DNA of 64,000 bases, from contig NC_035170.2 in the NCBI RefSeq assembly GCF_001659605.2, positions 26,082,020 to 26,146,019 of the forward strand, read 5' to 3'. The notes under the pieces were generated by a model. The model made no database searches, was not told the origin of the DNA, and was given only the letters and a program-made list of their open reading frames with translations. This document shows positions 1 to 64,000 of this stretch, piece after piece. The stretch's first letter is position 1, and every line of letters begins with the position of its first letter. Position numbers and translations under genes: made by a program. Origin of the DNA: Manihot esculenta. Taxonomy: Eukaryota; Streptophyta; Magnoliopsida; Malpighiales; Euphorbiaceae.

Positions 1-137
1 AGGCCTGGCATCACTCCTTTCCTGCTCACCTCCCTCTCCAAGCTCGGCACTCTCTTCATGAGACCCAATGGCAGTGTGAGAAGCTCCTTTTGGCAAGGGT
101 CTGTCATCCTCCCCGTAACGCACCTCCTCACCATCAG
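1..137 (-). pseudogene. Antisense-ORF segment of a Tat-lineage gypsy element, severed by an insertion
   Basis: Read on the minus strand this stretch is open and rich in Glu, Gly and Asp. Its right edge meets the LTR that starts at 138. When the inserted element and one copy of its target duplication are removed, this reading frame continues directly from the coiled-coil ORF whose minus-strand coding ends near 7589, without a stop. I therefore take it as the downstream (C-terminal) part of the same antisense ORF. It runs off the left end of the window. No function is inferred beyond being part of the retroelement's antisense gene. Confidence 0.6.
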
Positions 138-2279
138 TGTAATACCCGGCTAGACCCCGGCATCGAAATTCCTACTTTTCGGCGGAATCTCATATGTCGG
201 AACCTTTTAGAAGGGTAAAATATGTTTTTATAAAATGTTTTACATGTTTTATAGTTTTATTGATGAAAGGAAAATGAGTTTTGAAAGAAAAGACCAAGGA
301 AGGAAAAAGCCAGGTTCGGCCGCCAAACCTCATGTTCGGCCGCCGAACATTGGCCTCTTGCGGAGGCACCTTTGGCCCCCGAAGGTGGTCTGGCCAGCCA
401 CCTATAAAAGGCCCCTTGTCAGAAAATGAGTGAGTTTTCTCTCTCTATTTTCGGGTATAGGTGAGATTTCGCCCTTCCATGGTCGATTTGTGGTTTTTCT
501 TCAATCCCCTCATGTTTTTTATGAGTTTTTACTTTGTCTTGAAGATTTTTAAGCTAAGATCAAGTTTTTGAAACTTGGAGACCACCGGAGCTCGATTTCT
601 CCCAATCTCCAAGTTTGGATCACCCTCCTCTCGAACTTCAAGAGGTAAGTGCAGATCCTTCTCTTCTTTCATATTTTAAGTAAGTTTTAAGAAGGGGTTA
701 AGGGTTTTGATGTATGTTTAGGCTAGTTGTAGAATGTTAGGGTTTAAGTTAGTTAAATGCTAAATGTATGCTAAATGTGATGATTGTTGGGGTATAGGTT
801 AGTTTTATGCCCCTATATGCTTGAATAAGTATTTATGCATGTTTTAAAATAGTTGAATGCATGTTGTGAGGTTTTGGATGGCTGAATGCATGAGGCGGAA
901 TCGGGTTCTGCCATTCTGGAGAACCCAGATTCGGCTGCCGAAGCCATGTTCGGCCACCGAACCTACCAGGGAAGGCAGTTTAGGCTACCTAAACTCGCTC
1001 CCGAAAGTTTAGACTTTCGGCTCTGGAGAGGACTTTTGGCCGCCGCACCCTGCCCCCGAAAGTGCCTGACTTTCGGCTCTGGAGGGACTTTCGGCAGCTG
1101 AAACTACCGCCGAAAGTGCCCTGTCCAGCCTTCCTTTGCATGTTTTCTATGCATATTTTGGAGATGTTTTAGGGGGTTTTTTGGGGAGTTGTTTAGAGTC
1201 ATGTTAAAGTTTGATTGGTCCCTCATTTGAGTCCACCTGTGTAGGATCGGACCCGAGGAACCGAGGAGGCCAGCAGTGTTAGCTGCTTCAGAGTTAGTCC
1301 AGAGTCAGCCAGAGGTGAGTAGAACAGAACTTCTTTTATTTTCAACGCAATGAAATCTTGTTAGCATGATCCATGCATCACGAATGCCATGATATGTATT
1401 AGGTTGTTTTGCATTAGAATTCACGAATATGATGCATTGCATTAATTATTGTTGATGTGGATGGTTATTGGATGATCCATTAGTCCTCGATATGATATGA
1501 TGTGATACGGAAAGACCAGAGCTGCCCATTCTATGCCCCTAGCACAGAGTAAGGAAAAGACCAGGGTTGCCCATTCTACGCCCTTGGCACAATTGGACAT
1601 GTTATGTTATGTTTAAGAGGAAGTCCTGAGGAGCTCCGTCGAAGGCCGGGCATTTATTGGATATGTAGAGGGTTATTGGTGACAGTACCATCTTAAGGTG
1701 ACTTACTTGTGTTGTGATGCATTTCATGATGGCATATATTTATAAACTGTTTTACTGCTCTGCTTATTGGCTTTAGTAGCTCACCCCTTTCCCTTAACCC
1801 CCAGATTTGCAGGTTCAGGATAGACCGGGAAGTCGTCAAGGTTGAAGGTTGTTTTAATTGTAATAGATTGTAGTGGACATGAAATGTAAAATGATATGAT
1901 GTAATTTAAGGATGTAAAGTAATGCTTTATGGGTTAGTGTTGTGCTTGGCCCTAATAGTAGTGTTAATCCCTTTTTGTACATGATCTTATGTTAATGTTT
2001 TAATGATGAGTTATGATGAACTAGGCTTGACATATGTAATGTTGATCCAACTAGAGCATTTGATGAGGGCTCTAGTATTGGGTTTGTATGTTTACAGTTA
2101 TAGTGCATGCACAGGTCAAGCTTGGTGTATGAAAAAGTTTAAGTTTTTATGGAAATGTTGATCATGTATGGAATTTTATCAGGTGTACAGGATGTATAGT
2201 AGGCTTGCTATGGGTCCCGGCGACCTTAAGTTGATCTGGATCCTAGCGCCGGTAGTGGTCCGATTTTCGAGTCATTACA
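138..2279 (+). repeat. 5' LTR of the gypsy element (about 2.1 kb)
   Basis: It starts TGTAATACCCGG and ends in CATTACA directly before a tRNA-Met-like primer site. It carries clusters of a GC-rich palindromic word, TTCGGCCGCCGAA and variants, at 310-370 and 925-1115, in otherwise AT-leaning DNA. A short imperfect tandem repeat built on 'AAGACCAG..TGCCCATTCTA' lies at 1513-1590. The same LTR family recurs at 4227-6680, 6900-7583, 11075-13270 (reverse) and 48813-51491 (reverse). Confidence 0.88.
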
Positions 2280-2282
2280 GAG

Positions 2283-2294
2283 TGGTATTAGAGC
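2283..2294 (+). other. Primer-binding site, tRNA-Met type
   Basis: TGGTATTAGAGC lies three bases after the LTR end. It differs by one base from TGGTATCAGAGC, the usual plant initiator-Met tRNA complement used by gypsy and copia elements. It sets the element's orientation as plus. Confidence 0.85.
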
Positions 2295-2540
2295 CCTAGG
2301 TTCATGTGGTCGGACCTAGAGAGTGTCGAGCTCATAGATGTCATAGAAGGGCATGCACAATAGGAAAAATCATGTCCACTAGGATAGGATATAGAGTCCT
2401 GTCTTGATAATGGTGTGAAATACCATGATGATATGCATGTGCATTAATGTTATGTGATGTATGTGATGTGGGTTCATGTGCTTCCACATGAACCATATGA
2501 TGTTAATGTTTATGTGTTGTATTTTGTTTTTCAGAAGTAA

Positions 2541-3981
2541 GATGCGAGGCACTCGTCGATCTGCACGATTGACTGGAGTCCCACCAGAGAATGAGGGCAT
2601 GGATGCTCGTCCCCCTGCTTTGCCAAGGGCAATGTCATGCAGATCAAGTAGAGAGGGAACGTCAAGGGACCCTAGAAGGTCTTTTGATGTAAGCAGAAGG
2701 GGAGTAGTTCAGGGTAGAATGTCAGCTGATATGAGGGGATCAGAGGAGGATGTTCAGAGAAGAGACGGTAGCTTGGGCGTGAGCATATTGAAAGAGGGCA
2801 TGGGAGAATCTCAAGGAGACGCTCAGGCCTCGGGGTTTAGTTATCCACCCCAGTATCAACCCTTTCCATAGGGCCCAAGGTATCCGATGGGGGGTACATC
2901 GGATTACTCCAGCTTCAACCCATATCCCTCCTACATGCCTTACCCTCCTTTTTACCCACCATATCCCCAGTACCCTATGTATCCACCCTCACCCTTCTAT
3001 CCAAATTTAGCAAACCCTAACCCAGGGAATGCTGCACCTCCTCCTCCACTAGCAGAACCTATGGTCCTTGATATCCAAACACCTCAACCTAGCTCATTTG
3101 TGGGGAGCAAGGTAAAGATGACCGACTATTTGAAGTTGGATGCCCCCAAGTTTAAAACAGGAGATGACCCGTTTGAGTATCTCAAGACGGTGAAGATGAT
3201 AACGGATGAGCTAGGAGCTAGTGACAGTAGAGCCATTCAGATGGCGAGGTTCACGTTGAAGTGCAAGAAAGCAAGAGAATGGTTCAAAAACTATGTGGAC
3301 CCGAGGTTGGAGAGCTTATCCTAGGAGCAGTTTGCTAATGAGTTTGCAGGATGGGCTTTTCCGGATAGTTCAAGGGAGCTAAAGGTGGTTGAGTTTCAAC
3401 AGTTAAGGCAAACAGAGGAGATGAGTGTAGATGAATACACAAATAGGTTTCTGGAGTTGCTGCAATATGTGGGCCAAGCTTATGATACATATCAGAAGAA
3501 GGCCAAGAGGTACACCATAAGGCTCCACCCCAGGTATTCCTCCCTAATTCTAGCAGCAGAGAGAGAGGACTTCCACACCATAGTGGATGCAGTACGAAAG
3601 ATGAAGGCTAGTGCCATCATTCAGGGGACAGTTAAACAGCAAGTGGCACAGTCCTTGGGTTCCAAGACCCCAGGTGGGGGAAAGTTAGATCCCTCTTCTC
3701 TGAGTGCAGCAGCTTCAGGTAGTAAGAAGTGGGGTAGATCCAAACCCAAGAAGAACAAGTTCTGGAATAGGTTAAAGTCAGGTCTGGGTTTGGGCGATGG
3801 CTCAAGCTCAAGTTCAGATGGTTCAGAGTGCTTGAGGTGTGGTAAGCCACACAAGGGCGTATGCTGGTTTGGGACAACAGCCTGCTTCAGGTGTGGACAG
3901 GAGGGACACATGGCTCGGGAGTGTCCTAGGGCACCTTTTATATCACAGTCCCAGCAGACGGCTTCAGGTAGTGTGGCATAG
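2541..3981 (+). pseudogene. Gypsy gag polyprotein with two in-frame stops
   Basis: Coding starts around MRGTRRSARL (2541), after a long leader. It continues through a Pro/Tyr-rich segment (about 2887-3010) and the retrotransposon gag core (about 3110-3620, including 'AREWF' and 'EFANEF' type motifs). Two zinc knuckles follow: an incomplete first one around CLRCGKPHKGVC, and a canonical CCHC, CFRCGQEGHMARECP, near 3880-3930. In-frame TAG codons at 2869-2871 and 3322-3324 interrupt it, and the frame resumes directly after each. A third TAG at 3979-3981 precedes the protease region. Gag would form the capsid of the retrotransposon particle; this copy is broken. Confidence 0.85.
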
Positions 3982-3996
3982 CCAGTAGCTCCAGCC

Positions 3997-4226
3997 ATGA
4001 CTCAGGGTAGAGACAGAGGGAGAGGGGCAGCCTCTTCTTCGGCAGGTTCCTGGAGTGAAGGTCCGTCAGCTCCAGCTCAGATCTTGACTATGACACAGCA
4101 AGAGGCAAACACATCTAACACCGTGGTGTCAGGTAATCTCATCATTGGTTGTTCAGATGTGTATGCTTTAATGGACCCTGGTGCATCTCATTCTTTTGTT
4201 GCTCCGAGAGCCGTAGAGAGGTTGGG
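3997..4226 (+). pseudogene. Gypsy protease, N-terminal part (interrupted by a solo LTR)
   Basis: The frame includes GCSDVYALMDPGASHSFV, the D-[SP]-G-A active-site loop of plant gypsy aspartic proteases with Pro in place of Ser/Thr. It is cut at 4226 by a solo LTR. The rest of the protease resumes at 6681. In intact elements this enzyme cleaves the Gag-Pol polyprotein. Confidence 0.85.
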
Positions 4227-6680
4227 TGTAATACCCGGCTCGTTCAGGCATCGGAATTCCTACCGCCCGGTGGAATCTCGGATGTCGGATTCGTTTTGAA
4301 GGGTATTGCAAGGGTAAACTGACGTTTTCTACAAGGGTTTTGAAAGGTTTTCTAACATGGTTTTACGTGGTTTATGGTTTTGAAAGGAAATGAGTTTTGA
4401 AGAGAAAAGGTCAAGGAGGGAAAAATAGAGGTTGGCCGCCGAAGGTATGTTCGGCCGCCGAAGGTGGTAGAGTTTGTGCCCCCGAAAGCTAGGTTCGGCC
4501 GCCGAAGGTGGCTGAGTTGCGGGTGCAAGTTTGGCTGCCAAAGATGGTTGACCAAGCCACCTATAAAAGCCCCTTAGGTCGGTTCAAGAGGTAAGTTGTC
4601 TTCCTCTTCCCACCCAAGGTGAGCTCATGTCCTCCTTGAGATGATTTCATGGTTTTTGCAAGTTCTTGCATGGTTTTTAATGAGTTTTATCCTTGGTTTG
4701 AAGAGTTGTGAGCTTTGAGCAAGGTTTTGGAGTTTGAAGCTCTTGAAGCTTGGTTTCTCCATGTTTTGAAGTTAGGATCACACCAACTCTAGTTCTTGAA
4801 GAGGTACGTGTTGATCCTTATGTTTTATGGTGTTTTAAGCAAGCTTTATGGAGGGTTAAAGGGTAGGTTGCATGGTTTGCATGAGTTGTGCATGAAGGGG
4901 TTTATGCATCCTTTATGCCTTTGTTTGCTATATGTGGTTATGTGTTGTTGTGTGTGGGAGTGTAAGGTTGTTTAAGCTCCTATATGTGTGGTTAAGGGTT
5001 TGTGCATGGTTTTAAGAGGTTATATGCATGTTAAGAGGGTTAGGAAGGTTTAGGGAGGCTTGTTGGTGCATGGATCTGGGTTCTGGAGAAACTCAGGTTC
5101 GGCCGCCGAAAGGAGTTTCGGCCGCCGAACCCTTGAGGAGGTGGGATAGGCCGCCTAAACTCGCCCCCGAAGGTTTGGACTTTCGGCTCTGGCGTGGAGT
5201 TTCGGTCGCCGAAAGTGCCGCCGAAGGTGTCCTGTTTTGCCTTCCTTTGCATGTTTTTCCATGCTTGTCTATGGTGTTTTAGGGGGTTTTTGGGGAGATG
5301 TTTTCGAGTTATGTTAGAGTTGTTTGGCACATCATGTGAGTCCACCTGTGTAGGATCGGACCTGAGGCGAGGTGTTTAGCTCCAGTGTGAGAGTTGGCCC
5401 AGAGTTAGCCACAGCTTGGCTTCAGGTGAGTAGAACTAACTATGCATGTTTTAAAGCTAACTATGCATGTTTTCAAACGAATGGTTAAAGATAGTGATAG
5501 TATGAGCATGAGACACGCATCATGGATGCCATATGATACTAGGTTGTACTGCATTAGAGATCACGAATATGCTGCATTGCATTATTATTGTTGATGGGAT
5601 GGACCAAGGCGATCTCAGTAGCCCGCTACCTGTTATGTCTAGATAAGACCTTTGGGAGCTCCGCAGTTAGGGGCCGGGCTCTAGTACATGTAGTGACCTG
5701 GGAGTCCATAGGGGCCGGGCACCGACAGAGGGAGTTCTGGGATCATGTCTAATCCGAGATGTGAGATATTTGTGCTATGACACATTCCATGAAAGCATGT
5801 AATGAATGAACTGTTTTATGGTTTCTACTCACTGAGCTCTAGTAGCTCACCCCATTCCCTTAACCCCAGTTTTGCAGGGCCAGAGGTCAGCAGAGAGAGT
5901 TATGGGAGAGCAGAGTTGAAGCATGGGTTGCCGTGTTTGGCTGTAATAGCATAGCTAGGTTGTGATAGAGTGGCATGTGGCATGTATATGGATCAAAGAA
6001 GTTTGATGTATATGTTTATGCGAGTCGATGTATAGATGAAAGGATGTTATATTATGTTATGTTATGTATGTTTGTATAGTATAGTCGTGGACATGATGTA
6101 TGGACATGAGGTATGGACATGATGTTTTAGCATGATGTATATACAGGTTATGCATGGAAAGAGCATGTGGTAAGATAATGTCTAGAGTTGTGCTTTGCCC
6201 AGTGTATGCTGAATCCCTAGTGTATGCATGTGTCCTGTTTTACGTTTCTTGATGAGAAATGTGTCAAGCTAGGCTTAACATATGATGTGTTTATAAAACT
6301 CCAGTGATCAGGGAAGAAAGGGTATAAAACCCCTTAACCCATCTGAGAGGGAAGAAAGGGTATAAAACCCCTTGACCCATAACGGAAAGTAAGGCTAGCT
6401 TGTCTTATGCGGACCCTAAGAGAGTGGGTTCTATGTTTTCAGCTTAGTAGTAGATCACTGGTGTAGGCCTTGACGGCTATGGTTTTACGGTTAAGCCTGG
6501 TAGTTTTACAGAAAAGGTTTTAAAAGCTAGTGTTCTAGTTGGATCATGTATGGGATTGATCAGGTACACAGAGTTCAGTTTAGGCTTGCTACGGGTCCCG
6601 GCGGCCTTAAGCCGATCTGGATCCTAGCGCTGAGCAGTTTGGAGCCGTTACAGAAGGGTGGCGGTTTCCGGGCTGTTACA
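4227..6680 (+). mobile_element. Solo LTR nested in protease
   Basis: It starts TGTAATACCCGG, ends GTTACA, and is flanked by TTGGG on both sides (4222-4226 and 6681-6685), a perfect 5-bp target duplication. There is no internal element sequence, so it is the product of LTR-LTR recombination. It contains palindromic TTCGGCCGCCGAA words at 4430-4530 and 5095-5230. A short tandem repeat built on 'GGGAAGAAAGGGTATAAAAC' occupies about 6308-6384. It belongs to the same family as the host element, but is about 300 bp longer and divergent, so it is a sub-family variant. Confidence 0.92.
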
Positions 6681-6899
6681 TTGGGTTTGATAGTCTCTAG
6701 GTTAGAGTGTCCTTTCTGGGTCAGTGGACCCAAGTGTGACCCATCAGTGGCAGAGTCAGTCTGCTGGTTCAGTCCAATTTTTGTTGAGGGTAGATGCCTT
6801 CCAGCCGACCTTGTGGTTCTAGACTTGACGAATTTTGATGTCATTCTAGGGATGGATTGGCTATCTACTCATGGTGCTACCTTGGATTGCAGAGACAAG
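6681..6899 (+). pseudogene. Gypsy protease, C-terminal part
   Basis: This continues the protease cut at 4226. The motif LTNFDVILGMDWLSTHGA is the conserved end of plant gypsy aspartic proteases. The reverse transcriptase that should follow is missing; the sequence switches to 3' LTR at about 6900. Confidence 0.85.
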
Positions 6900-7583
6900 G
6901 TAGTTTATGTTATGTTTAAGAGGAAGTCCTGAGGAGCTCCGTCGAGGGCCGGGCATTTATTGGATATGTAGAGGGTTATTGGTGACAGTACCATCTTAAG
7001 GTGACTTACTTGTGTTGTGATGCATTTCATGATGACATATGTTTATAAACTGTTTTACTGCTCTGCTCACTGGCTTTAGTAGCTCACCCCTTTCTCTTAA
7101 CCCCCAGATTTGCAGGTTCAGGATAGACCGGGAAGTCGTCAAGGTTGAAGGTTATTTTAATTGTAATAGATTAGTAGTGGATATAAAATGTAAAATGATA
7201 TGATGTAATTTAAGGATGTAAAGTAATGCTTTATGGGTTAGTGTTGTGCTTGGCCCTAATAGTAGTGTTAATCCCTTTTTGTACATGACCTTATGTTAAT
7301 TTTTTAATGATGAGTTATGATGAACCAGGCTTGACATATGTAATGTTGATCTAACTAGAGCATTTGATGAGAGCTCTAGTATTGGATTTGTATGTTTACA
7401 ATTATAGTGCATGCACAGGTCAAGCTTGGTGTATGAAAAAGTTTAAGTTTTTATGGAAATGTTGATCATGTATGGGATTTTATCAGGTGTACAAGATGTA
7501 TAGTAGGCTTGCTACGGGTCCCGGTGACCTTAAGTCGATCTGGATCCTAGCGCCCGTAGCGGTCCGGTTTCCGGGTCGTTACA
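6900..7583 (+). repeat. Truncated 3' LTR of the gypsy element
   Basis: It corresponds closely to the right-hand part of the 5' LTR (from about 1595 to 2279) and ends in CGTTACA. The first two thirds of the LTR were removed along with pol. It is immediately followed by the right target duplication ATTAG. Confidence 0.88.
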
Positions 7584-7588
7584 ATTAG

Positions 7589-10289
7589 AGTCTAGCTCAA
7601 GAGTTTTGATTTGAGCTAGCGGGGTGGAAGGGGCATGCCTGGCTTCCCTCAAGCCCCGATTGAAACTGGAGACATACATGCGGAAGCCCTTATGCCATAT
7701 TGCATTCTTCATCTCGTCAGAGGCTTTGTATTCCGCAAGTCGCACCTCGCAGGCCTCGGCTATCGTTGCATTTAACTCAGAAGAGTCCTTGTAACTTTGA
7801 AGACGAGCTTTACAGGCCTGCTCGATCTCTTTTTTCAGCTCTGCCGACTCCTTGTACTCCTTCAGGCGCTCCTCACACTCCAACTGGACCCTGTCTTCCG
7901 TGAGCTTAGCGTCCTCGAGCAGGGCTGAGCATCTCTTCTCCAAAGCGCTAACTTCTTGGCAGAGTTGTTGATTTTGAAATTTAGACTCCTCTGCTGCCAA
8001 GGTCAGGTCTTTGCTATTATCAGCACGCTTGCTCAGCTCCTGCTCAAGAACCACTACCCGAGCCAGAGCTTCCTCCCTTTGGGCCATCACAGCGTCATAA
8101 TGAGCCTGGGCTGCCTCAGATTCTGCCTTTAAGGCCTCATATTGGTGCCAGACCTCGTTCTTTTGGCTCACAGCCTCGTCCCTCTCCCGCCGGACCTTTT
8201 CCAGGGAAGACAGCTGTTTCAAAGCTTCATCACAACGAATTTCTGCCGCAGCTGCCTTCTCATCAGCTCTCTTGAGAGCATCCAGGGTATATGTCAATTC
8301 CGCCTATAAGGACTTCGAATGCTCGTGGGCTGCCGCAAGATTGCCCCTAGCGTCACTGGTGGCAGAGAAATTCTCCTCTAGGCATGCCTCCTCAATCCGG
8401 CGATCTACAGACTCCCGGAGAGAGTGGTCACGAGCATCCACCTCCATAAAGAGGCCCATCACCTAGCACAAAGAGAAAACTGTTAGGACAAGGAAACAAA
8501 GAGAACCAAAATAAAAGCAAAAATTAGAAGGGACAACTTACCATGAGAAGCATCTCCCTGATTGTATCTCCGAGCTCCCCTCGAGTCCAAGACTGGAACG
8601 CTACTTGTTCTCGAGTAGAGCTGGCCAAAAGGCCAGTGAGAGCAAGTAGGCGAGGGTCCGAGGCCTCGGTCACCCCGCCAAACATCCGCTCCCGGAGAAT
8701 TTCCACGACCACGCTCGCCGGGGACTGATGGGTGATGTCCTCTGCGTTCAAGATGTCGTTATTAGGGGCAGAGAGCAGGGGCACCACCGGAGTCTTTTCC
8801 TTTTCGAGCGGAGGCAAAGCGGGGGCCGGACGCCTGGAGGTCCGAGACTTCTTGAAAGCTGGGACAGGAGTGTCAGAGGAGAGAGGACGCTTGCCCTCGG
8901 TCTTTTCAGCAGCACCCGCAGGAACGTCTGAAGACTCCTCTTGAAGAGAAACGCCCTCAACCGACTTGGGCTCAGCCCCCTCCGTAAGGGTGCCCTCGAT
9001 AACAAGAGCGCCCTCAGTAGCAGCTCCCTGAACACCCTCATCCGCAGGGATGACCTCCAGCTCGCCTTCAGGAGCCCCGCCTTCAGTCGAAGAGGCCTCA
9101 AACCTTTCTTCAGGGACACCCTCCAAAGATGTGGCGGCATCCGTCCTCACGTTCCCAGGATCTTCAATCGACCTGTCAGTAACCCTGGGAGCCCCCTCCG
9201 TCCTCACAGTAGAGACCTGTTGAGATTTCGGGGCCTGGGAAGACTGAGGAATCGAGCTCGACTTGCTACGACTGGAGGGTCTGGAGGTCTTGACACCTCG
9301 GGAGCTCGGCTTGGGAGCTCGGGAAGAAGCTTGAGCTGTAGCAGCAGGCCGGCCAGCTGACCTGGAGGAAATGACTTTAGCCACCTTCTAGGCAGTCTCT
9401 CCCACCGATCGCCCAGCTCGGAGGGCATCCAAAGCGGCATTCATGCTCTCCCGAGACAAGGTAAAGTTCTTCGGGGGTTTAATTTGGTCCATCTTAACGT
9501 CAGAAGCTGCAAAGATCCAAAACCAAAACAAATTAGAACAACCCTCAGTGAAAATCACAAAGAAAAGACAAAACAATTAAGTGAAATAAAGTACCGGCAG
9601 CCCTGCAATCCCGAAGGGTGGACACAAACATACACCTTTCGACATCATACTTCTTATCAACAGAAGTCAGTCGAAGGAATTCGACCTGCTCGGTAAGACT
9701 TAGCTGGGGCAGGTCGTTGCAGCCTAGGTGGACATCCTCCCAGGAGAACTCCACCTCCCAAGACAACCCGGAGTCCTTCTTCAGCTCAACCACAGCAAAC
9801 CCTTCCACCCAACCCTTTATCGAGTCCTTATGACCCGAGAAGATGGATAGCCCTCCACGAGGGGCAAAATAGTAAAAGCCTTGGCTTGCCCTAACCAGCC
9901 TAAAAAAGGTAACAAAGAGACGCGCCGTGGGGGTGAACCCCCAGCTCAAGCAGATAGATTCGAAAGAACACATGAAAAGAATGGAATTTAGGAGCCAGCA
10001 TTCGAGGGGTTATCTCGAAATACCAGAAGACCTCAATGAAGAAATGAGAAAAGGGGAAGGTTAGACTGTATTCTCGTTGCTTGACAAAAAAGACTAGGCT
10101 GAGATCTTTCTGGGGGTCTATTAAGCTGGGAGGAGGAAGATCGGGAAGAATGATCCTCTCGTTCTGGTAAGGAGCTCGAATGTGATAAAGGGGAGTGTCC
10201 AAATACTCCCGAGAAATGAAATTTTTTAAAGAAGAAGGGGTGATGCTAGACTCAAGATTAAAGACATTGGGAAGCTTAGGGCTATCCAT
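7589..10289 (-). pseudogene. Antisense ORF of a Tat-lineage gypsy element (PF04195-like domain plus coiled coil)
   Basis: The ORF starts at the ATG on the minus strand at 10287-10289. The N-terminal part resembles the 'putative gypsy type transposon' domain (Transposase_28, PF04195): HFFIEVFWYFEITPRMLAP followed by a GFYYFAPRGG motif. A Ser/Pro/Glu-rich low-complexity middle (about 8540-9380) and a long coiled coil rich in Glu, Ala, Lys (about 7600-8460) follow. Two introns look recognisable (donor near 9593/acceptor near 9508; donor near 8540/acceptor near 8466). It is broken: one-base frameshift at the G run 9929-9933, and TAG stops at 9388-9390 and 8304-8306. Antisense ORFs between pol and the 3' LTR are known in Tat-clade elements (Grande, RIRE2, Retand). 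Function unknown. Confidence 0.7.
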
Positions 10290-10531
10290 GGGGAAATAAG
10301 AAGCGTACCTTAAAAGTGGTTAGAGCAGAAGGACAGAGCAAGCAAAGCGCACAGAGAACAGGGAAGCACAAGAGTTCTGGAAAAGCAGAGAAATTTCAAA
10401 TTTTAAAACAGTACAAAGAAAGAGAAATGTTTTAATGGGGGAAAGTTCTCAGGTCGCGCGGTTATAATGGATCCTCGGCATTTACCCTCCCATCATTCAT
10501 TAAATAACTGATAAGAAGGTAAAGGGGCAAT

Positions 10532-10968
10532 TGATGACCGCTGGGTTTCACTATCCTGGTAAGAGGCTGAGCCCACAATGACAGAGTCGGCCCAGGACCC
10601 GCGGAGTCCCACGAGTGAGAAGGTCCAGCCCATTCATCCTTGAGGTCGGGCTTTGCTCAAGACCCAGCCTTCTCTTCCTGAGCCCGGCCCAGAGGCTTAG
10701 CAAAATAAGGATCGCTAGCCCAGCCCCGAACTGCTCGATTCACACGCGTGCTAAAAGGGAGAATTAAATGACCATTTAGCATGGCGCAGAGGCCTGATTC
10801 TTCCGTACATACGGATCAGCATAGCAGGGACAGATGGCCCAATGACGAGAAGGTTGTTATACGTTACTGACAAACCAAGAAAAAGAGTAAAAGGAGAAGA
10901 GCACCTCCCTCTCGGACCAAGTTTATAAACCCCTTGTAAAACCCTATTTTCTGGATTTCAGATTATCA
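10532..10968 (+). repeat. Tat-lineage 3' LTR
   Basis: It begins TGATGACCGCTGG and ends GATTATCA (TG...CA-type ends). It has GC-rich text with AGCCCGGCCCAGAGG-like words, then a terminal stretch with TTTATAAACCCCTTGTAAA. The paired LTR is outside the window, so no target duplication can be checked. Confidence 0.7.
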
Positions 10969-11074
10969 ATTTTTAAAATTATCTTATATTTATTTATAAA
11001 TTTTAATATTTTAGTATTCATATTTATTTTAGAATTTAATTTTTTTATTAATTTAAATAATAAAGTTATTATTC

Positions 11075-13270
11075 TGTAACGATCCGAAAATCGGACCGCT
11101 ACCGGCGCTAGGATTCAGATCGACTTAAGGTCGCCGAAACCCGTAGCAAGTCTAACATACATCCTGTACATCTGCTAAAATCCCATACATGATCAACATT
11201 TCCATAAAAACTTAAACTTTTTCATACACCAAGCTTGACCTGAGCATGCACTATAACTGAAAACATACAAACCCCATACTAGAGCCCTCATCAAATGCTC
11301 TAGTTGGGTCAAAATATCATATGTCAAGCCTGGTTCATCATAACTCATCATTAAAACATTTCATATAGATCATGTACAAAAAGGGATTTACCATACATTA
11401 GGGTCAAGCACAATTCTAATCCTCATTACATCATTGTACAATACCTTACATTACATTACATTATTTTACATTCCATGTCTATTACTAATCTATTACATAA
11501 CCATAACTTTTACCCTTGATGACTTCCCGATCTATTCTGAACCTGCAAACCTGGGGTTTAGGGAAAATGGGTGAGCTACAAGAGCCCAGTGAGCAGAACA
11601 GTAAAAACAGTTTATAAACATATGCCATTATGAAATGCATCACATCACAAACAATTCACATCACGGATGGATTTGTCACCAATAACCCTCTACATAATCC
11701 AATTGTGCCAGGGGCGTAGAATGGGCCTCACTGGTCTTTCTCTTAACATCACATAATATAACATATCCAATGTGCCAGGGGCGTAGAATGGGCCTCACTG
11801 GTCTTTCTCTCACATCGTGCCATGGGCATAAAATAGGCTTCACTGGACTTCCATACCGTATCATAACATGTCATATCGAGGGCTAGTGGGTCATCCAATA
11901 TCCATCCACATCAACATCATATTATGCAATGCACCATAGTCGTGGATTTCTAATGCAAACAACCTAGTACATATCATGGCATTCATGATGCATGAAGATG
12001 CTAAAAATTTCATTTACTTTAAAACATAGTTCAGTTCTACTCACCTCTAGCTGACTCTAAAACAGCTAGCACTGCTGGTCTCCTCGGTTCCTCGGGTCCG
12101 ATCCTACACAGGTGGACTCAAATGAGGGACCAAACAAACTCTAACATAACTCTAAACAACTCCCCAAAAACCCCCTAAAACATCACCAAAACATGCATAG
12201 AAAACATGCAAAGGAAGGCTGGACAGGGCACTTTCGGCGGCAGGTTTGGCGACCGAAAGTCCCTCCAGAGCCGAAAGTCAGGCACTTTCGGGGGCAGAGT
12301 TCGGTGACCGAAAGTCCTTCCAAAGCCGAAAGCCACCCACTTTCGGAGGCAGGTTCGGCGGCCGAAACTCCCCTCTAGAGCCGAAAGTCCAAACTTTCGG
12401 GGGCGAGTTTAGGCGGCCAAACTACCTCCACAAGCAGGTTCGGCGGCCGAAACTGGCTTCGGCAGCCGAACCTGGGCTCTCCCAAAGGGCAGAACCCGAC
12501 TCTGCCTTGCAAAACCAGCCACCCGCAACAACCCAACATGCATCAAAACTATACTAAGACATGCATAAACACATTTCCAAGCATATAGGGACATAAAACT
12601 AACCTATACCCCAACAATCATCACATTTAGCATACATTTAGCATAAACCCTAAAATTTTACCCCTAGTCTAAACATGCATCAAAACCCTTAACCCCTTCT
12701 TAAAACTTACTTAAAACATGCATGAAGAGAATGATCTACACTTACCTCTTGAAGATCGAGAGGAGGGTGATCCAAATTTGGAGAATGGGAGAAATCGAGC
12801 TCCGGGGGTCTCCAAACTTCAAAAACTTGATCTTAGCTTAAAAATCTTCAAGACAAAGTAAAAACTCATCAAAAACATGAAGGGATTGAAGAAAAACAAC
12901 AAATCGACCATGGAAGGGCGAAATCTCACCTATACCCGAAAATAGAGAGAGAAAACTCGCTCATTTTCGGATAAGGGGCCTTTTATAGGTGGCTGGCCAG
13001 ACCACCTTCGGGGGCCAGACCACCTTCGGGGGCCAAAGGTGCCTCCGCAAGCTCCCCATGTTCGGCGGCCGAACTTGAGGTTCCACGGCCGAACCTGGGT
13101 TTTCTTCCTTGGTTTTTTTCTTTTAAAACTCAATTTTCTTTCTTCAATAAAACCATAAAACATGTAAAAATATTTCATAAAAACATATTTTACCCTTCTA
13201 GAGGGTTTCGACATCCGAGATTCTGCCGGAAAGTAGAAATTCCGATGCCGAGGTCTAACCGGATATTACA
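11075..13270 (-). mobile_element. Solo LTR of the gypsy family, reverse orientation
   Basis: On the plus strand it starts TGTAACGATCCG and ends GGATATTACA, the reverse complement of the family's LTR ends. It is flanked by TATTC on both sides (11070-11074 and 13271-13275), a perfect target duplication. GC-rich palindromic words of the TTCGGCGGCCGAA type cluster at 12230-12470 and 13010-13090. Three copies of a roughly 40-bp unit, 'GTGCCAGGGGCGTAGAATGG', lie at about 11704-11852. Confidence 0.93.
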
Positions 13271-13275
13271 TATTC

Positions 13276-15084
13276 ATAGTAAGAATATTTAAGTAATTTC
13301 GGGTGTTTCTGTCTCTCTCTCTATATATTATTCTATATTTTAATATCATCTACTAATCAAAATTAATATTTATTATCAATTATTTTTTATCTCACCTTTA
13401 TAATTACTAGCTTTATTGAACCTACATTGCACCTTTTTTAACAGTTATAATTTATTATTTATTTTTTTAATAATTTCTTATATATTCTAATATTATTATA
13501 ACTTTCTGATTTTCATTTATGAAGTAAAGAATTAAGAGAATTTTTAAATTGCATTTTATTTATTTAAAAAAATTATAATTTCTAAAAATTATAATCCAAC
13601 TTTATTTAAAATAAAAGAATTATATAAATAAAAAATAATATTCATATTGTTAATAAAAGAAAAATTATTATAATAATGATATAATAAATTTCTCAATTAC
13701 TATTTTATAAGAAATCAATTATATTTAAATAGGCAATAATTATATATTATTAATTTAATTTTTTAATAGTATTTATAAATTTAATATATTATAAAATTTT
13801 AATTTTTAAATATTATAATATTACTCAATTTAATGATGAATTTTTTTTTTTTTTACAACAGCGATTTATGTTTACATAAAATTTAGTATTTAATTTGTGA
13901 AATTTAAAAAAATAAAAACTTTCCTTTTAAACCATTTTAATTTTTTAAAAAAATTAAATTATAATAAAAAATAACTAAAAGAATTTAAGTATAACTTTAA
14001 TTTTAATATTTTTAAACCCAAACCTATAGCTATGATGGAATTAAAATTTATAATAAAATTATATTCTTATAATTTTAATATTTAAAAATTTTAATCTTAT
14101 TATATTTATATATATGAATAAAATGATCATCTATTTAAAAATTAAGTTTTAAATAATACATTATAAATTATTTAAATAATTAAATTAAATACTATTATAA
14201 ATAATTTAAAAGTTTAAGTGCATTATGAAAAATTTTATTCCCTTTTATAAAAGTAAAGTATAGATAAATGTAGATAAATATATATAGATAAAATATGTTA
14301 TTTAATGTTAATTTTTTATATTATTTATTTTAATAATTTTAAATATTTATACTATTAATATCCAAATTAATTTAAAATTAATTAATTAACTTTTTTATAA
14401 ATTAATTTGCACTTCATTAGTCAAAGCATTAGAGAGTGTGATTTCATAAATGAATACATTTTAATGAAATATTATAAATGGGCTTAGTATATTTAACAAA
14501 ACACACTGAAATTTAATAATAATTTATCCTCAAATTTTATTTTCAATCTAATTGAATCCTATTATTTTAATTTAATGTAATTAACAGTATAAAGTCTGAT
14601 ATTAATAATTAAATTTTATTTTTCAAATAAATTATTATTAATTTAATACCTGAACATAAATAATTATTAGTTTACATAACATTTATTTCGAAAATATATG
14701 TTAAAATGTATAAAATAATATTTTAAAATTTGTATATATTATTAATAATCATCTAATCTAAAATATACGTGTTTATTATATTTTAATATAAATAAATAGA
14801 AATTAATCATTAATGTTAATTTTATAAAAATTCAAATAAATATCACCGCAAGATTACTAATTTTTCATTTATTTTACTATATAAATAATGTAATAGAATG
14901 TGATTTTAAAATTATATACTCAATTGATATGTGAAAAACTTGTTTGGACACAGACAATTGATTTTATCGTGAAAAAATCAAATAGGGACCCATTTTTATA
15001 TATATTGAATTAATGATGGACCGGATACATCTAAGAATTTCCCATTTGATCTAATAAATCAAGGCTTGTCCTTTCAATTTTTGT
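13276..15084. other. AT-rich intergenic DNA
   Basis: Long A/T runs and no credible ORF, RNA gene or terminal repeat that I can recognise. It separates the retrotransposon cluster from the ARF relic. Confidence 0.6.
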
Positions 15085-16261
15085 TGGAAAGAGTTTCTCC
15101 GTGGGAATTAGAACTTGTAGCAATTTCTATTCCAAAATTTCTCCCTGGGCTATGGAAGAAGCGAGCTCTACCATCTCTTTTGCCCTCTTCTGCACGATAA
15201 TATGGTACATGTCAGCTTTGCTGTTAGTATTCTTTAGTCCTGATTTGCTTTGATAATTATTGACAAACTTCTCATCTCTGTTCAGTAGATACGTGGAAAT
15301 TCCCTTCTGAGTCTCCTGCTGCTTTCTCCTGTTATGACCTCTATTCATCATCCAGTTCATCGTCTACTTCTAAGAGCAATTCTCTTGGTTTTAGTGGCTT
15401 TCGTTCACAGGCTAGCATTTCCCCCAACCGAGTGGAAAATGTTGTGGAGTCTTCTGCCTATGCTGTTGATGAAGAACCAGGAAATGTGGGGGATGGTTGC
15501 CCAGTTCTATCTTTAGATACGTCTGACCAGCATTCTGAAACATTGAACAATATTAATCAGTCTGAAATACATTCAGGAAGTTGTGAGCCTAAGAAACACT
15601 GCCCGCTATCTCACGAACCACTTGACTATTTTTTTTTACAGGAAAATTTAGCTTTTAGTCTATATATTATGAAAAAATTTATTAATTAATTTTTTAATTT
15701 TAAAAAATACGATAAAAAATTTTTAAAATTTTAAAAAATCTACTGATTACCATTCCATTATTTTAACCCATTAAGTGTTTTACCATTTAATCTCTATGAT
15801 ATATGAAAATTTATTAATTAATCGCTTAATTTTATAAAAATGTCTACTATTTATCTATTTCGTGTCTCAGACATTGAAGGTAAACTCAGAGGATCCACAA
15901 AGAAATGAGAGGTTATCTACACTGATGAAGAAGGTGACATGATGTTGTTTGGGGATTTTCCATGGCTGTAAGTTCATCTGACTCGGTCCTACTTGTTTTC
16001 ATGTTCTTGTCCTTTTAGTTGATTTCGTTCCGACTGGAATTGAAACTTCAGACCTCATAATTTTCTTAGTTCAGTATGCTTTAACATTTTTCTAAATTTA
16101 GATACTATAATGTGTTATTTATTTTTTTAATAATTTACAAAATTAGAAATATCCGCGGCTAGCTCTACTCCTGTGTTGCCAGTGAATTCTGTAGCATGGT
16201 GAGGGAGATCTTCATCTGTGCATCAGATGAGGTCAGGAGGATGAAATCCAGATCAGGCTAA
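15085..16261 (+). pseudogene. Partial, decayed ARF1 paralogue (C-terminal half)
   Basis: Segments match the ARF1 gene at 21185-26800 exon by exon. At 15085-15200 is the end of the ARF domain region (ERVSPWELE, then a KKRALPSLLPS stretch). At 15289-15640 is the middle region ([34 protein letters not shown]), with its acceptor TTCAGTAG still visible. At about 15868-15967 is part of PB1 (DIEGKLRGSTKK, then IYTDEEGDMM) ending at a retained donor GTAAGT. At 16183-16261 is the last exon (EFCSMVREIFI), ending in TAA. Decay includes a TGA where the intact gene has TGG in PB1, loss of the first half of PB1 replaced by AT-rich MITE-like DNA, and absence of B3 and most of the ARF domain. Retained intron positions show a DNA-level duplication, not a retrocopy. 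Confidence 0.88.
15640..15860. repeat. MITE-like AT-rich insertion inside the ARF relic
   Basis: Words such as ATTAATTAATTTTTTAATTTT and TTTTAAAATTTTAAAAAATC match the family seen at 36545-36910, 44590-44940 and 47880-48240. It replaces the start of the PB1 exon in the pseudogene. Boundaries are approximate. Confidence 0.45.
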
Positions 16262-16619
16262 CACAATAGTTGATCACCTTCCTCTTTCTTTTTATTTTTT
16301 TTAATTAAAATTTGAAAGATTTTCTAATTAAATGGGTCAAAGTATTCAAAAATAATAAAGGGAAATGCCAATATGTAATTCTATTATTATTGCACAAGTT
16401 GACAAAGACTTTCCATCTCATCCTTACCAATAACAAATTAAATTTGACTGGAATATGCCTAATTGTTCCATTTACATATCTTTGATATCCTAGTTGTTAA
16501 GTAACTTCAGTATTTTATATGGTGAATTTTGTTTTTTTTTTTTTTAATTTTCTTCATGAGAATATCTTTATTTATGGTATTCCATGATAACTACATTCTT
16601 TTTTGAAAGCAAAATTACT

Positions 16620-17480
16620 GATTGTATTAATAAAATTTCATTAAATAAGGAGGGATATCATCCCAAACAGAGAGACGATTATGTCTGATAGATTCTCTAG
16701 TTAAAGTATGAGCAGTTAGAGTAGTATTACGACAAACCCATCTAACAGAAATATCAGTTCTAAAATCTAACAAAAATTTACAATTATTCAAAATACAAAC
16801 TCCTACATAAAATAATTTGGCAAAAATACTCTTCAAATGCTTGTTTAAACCTTGTATAAGATAATTTGGCAAAAATACTTCTCGTTCTTTCTCATCTCTC
16901 GAGCATAAATCATTAAAATCTTCCAAACAAAATCACAGAAGAGATTTTCTACGAGATAAAGCTCAAATAAAGTTTTAAGACTAATTTCGTCGTTATGATT
17001 CTGAAAACCCATAATAACTAGCAAATTTCAATTGAATATTACCTTTCAAAACAATCAAACTAATCAAATTTGAAGAAAAACCAACCGCAAAAACAAACCC
17101 ATGACTCTTCTATATTAACGAAAGACCTCCTCACAATCCTTATCTATTGACTGAGAATCAACCATCAAAATGTAAAAAATTACGAAAAAATTCCATACGA
17201 GAACTAAGAGCTTTTATTTCCATCAAAAATAAAATGTCCGGCTTGTAACTAGAAACCAAATCCTTCAATACAATAACTGTCCGAGGATTGCCACCATAAA
17301 TCTGTCAAAGAGGTCTGTATATTCTGAAAATTTATTGGATTGTATGTGAAAAACATCTCCACCATACAAAAATCATAAGTGATGATCAAAATATCTCTAG
17401 AGCTCTTAATAGGGACAACAACATCTTCTTTTCATCGATAGTCAATTGACGCAGATTATCTTTTATGGAGAAGGGGAAAT
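16620..17480 (-). mobile_element. LINE (non-LTR retrotransposon) relic, 5' and 3' pieces joined
   Basis: On the minus strand 17210-17310 encodes an endonuclease-like start (NPRTVIVLKDL, then KPDILFLMEIKALS), typical of plant L1-type LINE endonucleases. The ORF at 16627-16926 contains DISVRWVCRNTTLTAHTLTR and a WDDIPPYL end, typical of the C-terminal RNase H-like domain of plant LINE ORF2 proteins. Reverse transcriptase between them is missing, and several stops and shifts are present. It is a dead internal-deletion copy. Confidence 0.7.
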
Positions 17481-17524
17481 AAGAAATTAGATTTAAAGAA
17501 GAAAAAAAGACGAGAATATTGAGT

Positions 17525-18315
17525 CACAAAAGAATTATAGAGGAAATTTGCGTCGAAAGTAAGTCGGAGAATTTAAGAGAGTTTCATGATACCTGCATTA
17601 ATACTAGATAATCAACTGAATTATTCATTAAGAGTTTATTGTTTCAATTTTAGTCACTAATTATTGAAAAAATTTTAAAATATTATTAATTAAAGTGATT
17701 AATTAATTTAATTTTTATAAAATTAAAAGAATAATTAATAAATTTTATTCATATTAGAAAAATTGTTATATGAAATATACATGGTGAAAATTCATTTATA
17801 TAAATAAAAATTTAATATAATATATAACACAAATAAAAAGGTATTGCAACAATTCTATTATTAGTTAAATATGTTATGTGATCATGACTTTTGTGCAAAA
17901 AGTTGATATTTCATTTTTTTCATAATTAATATTTAATATTTAATTTTTTTTTATAAAGTTTAATTATTTAAAATGTGAATTATTTTCAATAGTTACATTT
18001 TATAAATTAGAAGATAAAAGTTACACTTTTCAACTATCTTTGACTCACTGAAACAAAACTTTTTTTTTTCATTTATCTTAAATTATAAAATAATATTAAT
18101 TTTTGAGATGATAATTTATTTATAAGCTTACTATTATACTCTTATTTAATATATATATAAAGAAGTAAAATAAATTAATTTCAATGATAATTTAATGATA
18201 GAGTAAAATGAATTGTGGTTATATTAACAAAAACAAAAACATTTTTATTTTAATTATATTAATTATAATTTTTTTAATTTATAAAATAATAGTTACAATT
18301 TTATTTTCCGTAAAA
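17525..18315. other. AT-rich intergenic DNA
   Basis: No supported gene; low-complexity A/T text. Confidence 0.5.
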
Positions 18316-18319
18316 TAGA

Positions 18320-18690
18320 GAATAGAAATGAAAATTCGGTCGATTTGATTTAAAATAAACTAAATTGAAAAATTAAATATTAAAATTTTAATATTTGTGA
18401 AAACTAAACCAAATCGATTTTGAATAGAAATAGATTTGAATCAAGTTAGTCTAATTTGATTTGATTCAATTCGATTTGATTAGTTGCATTTTTAATGAAA
18501 TTTTATTTTTTGTACTTTATTTTTTATTTTAAAATTTAATTAAAATATTTTAATTTAAATTATAATCTAATCTCTTTATATTATTAAAAATAATATATTA
18601 TTATTAATTAATCAGTTAGATTTAATTTTATCAATTTTTAAAAATAAAAATTAAGTCGATTAAAAAAAATTAAATAGAGAATAATTTAAT
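18320..18690 (+). repeat. Old, decayed copy of the hAT-type MITE found at 48991-49481
   Basis: It follows the same order of words as the younger copy: ATTCGGTCGATTTGATT, ACTAAACCAAATCGATTTT, repeated GATTTGATTC, a TTTTTTGTACTTTATTTTT stretch, then TATATTATTATTAATTAATC. Most CG pairs have become TG or CA, as expected from methylation decay. Ends are not clear. Confidence 0.55.
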
Positions 18691-18694
18691 TTAT

Positions 18695-20097
18695 GATGGG
18701 ATTATCCTTGATTACCAATGCACACTATTGTTTTAATTAAAAATTTATAAAAAATTTGACTACTAAATTTAACAAATGAAATAAACTAAACAAAATTAAA
18801 TATAATAAAATTAAAATTAATAAAAAATTTGCAATATATCTAAATTTACAACCTTAAAAAATAAAGTAACTAATTATCAATTTTAATTCCACCAGAAACC
18901 AGACCTCACACCTACCTACTTTAGCCTAATCAAACAAATCCCAATATTTTTTTCCTCTTTAAAATAAAAGATCCTAAGGGATTTAAATAGTATAAATTTT
19001 TAAAAAAGAAAATCAGAAAGGTAATTTGACTAAATTTATGGGGTAAAAATCTAACAATAAAGCCACCACCATAAAAGCCCAATCCCTAGTAGATTCTTGG
19101 AGTTTGTGAAGTACTAAAAAAGAACCGAGGATAGATGTAAAGGACATTATTGTCTTTTCACTCAAAATTAAAGGGTAAGAAAGAAATTTACGCAATTAAT
19201 CAAAATACTACTAAATTAGTGCGAGTTTGTCATTTGCATTTCCAAAATTCTCCTCCCTTGCAAAGTACAAAATATTAAACATTTGGGGGGCACAAGTGTC
19301 ATTGTAATAGAAATACTAGGGGCAAAAGGGTAATTGTAAAGTGAACCAGGATTAGAGTACTGAGCCTTTCGCTTAATTAAGACAAAAGCTTGATGTCTTG
19401 GAGACAGGGTGTAGCCAGAGGAGATGTACCCATGTAGGGATTCCAGGGCACTGTTTTTATTTATATTTTTTAAAATTTTTTATTGAATAAATTAGAATTA
19501 AATTTTTAAAGTTTTTTTTTACCAAATGTATTTTTTAATCATTCTAATTCTGAAGATTTAATGATAAATCAACACAATCAATTCTTAATTTTTTTTATCA
19601 TTTTTATTTTTGATGCTTAATTTTTTTTTATCCCAATTTAAAAATTAAAATTTAAAATTCAAAATTTAATTATCCTATAATCAATACTATTATTTAATCA
19701 ATCTTTTTAGCTTAATTTTATAAAATATTTTAGTCTCAATGTAATGTTAATTAATTTTAGGCTAAAAAGTGAAATTTGTTTATAAAATATTACATTAATT
19801 TTTTATTTAAATGTACTCTTAAATTATTATTAATCTGTATAGAGTAGGGATAAATTTGTCATTCCATTTATTAATTTTGTAATAAAATTTTTGTATAATT
19901 AATTTTCTTCTTTTTTTTAAGTTAAGAATTGGAAAAAATTATATCTAAAAAGACAATAAAGCCCCCACGGCCAACTTACCTTTGGTCTATCCTCAGAGTT
20001 ATTAAGTATTTATTAGAGACACACATTGGATTTTTAACTAATAAAAAATAAAATAAGAAGGAAAAAAAATAAAAAAAGGGAAAAAAAAAGACCAGAG
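18695..20097. other. Upstream region of the ARF1 gene
   Basis: It is mainly AT-rich with no credible ORF. The core auxin element GAGACA occurs at about 19401-19406 and near 20014-20019, but six-base words are expected by chance. The promoter proper probably lies in its last few hundred bases. Confidence 0.4.
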
Positions 20098-20402
20098 GGA
20101 GAGAGAGAGAGAGAGAGGAGAGTGTATGTAAGAGAGGAACAGAAAGCAGAGCCAAAGCCAAGTCGTGTCGGCTTCGACCGAACATTGACGATATATACAC
20201 TTTATATATTCAGACATAGAGAGAGAAGAAGGAGAAGAAGAAGGAGAAGAAGAAGAAGAGAGAGAGCGAGCGAGCGAGCGAGCGAGAGGTCACTGCGTGT
20301 GTATGTGATTTTCGATCCAGTCGTTATCTGTTTATTGAAGCCCTAACTTGCTGTTGCTGTTGCTGTTTTTGGATCCTACGGATTCAGAGAGTTCAAGAGG
20401 AG
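20098..20402 (+). promoter_or_regulatory. ARF1 5' leader (UTR exon 1) with GA/purine tract and AUG-stop uORFs
   Basis: A GA repeat (20098-20117), a TATA-like TTTATATATTC (about 20200-20210) and a purine-rich GAAGAAGGAG tract lead to a donor AGGAG|GTGAGT after 20402. Two start-stop pairs occur: ATG-TAA at 20126-20131 and ATG-TGA at 20303-20308. If transcription starts near the GA tract both are in the mRNA; if the TATA-like site is used only the second is. The UTR intron is 20403-21143 and UTR exon 2 is 21144-21184. The transcription start is inferred, not seen. Confidence 0.6.
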
Positions 20403-21184
20403 GTGAGTCGATTTTATTTGTTTATGTATTTTTCTCCGATGGGTGTTTTATTTTGGTTTGGGATATTGTAGATAAATGATGGATTTTAAAGTGGGCATCT
20501 GTGATGTTCCTTTTGGATTGCAAAGTTGGGGAAAACTTGTTTTTGGCTTTATCAGATCCCTTAATCTGTTCTTGTTTTCACTCATTTTTTCTCTTGGCAT
20601 GTTTCTGGATGTCCAAACAGCTAGTTCGTATGTTTTGATTTTATTGGTCTGTAATATATGTGCTTAAATTGGTATTTTGTTTGTGGGTATTTTGATTCAT
20701 GCTGTTTTAGTGTTGATCATTGATTTGTTTATGTATTTGATTTTTTCTCTAATTGGTTTTGAATTTGTTGTCTAATATTCTTTTTAAATATTTCATAGCT
20801 CAAAATACTCTCTTTGAAAAAATAGAAGATGGATTTGAGTTGTATAAAGTGAAGAAGGCTTTTTGAACTCGTTGCCATCTCTTTTGTAAAATTGGGGGTT
20901 AAAGGTTTTTAGAAGCTGACTTTTAAGCATTATTCTGAACAAAATTCTGAAGCTCTTCACTTCTGACACATGGTGAGCAATTAAGGAGTTTAAACTTTTA
21001 AGTAGCTAAAACTGAAGAAATGGTATTGCCATTTAGTTATAGTAAGTGCATTTACGGTTATTGAGTTTCCTTTAGCTTGGTGTGATAATTGATTACAGGT
21101 TTAATATATTTTTAGGTGTTTTCCACTTATTCTTTTTCCATAGATTGAGTTGGCTGATCACTGAGGACTTGGTGCGGTTTTGTT

Positions 21185-24100
21185 ATGGCATTCACGAGCA
21201 CCAATCATACACCTGTTGGACATCCTCATGCAGGTTTGAACTTATTGCAGTTTTGTTTTATCACATTTCAATAGTTGTGTGGCAAAAAGGGACTAAATAA
21301 TGTGATTATAAGGCTGAATAATACACAAATCAATGATAATGAGACATTTTTTTGAAATGGGTGTATGACTCTATATATGTACTCAAGGATATTGTTTTCA
21401 GTATTAAATTCTGAGCTTCTGATGGTGTTGATGATTGATGTTGAAAGTGTTACGCATTGTCTTCAGCTTAATTGAATGAAGTAAATTCTGTTGCACAATT
21501 CTTAAGAGTTAGGGGGCTGACATGTGACTAAGTTAAAGTTTGCTATATGGTAGTGGTTGACATGTGACTAAGTTAAAGCTTGCTATATAGTATTGTTTGA
21601 TCTTTGTGTAGGCTTCATTTTGTCTTTACTGTAGGATAAGGCTGTGGAAAATTGGAAATCTCAAGCTCATATAAATTCCAGTTCTTTGCCCCTTTTTTTA
21701 AATAAATCTGCTGACCAACAATCTAATACTGGATCTATTGGAAGCTATATGAACTGAAGTTTTTTGTCAGCCTCTTTATTTGTGACTTTATTACTTAAAA
21801 CAACTTTGAAACAGCAGAGAATTGCTCGTAGAGGCAAGAGCATTTTGTCAGAACTGTGATTTTGAATATATGGAGTGAATCACAAATGTAGTTGAATCAT
21901 GACTAAATCATAAAACCCAGTGTTAAATATATGAATTGACCATTTTAGTTAATTCTTTTTCTAGAGTGCTTTTAGACTCTATAACTTTAAAATTTAAGAT
22001 TTCACTTCATCTTTATTTTGAAAGGCGCACTTGCGTCTTTATTTTAGTTATTTTTCTTTCACAGTTCATTCTTTTCCATCTCTCTCTTCTTTCTTTTTTC
22101 CTTTTTTCAGTTTGCTTCTAACTATTGTTGTCAAATTATGACATTTTCTGTTAAAATATTATGACCTTTCCACTATTGCTTTTTGTTATTTAATTTTTTT
22201 TGACTTAATTCAAGTTAGGGTTTCAAGAGTTCATAATTTATAGCATAAAACTATACAACATACAAGTGTATGTTATTCTGTTGTAAAGCATACTTTTAAC
22301 TAGCTAAATGGTAATTCTATATTTATCATAAATATGTCATTGTGATTTATATTTTTATTTATTTTTTAGAACCTATACCATTATTAACTAATCTCGAACT
22401 TTCCTTTTATCAAGTCTTACAATGCGATTTGATTCTTGATTCTGGATTCATGAAATGAAGATTTCGATTCTTGATGCGAATCTCGATTTGACAACTATAG
22501 GCAAGAGTTCTTAACCACAAACTATCAAACAAGTTTTTTGAAATCATCTTTTGATCTGAAGAATCTTACTGCTGCAACAGTGCAACGTAAAGCCTTTGTG
22601 AAGCTTGTTTGATCATATGTTCTGATGTTGTTTATTTATTTACTTATTACTTCTTTTACCTTGTTTTATGCAATTGTGTTATTGCTTCTGGAAGTGCATG
22701 ATATTAATTTTCATTTTTCCCCCTATATGCCTCTTTCTTTGCATTTCTGTGAAACATTATCCATTTATTAATAGGAGGATGCAATGATGCTCTTTACAAA
22801 GAACTATGGCATGCCTGTGCCGGACCTCTTGTCAACCTTCCTCGTGATGGGGAGCGAGTTTATTATTTTCCACAAGGTCACATGGAACAGGTAGATTGAA
22901 TTCAGTAGAAATTAAAATCATATAACTTTACTGCTTTTCTGGTACTATATATATCCATGTTGCTGTGCACTGTCTTTTTATGTTGTCTTACGGACTTCTG
23001 TTATCTCCTATATAGCTTGAAGCTTCAATGCATCAAGGGTTGGAGCAACATATGCCATCATTCAATCTTCCATCAAAAATTCTTTGTAAAGTGGTCAATG
23101 TTCAGCGTAGGGTGGGTTTGCTTTATGATAATTGTAATTCTGCTAATGCTTTTGTCAAATTTTGATGATTCTTAGTATTGCTTATTTGGTATGCTATATG
23201 GATGAAGTAATATTGCAATCTTTTCGCAGTTCCATTCATTTTGTTTCATTTGCTATTTTACTGTCGATTGCAGGCTGAACCTGAAACAGATGAAGTTTAT
23301 GCACAGATTACCCTGCTTCCAGAACCAGACGTAAGTTACATATTTTTACACAAGGCTTTCAGATGCATTCCATTTAGCTTTCAGGTCCATTCCGCTTAAT
23401 TATTTTTTGCTTCCTTGATCTTACTGTATTTCTCCTTAAATCAGCAAAGTGAGGTTACTAGCCCTGATCCTCCACTACCAGAACCTGAAAGATGCACAGT
23501 TCATTCATTTTGTAAGACACTTACTGCTTCTGACACAAGCACTCATGGTGGTTTCTCTGTTCTTCGAAGGCATGCAGATGATTGTCTGCCTCCCCTGGTC
23601 AGGACCTAACTGTTAATTTGTTATTGCGCTTCTGATTATGCAGTTCAAATTCATTTGTTTGCATGTTGACATTCTCTTTCTTATTGTATAGGATATGTCC
23701 CAGCAGCCACCTTGGCAAGAGTTGGTTGCCAGTGACTTGCATGGGAATTCATGGCATTTCCGACACATTTTTCGGGGTTAGCAAGTTTTGCTTTGTTTAG
23801 TTATTATTATTATTATATTATTGTTTCTCATATGATGCCAAATGGTTATAGCTGGCAATTTGATTACCACTATTGCTGAAGACTTGAAGCGGTTACCTCT
23901 ATTCTTCTTCATGTACTAGTATCTCTAATTGTTTTATTGCTCTGTCTACAGTTTTTCAGTTTATGCCTATTAAATGTTCAGCTCACTCCTCCAATCTAGT
24001 GGATAACATGATTGTATTTTGGAATTGGATGTTTGAACTAAATCAATTCTAAGAACTTTCAAATGAAGTTTTATTTAGCTTGTGATTTGGCCTACTGCTT

Positions 24101-26800
24101 TTTATTTTCAGGTAATGTGAATATGTGATTATTGCATGATTTGCGTCCTACTTTCTTGAGCCTTTGCTGGTCAACATCACTAGTACAGTAGTGATCTGTT
24201 GTAATTCAAATAGGTTGCAACCTGTTCATGGATCACATAAAGTCCCTATTATTTTTTGTTTAAATGTGTTTGATATTTGGTATGTGTTCGGCTGGATAAT
24301 TTGTTTTGCCTATCATTTTATACTCGGAATGAAACTGGCAAGGTAATGCTGGCTTAGTTGCTGGACATTGATCAAAATGTTAATTTCAGGTCAACCTAGA
24401 CGCCATCTACTTACAACCGGGTGGAGTGTCTTTGTTAGTTCAAAGAAGTTAGTGGCAGGAGATGCATTCATCTTCTTGAGGCAAGTTTATCATATATTAT
24501 TACTTCCTTGTTCAGTGACTTCTTTGGTCTCCGTTAAATTTATTGATGATTGATATGCTTTTTACAGGGGAGAAAATGGAGAACTTCGGGTTGGTGTAAG
24601 GAGGCTTATGAGACAGCAGATTAGTATGCCATCTTCTGTTATATCTTGCCAAAGCATGCACCTTGGGGTTCTTGCCACTGCATCTCATGCAATTAATACA
24701 GGAACTCTTTTTTCTGTCTTCTACAAGCCAAGGTTTTGTTCTGTTCAATGTGTTTCATTTATTTAATGTTGTTTTGCTTTTGTGTTTTAGTAATTTGTTT
24801 GTAATTGTGTTACCTGCATAATCATGTTACTAAATAAGCATTTCATTTTCAGAACCAGTCGTTCTGAGTTCATTGTAAGTGTCAACAAGTATCTTGAAGC
24901 TCAGAGCCACAAGCTTTCTGTTGGGATGAGGTTTAAGATGAGATTTGAGGGCGAAGAAGTACCTGAACGAAGGTATCATCTTATACTGGATTGGCATTTA
25001 GCTTTAGAAGGTAATAACATTATTTGTAATTGTTAGTTTATATTGAGCTGCAGGTTTAGCGGCACCATTGTTGGTGTTGGAGATAATATGTCGTCTGGTT
25101 GGGCTGATTCTGAGTGGAGATCCTTAAAGGTTGACAAATTTGTTGATAAGTTTCTTGCTTTGGTTTCTAGATTTATTGATTTAATGGTTTGTGGAAGTTT
25201 GTTTGATCAAACAAAGTGTCTCTTCTGCTTTCATGTTAAAACTTAGAAGTCATCTTATCATCTCTTCATTTGTGGCTTGTATCATTTTCTTTGCCAGGTT
25301 CAATGGGATGAGCCTTCTTCAATCTTGCGTCCAGATAGAGTATCACCATGGGAATTGGAGCCACTCGTTGCATCTGCTCCTTCAAACTCCCAACCTGTGC
25401 AAAGGAACAAGCGCGCTCGGCCATCTGTTTTACCTTCACCAACGCCAAATCTGTCTGCACTTGGTATGTTATCTTTCCCTTTAGCGTTTCATCTTTTCAT
25501 TTGTTTATGTTGGTTTGTAACGATAACCTTGTGGTGCCTGTGTGCATTAGATGTGTGGAAACCCCCAACTGAGTCTCCTGCTTTCTCATATGGGGACTCT
25601 CAACGTGGACGAGATCTTTATCCATCTCACAATTTCTCTACAACTGCAAAGGCCAACTCTCTTGGCTTTAGTGGCAATAGTCTATTGTCTAGTGTCTCCC
25701 CCAACTCAATGTATTGGCCTAACCGGGTGGAAAGTGTTACAGATTCTTTTGTCCCAGTTATTAACAAAGATTCTGGAGAGAGAAAACAAAGCACTGGAAA
25801 TGGTTACAGGCTTTTTGGGATTCAACTTGTTGACAACTCCAATGTGGAAGAAACTTCACCTTTAGCTGTTGCTTCAGGAATGGGGGATGATTGCCCTATT
25901 GTGTCCTTGGATGCTGAATCTGATCAAAATTCTGAGCCATCAAATATTAATCGATCTGAAATCCCTTCAATAAGTTGTGAGCCTGAGAAATCATGCCTCA
26001 GATCTCCTCAAGAGTCACAAAGCCGTCAAATCAGAAGCTGCACAAAGGTAATAGCTTGTATTCTCTTATTGAATTCTTGTGAATATTATGGAAGAATTTT
26101 CAATATCTCTCTTGCTGTCCTTTTCGTTCTTCAGATCTCTCCGACTTCCTACAGATGTAGTTAGGCATATTAGGTATTTTTCTATAAATTAATATAGTTC
26201 AAATGTTGAAGACTATTGACCTTGATATTTTGAATGTTCGAACATGAGTATGCTTTAATTCTGATGTGATATTCTGTTTTGTGCTGCCTGATCTAAATGC
26301 TCAATGGCTGTGGCTTATATGGTTTTCTTTTTTTATTAGGTTCACATGCAAGGGATTGCTGTTGGTAGAGCTGTTGATTTGACACGGTTTGAATGTTATG
26401 AGGACTTGCTGATGAAGCTGGAGGATATGTTTGACATTGAAGGTGAGCTCAGTGGATCAACAAAGAAATGGCAAGTTGTCTACACGGATGATGAAGATGA
26501 CATGATGATGGTTGGGGATGACCCATGGCAGTAAGTTAACTTGACGTGCTAGTTCATTGTTCTTGCTATACATGTTTTTGCTTGTGTTGGATTTTTATGT
26601 TGATGACTTCTTTTGATGGCAGTGAGTTCTGCAGCATGGTGAGGAAGATTTTCATATATACATCTGAGGAAGTGAAGAGGTTATCACCCAAGATTAAACT
26701 CCCAGTCAATGAAGAGATCAAAGCAACCAAAGCTGATGGTGACCCTGATGCTGCAGTTAACATGGAGGACCAATCATCTGTTGTTGGGCCTGGGTGCTAA
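21185..26800 (+). CDS. ARF1: Auxin response factor 1-type transcription factor, 14 coding exons, 679 aa
   Basis: Exons: 21185-21233, 22775-22890, 23016-23111, 23274-23330, 23445-23597, 23692-23776, 24390-24480, 24568-24732, 24853-24972, 25054-25129, 25298-25463, 25551-26047, 26340-26530, 26623-26800 (2040 nt, in frame). Domains: a B3 DNA-binding domain (about residues 123-230, [20 protein letters not shown]) that binds TGTCNN elements; the ARF ancillary domain (about 247-333); a Ser/Pro-rich middle region, as in repressor-class ARFs, with an RLFGI motif at 478-482; and PB1 (about 556-645) with the lysine of TKVHMQG and the acidic [16 protein letters not shown] loop for Aux/IAA and ARF pairing. 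It resembles Arabidopsis ARF1 (665 aa) throughout, including the [12 protein letters not shown] and [20 protein letters not shown] blocks. The protein should be a nuclear repressor of auxin-response genes. The start is the only in-frame ATG after the UTR exon. No lesion seen. Confidence 0.96.
24481..24567 (+). other. GC-AG intron in the ARF1 gene
   Basis: To keep the invariant [14 protein letters not shown] of the B3 domain, exon 24390-24480 must end at TTGAG and splice at GCAAGT, joining GGGAGAAAATGG after TTTTTACAG at 24567. No GT is available that keeps the frame and the conserved Arg. AG|GCAAGT is the known strong form of the minor GC-AG class. Confidence 0.85.
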
Positions 26801-27345
26801 TAGGCCTGTGTCGTTTTACCATGAATGGCTATCAAAGGGGTGGTGAAAAGGAGTGATGAAGAGGGAGAATTCGGTGAAGATGATGTTTATAATACAGTGG
26901 TGTACGTGGAATGGCCAGTGACATTTCCAGACATGCAGCACTAAATAACTGTTGAGATGGATGGTGGCTGTTTGCTGAACGTCATTTGTGGAGAGTGAGA
27001 CTGTTTATCTTTAAAAATAGGTTTTGGGATTCAAGTTTGTATTTTTGCAAGGGAAACTTAATAGTGCTTGTTTGTTTGGATTCAACAAGGCTGAAAAGTT
27101 GTCCATTCCACCTCTTCTGCTCAGCAAATGAAGAATGGAGAATATTCAGTTTCTCTCAATTTCGCCTTTCCTCTTTTTCTTTTGAGAATTGACCACTGTT
27201 TACATTATGGCATAGCCAGCCTTTTGTATATAAGCATGCAGCCTTCTTATCACTTGCTTTCCTTTGCATACTTCACCTTCACCTTTGAAAAGCTACTATA
27301 TTTGTATTTGATTTGCTATTCAAATCTTCACAAAATTGTCTGAAG
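26801..27345 (+). other. ARF1 3' UTR and downstream flank
   Basis: Transcribed-like, moderately GC-balanced text follows the TAA at 26798-26800. No ORF with conserved content is seen. The polyadenylation site is not determined. Confidence 0.4.
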
Positions 27346-27769
27346 GTTTCAGTTTTCAGTTCACCAGAGGAAAGAGCAAGGCCTCCTCAACTTTGGCTTA
27401 CTGTTCTAGATGTTGTTTACCTTCCCACAACTTCAAAGGGCAAATTTTCTGTGGTTCCTGTTGTGCTCAAATTGCTTATAGATATTAGCTGTGCACTTTT
27501 GTCAAAAAATTTACCATTTAATCGTCACTTTACAAACTATTTGATCGATTTGCTTTTTAACTACATGCTACATGTTACATGTTTTCTTTTGTAAATTTGT
27601 TAAGCCATTACTGTTCTCAATGCCCAATTGCTGGAGCCTCAGCTTTTGTAAATATACTTACTTATGTTTGCCTTTTGACTCTCTGATGTATGGAGAAATT
27701 TTTAAATGGATTTAGTTCACTATTGATTTAAAATACATGATAATAGATTTCATTTAATTTTTTCATACA

Positions 27770-28060
27770 AAATCTATTTGCCTGTCTTAAGTCCAAATTC
27801 GATCGGATCAGACAAGTTTTTCCGTTTATGTGGTGGTGGTGACCCTAATAGCTTAACCTTGTAGATGATCCAAGTAGGACCGGTTCCAAGCAATTTTTTC
27901 CCATTTGTGTGATGGTGGTGATCCCAACGGCTTAACCCAGCTCCTCCTTGTCCTTTACTAAAAGATAGGCTGGGGCCTGGGAAAGTAGGTGGGCAACGGT
28001 CATAATTTTTGAAAATTTTGTAACAAAGAAAGTTTAATCCTTGCAAAAAGCTTTATGTAA
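27770..28060. repeat. Intergenic imperfect duplication between ARF1 and the next gene
   Basis: A block built on 'TTTTTCCGTTTATGTGGTGG' followed by a TGACCCTAATAGCTTAACC stretch (about 27818-27862) is repeated as 'TTTTTTCCCATTTGTGTGAT' followed by TGATCCCAACGGCTTAACC (about 27892-27937). The origin is unknown. The minus-strand ORF over it has no recognisable content. Confidence 0.55.
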
Positions 28061-28216
28061 TGCTTTTACGATCTTTCAACTGACCATCAAGTTCTCTTTT
28101 CAAAAGCACTAATGTATCCAATGTTCTAGCCTATTTCTATATTCACAATTGCCAAAAACCAGAAAGCCTCCAATTCCACCATCTTGTAATCTAGCCATTA
28201 CCAAGTTACCAAGAAA

Positions 28217-28696
28217 ATGATAAAGGCAGTGAAGAAGTTGAAGAAGCTCTGGCCAAAAAAGAAGAGAAGAAAGAAGACCCATCAAGAACCTCATTATCTT
28301 CCTCCGCCACCGTGCCCCTGTTGCTGCTCCTATTCCTCTCCAGTTCAACCTTCTGCTCCACCGCTGCCGCCATGGCTGGTGCCTGACCAGACCAATGAGA
28401 CCGTTACTGCACCTGGGGTGCAGCAGTACCTTCCAGAAGTAAGCTACCAAAGTCGAATCCAGTTCCAATCTCAAGAAATTATTGTGGAAACAAATCCCAT
28501 TTGTCCTACGTTACCAATTGAGACTACCCCATTAACGTACCAGCAATATACAGTTCCAAATCCTGTTTATGGGGTGCCTGTTGTGGAGACGCCAAGAAGA
28601 GAGAGCTCAGGTGGGTTCTTTGGATGTCTTATTAGCTATGGTGTGGATCTAATTCGTTGCTTCTGTCCTTGTTTTCGCATTCGAGAAGTTGACTGA
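28217..28696 (+). CDS. Small Pro-rich protein with Lys-rich start and Cys-rich tail, 159 aa, unknown function
   Basis: Single-exon ORF. Residues 1-22 are strongly basic (MIKAVKKLKKLWPKKKRRKK). Then come HYLPPPPCPCCCSYSSP and APPLPPW, a Gln/Thr/Pro-rich middle with tyrosines (TYQQYTVPNPVYG), and a C-terminal hydrophobic, Cys-containing segment, SSGGFFGCLISYGVDLIRCF followed by CPCFRIREVD. The tail could be a palmitoylated membrane anchor, as in small plant Pro/Cys-rich proteins, but I do not recognise the family. Length, composition and absence of stops in an otherwise AT-rich, stop-dense region favour a real gene. It lies about 1.4 kb downstream of ARF1 on the same strand. Confidence 0.7.
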   Translation: MIKAVKKLKKLWPKKKRRKKTHQEPHYLPPPPCPCCCSYSSPVQPSAPPLPPWLVPDQTNETVTAPGVQQYLPEVSYQSRIQFQSQEIIVETNPICPTLPIETTPLTYQQYTVPNPVYGVPVVETPRRESSGGFFGCLISYGVDLIRCFCPCFRIREVD

Positions 28697-29095
28697 TAAT
28701 TGAAGCATGGAAGTCTAGCTGATAAAAGACGCAGCGCATAGATCTCCCCTCCTTCCTTTTTTCTTATTAATGATTATATATACATATATATCGTTTGGTT
28801 TCTATTTGTTATTGTTAATCAATAGAAGAAGAAAAGAAAAGGCTCTTGTATGAATTAGCTCATCATGAATATTTGTAGATTAAATCGCTAATAACATGCT
28901 ATATATAGTGTTTTTGAGTAATTTTCGATGATAAACAGTGTTTATTGGTGGAAAATTCTTGATAATTCCATAATTCGAATAGAAAGAAGTTACAACGTTA
29001 ATCAAAACATAGTTAAACAATCTTAACAAAGGTGATTATAATAAATTATTATACATACAATAATAGAATGTGACTGTGTCTGTGTCTGCATATTC

Positions 29096-29380
29096 TCAAC
29101 CAGATCCTCCGGGTGAGCTGTGACTAGGAGGAGCATTAATCCCTGTCAAAATCCTGCGGAGTTTTGGCATCTGATCTTCGTGAATAAAGTTGCCCTTTTG
29201 AATGTGGTCGGAAACATATTTTGACATCATCGGATGCTTTCCTGCATCTTCATAAGCATATGAATGGGTATTGATTCTCTGATTCCCAATTTTCTCTTTC
29301 CTTGGTTCCAATTCAAGTTGAATAGCAAGTGAGGATGAAACAGCAACAATCAAGATCATCAACATCACCAACTTCATCAT
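29096..29380 (-). CDS. Small secreted peptide precursor, family A copy 1 (94 aa)
   Basis: A signal peptide occupies residues 1-19 (MMKLVMLMILIVAVSSSLA). An acidic/basic pro-region contains YAYEDAGKH and KGNFIHEDQMP. RRIL is at 75-78, then the 16-residue tail TGINAPPSHSSPGGSG. RRIL/RRLL is the site cut by the plant site-1 protease SBT6.1 in RALF precursors, so the tail is a plausible mature peptide (inference). The Pro/Ser/Gly tail is reminiscent of PIP/PIPL, IDA or CEP type peptides but matches none of their signatures. A 5' UTR intron probably runs 29404-35413 (donor G|GTAATT, acceptor GTGCAG) and contains a 5.6-kb retrotransposon; the leader exon and promoter therefore lie beyond 35414. The TATA position seen in the sister copies reads TTAAAAA here, so expression may be impaired. 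Confidence 0.8.
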   Translation of the reverse strand: MMKLVMLMILIVAVSSSLAIQLELEPRKEKIGNQRINTHSYAYEDAGKHPMMSKYVSDHIQKGNFIHEDQMPKLRRILTGINAPPSHSSPGGSG

Positions 29381-29725
29381 CTACCTAGCTACTTTCAAAT
29401 TTGCTGCACTTTTGTTAATAATTAATGTATGAATAAGACGATGAGCATAAATAAAATTCAAAGTTAACAAAAAAGTAATATAGTTAAAAAGTAAAAACAA
29501 ATTGAAGGTCTTGCGCAGTGTATTGCAGTCTTCAATTCTTAAAAATTACACCTGTTTCTAAATATCAAAAATAAAAATATATGAAATATCTATCTAAACC
29601 GGAGTGATAAAGACACTTGTACATACTAGGTTTAACGTGAATCTGAATAAATAAAAGGTTTTAAATTCTACTTTTTCAATTTCCAATCCCAATTTTAAAA
29701 AACGACGCTTATAGTCTATGCTAGT

Positions 29726-30360
29726 TGTCACGGTTTCAGATTTTAGCAATCGTCAGGAACCGTGCGGCACTTGACTTGAACACCTTCAAGCCAAGTCAGC
29801 CTTAAGAATCACCTAATATCCTGTGAACATGAATACCCTGATTAGTCAATGTTATATAAATGAACAACGAAGCCAACAGACAGCATTCCATCAGAAGCCT
29901 CACAGTAGGTACAAAAGATAAGAACTGAACATGGAAATTCATGAACAGGCTACTTATTTTATTATAGGGGCAAAATAGTAATTATACATTATCATCGATG
30001 CAATCGTTACAATAATTCTCACCTCCCTTGTAGACAGGGGGGACGGTCTACAAGGAGTGAAGGAACAACTTGGATCTCCGTAGGCCTACGGTAGCCAACT
30101 GGGCCCAGCCCCAGCTGGTGGCCAACTAGTCACTCCCCCCTAAAGAGCCTTAAGAACAACTTGGCCTATGGCAGGAGGAGACATCAACATGTCTCATATG
30201 ACACCCCCCCTAAAACAAATACATGGAAAAGAATTACAACAAATTGTCTCGGCCATTATCTTCCTACTAATTTCTACTATTTTATCCTAATATTGCTTTC
30301 TAGGAATTCCAATGTTGGAAAATTACAGTTTTGGTCCCTGAAAACTCTATGACCCTGACA
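29726..30360 (-). repeat. 3' LTR (element orientation) of the LARD-like element
   Basis: 635 bp, TG...CA ends. It contains the same 63-codon chance ORF as its partner LTR. It differs from 34669-35303 at CGTCAGG/CGCCAGG, CACCTAAT/CACCCAAT and CTCCCTTG/CTCTCTTG. Confidence 0.95.
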
Positions 30361-30644
30361 CTCCCCCACTTAAACGGTCGACGTCCTCGTCGACTGGGTT
30401 TGTTGGGGTTCTTCAATCTTTGAGTCCGACATTCTTAGGCTTGTAGTGTGATTTGATCCCAGTCCTGCTCCATTAAATTGTTGGACAGCCTTAATCCTTA
30501 GTATCTCCTCCCAATTGATCTCTGTGGACTGCTACTTCTTAATGATGATGAGACTACAAAAGCTCTATCTTCTGGTGGTAAATGTTCTGCCCTTGATTCC
30601 TTAGACTACTGCAAACGGTGCTAGAAAGTATTGCTCTCCTCCTC

Positions 30645-30740
30645 TGCACGAACTTATTGCTTGAAGTCATTGATCACTGGTTCTTTTCTCTGCACGAACT
30701 CATTGCCTGAAGTCATTGATCACTAGTTCTTTTCTCCTAA
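30645..30740. repeat. Two-copy tandem repeat in the LARD interior
   Basis: A unit of about 48 bp beginning CTGCACGAACT(T/C)ATTGC and ending ATTGATCACT(G/A)GTTC occurs twice in a row. Confidence 0.7.
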
Positions 30741-33700
30741 ACCTGTCTCGCCATTACTCGTCTTTACTTGTCGACCTTACTCCTCGCCTCAAAAAGCATG
30801 ACCCCATCAGGCAACAAATCTATCAACCTGCATACACTCGTGCCACACGACATCGTGATTAACCTGTAATAGTCTCATAAGAAAGATTAGTACCACCCAT
30901 GTCAGATTCAAATACAAATTAGTATAGCAAGTCATCTAAAATACAACCCATTACAACTCAACAGGTGTGCCAATCACACTTGACCACTAAGACTTGAACT
31001 GATTTTATCCATTCCCTTGACATAACACCACATTATCCCACTTGCAGCGAAGCTCGGCGAATACTCCTAAGAAATCGGTGTCTCCATTGTCAATAGAGAT
31101 CACTCCACACTCTCTTTCTCTTTTGTCCGTTTTACAGTCCTCCCTTCATAAGCTTTGGTATTATGCTCACTTAATCTCCTTTTTCTCTCTCCCTAAGAAT
31201 GTAGTTAAAGCAAAATGCTTACAAAATGACACACATCACACACCAAATAACCACGACCACTGAACCCTATGAGCCGCAGAAGACTACTCAAAACAGCTAC
31301 TAAGATTGACTATACATAAAGCAATTAATATCATCATTATGATTCAATAATAAGAAATTACTAGAAGATACCCCCTTTATTATGCCGCTTTCATCATAGC
31401 TCTCAACATCGACTTGCCTCACCAACTTAGCTTAAGCAACCTGTGCTTCTCGACCTATCTCGGTCCTCTTCCATGTTGATCCACTTGTGAGAACTTTTGT
31501 TTAGCCCTGAGGTCTCTTTCCTGCTCAACAACAAGGGTAGGACTAAATTTGTCCTTTTAATTATACATTATTTTCCAATCCTCTTTTTAAGGAAGCTATA
31601 CCCTGTATGTTCACAATATCTGTTAGCACCAACTTGTCAAGTCCCACATCACGAGGAACCTGGCTCAATAATACACAAAATATCTAAAAAATGAATAACT
31701 AAAATGAAGTAAGACAAAGAATAATATCAGGAAACACCAAAGCACTATACTTGTCTGGTGTGAGAGAGTTCCCTCTTGTTAAATTCCCTTCTCTCGTACT
31801 GAATTGTCACTAAGGATCTCCACCTCTCCTCATTACCTTGAGCCCCACACTCCTTTGACTAGCTCACTGGTCCTCACTTTTGCCAGTTTCCACTTATCCT
31901 CCTTCTTGTGTCGTAGGACGAGTGAATTCCTTGCTTTCACAGCCCTGTTGCTCTCAATGGAATTTGATACAACTCTCGCCCAATGTCACCCTACATGCCT
32001 CTTGGTTGTCCGATCAAAATGTTCACTTACCTCAAAGAGAATGAACATGTGCTCTGCAATCATAGTTGGTTGGCACCTATCATCCATTGTTTCATACTCT
32101 TGTAATTGTTATTTTCCTTTTTAGGGTATGCCTTTCCTATTTTGATGCTCGTTTTCTGTATTCCTGTAAAGGATATGTTTTTGAGAGATGAGGCAACTAC
32201 CACTTTTGATCTATCACCATCTCATCCACACCAGTGTTTCACATGGATCCCTCAAGGCTCTTCTTTCTGCACTAACAACATTGCACAACCTAGCAAGAGT
32301 TACAGGAGCAATAACTTGCTCACTAATTACGCACCAGGATCAAGTAATTTATAAAAGAATATCATAACAGTTGATAACCATGGTACTCATTTCTCATAAT
32401 GACCACATTTATTTATTTACCTATTTTGTTCCACTTACTCACAAATAGACAATACTTCATCGAATGCTACTTTTTGTCGAGTTTACTCTTGCACCCCCTC
32501 GTGCTAGATAGCCACTAGGTTCTTCTTCACTACTCTTGCTTACCTCTCCTTTATCAAGGAACAATTATTGGACAATACAGAGATAACTTGTGCCTTTCTT
32601 GGGAGACGCCACACCCATTAACGTCTCGGATTCACTACAGGAAGGAATTGTGAAGTCCATCTTGCTTTTTGATGTCCTTGATTAAGCGAGTTTGTCAAAG
32701 GACATGCTCACATTAATCCCTGCACTCAAGTTGTCCGCTTTATCTCTATTTCCTCATATCATCCACTTCAGTTTTAGTCTTGATTCTAGCAATTGTGTAA
32801 ACGGTCCACGAATCTTGTATCTTGTGCCCGCTTCGTAGCATCAACTCCAATGTACCTGACACCGGGCAATGATATGTTGTTTTATACTAGGTCCGATTCT
32901 CATTTCCTCTCTTAAAGTCCTCTATGAGACTTTAAAGATCTCCTCGTCCGTCCCATGTCCCTTATTTGACACATAACTCGCAGAATATTTCCATCATGCT
33001 TGATCCCTTCACGCGAACAATACTACCTTAGACGAGGAGGAACAAGAAAATACAAACAACTTAGAGTTGACAACTCTATGATTTATACCTTATGTTCCCT
33101 CCTCCCTTACTCACCAAGTCCTTCAAGACCTTCGAAGCATTTTTGCCCAAGCAATTTGTAGAATAATATGGCTTTCTTCATAGAGAACACTTCATACTGC
33201 TTAGTTATGCCACTTCTATGTCATCTTGTTAATCACATTTCAGATCGCTCCCCCACTTACTGCTTTAGCCCATCTTCTTAGGCGGCTATCAATTAGATAC
33301 CAGAGTTGAACATCTCTTTAACTCCTTGGTAATAGAATCAACTCAATCTTAGTCATCCTTTGCTCTACACCATATTCAGGAAGGTTTTAAGCTCATCCAT
33401 GTCTCTTGAATCTGTTGTCACAATCCGCTTACTCTATTAAAGTCAAGTGCCACATTCTTTCGTGTTAGCCATATATGCTAAACAATTCCTTTATGTACTT
33501 TCCTTATGAACACTTTGTTGGAGTTTACCAACTCTCTTGAATAACGAATGTTACTTGTAGTAAAATTGAAGCTTACCATTTCATATCCCTTTTCTCATGT
33601 CCAGTGGGAACGCTCTCTATCCATAAGACTTTACACTTTCATCCTTGGAATAAATTTAGCTTTATAGTTCGATCACATAAATGTTGTTCTTTATATATAT

Positions 33701-33962
33701 GCACAATCACAATTCCCAATAATATTAACAAATAAGTTCATATTAAAGAGAAAATCATCTACCTCCATCCCACGACACAGATTGAGGTTCTGGGATTCCA
33801 CCATTGCCTACTTCATAGGCATTAGCTCGTAATGCACGCCATTAATAAATGTTCCTCTGGTTCACTTCTGAAGTATTGCTCATAGTCTCTCCTATGTTAT
33901 CTTTAATATTCTTGCACCATTCCTGCAAGCAAAAACAATACATGAGAGGCTTTTGCCTCACT

Positions 33963-34052
33963 TTTGTCTCAGAAGGCCTCTTGCCTCAATTCTATCTCAG
34001 GAGGCCTCTTGCCTCAATTGTGTCTCAGAAGGCCTCTTGCCTTAATTTTGAG
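33963..34052. repeat. Three-copy 32-bp tandem repeat in the LARD interior
   Basis: The unit 'TCTCAGAAGGCCTCTTGCCT' followed by CAATT-type spacer occurs three times with small changes. Non-coding in all frames as far as I can judge. Confidence 0.75.
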
Positions 34053-34668
34053 TGAAATGGTCTCGGGATTCTCAGATGGCCTCAAGCTCTATTGGCTCAT
34101 CCTCCCCCTTATCACTATACCTGAGGTCATTACTCCCTCTCCAAGGGCCACTAAAAGGAAGTAGGTAGCACCTAGTCATTACCCTCTCTCCAGAAGACAT
34201 TTCCAATGGAGTGTGCAGTACTAGGCTATTACCTCACTCCCAATGGTGTCCCGATGGAGCGTGCAGCACCTCTAGTTAATATGGCCAGTCTAGCCCGAAG
34301 GCTCATGCTTTTGTCTTCTTTGCCTCACAATGTGTTATTACTCCACGTAGCTTCATAATTGGGAGGTCACTACCTCCCCCTTTCCCCACTTTATGCTCAA
34401 GATCACCCCACTGGGTGTCATTCGCATGAAAGAGGCTTTGGATGGCCTCAATCTCTCGCCAATTTGGCTATCATTGCCAACAACGTTCATTTTTTTTTTT
34501 CCCATTTCTAGTGCCTCAAAGCACTTCTAACCAGAATCAATCTCCAACGCCTTCTCCTCTTAAGTGGTATAGACAACCCACCAGGCAGCACGATTCTCAC
34601 CCTTCTCTCAATGGTCTTCGTGCATTTCTTTTATATTGCTCGCAGATCTTTCTTGCTCTGATACCAAT

Positions 34669-35303
34669 TGTCACGGTTTCAGATTTTAGCAATCGCCAGG
34701 AACCGTGCGGCACTTGACTTGAACACCTTCAAGCCAAGTCAGCCTTAAGAATCACCCAATATCCTGTGAACATGAATACCCTGATTAGTCAATGTTATAT
34801 AAATGAACAACGAAGCCAACAGACAGCATTCCATCAGAAGCCTCACAGTAGGTACAAAAGATAAGAACTGAACATGGAAATTCATGAACAGGCTACTTAT
34901 TTTATTATAGGGGCAAAATAGTAATTATACATTATCATCGATGCAATCGTTACAATAATTCTCACCTCTCTTGTAGACAGGGGGGACGGTCTACAAGGAG
35001 TGAAGGAACAACTTGGATCTCCGTAGGCCTACGGTAGCCAACTGGGCCCAGCCCCAGCTGGTGGCCAACTAGTCACTCCCCCCTAAAGAGCCTTAAGAAC
35101 AACTTGGCCTATGGCAGGAGGAGACATCAACATGTCTCATATGACACCCCCCCTAAAACAAATACATGGAAAAGAATTACAACAAATTGTCTCGGCCATT
35201 ATCTTCCTACTAATTTCTACTATTTTATCCTAATATTGCTTTCTAGGAATTCCAATGTTGGAAAATTACAGTTTTGGTCCCTGAAAACTCTATGACCCTG
35301 ACA
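34669..35303 (-). repeat. 5' LTR (element orientation) of the LARD-like element
   Basis: 635 bp, adjacent to the tRNA-Met-type primer site on its left. It would contain the promoter for minus-strand transcription into the interior. Confidence 0.95.
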
Positions 35304-35394
35304 CTAGTCATTCGACTTTAATTCTCAAGAATTACACTCAACGTCTAAATATTAAAAATAAAAACATATAATGGTTTTTCGTTTTAAAAAAAAA

Positions 35395-35535
35395 AAACAA
35401 ATCAAAGAATTACCAAACCTTGCCTAATATCAAGCAAGCAACTTCCTGTGGTGCTGTTGATAAGTTATATCAAGTTCTGGTACTTAAAAAGGGCTTTTGA
35501 ATTTTCGAGGAAGGTGGCAAGGCATAAAATTCAAC
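35395..35535 (-). promoter_or_regulatory. Leader exon and promoter of family A copy 1, displaced by the retrotransposon
   Basis: CAAATCAAAGAATTACCA, then CTTGCCTAATATCAAGCAAG and GGTGCTGTTGATAAGTTATA, align with the segment directly upstream of the A genes at 46.7, 55.0 and 58.2 kb. The splice donor G|GTAATT lies at 35413/35414 on the minus strand. The sister copies have TATAA or TATATA here; this one reads TTAAAAA near 35486-35494. Confidence 0.7.
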
Positions 35536-36019
35536 AACTAGTAGATATTTTTTAATCACTATCTCTAATTAAAATAATAAATTTATTTAGTATTTTTCTT
35601 AGTATATATTCAAACTAATATTCTTTAAAAAAAATTAGATTAGCTATGTTATTATTATTTTTTTTAAACTAATGAATGTTATCATGTTTTAAACTTGTGC
35701 ACGAAGTCACCAAGAATTATCTGGACCGAAATTTCTGAGGAATTAAGCACCATGAAATTGCAGCATCTTTTCTTAATGGAAGAGTATATATTCAAAACTT
35801 TGACTATCAACTAATAAGCAATTAATTTAATTAAATTAGAGAGTTTGTGTAGGCTAATAATAAATCTATTAACAAATCAAAAGATAATTAACAAATATTT
35901 TCTTACCATAAAATTTAATCTAATGAGAAATTTACAATATTTTATTATAATCATTTATTTATTTTTATATAAACTATTCATGAGATACGTACAATGAGGC
36001 CATAAGGCAAAGTATTCTG

Positions 36020-36051
36020 CAACTTCCATGTGAAATTGCCCTAATGGCGAG
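36020..36051 (+). promoter_or_regulatory. Leader exon of family B copy 1
   Basis: AACTTCCATGTGAAATTGCC and CTAATGGCGAG end at the donor GTAATT (36052). The UTR intron 36052-36159 (108 bp) ends TTGTCCAG. The same leader occurs before B copy 2 (donor at 41775) and as an orphan at 54375-54409. Confidence 0.65.
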
Positions 36052-36163
36052 GTAATTCTTTTTCTTAAAACCAAATTCATTCACACGTGTATGTATATGT
36101 ATGTATTTTAACATGTATATTTATAACAAAATCTGAAGCATACATTGATTGTTGTCCAGTTTG

Positions 36164-36505
36164 ATGATGAAGCTGCTGTTGCTAACGTTGATTATTGGTG
36201 GAACAATCCCTAGTTCTCTTGGAGTTGAACTTGAAAGCTTGGTTTCTCAAAGGGGAAGGTTTGGTTCACAAATTGCTGGGAAGAACAACTACTTGGGGTT
36301 TGAGGATCATGTGAAGAGAAACCATACGAGGGGAAATTTCAGAAGCAAACGTGAAAATATACAAACTGCTTTTGCTTCCAACCAAAATTTTGATGCCAAT
36401 TTCAGACACAATCACATGATAATGCCAAGACTACTTATGAAGCGATATCCTTGTCACTACACTTCTGGTGTTCCTAGTTGCAGTCCTCCTGGTGGTCATG
36501 GTTGA
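36164..36505 (+). CDS. Small secreted peptide precursor, family B copy 1 (113 aa)
   Basis: The ATG lies four bases after a UTR intron acceptor (TTGTCCAG|TTTG). Signal peptide 1 to about 20 (MMKLLLLTLIIGGTIPSSLG). The pro-region has YLGFEDHVKRNH, GNFRSKRENIQTA and DANFRHNHMIM, all shared with the other B genes. RLLMKR (89-94) precedes YPCHYTSGVPSCSPPGGHG, with Cys 97 and Cys 106 in C-x8-C spacing. A secreted, disulphide-closed peptide released by a subtilase is plausible (inference). Two-Cys plant phytocytokines such as CTNIP/SCREW are a possible comparison, but I see no exact signature match. It is arranged head-to-head with A copy 1. Confidence 0.82.
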   Translation: MMKLLLLTLIIGGTIPSSLGVELESLVSQRGRFGSQIAGKNNYLGFEDHVKRNHTRGNFRSKRENIQTAFASNQNFDANFRHNHMIMPRLLMKRYPCHYTSGVPSCSPPGGHG

Positions 36506-36544
36506 TTTTGCAGTGGGAAGGATGAGTGTGCGATTGGGAGAATT

Positions 36545-36910
36545 ATTATTTAATTTTTATAATATATAAAAATTTACTAGTTAATATCTCAGTTTTAAAA
36601 ATTATATTAAAATATTTTTAATATTTTAAAAAGCCTATTAATTAGTTATTCCATTAGTTTTAATTATTAAACATTATAAAAAAAATCTAAAATACTCCTA
36701 GAGCGACTAATTATTAAACTTTTTAAAAATATAATCTACTAATTAATAAATTTTTTAAAATTATAAAAATTAAATAATAAAATATTTAATAAAAAAATTA
36801 ATAGAAAAATTAACTAGTATATTTTTAAACGTTAAAAATATTTGAATATATTTTTTAAAATAGAAAATTAATTAATAAATTTTTTCATATTTTAAAAACT
36901 AAAGAGTAAT
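36545..36910. repeat. Long-TIR MITE, copy of an AT-rich family
   Basis: The left arm (ATATAAAAATTTACTAGTTA... AAAATATTTTTAATATTTTA) is mirrored as reverse complement in the right arm (TTTTTAAACGTTAAAAATA... ATTAATTAATAAATTTTTTC). Related copies lie at 44590-44940 and 47880-48240. It has no coding capacity. Confidence 0.65.
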
Positions 36911-39540
36911 TTTTTCAAATTATTAATATTGAATATATCACGGTTACTTTGCTCCTGATATTTCTGACTTACCCTAGTCGTCATCTTGTTTGTAAGAACT
37001 AAATGCTTGTCCGTGCGATATATAAGTATTTTTATTTTTAAAATTATTAATAAAATAAAAATATAATATATAAATTTAGATAAAATATTAAAAATAAAAT
37101 TTTGAGAACATATCTTATAAATATTTGTGAAAATTTTGTTCTATCATGCTCAAATATATTTTTGCTTTGGCTTCTGAATTTTAACAATAGAGATTTGTAA
37201 TGATTTTATATTTATAGACAATTTTTTTTATTAAAATAGAGTATATTATTTTTTAATATTATTTTTATTTGACATTCATTCATGTTTATATACTTATGGT
37301 TGTAACTTTTTGTATTCATTATTATAATTTATTAATTATTTTTCATTTTACTTGTCATTTACATATTTATATTCATATTATAATTCAATTTTATGTTGCA
37401 GCTTTAATTACAAATTCAATGTTATAATATTTAAATAAATTTAGATTTAAATAAATATTTTATAATCATATCAATGAGTAATTAATAATAAAAATATGAC
37501 TATATATTTAATAAGACCAATAAGAAGTATTGTTTCAGGAAAAAAATATCAACAATTAAGAGTTAAATATAACTAAAAAGTAAATATAACATGTGTTAAA
37601 ATTATGATTAACTGGTTAATTATTACGTGTTTTTAATTATTTTTATTTATTAATTTTAAATTTAAGAATTTTTTTAAAATTTTTTTTCTCACACATATAT
37701 ATTAATTGTATTTAAATTTTTTATGTTAAATATTAAAAAAATAAAAGGTTATATATTTATTAGGAATAATAGTAAGATTAATAAATTTGATTAAATATGC
37801 ATATTAATTATTATTAGATTGAAGTTATTTTCTTTTAAAAAAATAGAATTATCTATTAATTAATAATAATAATAATAAGATAGAGAAAAAAATAGATAAT
37901 TAAAAAAATCAAGTAAAATGACAAATAGTTAAATTGAATTTTGGTTAAAATTGATTTTTGTTCATAACTAAAATTAAGCCAAAATTATAAATCAACAGAT
38001 ATGAAGAGTTGAGGGATGTCAAGAACAGTTGCAGAGTTGAGTTCCACGTCTTCTGCTACAAACTCTGATTTGAACTTCTAAGATCATCTTTCCTTTCCAC
38101 AGTAGACACAAGTTCGAGCAACAATGGCTCAACGAAGCTCATCACGTGCGTGTAAATGTTTCAGACCATGTAATTCAATCCTTCAGTCCATCTCGAACTT
38201 ACATATTACTAAATTAAACCAATTTGGTCTAACAATTTTTCTTATTGCACAACCTAAAATTAGATGGAAATTTTTTCTATTTTATTTTTACTTTTTTTTT
38301 TATTATTTTTTTACCTTCCTCTCATTTTGTTTTCTGTTTTATTTAATAAAAAATAAACATTATTTTATGTACAATTTCCCACTAGATAAAATTTGCAATC
38401 TCAATCCTCATACAAATTTTTGTTAAATATAAATTTATTTTAAGATGATAAAATTATATTATATATTTTAGTAATCTTTAGTTTTTTCATAATTTAATTT
38501 CAAGGCTAATTAATCCAAAAAATTAACATTTATATATATTTGTATTTTAATTTAAATTTTTTAATTTTAATTGTTTAACTGGATGACATATATATTATTA
38601 TTATTTTAATTAATTAATCGATGGAAAAAAATCTAACATTTATTTAATTTTATATTTTAATATAAACGTTGTTTATATTTAAATATAATTTTAGTCAATT
38701 TTTAAAAATAAATAATTTAATTATTAAATATATAATTTATATATTTAACAGTAATAAATTTTATTTTATAATAATAATTATAAATATTTTATAAAAAATA
38801 TATTATTTAATTTAAAATAATAACATATATAAAATAATTAAAAATATTATATTTATTATAAATTTTTTATAATTATTAATGCAAAATAAATTTTATTTAC
38901 TGTTAAAATTACCAACTGCATATTTAACTGTAAGATTATTATTAGATTTAAAATTAAATACGTATGAATTAATATTATTTTATATATAAAATTAGTTTAT
39001 ATTTAAAAAAATAAAATATTAAATTTGTCATTGTATTTGACAGATACATTTTGATATTTCAAAATCAATTAAAAAATGTAAATGTTGAGATAATTAATTT
39101 AAAATTTAAATATTTGGATTAAAGTCTAAAATAATATAAATATTAGATTTTTTCAATTCATTTGGTGATTAGTTTATATAAATAATAAAAACAATAATAC
39201 GTTAAACAATCAAATTGTTATGTAACACTATCAAATTTAAAAATTTATAAATTAATTAAATTTATATAAAAATGCAAAATTGACCAATCAAATCAAAATT
39301 AAAAGATTTAGATTAAAATATAAGTACATGCAAATATTTAGCCTTTTTAAATTAATTGGTCTAATTTTAATGATAATTATTTTTTAATCATATGCTATTA
39401 TATAGAATTTAGCAATTTATAGTTTAATTTAATTTTTTATGTATAAAAGTTAGATATAATAGTGATGAAGGCCTTTTATCTTAAACGACCAACACAAAGA
39501 AATTAGAGAATTTCTAAGAAACTTTGAGAGAGATGGCTTT
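36911..39540. other. AT-rich intergenic DNA between array units
   Basis: No supported gene. A slightly GC-richer stretch at 37990-38170 gives a short ORF start (MAQRSSSRACKCF) that soon runs into poly-T-encoded Phe/Tyr and is not credible. Confidence 0.5.
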
Positions 39541-39544
39541 GAAT

Positions 39545-39955
39545 TAGAATGAGCTTGCCTAATTAGTATAACTTTTTGCGGTGCTGTTGAGTTAATAATG
39601 CTCATCACCTCTAATTAATTAATATTAATAATTAATGTATGCATAAGATGATGAGCAAGAATAAAGTTCATGTTAATAACAAAAAAAATAATAATAATAA
39701 TTAAAAAGAAAAGGCAACAGCAAATCAAAGAATTACCAGATCTTCCCTAATTGGCATCAAACAGGCAACTTGTTCTGGTGCTGTTAAGTTATTATCAAGT
39801 CTGGTACTTGCTCATCACTACTTCCCTTTGATTTCTGAATTTTCCAGGAAGGTGGCGTGGCATCAAAATTCCGAGCAGAAGCAATCAATATTCAATATTC
39901 AATAAACTAGTTAGTCCAAGTCTACCAAAACTACCCCATTAATTCTTTTTGGAAA
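39545..39955 (-). pseudogene. Two ghost promoter/leader copies of family A genes without coding sequence
   Basis: At 39553-39612 the words GAGCTTGCCTAATTAGTATA and GCGGTGCTGTTGAGTTA match the region just upstream of A copy 3. At 39630-39850 a second copy has the UTR intron body (TAATGTATGCATAAGATGAT), the donor context CAAAGAATTACCAGATCT, and GGTGCTGTTAAGTTATTATC. No A coding sequence is found next to either. The following bases (CCAAGTCTACCAAAACTACC, 39918) match the distal upstream region of A copies 3 and 4. Confidence 0.7.
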
Positions 39956-41064
39956 ATTTTAATTTGCAATGCAAAATTTTGACTATTTAAATTATTTTGT
40001 CCAATCAAAATTTAAAATTGCTGAAATCATAGTAGATTCTGCTATTTACAAAAATATATTAATAACTTTTAATGATTTGGGCGGATAAGCATTATCCTGT
40101 CTCTTAATTCAGGGATAATTTTTATTTAAATTATTTAATTTTTAGTGTATTTTTAATTTAATTACTCAATTGTAATTTTTTTCTTAAAACTTCTTAAATT
40201 TTAGTTTAATTTCATAAACTCCTTTTCACCTATTACTACAGATTTCAAGTTACAATAAATAAAAAATATAATTTTTCTTTTCTTTCTAATCATCCATCTT
40301 CCATTTTTATTCTCTCTTGCCTTTTTATTTTATTTCTTTTTTTGTATTTACTCACATAATTTATTAATTATTTTATTTTAATAGTTTAATTAATATTATT
40401 ATATTTTATTTTTAAATCACACTAAAAAATTTATTAATAGTAAAAATATTAATTAGATACAATTTTATTTTAAATATTAATAAATAATTTTTAGATATTA
40501 ATTTAGATAATTTCATAGGCAAAGTTTTAGTATTTATGCAATTGTATTGTACATATTATTTATTAATTATTTTAAATATATAATATTTTTATTTTTAAAA
40601 GAAAATTATAAAATTTTATTAAAATAAATTATTTATTAATTATTTTATTTTTTAAGTGTTTCAAATATCAAAAAATTAAAAAGTATTTTTATAAAAATTA
40701 TTTTTTGAAATAAATGGAAGTTAGACGTATTTTCCAAGTCCATATGTCATGTGGTTCCAAATATCATTAGTGTGTTTAGACTTTATTTTCTTTTAAAATA
40801 AAAATTAAAAATTAGGATAGTAGAATCTGAAATTTTTTAAAGATATTTAAATGTATTTATCTTCAGACTAATTCTATAAGTGCGTGTTTAGACTTTATTA
40901 TCAAACGTATAATAAAGATCAGTCACATCCATATTATATGCAACTTGATAGAATATCACCCAAGTAATTTACAAAAATTATTAAATAATTATATTTGCTT
41001 GTCTTTTTTTTTTCTGTAAAATTAAAAATAAAATGAGAAGGGTGATTCATTTTCATGTATTTTT

Positions 41065-41330
41065 TTTTCTTAGCCTCATAATTCTTGTTAGAGCTTGACA
41101 ATTACTTCAACTTTATATCTGGAAAGATTAATATGAAATAATTTTTTTTTTAATTTTATAAATTCAGAATTATGTATATGATGAAATACTACTGAAAATG
41201 AATTAAATTTTATTGGTATAACATAACTCTCTTCTCACAAATGAGTGGCTAATATAAAGCGGATAAGAATCAAATTGATGTGCATACATTAATGCAGTGG
41301 GAGTTGGTGGGAAGACTTTGAAAATGCTTT
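41065..41330. repeat. Array-unit upstream block, copy also at 48375-48620
   Basis: Shared words include GTTAGAGCTTGACAATTA, GGCTAATATAAAGCGGATAA and ATCAAATTGATGTGCAT, with similar spacing at both places. It lies between ghost A (39.9 kb) and B copy 2, so it is part of the original duplication unit. Confidence 0.7.
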
Positions 41331-41898
41331 TCGTTTCAAAATATTTTTCATAGAAAATGTTTTTATTCTTTAATTTTAATTTAAAAAATAAAATTTATTA
41401 ATAAATTTATATATAAAGATTTTAATAAAAGTTTTAATATATGAAAAATAATTTTTTTAAAAGAGAAAATTATTTTTTTTTAAATGGGTTACTTTTTTTA
41501 TTAACTAAAAAAATATTTTTTTGTTGATTAAAATTTTTTGAATACTCAAAACATTAAGAAAATGAAAAATATTTTTTTAAAAAATATTTTTCGTAAAATA
41601 AATGGAGTCTAAGAGATTTAATTCTTGAATGTTCCCAAAGTCTAATTTTGGTAATAGCAAAAAAATATAATCTCATATTCATATATAGTACCCATAAACT
41701 ATGATGAGGAAGACAATTTAGGCAAACTATATGTTCAGAAACTTCCATCAAAATTAAGTTGCTCTAATGGGAAGGTAATTAATTCTCAACACTAAATTTC
41801 ATGTATATTTTTTCTTTTGCACATGCATATATGAAATCTGAAATATATATTCTTCGTTGTCCAGTTCGATTACAAGGCTGAAGTTGTTGCTGCTGCTA

Positions 41899-42463
41899 AT
41901 GTTGATTATCGATGGAACAATCCCTAGTTCTCTTGGAGTTGAACTTGAAAGCTTGGCTTCAAAAAAGGTGCGAAAATTTTGATTTAGTAAACTGTAAATT
42001 AATAATATTTTATTTAATATTTAAGTTCAAATAATTATTTAAATTTTTTAAATAATATCTGTTTAAAATTTAAATTATTTATTATTGTTGTATTTAGATT
42101 TTTCAATTATATTTGAATAGCAATATGATAAATATCAACTCTTTTATCTTCTTCTCTTTTCAAAAAAACCCACAAAAGGGAAGGTTTGATCTTCAAGGTG
42201 AAGGAAAATCAAATACTTGGAAGAAGAGCTACTTGCGTTTTGAAGATCATGTGAAGAGAAACCATATGAGGGAAAATTTCAGAAGCAAACATGAAAATAT
42301 ACAAACTGCTTTAGCTTTCGACAAAACTATTGATGCCAATTTCAGACACAATCATATGATAATGAGAAGACTACTACAAAAGGGGGCATCATTTTCTAAA
42401 CCTATTCCTTGTCATTATACCACTGGTAAAGGTAGTTGCAGTCCTTCTGGTGGTAGAGGTTGA
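41899..42463 (+). pseudogene. Family B copy 2, start codon lost and coding region split
   Basis: The leader donor (41775) and UTR acceptor (41864) are kept, but the usual ATGATGAAG start reads ATTACAAGG (41869-41877). The first in-frame ATG is at 41899, inside the signal-peptide core. After ELESLASKK a 211-bp insert (41968-42178) with GT...AG ends interrupts the frame at phase 0. Coding then resumes GRFDLQGEGK, RFEDHVKRNHMRENFRSK and ANFRHNHMIMRRLL, ending KPIPCHYTTGKGSCSPSGG with C-x8-C. If spliced and started at 41899, a shortened but still hydrophobic leader would remain. Decay versus a working variant cannot be settled from sequence. RRLL here is the canonical site-1-protease motif. Confidence 0.65.
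41968..42178 (+). other. 211-bp insert or new intron in family B copy 2
   Basis: It begins GTGCGAAAATTTTG and ends CCACAAAAG, flanked by AAAAAAG and AAAAGGGAAGG. B copies 1 and 3 have no intron here. The phase-0 GT...AG ends fit splicing, but the acceptor has a poor polypyrimidine tract (poly-A next to it). Confidence 0.5.
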
Positions 42464-42654
42464 TTATGTAGTGTTTTTTTTTCTTTTATTAAAAAGTTGA
42501 GATAATGTCAAAATTAAGCGAGCATTTAAAAAGGCTAAAATAAGGGCTTGCTTACTGAATCACTGTATGCAAATTTAGGCTTACATTAATAAAATAGAAA
42601 GCTTTTCTTTTTGTTATTTAATTTTGATGATCATTATTTTGTTATTCATATGGC

Positions 42655-44490
42655 GCCACTGAAAGAGCAAGAGAATAACAGAGGAAATGGGCCAAACAAC
42701 GATAATTTTATTACTGTAGGACTATGAATTTGTACATGAATGAAGATGATTCTGGATGATGGCCTGTATAGTTTTCAGAATAATCTATTCCTTATACAGC
42801 TGTATAATGCTAACAGGCTAAAAGAATAAGAAAAAGAATGAAAGAATAAAGAATTAAAAAAAGGAAAGAAACGTGTTTTCTCAGCCTGATACCAAAATGC
42901 CCCATTTAGCTTTTGGTATCAACGCACCGTTTTGCAATCTCTTTACACTTTTTTTTTTTTTTTTATTTCTCCCTCATAAGATGAGAACGAGTTAAAAGAG
43001 AGAGGTCTCATTTTCCTAAGTAGGGCATGAAAACAAGAGTTAGAAGGTAGTTTTGTAAATAAATCGGTGATTTGGAGCTTAGAGGGGACATACACCGGTA
43101 GAATGAATCCTTGTTGTACTTGTTCTCAAACGACATAACAGTCGATATCGAGATGTTTGGTGCATTCATGGAAAATGGGATTTGTGGCAATGTGTTGAGC
43201 CGCCCGATTATCGCAGTCGATATCGAGATTTTTGGTGCATTCATGGAAAATGGGATTTGTGGCAATGTGTTGAGCCGCCCGATTGTCGCAATGGAGAAGT
43301 ATAGGTAAGTCTAGTTGTATATGAAATTCTCACAAGAGATAACTTATCCACTTGATCTCACAAACAGTGGAGGCCATACTGTAGTACTCTGCTTCCATGG
43401 ATGACCGACTAACAGTGTTCTATTTCTTCGTTTTTCAAGAGATTTGGGAGGGACAAAGGAAGATGTAGAAGCCAGTGAGAGATTTGTGGGAGATGGGACA
43501 TGCGGCCCAATCAGTGTCACAGAAAACACGAAGCTTGAAATCTTTGCCAGTGGGAAAGAAGAGACCTTTGTTGGGGCTTCCTTTGAGATACTTAAGAACA
43601 TGAATGGCAAGTTGCCAATGTGTGTCTTCGGATTGTTGAATGTGTTTATTGAGCTGTTGAGTAGCATAAGTAATATCATGGTGTGTGAGAGTTAAGTACA
43701 AGAGTCTACCCATCAGGCGTTTGTACTTCTCTGGATCGGGAAGCAGATTGCCAGTTTCGGCTATCAGTTTGACCCCTTCGAGAAAGGGTACAAGGATAGG
43801 TTGTGCTTCTGTGAAGCTAGCATCCTCAAGGATGTCAAGAATATATTTTAGCTGGCTAAGGAAATTACCACTAGTGGATCCGACTACTTTAATGTCTAGG
43901 AAATAATGAGCAAATCCTGGGTCTTTAATAGAGAAGCTGAGTATCCAGGTAGTGTTTGAGGTTTGTAATGTCTTGTTCATTAGCGCCTGAAATGAGAACA
44001 TCAACATAGACAATTAAAGCAAGAAAAGTAGAATTGGACCCTTTAACAAACAAGCAGTGATCAAATGGTGACTGCTTAGACCCATAAGTTTGTAGGGAAG
44101 CAATAAGCTCCTTGTTCCATTGACTCTTAACCAGTTTGCAAACTTGTCCCGACTTAGCTTTTTGATAACTTTCTGGAGGTTACATATATAATTCTTCATC
44201 AATATGTTCATAGAGCTAGGCATTGTTGATATTCAATTGGTGAATAAGCCATTCAAAGGCTGTAGCTATTGTAAGAAAAACCTGTACTGTGACCAGTTTA
44301 GCTACAAGTGAGAAAACTTCTTGGATATCAATTCCAGGGAGTTGGCTATACCCTCTAGCAACCAATCTAACTTTATGTCTATCCATGGATCCATCTGGAT
44401 TGTGTTTAAGTTTATAGACCCCTTTGGAGCCAATAGCTCTTTTGCCTTCAGGTAATTCAGTGAGGACCCATGTATTAGAAAAAATAAATT
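42655..44490 (-). mobile_element. Ty1/copia relic: RT and RNase H fragments plus possible LTR
   Basis: The minus-strand text at 44230-44490 reads as copia RT start (ELPEGKRAIGSKGVYKLKHN, then VRLVARGYSQ). The ORF at 43435-44013 has the RT/RNase H junction (FLDIKVVGS, LSQLKYILDIL, KYKRLMGRLLYLTLTHHDI, HVLKYLKGSPNKGLFF, FCDTDWAACPISHKSLTGF). The connecting polymerase core (YVDD box region) is damaged. RNase H is followed by a 75-bp duplication. Sequence at 42655-42960 (TTATACAGCTGTATAA, GATACCAAAATGCCCC) resembles a copia LTR but has no partner in the window. The copy is dead. Confidence 0.75.
43138..43288. repeat. 75-bp tandem duplication within copia RNase H
   Basis: The unit starting CAGTCGATATCGAGAT and ending GAGCCGCCCGATT occurs twice in a row with two or three differences. 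On the minus strand it encodes the end of copia RNase H ([20 protein letters not shown] text), so a conserved block is repeated in a dead element. Confidence 0.85.
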
Positions 44491-44589
44491 CTTAATGAGA
44501 AAACAATATAATAAACATCAAGTACATAAAAGTATGTTACTCCGTATTATTAAATAAATTATCCTATGTAGATAAAAAGAAAGAAAATT

Positions 44590-44940
44590 ATTATTTAGTA
44601 CATATAATTTAAAAAAAATTTTAATTAATTTTTTATTTTAAAAAATATATTAAAATATTATTGAAATTTTAAAAATTTAATAATTAATTATTTTATTAAT
44701 TTTTATAAAAATTTAAAATAATTTTAATAAAAAAAATTAATTCATTACAATGATTAATGATAAATTTTTTATATTATAAGAATTAAATAATAAAATACTT
44801 AATGAATAAAATTAAAAAAACAATTAATTAGTAGATTTTTTAAAATATTAAAAATATTTTAATATATTTTTAAAATTAAAAAATTAATTAATAAGTTAGT
44901 TTATAGAATAAAAATTAAATAGTAAAACTAAATCCATAAA
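44590..44940. repeat. Long-TIR MITE, second copy
   Basis: Arms share TTTTAAAAAATATATTAAAA and its reverse complement, TTTTAATATATTTTTAAAAT, with the same central order as at 47880-48240. Boundaries are approximate. Confidence 0.6.
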
Positions 44941-45199
44941 AAATTATATATATCTTTTATTTAAAAATGTAAGATATAGTCTCTCCTAATAGTTTTTAGG
45001 GTCATCTTAGAGGCATATTATATTTACAATATCCTAAAAGAAAGTGTCCAAAATTATTAAATATTTTATCTCTCTTATAATTTTTATTTATTTTTTTAAT
45101 TATTTTAAGATTATTTTTTTACATAATAATTATATATTAAAAAAATAAAATAAATAAAATTATAGGAGAAAAAAGTATATAATAGTGAGATATCTAAAT

Positions 45200-46520
45200 T
45201 TTAATTTGTAATACAAAACTTTGACTATTAATTAAACTAATATAAAATCTCTTATCACTTTTAATCTCTAATTTTCAAATCATAGTGTACAGGGCAGAAT
45301 TTTAAAATTTAAAGTAATTGAATTACTTATTTACCCCCAAATAAATTTAAATCTATCTACCCAATCCCGGCCCTATCCATATTTGTATCTTTCCCTCTTC
45401 CTCACTCAAGCCATGGATACCCTTTCTTCCATTATCTTCCAATCCTTCTTTGTTTCTTTGTCCCACATGACCCTTAATTAATTAATGTTGTCGTCAACTA
45501 ATTGGTTAATTGTGAGACTACGAATAGTAATACTAATACCCGTTTATTTGTGAAAATAATTTTAAAAAATATTTTTTTAAAAAATAACTTATTTTTTATT
45601 GTTAATTTTAATTTAAAAAATAAAATAAATTAATAGATTTATAAAAAACGACGTTAATAAAATTTTTAAAATGCAGAAAATATTTTTTTAAATGATAATA
45701 TCTTTTTTTTAAAATTTTTTTAAATTTTTTTAACAATAAAATATTTTTTATTAATTAATACTTTTAGTATCCAACACTAAAAAATTTAAAAATATTTTTT
45801 ATAAAAAAAAAAAGCCAAGTCTATTCCATTAATTTAGAGTTGGTATTCTAAATATCGATATATGATTGAAAGGATTCATTTTATAATAAAAAAAAATTAA
45901 ATGAATTCTTATAAAATTTTATATAATTTTAATTTATTTTAAAATGAAAAATTTTAAGTTAAAAATTTTTAAAATCTTTTGTTATATATAAAAAGTTAAT
46001 ACATACTTATGGCCCTATATTTTTATATTTTTATTTATTAAATATTTTAATTTTAATTGTAATTTAATAAATACTTAAAATTTTTTTTAAAAATAGTTGT
46101 AAATACAATTTTATTAAATTTATAGTTTAAAATTATATTTAAAAGTAAAATTTTAAATTCATAATTAAATTTATGAATTTAAAGTTGTATTTAAAAGTAA
46201 TTTTGTAAATTTATAATTTTAAAATTGTGTTTAAAAGTAGATTTTTTTTTAAAGTTTAAGTATATAAAATAATATTTTTTTTAAAATTGAAGTATTTGAA
46301 AGTAATATTTTTTAAAATTTAAATATTTATTAGATTATGATTAAGTGTTTAATAAATAAAAATATTAAAATTATAGAATTGAATCATGGAAAATTTTTCA
46401 TCACAAATGAGTTGGGTTTTTATTTCACTCCAAAGAAAAATTAGTTAAGACTTAAAAAGTATATAATTAAGTTGAGTCACATCCAAGCATACAACTTGAT
46501 ATTAGCTCCAAGCCAATTAA
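45200..46520. repeat. Partial duplication-unit remnant (distal spacer of an A/B pair)
   Basis: 45215-45470 matches the spacer upstream of A copy 4 (58805-58960), including ACTCAAGCCATGGAT and the small ORF start M-D-x-x-S-S-I-I. The stretch 46415-46520 (CTCCAAAGAAAAATTAGTTA, then GTTGAGTCACATCC) matches 56190-56270 and 59515-59590. No peptide coding sequence remains between. Confidence 0.65.
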
Positions 46521-46696
46521 TTTGCAAATAATGCTAAAAATTCAATCTCATGGTATTACAAATGGAATTTCTTTGTATGTTATGGAATCGACTTCGATAT
46601 TTTATTCACATTTCAACTCATACATTTATATTACGAATATATGGAAATTCGATTTAATTAAAATTTTTTTTAATATGTATTTATTTTTGCATCTTC

Positions 46697-46993
46697 TCAA
46701 CCGGATCCGCCAGGGTTGCTGATACTAGGGTCGCTTTTACTAGGAGGAGAAGGTGTTTGCTCCCCTATTAGTTTTGGCATCTGATGATCAGCATTGAGTA
46801 TAAGGCTGCCCTTTTTAATTGTGTCCGAATCATATTTTGCCATTATCGTATGCTGTCCTGGATATTCATGAGCAAAATTGATAGCCATGATCCTCTGATT
46901 CCCAATTTTCTCCTTCCTTGCTTCCACTTCAAGTTGAATAGCAAATGAGGTTGAACCCACAACAATCAATATCATTAGCATCACCAACTTCAT
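46697..46993 (-). CDS. Small secreted peptide precursor, family A copy 2 (98 aa)
   Basis: Signal peptide MKLVMLMILIVVGSTSFA; the first of the usual two Met codons has become ACG. The pro-region keeps EARKEKIGNQRI and KYDSDTIKKG. The RRIL motif is missing: MPKLIGEQT replaces MPxLRRIL, and the tail is longer (PSPPSKSDPSISNPGGSG). Loss of the dibasic site suggests either a changed processing route or loss of function. The 5' UTR intron is short and clear: 47016-47154 (139 bp), donor G|GTAATT, acceptor GTGCAG. A TATA box, TTTATAAG on the minus strand, lies near 47225-47232. Confidence 0.78.
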   Translation of the reverse strand: MKLVMLMILIVVGSTSFAIQLEVEARKEKIGNQRIMAINFAHEYPGQHTIMAKYDSDTIKKGSLILNADHQMPKLIGEQTPSPPSKSDPSISNPGGSG

Positions 46994-47144
46994 CGTCTAC
47001 CTACTTTCAAGAACGCTGCACTCAGTTATATATTATTCTAATTAAGATGTTAATAATTATTGTAAAAATAAGATGATGAGCACAAATAATAACAAAATTA
47101 ATATAATTAAAAAGGAAAAGCAAAAACAAAAGCAAAATCGAATC

Positions 47145-47320
47145 AAAGAATTACCAGATCTTTTCTAATTGGTATCAAACAAGCAACTTGTTATGGTGCT
47201 GCTAAGTTGTATCAAGTCTGGTACTTATAAAGGGTTGATATTGCTCATCACCACTTCGTCCGTTGATTTTTGAATTTTCCAGGAAGGTGGCATGGCATTA
47301 AAATTCAAAGCAATCAATCA
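47145..47320 (-). promoter_or_regulatory. Promoter and leader exon of family A copy 2
   Basis: It contains the family block (GGTGCTGCTAAGTTGTATCA, TGGTACTTATAAAGGG), the leader splice donor at 47154/47155 and a TATA element. GAATTTTCCAGGAAGGTGGC upstream is common to all A copies and ghosts. Confidence 0.7.
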
Positions 47321-47879
47321 ATATTCATAAACTACCCCATTTATTCTTTTTCAAAAATTTTAATTCCTCTTTATTTCATAATTTTATCTAATTTTTTTTT
47401 ATCTTAAAATATAGTCTACTTCATTTAATTATAGTTAAGATATAAATTAATAATTATAACTTTATTTTATTTTATTTTATTTTCAACACAATTTAAAATT
47501 AAGGTTTCGTTTATTTACAAAAAATAATTTATATTAAAAAATACTTTTTTAATAGAAAATATCTTTTTATAAAATAATTTATTTTTTATTGTTTAATTAT
47601 AATTTTAAAAATAAAATATATTAAAATTTTTTATATAGTTGTGTTAATAATATTTTCAACGTATAAAATAATTTATTTAAATAAGTTATTTTTTAAAATA
47701 AATTAATTTTTTTAAAATAATTATTTTTTAAAAATAGTCATTTTTCCGAAAAAAATCAATATATTACTCTTTTAATCAATACATTTATTTTTTCTCCTTC
47801 AATTCTTAGTCCAAGCTTAATTACAAAGTCTACAATTCAATCTCTTCCATTCTTTTTTTTTTTTTATATATTATTAATA

Positions 47880-48240
47880 GAAGTGAAAAATTCATTAATT
47901 GATATTTTAATTTTAAAAAATATATTAAAATATTTTTGACATTTTAAAAAGTCTAATAATTAATTTCTATATTAATTTTATCCATTAAATGTTATAAAAA
48001 AGTCTAAAATGCCATGATATGCAAATATTAATTAATAAATTTTTTAAAAATCTGAGGGACTAATTAATAAATTTTTAAAAATTGTAGAAACTAAATAATA
48101 AATAATATAACGATAAAATTAACGAAAAAAATTAGCTAGTAGACTTTTTAAAATGTTAAAAATATTTTAATGCATCAAAATTAAAAAATTAATTAACAAA
48201 TTTTTTCAATATCATAGGAATTAAATAGTAATTTTTATAT
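47880..48240. repeat. Long-TIR MITE, best-preserved copy
   Basis: The left arm includes ATTAAAATATTTTTGACATT and AAAAAGTCTAATAATTAATT; the right arm includes the inverse, TAGACTTTTTAAAATGTTAA and AATATTTTAATGC. Arms are about 90 bp, too long for typical Stowaway or Tourist elements and more like Mutator-type MITEs. The flanking duplication is not resolved. Confidence 0.7.
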
Positions 48241-48374
48241 TGATATTATTATTAAGCCTTTTAAAGTCTAGCCAGGCAAAAAAATATTAAATAATTAAAT
48301 TTGTTTTATCTTTCTCTGTAAAATTAAAAATAAAATTAAATTTATTTTCATGAATTATTTTTCTTATCCTCATA

Positions 48375-48620
48375 ATTTTTTGTTAGAGCTTGGCAATTAT
48401 TTCAACTTATCTTGAAAAAGATTAATATGAAATACAATATTTTTTTTTATTTATTTTGGAAATTCACTATTATGTATGTGATGAAATACTAATGAAGGGG
48501 AATTGAATTTTATTAGGATAACATAACTGTCTTCTCGCAAATCAGTGGCTAATATAAAGCGGATAATAATCAAATTGATGTGCATGAACATCGTGGAAGT
48601 TAGTGGGAAGACCTAGCCTG
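48375..48620. pseudogene. Ghost of a B-gene upstream block, cut by a solo LTR
   Basis: It matches 41070-41320, the spacer upstream of B copy 2, and pairs with A copy 2 on its left. The expected B leader is not here; the solo LTR at 48813 and about 2 kb of AT-rich DNA follow, and an orphan B leader appears at 54375. Whether these belong together is inference. Confidence 0.55.
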
Positions 48621-48812
48621 GACCAAAAGTCTTGATGCCACGAAACCAAATTTACGCCACAATAATTGATGCATATATAAATTTTTTAATTTACTAATAT
48701 ACATACATTACACGAATAGTAAAAATATTTTTATTAAATTTATTAATATAAATTTAAATATTAATATATAGCTTGTTGTATATTGCACTCACATATTTAA
48801 TCTGGTGGTAAG

Positions 48813-51491
48813 TATAAGAGCCCGGAAACCGGACCGCTACCGGCGCTAGGATTCAAGTCGGCTTAAGGCCGCCGGAACCCGTAGTAAGTCTGCTGTAAAC
48901 TCTGTGTACCTGTTCAATCCCATACATGATCATATATTTCTATAAAAATTTGAACTTTTTCATTATCCAAGTTCGACCTATGCATGCACTTAGGGGTGAG
49001 CATTCGGTCGGTTCGATTTAAAACCGAACCGAACCGAATAAACAGAAAACCGAAATTTTAGTGTTTATGAAAACCGAACCGAACCGATTTTGGTCAGAAA
49101 TCGAACCGAACCGAACCGGTTTGATTAGGTTCGATTCGATTCGGTTTGATCGGTTTCGATTTTTAATAATTTTTTTATTTTTTACACTTTATTTTTAGTA
49201 TTTTAAAATTTAATTAATATTAAAATAAATTTAATTAAAATATTTTAATATTAATATAATTTAATTTCTCTATATTATTGAAAAAACATATTATTATTAC
49301 TAATCGGTTCGGTTCGGTTTTTTCAGTTTTTTTCTGATCAAAACCGAACCGAACCGAAATAACCAAAATTTCTGAAAATAAAAACCGAACCGAACCGAAA
49401 TGTATAAAAACCGAATCAAATTTTCAAATCGGTTCGGTTCGATCGATTTTTTCGGTTTGAACCGACTACTGCTCACCCCTACATGCACTAATATAGAACC
49501 ACATACTAGAGTCCTCATCAAATACTCTAGATGGGTCATCAAGCTGGATTTCATCATAAACATTTCATTTCATTTATAAAAATCATGTATATAAAAAGGG
49601 ATTAAACGTATTCTAGGGCCAAGCACAATACTATAACTCCATATACATTATATTACATGACATCATCTCTGTACATTACATAATTTTTCTTTACATCATT
49701 GCTTTACATCATCATGTCCACTACTATACATACTCTTAAACTTTACCCTTTGCTATACTCTGTCTTCTGTCTGAGGCTCTGAAATATGGAGATTAGGGAG
49801 AGGGGTGAGCTACTAGAGCCCAGTGAGCAGAAACATAAAAAAACATTTAAATACATATGCTATTATGGAATGCATCACATCACAAGTAATCACATTCGGA
49901 CGGACGGATCCAAAATTCCCTCGGCTCTGTGCCCGGCCCGAAAAGGAGCTCCTCAAGACTTCTGTTACACATAAACATGAACTCTGTGCCCGGCCCTCAT
50001 GGGGCTCCTCAGGACTTCATTGACTCTATATCCCAAGGGCTAGTGGATAATACTCTGTGTCCGTCCCCATTCACAAGAAATAATGCAATGCGTCATATTC
50101 GTGATTTCTAATGCGATACAACCTAGTATACACATGGCATTGATGATGCATGATTCATGCTAAAACTTTCATTTAATTTAAAATCATAAGTTAGTTCCAC
50201 TCACCTCTAGCAACTGCTGATCACCTCTGAAAAAACTAACTCTGGGGGCCTCCTTGGTTCCTCAGGTCCGCATCTACACATGTCGACTCAAATGAGGTAC
50301 CAAACATACTCTAACATAACCATAAACATCTCCCCAAAACTCCCCTAAAACATCATAAACATGCATGGAAAAACAGGTAAAAGAAGGCTGGACAGGGCAC
50401 TTTCGGCGGCAGGTTCGGCGGCCGAAAGTCCCTCCAGAGCCGAAAGTCATGCATTTTTGGGGGCAAGGTTCGGCGGCCGAAAGACCCTCCAGAGACGAAA
50501 GTCCCAACCTTCGGCGGCCGAAACTCTCTGCCAGAGCCGAAAGTTCAAACTTTCGGGGGCGAGTTTAGGCAGCCTAAACAGCCTCCTCAAGGGGTTCGGC
50601 GGCCGAAACTCCCTTTACCTGAGTTCTCCAAGATGGCAGAACTCGAGTCCAAAACACATACTCAGCCTCCACAACCTTTCCCAACACTCCACACATGCAG
50701 CCAACCTCTCAAAAACATGCATATACCCTTATCTATGCACATAGGGGCTTAAAACAAGCTTAAAACCCCAAAAACATCATCATAGCATAAATGGTACATA
50801 AACCCTCACATGCACAACTCATGCAACTCATGCATGCCTAACCCTTTTTCTTCATAAAACTCACTTAAAACATAAAGGGAGGTGAGGATCCATGCTTACC
50901 TCTTGAAGAACGAGATGATTGATGATCCAAACTCGGAGATGTCAAGGAAAACCGATCCAAACTCTCCAAGCCTCAAAACTTAGCTTCTTTGCTTAAAACC
51001 TTCAAAACCAAGTTAAAACTCTTTAAACCTTTGCAAGAACTTGAAGAAAACACGAGATCAACCAAAGGAGGGTATGAACTCACCTTGGTTCGGAAAGAGG
51101 AATAAACTTTACTCCTCTGCTGACCAAGGGGACTTTTATAGGTGACTTGGTCAACCACTTCCGGCGGCCTAACCTGCACCCGCAACTCTACCACATTCGG
51201 CGGCCGAACATGGCTTTCGGGGGCAGCAAAACTAAGCCACTTTCGACGGCCGAACTTCACTTTCGGCGGCCGAACTTCACTTTCGGCGGCCGAACTTCTC
51301 TTTTCCCTCCTTGATCTTTTCCTTTCAAAACTCATTTTTCCTTAATCAAAACATAAAAATATGATAAAACATTTTGAAAAACCTCTGTTTTACCCTTCAG
51401 GAAGGCTCCGACATCCGTGACATTCCGGATTCTAACGGAAATACCGCCGGAAAGTAGGAATTCCGATGCCAGAGTCTAGCCGGGTATTACA
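48813..51491 (-). mobile_element. Solo LTR of the gypsy family, reverse orientation, carrying a MITE
   Basis: It starts TATAAGAGCCCGGAAACC (first bases decayed from TGTAACGACCCGG) and ends GGGTATTACA. It is flanked by GTAAG at 48808-48812 and 51492-51496. Net of the MITE and its duplication it is about 2180 bp, matching the copies at 138-2279 and 11075-13270. TTCGGCGGCCGAA-type palindromes lie at 50395-50610 and 51175-51300, the latter with near-identical tandem units (CACTTTCGGCGGCCGAACTT). Confidence 0.92.
48991..49481. mobile_element. hAT-type MITE (491 bp) inside the solo LTR
   Basis: Terminal inverted repeats TAGGGGTGAGCA / TGCTCACCCCTA are flanked by an 8-bp duplication CATGCACT (48983-48990 and 49482-49489), which is the hAT signature. 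The interior is a quasi-palindrome of CGGTTCGGTT and AACCGAACCG words around an AT-rich centre. It has no coding capacity. Its LTR host shows the empty-site sequence in the sister LTR at about 11243-11252 (GCATGCACTA). Confidence 0.93.
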
Positions 51492-51496
51492 GTAAG

Positions 51497-53575
51497 TGCA
51501 TTTGATTAAATTCGAGAGATTTCAAATTTTATTTCTCTAATTTTCTATTACCATTTTAAAAAAAACTTGTTATATATTATTGTTATAAAAATAATAATAA
51601 ATATTTTATAATAACATTGTTTATAATTTTTATTGTTGTTATATTTATATATATATTATTTATAATAATTATTTGTAATTATTTGATATGATTTATTTTG
51701 TAAAAAAATAAATAAATTACTATAAAATTATGTAAAATTTCTAATTATTTTTAAAATGAAAATTTTTAAAATTTTTAATTAAAAATAATTAAATTATTTT
51801 ATTTCAAATAAAATAATTATTAAAAAAATTAATTAATTGAATTAAATTTTTGTGAGATTTTTAATTTCAAATGAAGAGTTATATATAATTTAATTTGCTT
51901 TTTTTTTAAATTATGTAAGAATTAGATGGATGTTAATTTTTCTTTATCATTATGAAGTTATTTAATGGTTATAATATTATTGCATTTATTTTGAAGATTT
52001 TATTATAATTTTTTAATCGATAAAAATATTTTATAGTTTGATGTTTTGTGTTATTTTTATTTACTACATATTTATATAATTATTCTATATGTATACAGAT
52101 AAGCATGCTAATATGTTATATAAATATTTTATTCATATATTATAATTAAAAAATTTTCCTATGTGGAATAAGAAGTATGTATAATTTAATTAAGGAGTTA
52201 ATTAATGACAAAAGAAAACCCTTTTTTATCATATATGACCAATTAAATTTAATATTTTTATATTTATTTTTATATTTTTTCATTAATTTTTAATAAAATT
52301 ATTATATCATCCAACACGTTATTGTTATATCATTCTGTGACGTCAGATTACGGGCTTTTAAATTTGATAAATTTTTAAAAATCAGCAATTATAAATTTTT
52401 TTAAACATTAAGATTTTTTATCATTTCTTTTAAAATTAGAATTGATAATATTAAAAAATAATTTTTAAAATTATTATAAAATTTTAAATTTTATTAATAA
52501 TTTAGTATATTAATTTTATTATGATTTAATTCTGAATTAACTCACCTTTTAAATTATTTTTTTAAAAGTCACTCTAATTATTATTGTAGCTTAAAAAATA
52601 TATAATTAATAATATTGTTGAAAATAAAAAAAATACTATTTTAAAAAATGTATTAAAAAATAGTTATAATTATTTATTATTTTATATTCTTAAAAATAAA
52701 TTATGTGAAATATAATTTTATATTTTTTATTATGAAATATAATTAATATATATTGTTGATGGGACATTTTTTTTAAATTACAATAATAATTAGTATAAAT
52801 TTTTTAAAAAAATTAGAATATGGGTTAATTTTGGATAAAATTAAAATAAATTGATATAGCAAATCATTAATAAAATTAATAACTTTATAGTAGTAATAAA
52901 TTTTTTTAATATTATAAATTTTAATTTCAAGAAAAATAATTTAAATTTTTTTAAAAAAATTTATAATTACACCTGAAAAAGCTTTAAAAACTTATAAATA
53001 TTATAATAATTATAATAAATTTAATTATAACGCTTTATTAATTATGTATATTAATAAATTGAAATTTTAAATCATGAAATATAAATTAAAGTATGACAAT
53101 CTATTAGAAAATAAGAAAAACCACGAGGGACTTATCTTTTTCTTCCTTTTTATAGATGCCTCCTCCAATTTCAAGTAGTAATTTAATAAGTCCTTCTAGA
53201 ACCTTGTTGTCTAATCTTTTTAACTAAAGTTATTTGAAAATTTAATTTGTAAACATGAGGCAATTTATCTCTAAAAATATTAATAGAGTTAAATTTATTT
53301 AATTTTTAAAATAAATTTAGGGAAAAATTATTATTTTACCTTATTAAAATTAGCTATTTAATTTATTATTTCTTAAAATAGTTTTAGAGACAATAATTTA
53401 GTTTTTAAGAATATATAGTGAGACAAATTTTGTCTCTGTAAATTATTATTTTAATCTAATTCATCATGGATTTAAGATTACATTTAATTTTTATACAAAA
53501 AAAAATTCTTTTTTTTTATTTTGAGTCTATGACAGATTAAATTAAAATTTTTTTTTCATATACTAATACTACGTC
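51497..53575. other. AT-rich intergenic DNA
   Basis: Very low GC; no supported gene, RNA or terminal repeat. Confidence 0.55.
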
Positions 53576-53591
53576 GTTTCAATTAATTAAT

Positions 53592-53760
53592 GCGGAGTTG
53601 GCATCATTTTCTAATTTTGTCAAGCCAGCTTACCGAAATATTACTTCAAAGAAAAAAATGAGTGGATAAATGCGGAGTTGGCATCATTTTCTAATTTTGT
53701 CAAGTCATCTTGCCCCAATATTACTTCAAAGAAAAAATGAGTGGATAGTTGAGATCAGTA
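53592..53760. repeat. Tandem duplication of an array-unit spacer segment
   Basis: The roughly 78-bp unit TGCGGAGTTGGCATCATTTT...TTACTTCAAAGAAAAA...GAGTGGATA occurs twice in a row. Single relatives lie at about 56150-56230 and 59500-59540. Confidence 0.8.
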
Positions 53761-54039
53761 ACATTCTTATGACATGCAGCTTTGATGTAATCTCCTAATT
53801 AATTTATAAATAATGTTAAAAATATATATTTTTTAATTTTTTAGGCTAAATAATAAAAAAATAAAAATTAAAAAAAATAAAATTTAATATCTCTATCAAA
53901 TTTATTCTAATGGAGTCACTATTAAATTACAAATTAATATATTTTAATAACGTAAAATTCGTGACGCGGGTCTTTTAACTTTAATAATGTTACATATACA
54001 CACACAAATATCTCATTGATCAAGAAATTATCCTGTGCT

Positions 54040-54365
54040 TTTTTGGAAAATTATACGGCATAAATAATGTGGTACTTATAATTAATAAAATTAATATATT
54101 TATTATTTTATTATTAAAATTAAAATATTTTAATTAAATTTTAATTAAATTTTAAAATATTAAAAATAAAAATAAGAAGTAAAAAATAAACAATTTTATT
54201 AAAATTTCAAATTGATCAAACTAAACTGAATCGAATCGAGTTGAATCAAATCGATTCAATTCGATTTCTGACTAATATCGATTTAGTTTAATTTTTATAA
54301 ATACCAAAATTTTAATTTATAATTTATTTAATTTAATTCGATTTTAAATTGAACCGACTAAATAT
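54040..54365 (-). repeat. Old decayed copy of the hAT-type MITE, reverse orientation
   Basis: GAATCGAATCGAGTTGAATC, CAATTCGATTTCTGACTAAT and TTGAACCGACTAAATA follow the younger copy's order in reverse, with CG pairs largely lost. Confidence 0.5.
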
Positions 54366-54371
54366 TTATCT

Positions 54372-54520
54372 AACAACTTCCATCTCAATTAAGTTGCTCT
54401 AATGGAAAGGTAATTAATTCTTAACACTAAATTGTCAAGTTTTTTTTTCTTGCACGTGTGTATTTGTTAATTTTTTTTTCAAAGTTTTAATTTAATTTTG
54501 ATGATCATTATTTTTTTTTA
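54372..54520 (+). pseudogene. Ghost of a family B gene: leader exon and intron start only
   Basis: AACTTCCATCTCAATTAAGT and GCTCTAATGGAAAG end at donor GTAATTAATTC (54410), then TTAACACTAAATTGTCA and CTTGCACGTGTG, as in the UTR introns of B copies 1 and 2. The sequence then jumps to TTTTGATGATCATTATTTT, which in B copy 2 lies 3' of the gene (42625). The whole coding sequence is deleted between intron and 3' flank. Confidence 0.72.
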
Positions 54521-54982
54521 TCTTTTGTCACTATACCATATAATAATTAATCTTGTTATTTTATAGTTTGATTATAATTTTTTGAATTATATAAGAATTA
54601 GATAGCTGTTAATTTAATGGTATAAACTATAATTTTAATTTATAATATTATTACATTCATTGTAAAGATTTTATTATAATTTTTTAATCAATAAAAATCT
54701 TTTATAGTTTGATGTTTTGTGTTATTTTTATTTCCTACATATTTTATATAATTATTTTACATGTATATATGTATAAGCATACATGCAAAAATATGTACAT
54801 ATAAATATTTTATTTATATATAATAAATAATATAAAATAATAAGAGAAAATTCTTATCGAAATCAGATTTATATAGATTCCTAGTGTAAAAATGTAAAAT
54901 ATGATTAATTTCACTCAAAGCAGAATATATAAATATATAAATCTGAAGAGGTTTCCTCCTGTGTGTGTCTGAATCTTCCTGA

Positions 54983-55285
54983 TCAGTTACGACCGGGTCC
55001 ACCAGGTCCGCTGTGACTAGGAGGAGCACCACCCGCGGTTAGAATCCTGCGTGGTTGTGGCATCTGATGATAAACATTGTGTACAAAGTTGGCATTTTTA
55101 ATTTGGTGGGAATCATATTTTCCCAACATCACATGCTTTCCTGCATCTTCTTCTTCATAGGCAAAATTTGTAGCAATGATCCTCTGATTGCCAAATTTGT
55201 CTTTCCTTGCTTCTACTTTAAGTTGAATAGCGAATGAGATTGAACCCACGACAATCAACATCATTAGCATCACCAACTTCATCAT
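54983..55285 (-). CDS. Small secreted peptide precursor, family A copy 3 (100 aa)
   Basis: Signal peptide 1-19 (MMKLVMLMMLIVVGSISFA). The pro-region has EARKDKFGNQRI, FAYEEEDAGKH, KYDSHQIKNANF and HNVYHQMPQP. RRIL is at 79-82, and the 18-residue tail is TAGGAPPSHSGPGGPGRN. The tail is the one in the array closest to a PIP-like SGP..GxG pattern. There is no 5' UTR intron: the leader runs straight from CAAGCTCTTCTGATTG to the ATG, as if the intron had been deleted. A TATA element (CTTATAAAAA on the minus strand) lies near 55378-55387. Confidence 0.85.
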   Translation of the reverse strand: MMKLVMLMMLIVVGSISFAIQLKVEARKDKFGNQRIIATNFAYEEEDAGKHVMLGKYDSHQIKNANFVHNVYHQMPQPRRILTAGGAPPSHSGPGGPGRN

Positions 55286-55304
55286 CTAACAAAAGCAAAG
55301 CAAA

Positions 55305-55600
55305 CAATCAGAAGAGCTTGCCTAATTAGTATCAAGCAAGTAACTCTTTGTGGTGCTGTTGAGTAGTATTAAGTCTGGTTTTTATAAGGGGTTTAATATT
55401 GCTCATCACTTCTTGAATTTTCGAGGAAGGTGGCATGCCATCAAAATTCAATGCAATCAATAAAAAATTCAATAGCTAGTAGATTTATGATTCTATAGTC
55501 CAAGTCTACCAAAACTACCCATTAATTATTTTTTAGAAGTTTTCATTTGTAATTCAAAATTTTGACTATTAATCAAACCCACATTCAATAGCTAGTAGAT
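55305..55600 (-). promoter_or_regulatory. Promoter region of family A copy 3
   Basis: It contains the conserved family A block: CTTGCCTAATTAGTATCAAG, GGTGCTGTTGAGTAGTATTA, the TATA element and TTCGAGGAAGGTGGCATGCC. The distal part (CCAAGTCTACCAAAACTACC, 55501) is shared with copy 4 and the ghosts. Confidence 0.65.
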
Positions 55601-55739
55601 TTATGGACTTTTCTTGTATTCTAGCATTGAATTTTTTTTATTACCGCCGGACTTTCTATATTTAGGGTGAAGTCGTACTCTAATGAAAAATACAAATTCA
55701 AAATTCATTAAGTCATTCTTAAGCAGATTGATCCAATAT

Positions 55740-56060
55740 CGCAAACTCTAATTTGGAGGCGTAGGGATAGGCCGGATTAGGTATGAGCGCAGGTCCAACA
55801 GAAGATAATCTAACCCGGTGATATGACATGAGGAAGAATAGCCGGTGCAGTCACTTCGCAGCCCTATTAGCATACACGTCGAAAGTATTAAATGACCGCC
55901 TGATATGAATGGGTGTTCTGACTCGTACGTACGTACGATTTGAGATATAGAGACAGGTGATGCTGTAGTAGAAAAACAATTATACGGTACCGGCAGATAA
56001 AACAAAAAGGTATAAAAGGAAAAGTTGATGATATTTCCCAACGAAGTTTGCACACATTAT
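55740..56060. repeat. Decayed Tat-type LTR fragment
   Basis: A GC-richer island with GGCCGGATTAGGTATGAGCG, CTGACTCGTACGTACGTACG and GGTATAAAAGGAAAAG resembles the layout of the LTR relic at 57586-57992 and, loosely, the Tat LTR at 60560. No target duplication is identified. Confidence 0.4.
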
Positions 56061-56144
56061 AAAATTCTAAAATTTTATTTTTTAAATGTTAGAATATCAC
56101 TTTTATTAATGAAATTTATTTTTGATAAAAAAAAAAAAAACTAA

Positions 56145-56330
56145 TTAATGCAGAGTTTACAATTTTCTGATTCTGCCCAGTCGTCTTTCCCAAATATTAC
56201 TCCAAAGAAAAATGAGTAAAGACTTAAAAAGGGTATAGTTGAGATTAGCCACATCCGTATGACATGCCAACTTGATATATTTAATCTCCTAATTAATTAA
56301 TTTAGAAATAATGCTAAAAATTCAATCTCG
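56145..56330. repeat. Array-unit spacer segment, copy between A3 and A4
   Basis: ATTACTCCAAAGAAAAATGA, GTTGAGATTAGCCACATCCG and GACATGCCAACTTGATATAT match 46425-46505, 53690-53800 and 59510-59595. In the last case it lies upstream of B copy 3, so this marks where a B partner of A copy 3 would have been. None remains. Confidence 0.65.
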
Positions 56331-56613
56331 TGCTCTTAGAAATGGAATTCCTGGTCAACCTCTACCTTTCACTCAAGGTTAATTTCCACTAAACTAATTA
56401 AATGTCTGATTTAATTGGTGGGCTATATATAGTTGAAAATAATTTTGTTATATAATTTTTATTCTAATTAAAAAAATAATAATAATTTTTATTATAAATT
56501 TAAGAGATAAGTCTCACAATTAATAGGTAAAAAGAAAACTTGAAATTGAGATTTTTCCACCCTTTACTCTTTATTGGATCAAATATATTTAATTTTTTAA
56601 TAAAATTAATTGG

Positions 56614-56615
<2 letters not shown>

Positions 56616-56667
<52 letters not shown>
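56616..56667. repeat. (TA)n microsatellite
   Basis: About 25 uninterrupted TA units follow GGTATG. Confidence 0.95.
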
Positions 56668-56671
<4 letters not shown>

Positions 56672-56869
56672 AAAGGGATTTTTAGTAATTTATTTATTTA
56701 AAAAATATATATATATTTATTGCAGAAGAAAATTAAGACGCCCTGAATTTAAAGTATGAATATTATTAATTTAATAGTGATTCTATTATTTGTTTAAAAT
56801 TTTTTCTAAGAATTTATTTATTCAGTTGATTAAAATTTTTGTATTTGTAATGAAATTTATTTTAAAATA

Positions 56870-57060
56870 ACCCAATAGAGTTAGTTCAATTGGTAAGGAC
56901 AAGAGCTCTTCCTTTTTTATCAACAAGATTTGATTCTATTGTACAGTACTTCAAAATTATTTATTCTAAATGCATCAGATACAACGAGAGATTCGTCTCT
57001 TAAAATGGCCTAAGGAGGGAGTGTGCAAAAATTAACTTGAGAATTCTCATCCTAGATTAA
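56870..57060 (+). mobile_element. tRNA-derived SINE-like relic
   Basis: GAGTTAGTTCAATTGGTAAG resembles a tRNA D-arm/box A, and GATTTGATTCTATTG about 30 bases later is a decayed box B (GGTTCGATTCC type). Downstream body text (GAGAGATTCGTCTCTTAAAA, GGAGGGAGTGTGC) is not from a tRNA. The anticodon stem does not fold into a functional tRNA as far as I can see. Confidence 0.45.
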
Positions 57061-57585
57061 AAAAAATATATATTTTTTCATAATAATACTAAAATAATAA
57101 TTTAATAATTATTTAAAATAATTAAAAAAATTTCAATTTTTTACTATATATATAATAATATATATATTTTAGCTTACTGAATCACTGTATTGATATGATA
57201 TGTTATATAAAATTAAAGAAAATATTATTTAAAATACGATAAGCAAAAATTTTGCAAAATGAAATTCCCTCTGCATACTAACTAGTCAACCTTTATTATA
57301 ATTTAGGAATTGGTGGCAAGACTTGGACCAAAATGTCTTCATGGCATAAAGGATCTAATTTAGGAAAAATTTGTATATTACTCCTTTTCCCCTTTCTTAG
57401 CGGAAGTTCAAGTGAATCCTTAATTACCAAAATATGCAATCCAATCTCTTCTACAAATTTTTCATATTATTATTATTATTATTATCAAAAGGGACTAAAG
57501 AAAGTATTATCAAATTCCATAATATGTGAAATAAGAAAGTATTCATAATTTAATTAAAACATAACTAATTAAACATTCTTAGCAA

Positions 57586-57992
57586 AATGATGACACTCTT
57601 GATAATCATCGTACTTCTGATATCTGAACTGAGACCAGATCTTGAAAAAGAAAATAAGTTCAAAGCCTAATAGACTCCACCGAGCAGGCCGACTCATTAT
57701 CGCACCATCCATCCTATGATTAAAGTAGATCGAACTGACCTTAGACTCTGATCCATCAGAGGAAAGCCTAGCTCAGTGACATGACGAGAGGTAAGATAGC
57801 AGGCCCAGCTACTTCGCGGTGGTACGTCCGCACGTACGGATTTGAGTGATAGGTGACAGTATAGCAGAATAGTGGTTATGCGTCACTAGAGGATAAAAAA
57901 AATAATAATAATAAAGGAAGAATACATAACTTCTTAGACTAAATTTACACATCTCTATAAACTCTATTTTCTCTGAATCTCAGAATATTAAC
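57586..57992 (+). repeat. Decayed solo LTR, Tat type
   Basis: It starts TGATGACACTCTTG and ends AAACTCTATTTTCTCTGAATC followed by TCAGAATATTA, in line with the start (TGATGACC) and end (AAACCCTATTTTCTGGATTT) of the LTR at 10532-10968. GC-rich words ACGTCCGCACGTACGG lie in the middle. Diverged and AT-padded. Confidence 0.55.
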
Positions 57993-58239
57993 ACGTATCA
58001 TTATATATAGTGATCATTAATTAAACATTAGGTCTTATTATTGTATATAGTGATCAATAATTAAACATTAAGTATTAGTAAGAATCGATGATAGACACTT
58101 ACAGTGAAAGTAAGAAAATATGCAAATTTACTGACTTTATTTCGCGATAAGTGTGTTTAATTGAATTTTGAAAAGTCCTGAATTCAAACAATCTAATTTT
58201 GAGAAGTTTCCTCGTGTGTGTGTGTCTGCATCTTCCTGA

Positions 58240-58521
58240 TCAATAACCAGGTCCACTTGGTGTGGTGCGACTAGGAGGAGCATCACCATTTCTTAGAATC
58301 CTGCGTAGTTGTGGCATCTGATCATCATTGTGTACAAAGTTGGCTTTTTTAATTTGGTGGGGATCATATTTTTCCATCATCATATGCTTTCCTGCATCTT
58401 CTTCTTCTTCATAGGCAAAATTTGCAGTAATGATCTGTTTCCTTGCTTCCCCTTTAAGTTGAATAGCAAATGAGGATGAAGCAGCAACAATCAACACCAT
58501 TAACATCACCAACTTCATCAT
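58240..58521 (-). CDS. Small secreted peptide precursor, family A copy 4 (93 aa)
   Basis: Signal peptide 1-19 (MMKLVMLMVLIVAASSSFA). The pro-region is shortened after EARKQ (the KxGNQR motif is lost) but keeps NFAYEEEEDAGKHMMMEKYD and NFVHNDDQMP. RRIL is at 73-76 and the tail is RNGDAPPSRTTPSGPGY, ending in Tyr. The start has no UTR intron: the text upstream retains TTGTTATTCTCTGATTTG, an altered version of the donor region GGTAATTCTTTGATTTG, so the donor was lost with the intron body. A TATATA element lies near 58609. It forms a divergent pair with B copy 3 (59913), the best-preserved pair in the array. Confidence 0.85.
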   Translation of the reverse strand: MMKLVMLMVLIVAASSSFAIQLKGEARKQIITANFAYEEEEDAGKHMMMEKYDPHQIKKANFVHNDDQMPQLRRILRNGDAPPSRTTPSGPGY

Positions 58522-58943
58522 CTACCAAAATCAAAATCAAATCAAATCAGAGAATAACAAGGTCTTGCCTAACTCTTTGAGGTGCTGTTGAGTTATATCA
58601 AGCCTGGTATATAAGGGGTTCAATATTTCTCATCACTTCTTCCTTTGAAAATTTTCTGAATTTTCGAGGAAGGTGGCATGGCATCAAAATTCAATGCTAT
58701 CAATCAAATATCAATGTTTAATAGATTTATGATTCTATAGTCCAAGTCTATCAAAACTATCCCATTAATACTTTTTGAAAAATGTTAATTTGCAATACAA
58801 AATTTTGACTATTAATTAAACCAACAGAAAATATCTTATGACTCTTAATAAGCCTACAGGGCATAATTATAAAATAAAAAGAAATGATTATTATCCACCC
58901 ACTCATCTATACATTAACTCTGTCTTTTCCTCTCACTCAAGCC

Positions 58944-59069
58944 ATGGATGCCTTTTCTTCTATCATCTCTTTTTTTTCATTCTTTTTCTTCTTCTACTTC
59001 TTTTTGCCCTTTTCTGTACTCTCAAATATTGATCAAGAGTGCTGCATGATTTTCCAAATTATGAGATGA
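58944..59069 (+). other. Small ORF in the A4/B3 shared upstream region (41 aa), related copy at 45413
   Basis: MDAFSSIISFFSFFFFYFFL is followed by a short polar tail. A related start, MDTLSSIIFQSFFVSL, is found at 45413-45481 in the spacer remnant. Conservation of the ATG and first eight codons over two copies could reflect shared DNA only. It could be a signal-peptide exon of another small gene, but there is no downstream partner. Confidence 0.3.
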
Positions 59070-59912
59070 TTATTAAGTGGATTTCATCTCTTTTTTATAT
59101 AGGGATCCACATTTGTTTATATTAGATCCAAGTAAATATTTTTCTAAGTTTTTCGTGACTGTGTTTAGTGTCGGTATTGACTAATTAATAAAGTGAGAGA
59201 CTGATAATACAAGTCTATCCAATTAATTGAAAAAAATTTGCCTTCATCTTATCCACTATAAATTCAAAATATAAATAAGTAAATCTCTTTACAAATTAAA
59301 AATAAATGATATCAACTTTTTATATCTTAGACTCATTCACCATAAAATAAAAGCGGATAAAAACAAAAAATAATAATGAATATATTTCTAAGTAATAACG
59401 GATTAGTAACAAATATTAGCTTAAAAAATAAATTAGTAACAAATCCATTATTTTTTTTTTTTATCAAATTTAGTATTTTAATATTCTGATCTTGTCAAGT
59501 CGTTGCCAAAATGTTACTCCGAAGAAAAATGAGTTGAGACTTAAAAGTGCATTGTTAAGATTAATCACATCCGTATTACATGCAACTTGATATACTCTCC
59601 TAATTTTCTTAATTGGTGGGCTATAAAATTAGAAAATAATTTTCTTAATAGATGGATTAAAATATTCATTAATACAATATATTTACACTTAGACGAATAA
59701 AGTATACATTCAGTATATTTAAATTTAATATATTTATATTAAACTAATTAATAATTTAATTAGAATTACATTTTAATAAAAATATATATAATCTCATAAT
59801 AATTCTTCTTTTCTTAACACTAAATTTCACCTACACCTTACTTTTTTCTTTTTTTTCCTTTCATACATGCATATATAAAATCTGAAGTATATAATGTCTG
59901 TTGTCCAGTTTG

Positions 59913-60284
59913 ATGATGAAGCTGCTGCTACTGCTAATGTTGATTATTGGTGGAACAGTCCTTTGTTCTCTTGGATTTGAACTTGAAAGCTTGGCTTCAG
60001 AAAATAAAAGTTTTGGTTCTCAAGTTGCAGGGAAATCAAATGCTGGGAAGAAGAGCTACTTGGGTTTTGAAGATCATGCGAGGAGAAATCATATGAAAAA
60101 TATGATAGGAAATTTCAGAAGCAAACATGAAAATATACAAACTGCTGCTTCAGCTTCCAACCAAAATGGTGATGCCAATTTTAGATACAATCATATGATA
60201 ATGAGCAGAAGCCTACTACAAGGAATTCCTTGTTCTTCTATTCCTGCTAACCCTAGTTGCAGTCCTCCTGGTGGTCCAAGTTGA
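59913..60284 (+). CDS. Small secreted peptide precursor, family B copy 3 (123 aa)
   Basis: The ATG lies four bases after TTGTCCAG (59901-59908), the UTR intron acceptor in the other B genes; the matching donor upstream is not recognised. Signal peptide is about 1-20 (MMKLLLLLMLIIGGTVLCSL). The pro-region has KKSYLGFEDHARRNH, NFRSKHENIQTA and DANFRYNHMIM. SRSLL precedes QGIPCSSIPANPSCSPPG, with Cys 107 and 116 in C-x8-C. The loop residues (SSIPANPS) differ fully from copies 1 and 2 (HYTSGVPS, HYTTGKGS) while the Cys and flanking SP residues are kept, which suggests diversification of the mature peptide. Confidence 0.82.
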   Translation: MMKLLLLLMLIIGGTVLCSLGFELESLASENKSFGSQVAGKSNAGKKSYLGFEDHARRNHMKNMIGNFRSKHENIQTAASASNQNGDANFRYNHMIMSRSLLQGIPCSSIPANPSCSPPGGPS

Positions 60285-60559
60285 TCATGCAGTGGGAAGG
60301 ATCAGTGTACGTAATATTAGAAAAAAAAGAGCTAGCTACTGAATCACTACATGTAATCTCAGGCTTAAATTAACAAAATAATAACTCTTTTTATTGTTAA
60401 TTTCTGATTTAAATTACAAATTAATTTTTTTTTTCTTTTTTTTTTTTTCTTCTCATCTAGCCTGGCCTCTTACCAGTTTTATCCCTTTCCACCTATCCTA
60501 ATTGACCTGTTGATTAAACATTTCAATTTTAAGATTAAGCTCATTTTTAAAATATTCAA

Positions 60560-61045
60560 TGATGACCGCTGGATTCCTTCATCCCAGTCCAGGACCTCGA
60601 CCAAAACCTAAAGCCCACAAAGTAAAGGCCCACATACTTGGCACCCAAAGCAAGCCCGGCTCATCTAACTTCCAAGGCCGGGCTCGACCAAACCTCCTCG
60701 TCCAGATCGACCCAATCCGCTCAAAACAGACCCTTCCTCTCTGGCCCAACTCTCGGCCCGACCCAGTATCCAGAATGATACTCACCAGACAGCCTGGCAG
60801 ATCCGCTCGAACGTACGCACAGGGAGAATCAGAGGCCGTTACGCATGGGACAGACGCCTGATACCCTCGTACGCCCGAATCTGCATGGCAGAGACGCGTG
60901 GCCCAATCCTGGAGAGACCTTTACACGTCACCAGCAAGCAAGACGAAATGGATAAAAGGGGAGTCCTCTCCTTAGAATGTTTAAGCTTTAGGATTCAATA
61001 CAAAAACCCTTGTAAACCCCTATTCTATTGGATCTCAGATCATCA
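60560..61045 (+). repeat. Tat-lineage 5' LTR (486 bp)
   Basis: It begins TGATGACCGCTGG and ends CAGATCATCA. It is followed by AT and then the primer site. The GC-rich first half (AGGCCGGGCTCGACC) and the terminal stretch AAACCCTTGTAAACCCC match the LTR at 10532-10968 in layout. Confidence 0.85.
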
Positions 61046-61047
61046 AT

Positions 61048-61065
61048 TGGCGCCGTCTGTGGGAA
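61048..61065 (+). other. Primer-binding site, Tat/Athila type
   Basis: TGGCGCCGTCTGTGGGAA lies two bases after the LTR. This primer-site text is characteristic of plant Tat/Athila-clade gypsy elements. Confidence 0.88.
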
Positions 61066-61126
61066 ACGACGGAGATCCTTTCATCACCGAAGTTCTCACT
61101 CTTAACAAAACCCACTGAGATCCACA

Positions 61127-62470
61127 ATGGCTAATCACCAAGAAAGTAACCTTAACGTCCCAAATGACCTAAGCTCTGCCCAAGACGGGCAACAATTCTC
61201 TTTTTCTAGCCCTACGACATTAAACAACCAAACACCTATTCCTCTTAATCCCTCGTCAAGTTTGGCAGGGAATACTCCCGCTGTTACCTTGTCTAACCAA
61301 GATCTTCAAAACATGGCCCTCCAGTTACAGAATACAGCCCAATGGTTGGGACAGATAATGCAACAGAGAGGCCTCAACACCCCAGCAAATACACTCCCGG
61401 TTGTAGAGGAACCTCAGACCAATGACCCCCGACCTGCACCTGATCGTCTTCAAACCAGCAGTCGCGATACTGAAGAAAGAGGAAGAAGAGCCGGCGAAGA
61501 GGAAGGACCGGAGGCCCGAATCCATGGGAGGAGGGCGAGAGAGATGATAGAAAATGAGGAGGTGGATAACTATTCCGCCGAAATAACCGGGTGGACGGGA
61601 ACTGAAGCAGAGGAGGAGGAGTACCACCTGGAGAAAAAACTCAGCCCAGAAGACGAGAAGGTGGACCAAAAGTTGAAGAAACTGAGAGAACAGCTCCTCG
61701 CCGAGTTAGGTAAGAAGGACCAAAGCCAAACCTCTTTGCCTACTTCTTCCCCTTTCTCCAAGTGGGTGCAGCAAGAGACTGTCCCTAAGAAGTTTATGAT
61801 GCCATCAATGGCGGCTTATGATGGAACTGGTAACCCGAGGGAGCACGTCATGAACTATAAGACCTTCATGGAGTTACAAACTCTATCTGATGCCTTAATG
61901 TGTAAAGTATTCCCAACGACGCTCTCGGGACCAGCGCGGGCGTGGTTCAACAGCCTTGAGGCCGGAAGTATCAGGAGTTTCGGAGACCTAGCCGTTCGCT
62001 TCATCAGTCGATTCATAGCCGGGGTGCCAGCGGAGAGGAAGACGAGCTACTTGGAGACAGTAAGGCAGAGAGAGGGTGAATCACTCAGAGAGTATGTCGC
62101 TCGTTTCAATACGGAGGCCCTGCAGATTCCTGATCTTGATGAAGGAAGGGCGGTAGAGGCAATGCAAAAGGGAACGACCTCTGCCGAGTTCTTCGGTTCC
62201 TTGAGCAGGAAGCCTCCCACATCCCTGGCCGAGCTGATGCAGAGAGCGGAGAAGTATATAAGGCAGGATGACGCCTTAGTAACGAGCCGATTTGCCAAAA
62301 GGATGGCAGGAAAAGAAAAAGCCTCAGAAGAAAGGAGGCCGGAGAAACATGAAAGGAAACACGGCAAGAGGCCCGAACCGTACAAGCAGGCCTGGGAGCG
62401 AAGGGATCAAAGGCCTCCCCCTCCACGGGCCCTTGAGCCAAGGTTGCCTCCCCCTTGGGTCCCTGAATAG
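61127..62470 (+). pseudogene. Tat-lineage gag, ended early by a TAG
   Basis: It starts MANHQESNLNVP. A Gln/Asn/Pro-rich N-terminus and an acidic Glu-rich hinge (about residues 105-200) lead to the gag core (about 220-390: YDGTGNPREHVMNYKTFMEL, ARAWFNSLEAGSIRSFGDL, REGESLREYVARFN). A basic tail precedes TAG at 62468-62470. The same frame continues with PLNASRAEVL and a His/Cys knuckle-like motif, CQYHRTHGHDTNNC (62590-62631), which in relatives is part of gag. The TAG is therefore most likely a nonsense mutation within gag. Confidence 0.85.
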
Positions 62471-64000
62471 CCGACTCCATTAAATGCGTCCAGAGCCGAG
62501 GTGCTCATGGCTGTCCAGGACAAGGATTTTCTCCAGTGGCCCAAACCCATGAAGTCGGAAGCGGATCATCGGAATCCTGACAAATACTGTCAATATCATC
62601 GGACGCATGGCCACGATACCAACAACTGCTTCCAGTTGATAGCAGAGATCGAGAGGTTGATAAAGAGGGGGCACCTAAAGAATTTTGTAAAGAAATCAGA
62701 GGGACAAAGGCCTCAATCCAGCCCGGCGGTTCAGGCACCGAGGAGAACAGGAGCGGGACCGGTGAACGATGGATCCAGTGGGACCATCAACATGATTGTA
62801 GGAGGAACGGGAGGACGGATGGGCCGCCGAGGGAAGAAGAGAAATCGGGAGGGAGAGACCAGCAGCACCGAGGTCATGCAGATCGTTGACCACTCTCCCA
62901 TGACAATCACCTTCTCTTCAGAAGATGCTCAGGGTATTCAGATGCCCCATGATGACGCGCTCGTCATTGAAGCCGTCATTCATAATTATCGAGTAAAGAA
63001 GGTCTTAGTGGATGATGGGAGCAAAGTCAACTTGCTACCATACCGGGTTTTCCAGCAGATGGGAATTCCGGAAGAACAGTTGGTCCGAGACCAAGCACCA
63101 ATCAAGGGGATTGGAGGAGTACCGGTGGTCGTAGAAGGGAAGGTGAAGCTGGCTCTCACCTTGGGCGAAGCACCCAGAACTCGTACTCACCACGAGGTAT
63201 TTTTAGTGGTCAAACTTCCGTTAAGCTATAATGTGATCTTGGGGAGGCCTGCGCTGTTCAATTTCGAAGCTGTCACCAGCATCAGGTATTTGGCGCTCAA
63301 ATTTCCAACAGAAGAAGGAGTGGGAATAGTCCGGGGCAACCAGGAAGAAGCAAGAGCAGTGTACTTGGCCACAGTAGCAGAACCGAGCTCCACTGGAGAA
63401 GCTCTAGATTCGGAAGTTCTAGAGGTTCGGGATGAGAAAACAAAAGTCAGGACAGAACCGGTGGGGGAGCTAGAGATATTCCCTTTATCGGAAGCAGAGG
63501 CAGAAAAAGTTTTCAGTCTCAATGCCGGCCTCACTAAAGAACAAAAAGCTGAAGTCATGGCCTTGATCCGAGGTCATGCGTCTAGTTTCGCCTGGAAGCC
63601 CTCCGACATGCCTGGAATTGACCCCACGGTAATGACACACAAGCTGAATGTACTCCCCGAAGCCAAGCCGGTAAAACAGAAGAAGAGAGTAGTAGGAAGA
63701 GAAAAGCAGCAGGCTACCAGGGAAGAGGTGCAGAAACTTGAGGAGGCAGGCTTTATTAGGGAGGTTATGTACCCACAGTGGTTGGCAAATCCTGTATTAG
63801 TCAAAAAAGCCAATGGCAAATATAGGATGTGCATAGATTTTACTGACCTAAATAAGGCCTGCCCTAAAGATTGTTATCCACTTCCTGACATTAATAAAAT
63901 GGTCGACTCTACAGCCGGTTTTGATTATATGTCTTCTTTGGATGCTATGTCTGGTTATCATCAAATCCCAATGGAAAGGTCGGATGAGGAAAAGACCTCG
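62471..64000 (+). CDS. Tat-lineage pol: protease and start of reverse transcriptase (partial, runs off window)
   Basis: The frame is open from the gag stop to the window end. Protease: VLVDDGSKVNLLPYRVFQQM, with D-D-G-S where D-[ST]-G is usual, and a later NVILGRPALFNF. A linker with Glu-rich text follows. The reverse transcriptase N-terminus has YPQWLANPVLVKKANGKYRM, CIDFTDLNKACPKDCYPLP and LDAMSGYHQIPM, characteristic of Tat/Athila RTs. The catalytic YxDD box, RNase H and integrase lie beyond 64000. If the gag stop is the only lesion, the element would be young; integrity beyond the window is unknown. Confidence 0.85.

Follow-up and report, generated by a model that had tools for sequence, protein, structure and literature searches.

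A divergently arranged A/B precursor gene cluster in cassava as a candidate CTNIP/SCREW-derived peptide family

Results

On chromosome 10 of cassava (Manihot esculenta), the 64,000-nucleotide stretch of DNA analyzed here in full (the window) carries four A genes on the minus strand and three B genes on the plus strand, all with open reading frames, plus relics of further copies. With moderate confidence, and judging from sequence comparison, we read this cluster as a lineage-specific set of phytocytokine-like precursors that probably derive from the CTNIP/SCREW type and whose tails have diverged.

Gene structure of the A and B copies

The seven precursor genes of the initial annotation were all confirmed (Table 1), and A and B face away from each other, as it had stated, in every unit that holds both. 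The B ORFs lie at 36164-36505 (B1), about 42125-42463 (B2), and 59913-60284 (B3) on the plus strand. B1 has a coding exon upstream of its ORF, and the spliced product is MANES_10G108325v8. B2 is a complete gene and no near-gene; its three exons splice exactly to an NCBI spliced model. A B-type exon 1 was not recognized upstream of B3. The tails of B1 to B3 have two cysteines with 8 residues between them (distance, 9), and those of A1 to A4 are without any cysteine. Each of the seven proteins opens with a hydrophobic leader (highest mean hydropathy over 15 aa, 2.2 to 2.85, versus at most 0.82 further in); the leaders were called from hydropathy in 15-aa windows, so that the signal peptides are putative. 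The secreted-precursor anatomy proposed earlier thus stands, but the MMKL-type start ascribed to every copy does not, since A2 begins with MKL.

Table 1. Features of the A/B cluster, numbered from the first position of the window
Feature	Unit	Position	Strand	Evidence
A1 precursor gene, 94 aa	1	29096-29380	-	ORF; Logan protein P0006 differs at 3/93 residues (inspection)
LTR retroelement in spacer, not part of the system	1	29726-35303		LTRs 99.53% identical; TSD CTAGT
B1 exon 1, ATGGCGAG, donor GTAATT	1	36044-36051	+	Splice reproduces P0004
B1 exon 2, tail YPCHYTSGVPSCSPPGGHG	1	36160-36505	+	ORF and splice
Upstream region of lost A gene	2	39610-39994	-	76% identical to A2 and A4 upstream regions (39610-39894 to A2, 218 bits; 39777-39994 to A4, 172 bits)
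B2 exon 1	2	41767-41774	+	Splice to P0005
B2 exon 2, putative signal peptide	2	41865-41967	+	Splice to P0005
B2 insert/intron, 211 bp, AT-rich	2	41968-42178	+	GT..AG; among window B genes, only in B2
B2 exon 3, tail IPCHYTTGKGSCSPSGGRG	2	42179-42463	+	Splice equals P0005 (LOC110623909)
A-side distal spacer remnant	3	45196-45437		87%/70 bp, 86.9 bits; 82%/50 bp, 50.0 bits (marginal); shuffled maximum, 46.4
B-upstream block remnant, B coding lost	3	46427-46502	+	57.2 bits
A2 precursor gene, 98 aa	4	46697-46993	-	ORF; protein database entry P0007
A2 upstream block	4	47037-47327	-	218 bits to 39610-39894
B-upstream block	4	53686-53800	+	57.2 bits
B exon 1 and donor region relic, B coding lost	4	54375-54466	+	84% to B2 41740-41833; 99.6 bits (shuffled maximum for that reference, 68.0)
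A3 precursor gene, 100 aa	5	54983-55285	-	ORF; P0001 89% identical
B-upstream block	5	56161-56294	+	110 bits
A4 precursor gene, 93 aa	6	58240-58521	-	ORF
A4-B3 spacer, 1391 bp between start codons	6	58522-59912		Candidate bidirectional promoter
B3 precursor gene, 123 aa, tail IPCSSIPANPSCSPPGGPS	6	59913-60284	+	ORF; protein database entry P0003

Duplication of an A(-)/B(+) unit

The view that the duplicated unit was an A(-)/B(+) pair with a common spacer was upheld when the region was aligned to itself, as the initial annotation had proposed: common blocks defined traces of about six units. Blocks scored 50 to 552 bits against the compact unit at 58000-60560 (shuffled maximum, 46.4 bits) and 99.6 to 218 bits against 39500-42750 (shuffled maximum, 68.0), each maximum being taken over 30 block-wise dinucleotide shuffles. 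Seven of the 12 gene slots are kept and five are lost. Units 1 (A1/B1) and 6 (A4/B3) hold both genes, unit 2 retains B2 after loss of its A gene, and units 4 and 5 consist of A2 and A3 with B coding sequence absent (none was found in unit 5). The wide gap between A1 and B1 results from insertion of an LTR element (5.6 kb; longest listed ATG-initiated ORF inside, 91 aa), which split unit 1 recently. The spacer between A4 and B3 is a candidate bidirectional promoter; counts of promoter motifs in the spacers revealed nothing telling.

A match of the units to a transposable element had been named as evidence against a gene cluster. Among the best candidates scored in the 640-Mb genome, DNA of the A1 region matched five places and the A3 protein four credible ones, all within the window (the fifth A3 match had an E value of 1.4). 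Confined in this way, the units do not resemble a transposable element of the dispersed kind.

A and B form one family with relatives outside the window

A and B are, on sequence comparison, distant homologues (profile-profile match by hhalign, probability 92.7, E = 4e-7; tblastn without composition correction, E = 2e-5) and hence one family. The protein search suggested earlier, carried out with a joint A+B profile, led beyond the window to rubber tree (Hevea) P0008 to P0011 and to cassava chromosome 7 P0012 (E = 1.3e-16 to 2.3e-5). Hevea P0011 matched C10:26262305 at 66% identity (E = 2.3e-40) and had 24 genome places at E <= 10, B1 to B3 included, and 20 at E <= 6e-5, some of them overlapping. 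Related genes lie on chromosome 10 up to about 26.26 Mb; chromosome 7 carries a second cluster of them, and rubber tree has members as well. The suggestion of "an undescribed family or two" is not supported in that form: A and B are homologous, and genes of rubber tree and from elsewhere in cassava connect their precursors to the CTNIP/SCREW type.

In the tree, A formed a single clade (100/98), as did B (98/93), and B grouped with Hevea P0008 (93/95). Three chromosome 7 genes without cysteines grouped with A (86/82), a placement that was set aside because these genes have leader-exon DNA in common with B, no match to an A gene was seen, and their branches are long. Pfam gave only sub-cutoff chance matches for A, B, and their relatives (in the window, one, B3 to DUF3185, E = 0.26; P0008 to CT_584-like, 0.2; P0011 to BCL_N, 0.034, and FapA, 0.075), and a PDB sequence search with P0011 returned one stretch of bacterial EmrA (E = 0.32). 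No paper title on the cassava cluster appeared in the literature searched, most subscription journals being outside its coverage.

Mixed evidence for selection

The evidence for selection is mixed. It bears on the possibility, which we hold unlikely, that these genes are a dying side branch of tandem A/B copies under little or no constraint, open by chance and without a peptide signal today. The initial annotation had counted a dN/dS near 1 across copies against functional genes, and this was found in part: values were 0.84 to 1.08 in four of nine within-family pairs (A1-A4, A2-A3, A3-A4, and B2-B3), but the range over all nine reaches down to 0.53, and B compared with L011 gave 0.77 to 1.17. 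The loss of gene slots noted above points the same way, as does the tail being less conserved than the pro-region, both in B (10/1000 permutations as extreme) and in four chromosome 7 genes (0/1000). Also in line with decay, A1, A3, and A4 were absent among the proteins returned by two protein-database searches. Some window genes may thus be unannotated; over 40% of the CTNIPs were unannotated in the CTNIP paper (PMC9191895, in part). Against decay, all seven genes are open, and pairwise coding gaps are in frame in 27 of 27 cases (upstream of A, gaps are multiples of three in 9 of 34). When substitutions alone were simulated, at an assumed 0.13 per site, the chance of all copies staying open was 0.003 for A and 0.007 for B. 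Leader dN/dS was 0.26 to 0.49 in six of the nine pairs, though 0.75 to 1.22 in the other three, and for B2 a spliced NCBI model exists.

Probable link to CTNIP/SCREW through less derived relatives

Less derived relatives carry two-cysteine tails (PCTSIPGHPSC, PCTHIPGRGKGC, and PCTHAPGSVSC). These were scored on a CTNIP-core profile of eight cassava genes that were so named by printed motif and cysteine spacing, the core in one of them being literally GCTNIPGTGGPPC; the profile took 8 of 10 candidate places, leaving out L057 (split frame) and L063 and using the first of the two cores of L061. For the tails of P0010, P0011, L011, and L012, none of 2,000 own shuffles scored as high. The P0010 tail reached 35.1 bits (best shuffle, 13.7), a score that is not independent because three profile genes were found with P0010 as query, and L012 cleared its control well (18.3 versus 11.1). 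P0010 and the chromosome 15 core gene have RGPVPPS and CTHIP in common, and its tail has 9 residues between the cysteines, compared with 9 to 11 in the eight core genes.

These same likenesses speak against convergence, a reading that we regard as less likely still: the genes would form a peptide family of the Euphorbiaceae with an origin of its own, and the likeness of its PCTxIP..C tail to CTNIPs would be convergent. Such an origin would fit the limitation of the likeness to a short core, the spacing of 8, not 9 to 11, residues in three of the four matching tails, and the narrow margins of two of them (P0011, 18.1 versus 16.6; L011, 9.7 versus 8.9). It would also fit the tree, in which the family and four cassava CTNIP-core precursors form separate clades that lie about 1.6 changes per column apart along the joining branch (1.28 + 0.31 on the two sides of the midpoint root).

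The window genes themselves share with CTNIP/SCREW a precursor under 150 aa (here 93 to 131 aa) and a putative N-terminal signal peptide, seen as a hydropathy peak. Judged against own shuffles, a C-T-N-I-P core was not recognizable in any of the seven tails: of 2,000 shuffles, 70, 1586, 948, and 81 scored at least as high as A1 to A4, respectively, and 1754, 330, and 810 as high as B1 to B3. The two tail cysteines at 9- to 11-aa spacing of the published CTNIP filter were not found either; B1 to B3 pass only if spacing is taken as distance. We therefore do not file the window genes as CTNIPs.

A SCOOP-like identity is very improbable and was rejected: S-x-S or S-x-T stands at the same place in all seven tails (SHS in A1 and A3, SKS in A2, SRT in A4, and SCS in B1 to B3) of genes arranged in tandem like SCOOPs, with Gly/Pro in the tails, but this motif is easily met in Ser-rich tails, the homology found runs to CTNIP-core genes, and an analysis of 350 plant genomes located SCOOPs and MIK2 in Brassicales only (PMC11331138, in part), whereas the window is from Manihot.

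Discussion

Under the CTNIP/SCREW-derived reading, an ancestral precursor gene of this type would have yielded a pair of divergently transcribed copies, B with a two-cysteine tail and A, which would have lost both cysteines; the A(-)/B(+) unit would then have duplicated to about six copies that decayed unevenly. The leader may be removed in the secretory pathway, and the precursor may be cut near the basic pair where the pro-region ends (RRIL/RRLL). The C-terminal 15 to 25 residues could be active extracellularly, with a leucine-rich-repeat receptor kinase as their target; for B this would probably be a relative of HSL3, while A may have a receptor of its own, antagonize B, or be idle. CTNIP4 is perceived by HSL3 with BAK1, and both of its cysteines are required for activity and HSL3 binding (PMC9191895, in part). 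The divergent tails may reflect ligand diversification or relaxed constraint. It is improbable, though conceivable, that one divergent promoter drives A and B together as a pair of ligands, B being a two-cysteine agonist of an HSL3-type receptor and A a cysteine-free sister tail that competes with B or is read by another receptor; each unit would then be a built-in signal-plus-modulator module, duplicated and diversified in Manihot.

If the CTNIP/SCREW-derived reading is true, cassava and rubber tree hold an expanded, paired, and diversified CTNIP branch. Its naturally occurring ligand variants, some with the cysteines needed by CTNIP4 and some lacking them, could then serve to map receptor specificity. 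CTNIP/SCREW peptides reportedly tune water loss and stress signaling in Arabidopsis (PMC13056886 and PMC13157962, both in part), and the genes would be candidate regulators of drought and disease responses in a staple crop.

The cluster resembles PROSCOOP/SCOOP in its tandem arrangement, fast-evolving secreted precursors, and short C-terminal S-x-S/T peptides, but is set apart by the description of SCOOPs from Brassicales only and by its CTNIP-core homology. Pro/Gly/Ser-rich C-terminal tails recall PIP/PIPL, IDA/IDL, and CEP, the A tails having PPS and a Gly/Pro-rich end. PIPs bear the signature SGPSxxGxGH, and IDA ends in RHN (PPSxPSxRHN type); on inspection both were absent from the tails of A1 to A4 and B1 to B3, and the PIP reading was rejected. 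Compared with CTNIP/SCREW, the window tails depart from the core profile, with 8 residues between the cysteines in B and no cysteines in A, the precursors (93 to 131 aa) are longer than CTNIP4 (70 aa), and the divergent paired clusters are a feature that the part of PMC9191895 used here does not mention for CTNIPs. What they share with CTNIP/SCREW (Arabidopsis CTNIP1-5, receptor HSL3/NUT; PMC9191895, in part) is a short, putatively secreted precursor with a C-terminal tail and, in their less derived relatives, a C-T-x-I-P core followed by a second cysteine.

Gene models of the A and B precursors

The window maps to C10:26082020-26146019 of a 640-Mb assembly, on cassava chromosome 10. Listing of open reading frames confirmed that it holds four minus-strand A frames (A1 to A4) and three plus-strand B genes (B1 to B3) for small secreted-peptide precursors. 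The products of B1 and B2 are identical to database proteins listed under Manihot esculenta; in each gene a short coding exon lies upstream (ATGGCGAG or ATGGGAAG, followed by GTAATT), and once spliced both match these proteins letter for letter. B2 is a complete gene rather than a near-gene, since inclusion of exon 1 and removal of a 211-bp intron reproduce the database protein exactly. This insert looks like a gained intron, because B1 and B3 are uninterrupted at the same site. A2 and B3 are also present in the protein database (P0007 and P0003). Exon 1 was not recognisable for B3 in the upstream sequence or by block alignment, and its translation may start at the internal MMKL. A Logan protein (P0001) has an A3-like body and an A4-like tail (DAPPSQTIPSGPGY), a mosaic that suggests either tail exchange among copies or an unassembled copy.

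The initial annotation had proposed a "family or two"; profile comparison and tblastn make A and B homologous and thus one family. Leader and pro-region aligned between three B and six A sequences (probability 92.7, E 4e-7), and tblastn of A3 against the 64-kb window, run without low-complexity filter or composition correction, recovered B3 over nearly its full length (30% identity, E 2e-5). Among 5.8 billion proteins, the joint A and B alignment retrieved 12 at E <= 10: A2, B1, B2, B3, three Logan relatives of A, four from Hevea and one from cassava chromosome 7.

Duplicated units and related loci

Two references, the compact unit 58000-60560 and 39500-42750, were aligned locally against 28600-60600; 30 block-wise dinucleotide-shuffled controls gave maxima of 46.4 bits for the first and 68.0 bits for the second. 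Significant blocks define six A(-)/B(+) slots, in which 7 of the 12 gene positions are kept (table). Further blocks above control lie at 40.5-48.6 kb (40973-41316 with 48279-48612, 318 bits; 41338-41584 with 45566-45808, 159 bits, and with 47556-47729, 103 bits; 40566-40697 with 45682-45807, 76 bits; 40541-40697 with 44590-44733, 68.9 bits) and may be spacer or AT-rich repeat; most other matches of the 39500-42750 reference in AT-rich DNA reached at most 68.0 bits. The retroelement that separates the divergent genes A1 and B1 in the first unit is a young insertion: its LTRs differ at 3 of 638 aligned bases (K 0.0047), equivalent to 0.18-0.36 Myr under the two rates applied. Minus this element, the A1-B1 spacer measures ~1.1 kb, similar to the 1.4 kb in A4/B3.

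In the cassava genome, the Hevea relative P0011 matched 24 places (20 at E <= 6e-5). A second Hevea relative, P0010, matched 66; the 18 at E <= 0.005 were all on chromosomes 10 and 7, and those from E 0.5 upward look mostly like background. Chromosome 7 places outside the two clusters are scattered at 9.45, 10.74, 10.97 and 26.43 Mb.

Features of the window and of related cassava loci (window positions unless a chromosome is named)
Feature	Position	Remarks
Slot A1/B1		
Slot lost A/B2	39610-39994 (lost A)	
Slot of spacer remnants alone	45196-45437, 46427-46502	
Slot A2/relic of B exon 1	54375-54466 (relic)	
Slot A3/B-upstream block only	56161-56294 (block)	
Slot A4/B3		
LTR retroelement	29726-35303	A1/B1 spacer, unit 1; TSD CTAGT; LTRs 99.53% identical; no long ORF
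AT-rich GT..AG insert, 211 bp	41968-42178	Inside B2 only; spliced out in NCBI model
Retrotransposon gag ORF	61127-62470 (+)	Pfam Retrotrans_gag, E 1e-14
Copia-type RVT_2 remnant	43435-44007 (-)	Weak, below Pfam cut-off
ORF	25466-26164 (+)	By eye like C-terminal part of auxin response factor
Pro/Cys-rich ORF, 159 aa	28217-28696 (+)	Adjoins A1; no Pfam match
Divergent repeat copies	137-2281, 11073-13270, 50061-51491	Both orientations; rich in TTCGGC/GCCGAA; probably a transposon family
AT-rich element	36541-36930, 44581-44978, 47885-48255	Also near chromosome 7 genes L019, L021, L023; <=278 bits; probably a dispersed repeat
Chromosome 10 cluster continuation	26164388-26164767 (chromosome 10)	Two overlapping frames, hence frame-shifted or mis-assembled
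Chromosome 10 cluster continuation	26224186 (chromosome 10)	Neither leader nor second cysteine recognised
Chromosome 10 cluster continuation	26262305 (chromosome 10)	Open; 66% identical to P0011
Second cluster	C7:3.192-3.262 Mb	Mixed orientations
Compact divergent pair	C7:3.2587(-)/3.2615(+) Mb	One such pair in that cluster
Chromosome 7 relative	C7:3248214-3248492 (L065:115-393, -)	Tail cysteine-free, PPSGPSGPSPSNHH

We take the tail of the last relative to recall PIP/IDA-type ends.

Selection and decay

Tails of B are less conserved than pro-regions (52% versus 72% identity; a difference this extreme arose in 10 of 1000 column permutations), as they are when the relatives L011 (cassava), P0008 and P0011 (Hevea) are added to B1-B3 (13/1000) and in four chromosome 7 rows, two of them nearly alike (0/1000). 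The usual peptide-hormone pattern is the reverse. The difference was not significant in A (190/1000) or in four CTNIP-core genes (735/1000). Whole-coding dN/dS was 0.55, 0.57, 0.84, 0.95, 0.81 and 0.95 for A pairs, 0.54, 0.53 and 1.08 for B1-B3 pairs, 0.77, 0.94 and 1.17 for B versus L011, and 1.44 for L019-L023; with values of 0.53 to 1.44, dN/dS alone is thus compatible with neutrality. Two observations speak against pure decay. All 27 pairwise coding gaps were multiples of three, compared with 9 of 34 gaps in the DNA upstream of A (the pairs are not independent). When substitutions alone were simulated, assuming 0.13 changes per site, the probability that every copy stayed open was 0.003 for the four A genes and 0.007 for the three B genes.

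Proposed link to the CTNIP core

Genes on chromosomes 3 and 15 were reached through weak matches (E 0.015-0.25) to the P0010 tail; VPPSGASGCTNIPGTGGPPC and VPPSGASGCTHIPNTGGPSC are among their tails, and they in turn led on to genes on chromosomes 5 and 1. On chromosome 1, L061 (C1:37337612) and L063 (C1:37334765) are CTNIP-core-like ORFs with two NPC..(V/I)PGQ...C cores per precursor. Seventeen tails, with 2000 shuffles each, were scored on a profile of eight cassava CTNIP-type cores. Four exceeded all their shuffles (0/2000 as high): P0010 (35.1 bits versus best shuffle 13.7), L012, a cassava locus (18.3 versus 11.1), P0011 (18.1 versus 16.6) and L011 (9.7 versus 8.9). The P0010 score is not independent, because three of the profile genes had been found by searching with P0010; this does not apply to L012, P0011 or L011. 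The remaining 13 tails, including all 7 of the window, showed no excess over their own shuffles on this profile (A1 was the best of the 13, 70/2000 as high; B1-B3, 330-1754/2000). With the window tails at shuffle level and those of four relatives above it, the link from the window to CTNIPs runs through precursor homology to relatives that retain the core and not through the window tails.

CTNIPs are named after conserved residues, and the published filter is two cysteines 9-11 apart (PMC9191895). The window genes lack two of the defining CTNIP features tested and are not classed as CTNIPs. Most economically, the genes are read as a branch of CTNIP/SCREW-type precursors in Euphorbiaceae that duplicated in cassava as divergent pairs and whose tails drift or diversify. 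The processing, receptor and physiological role of the A and B peptides are ones that we infer. Two cysteines are kept in B tails and none in A; by inspection, PPS of A perhaps corresponds to the PPSG preceding the CTNIP core in relatives. Because CTNIP4 requires both cysteines to bind HSL3 (PMC9191895), a simple agonist role at this receptor is unlikely for A.
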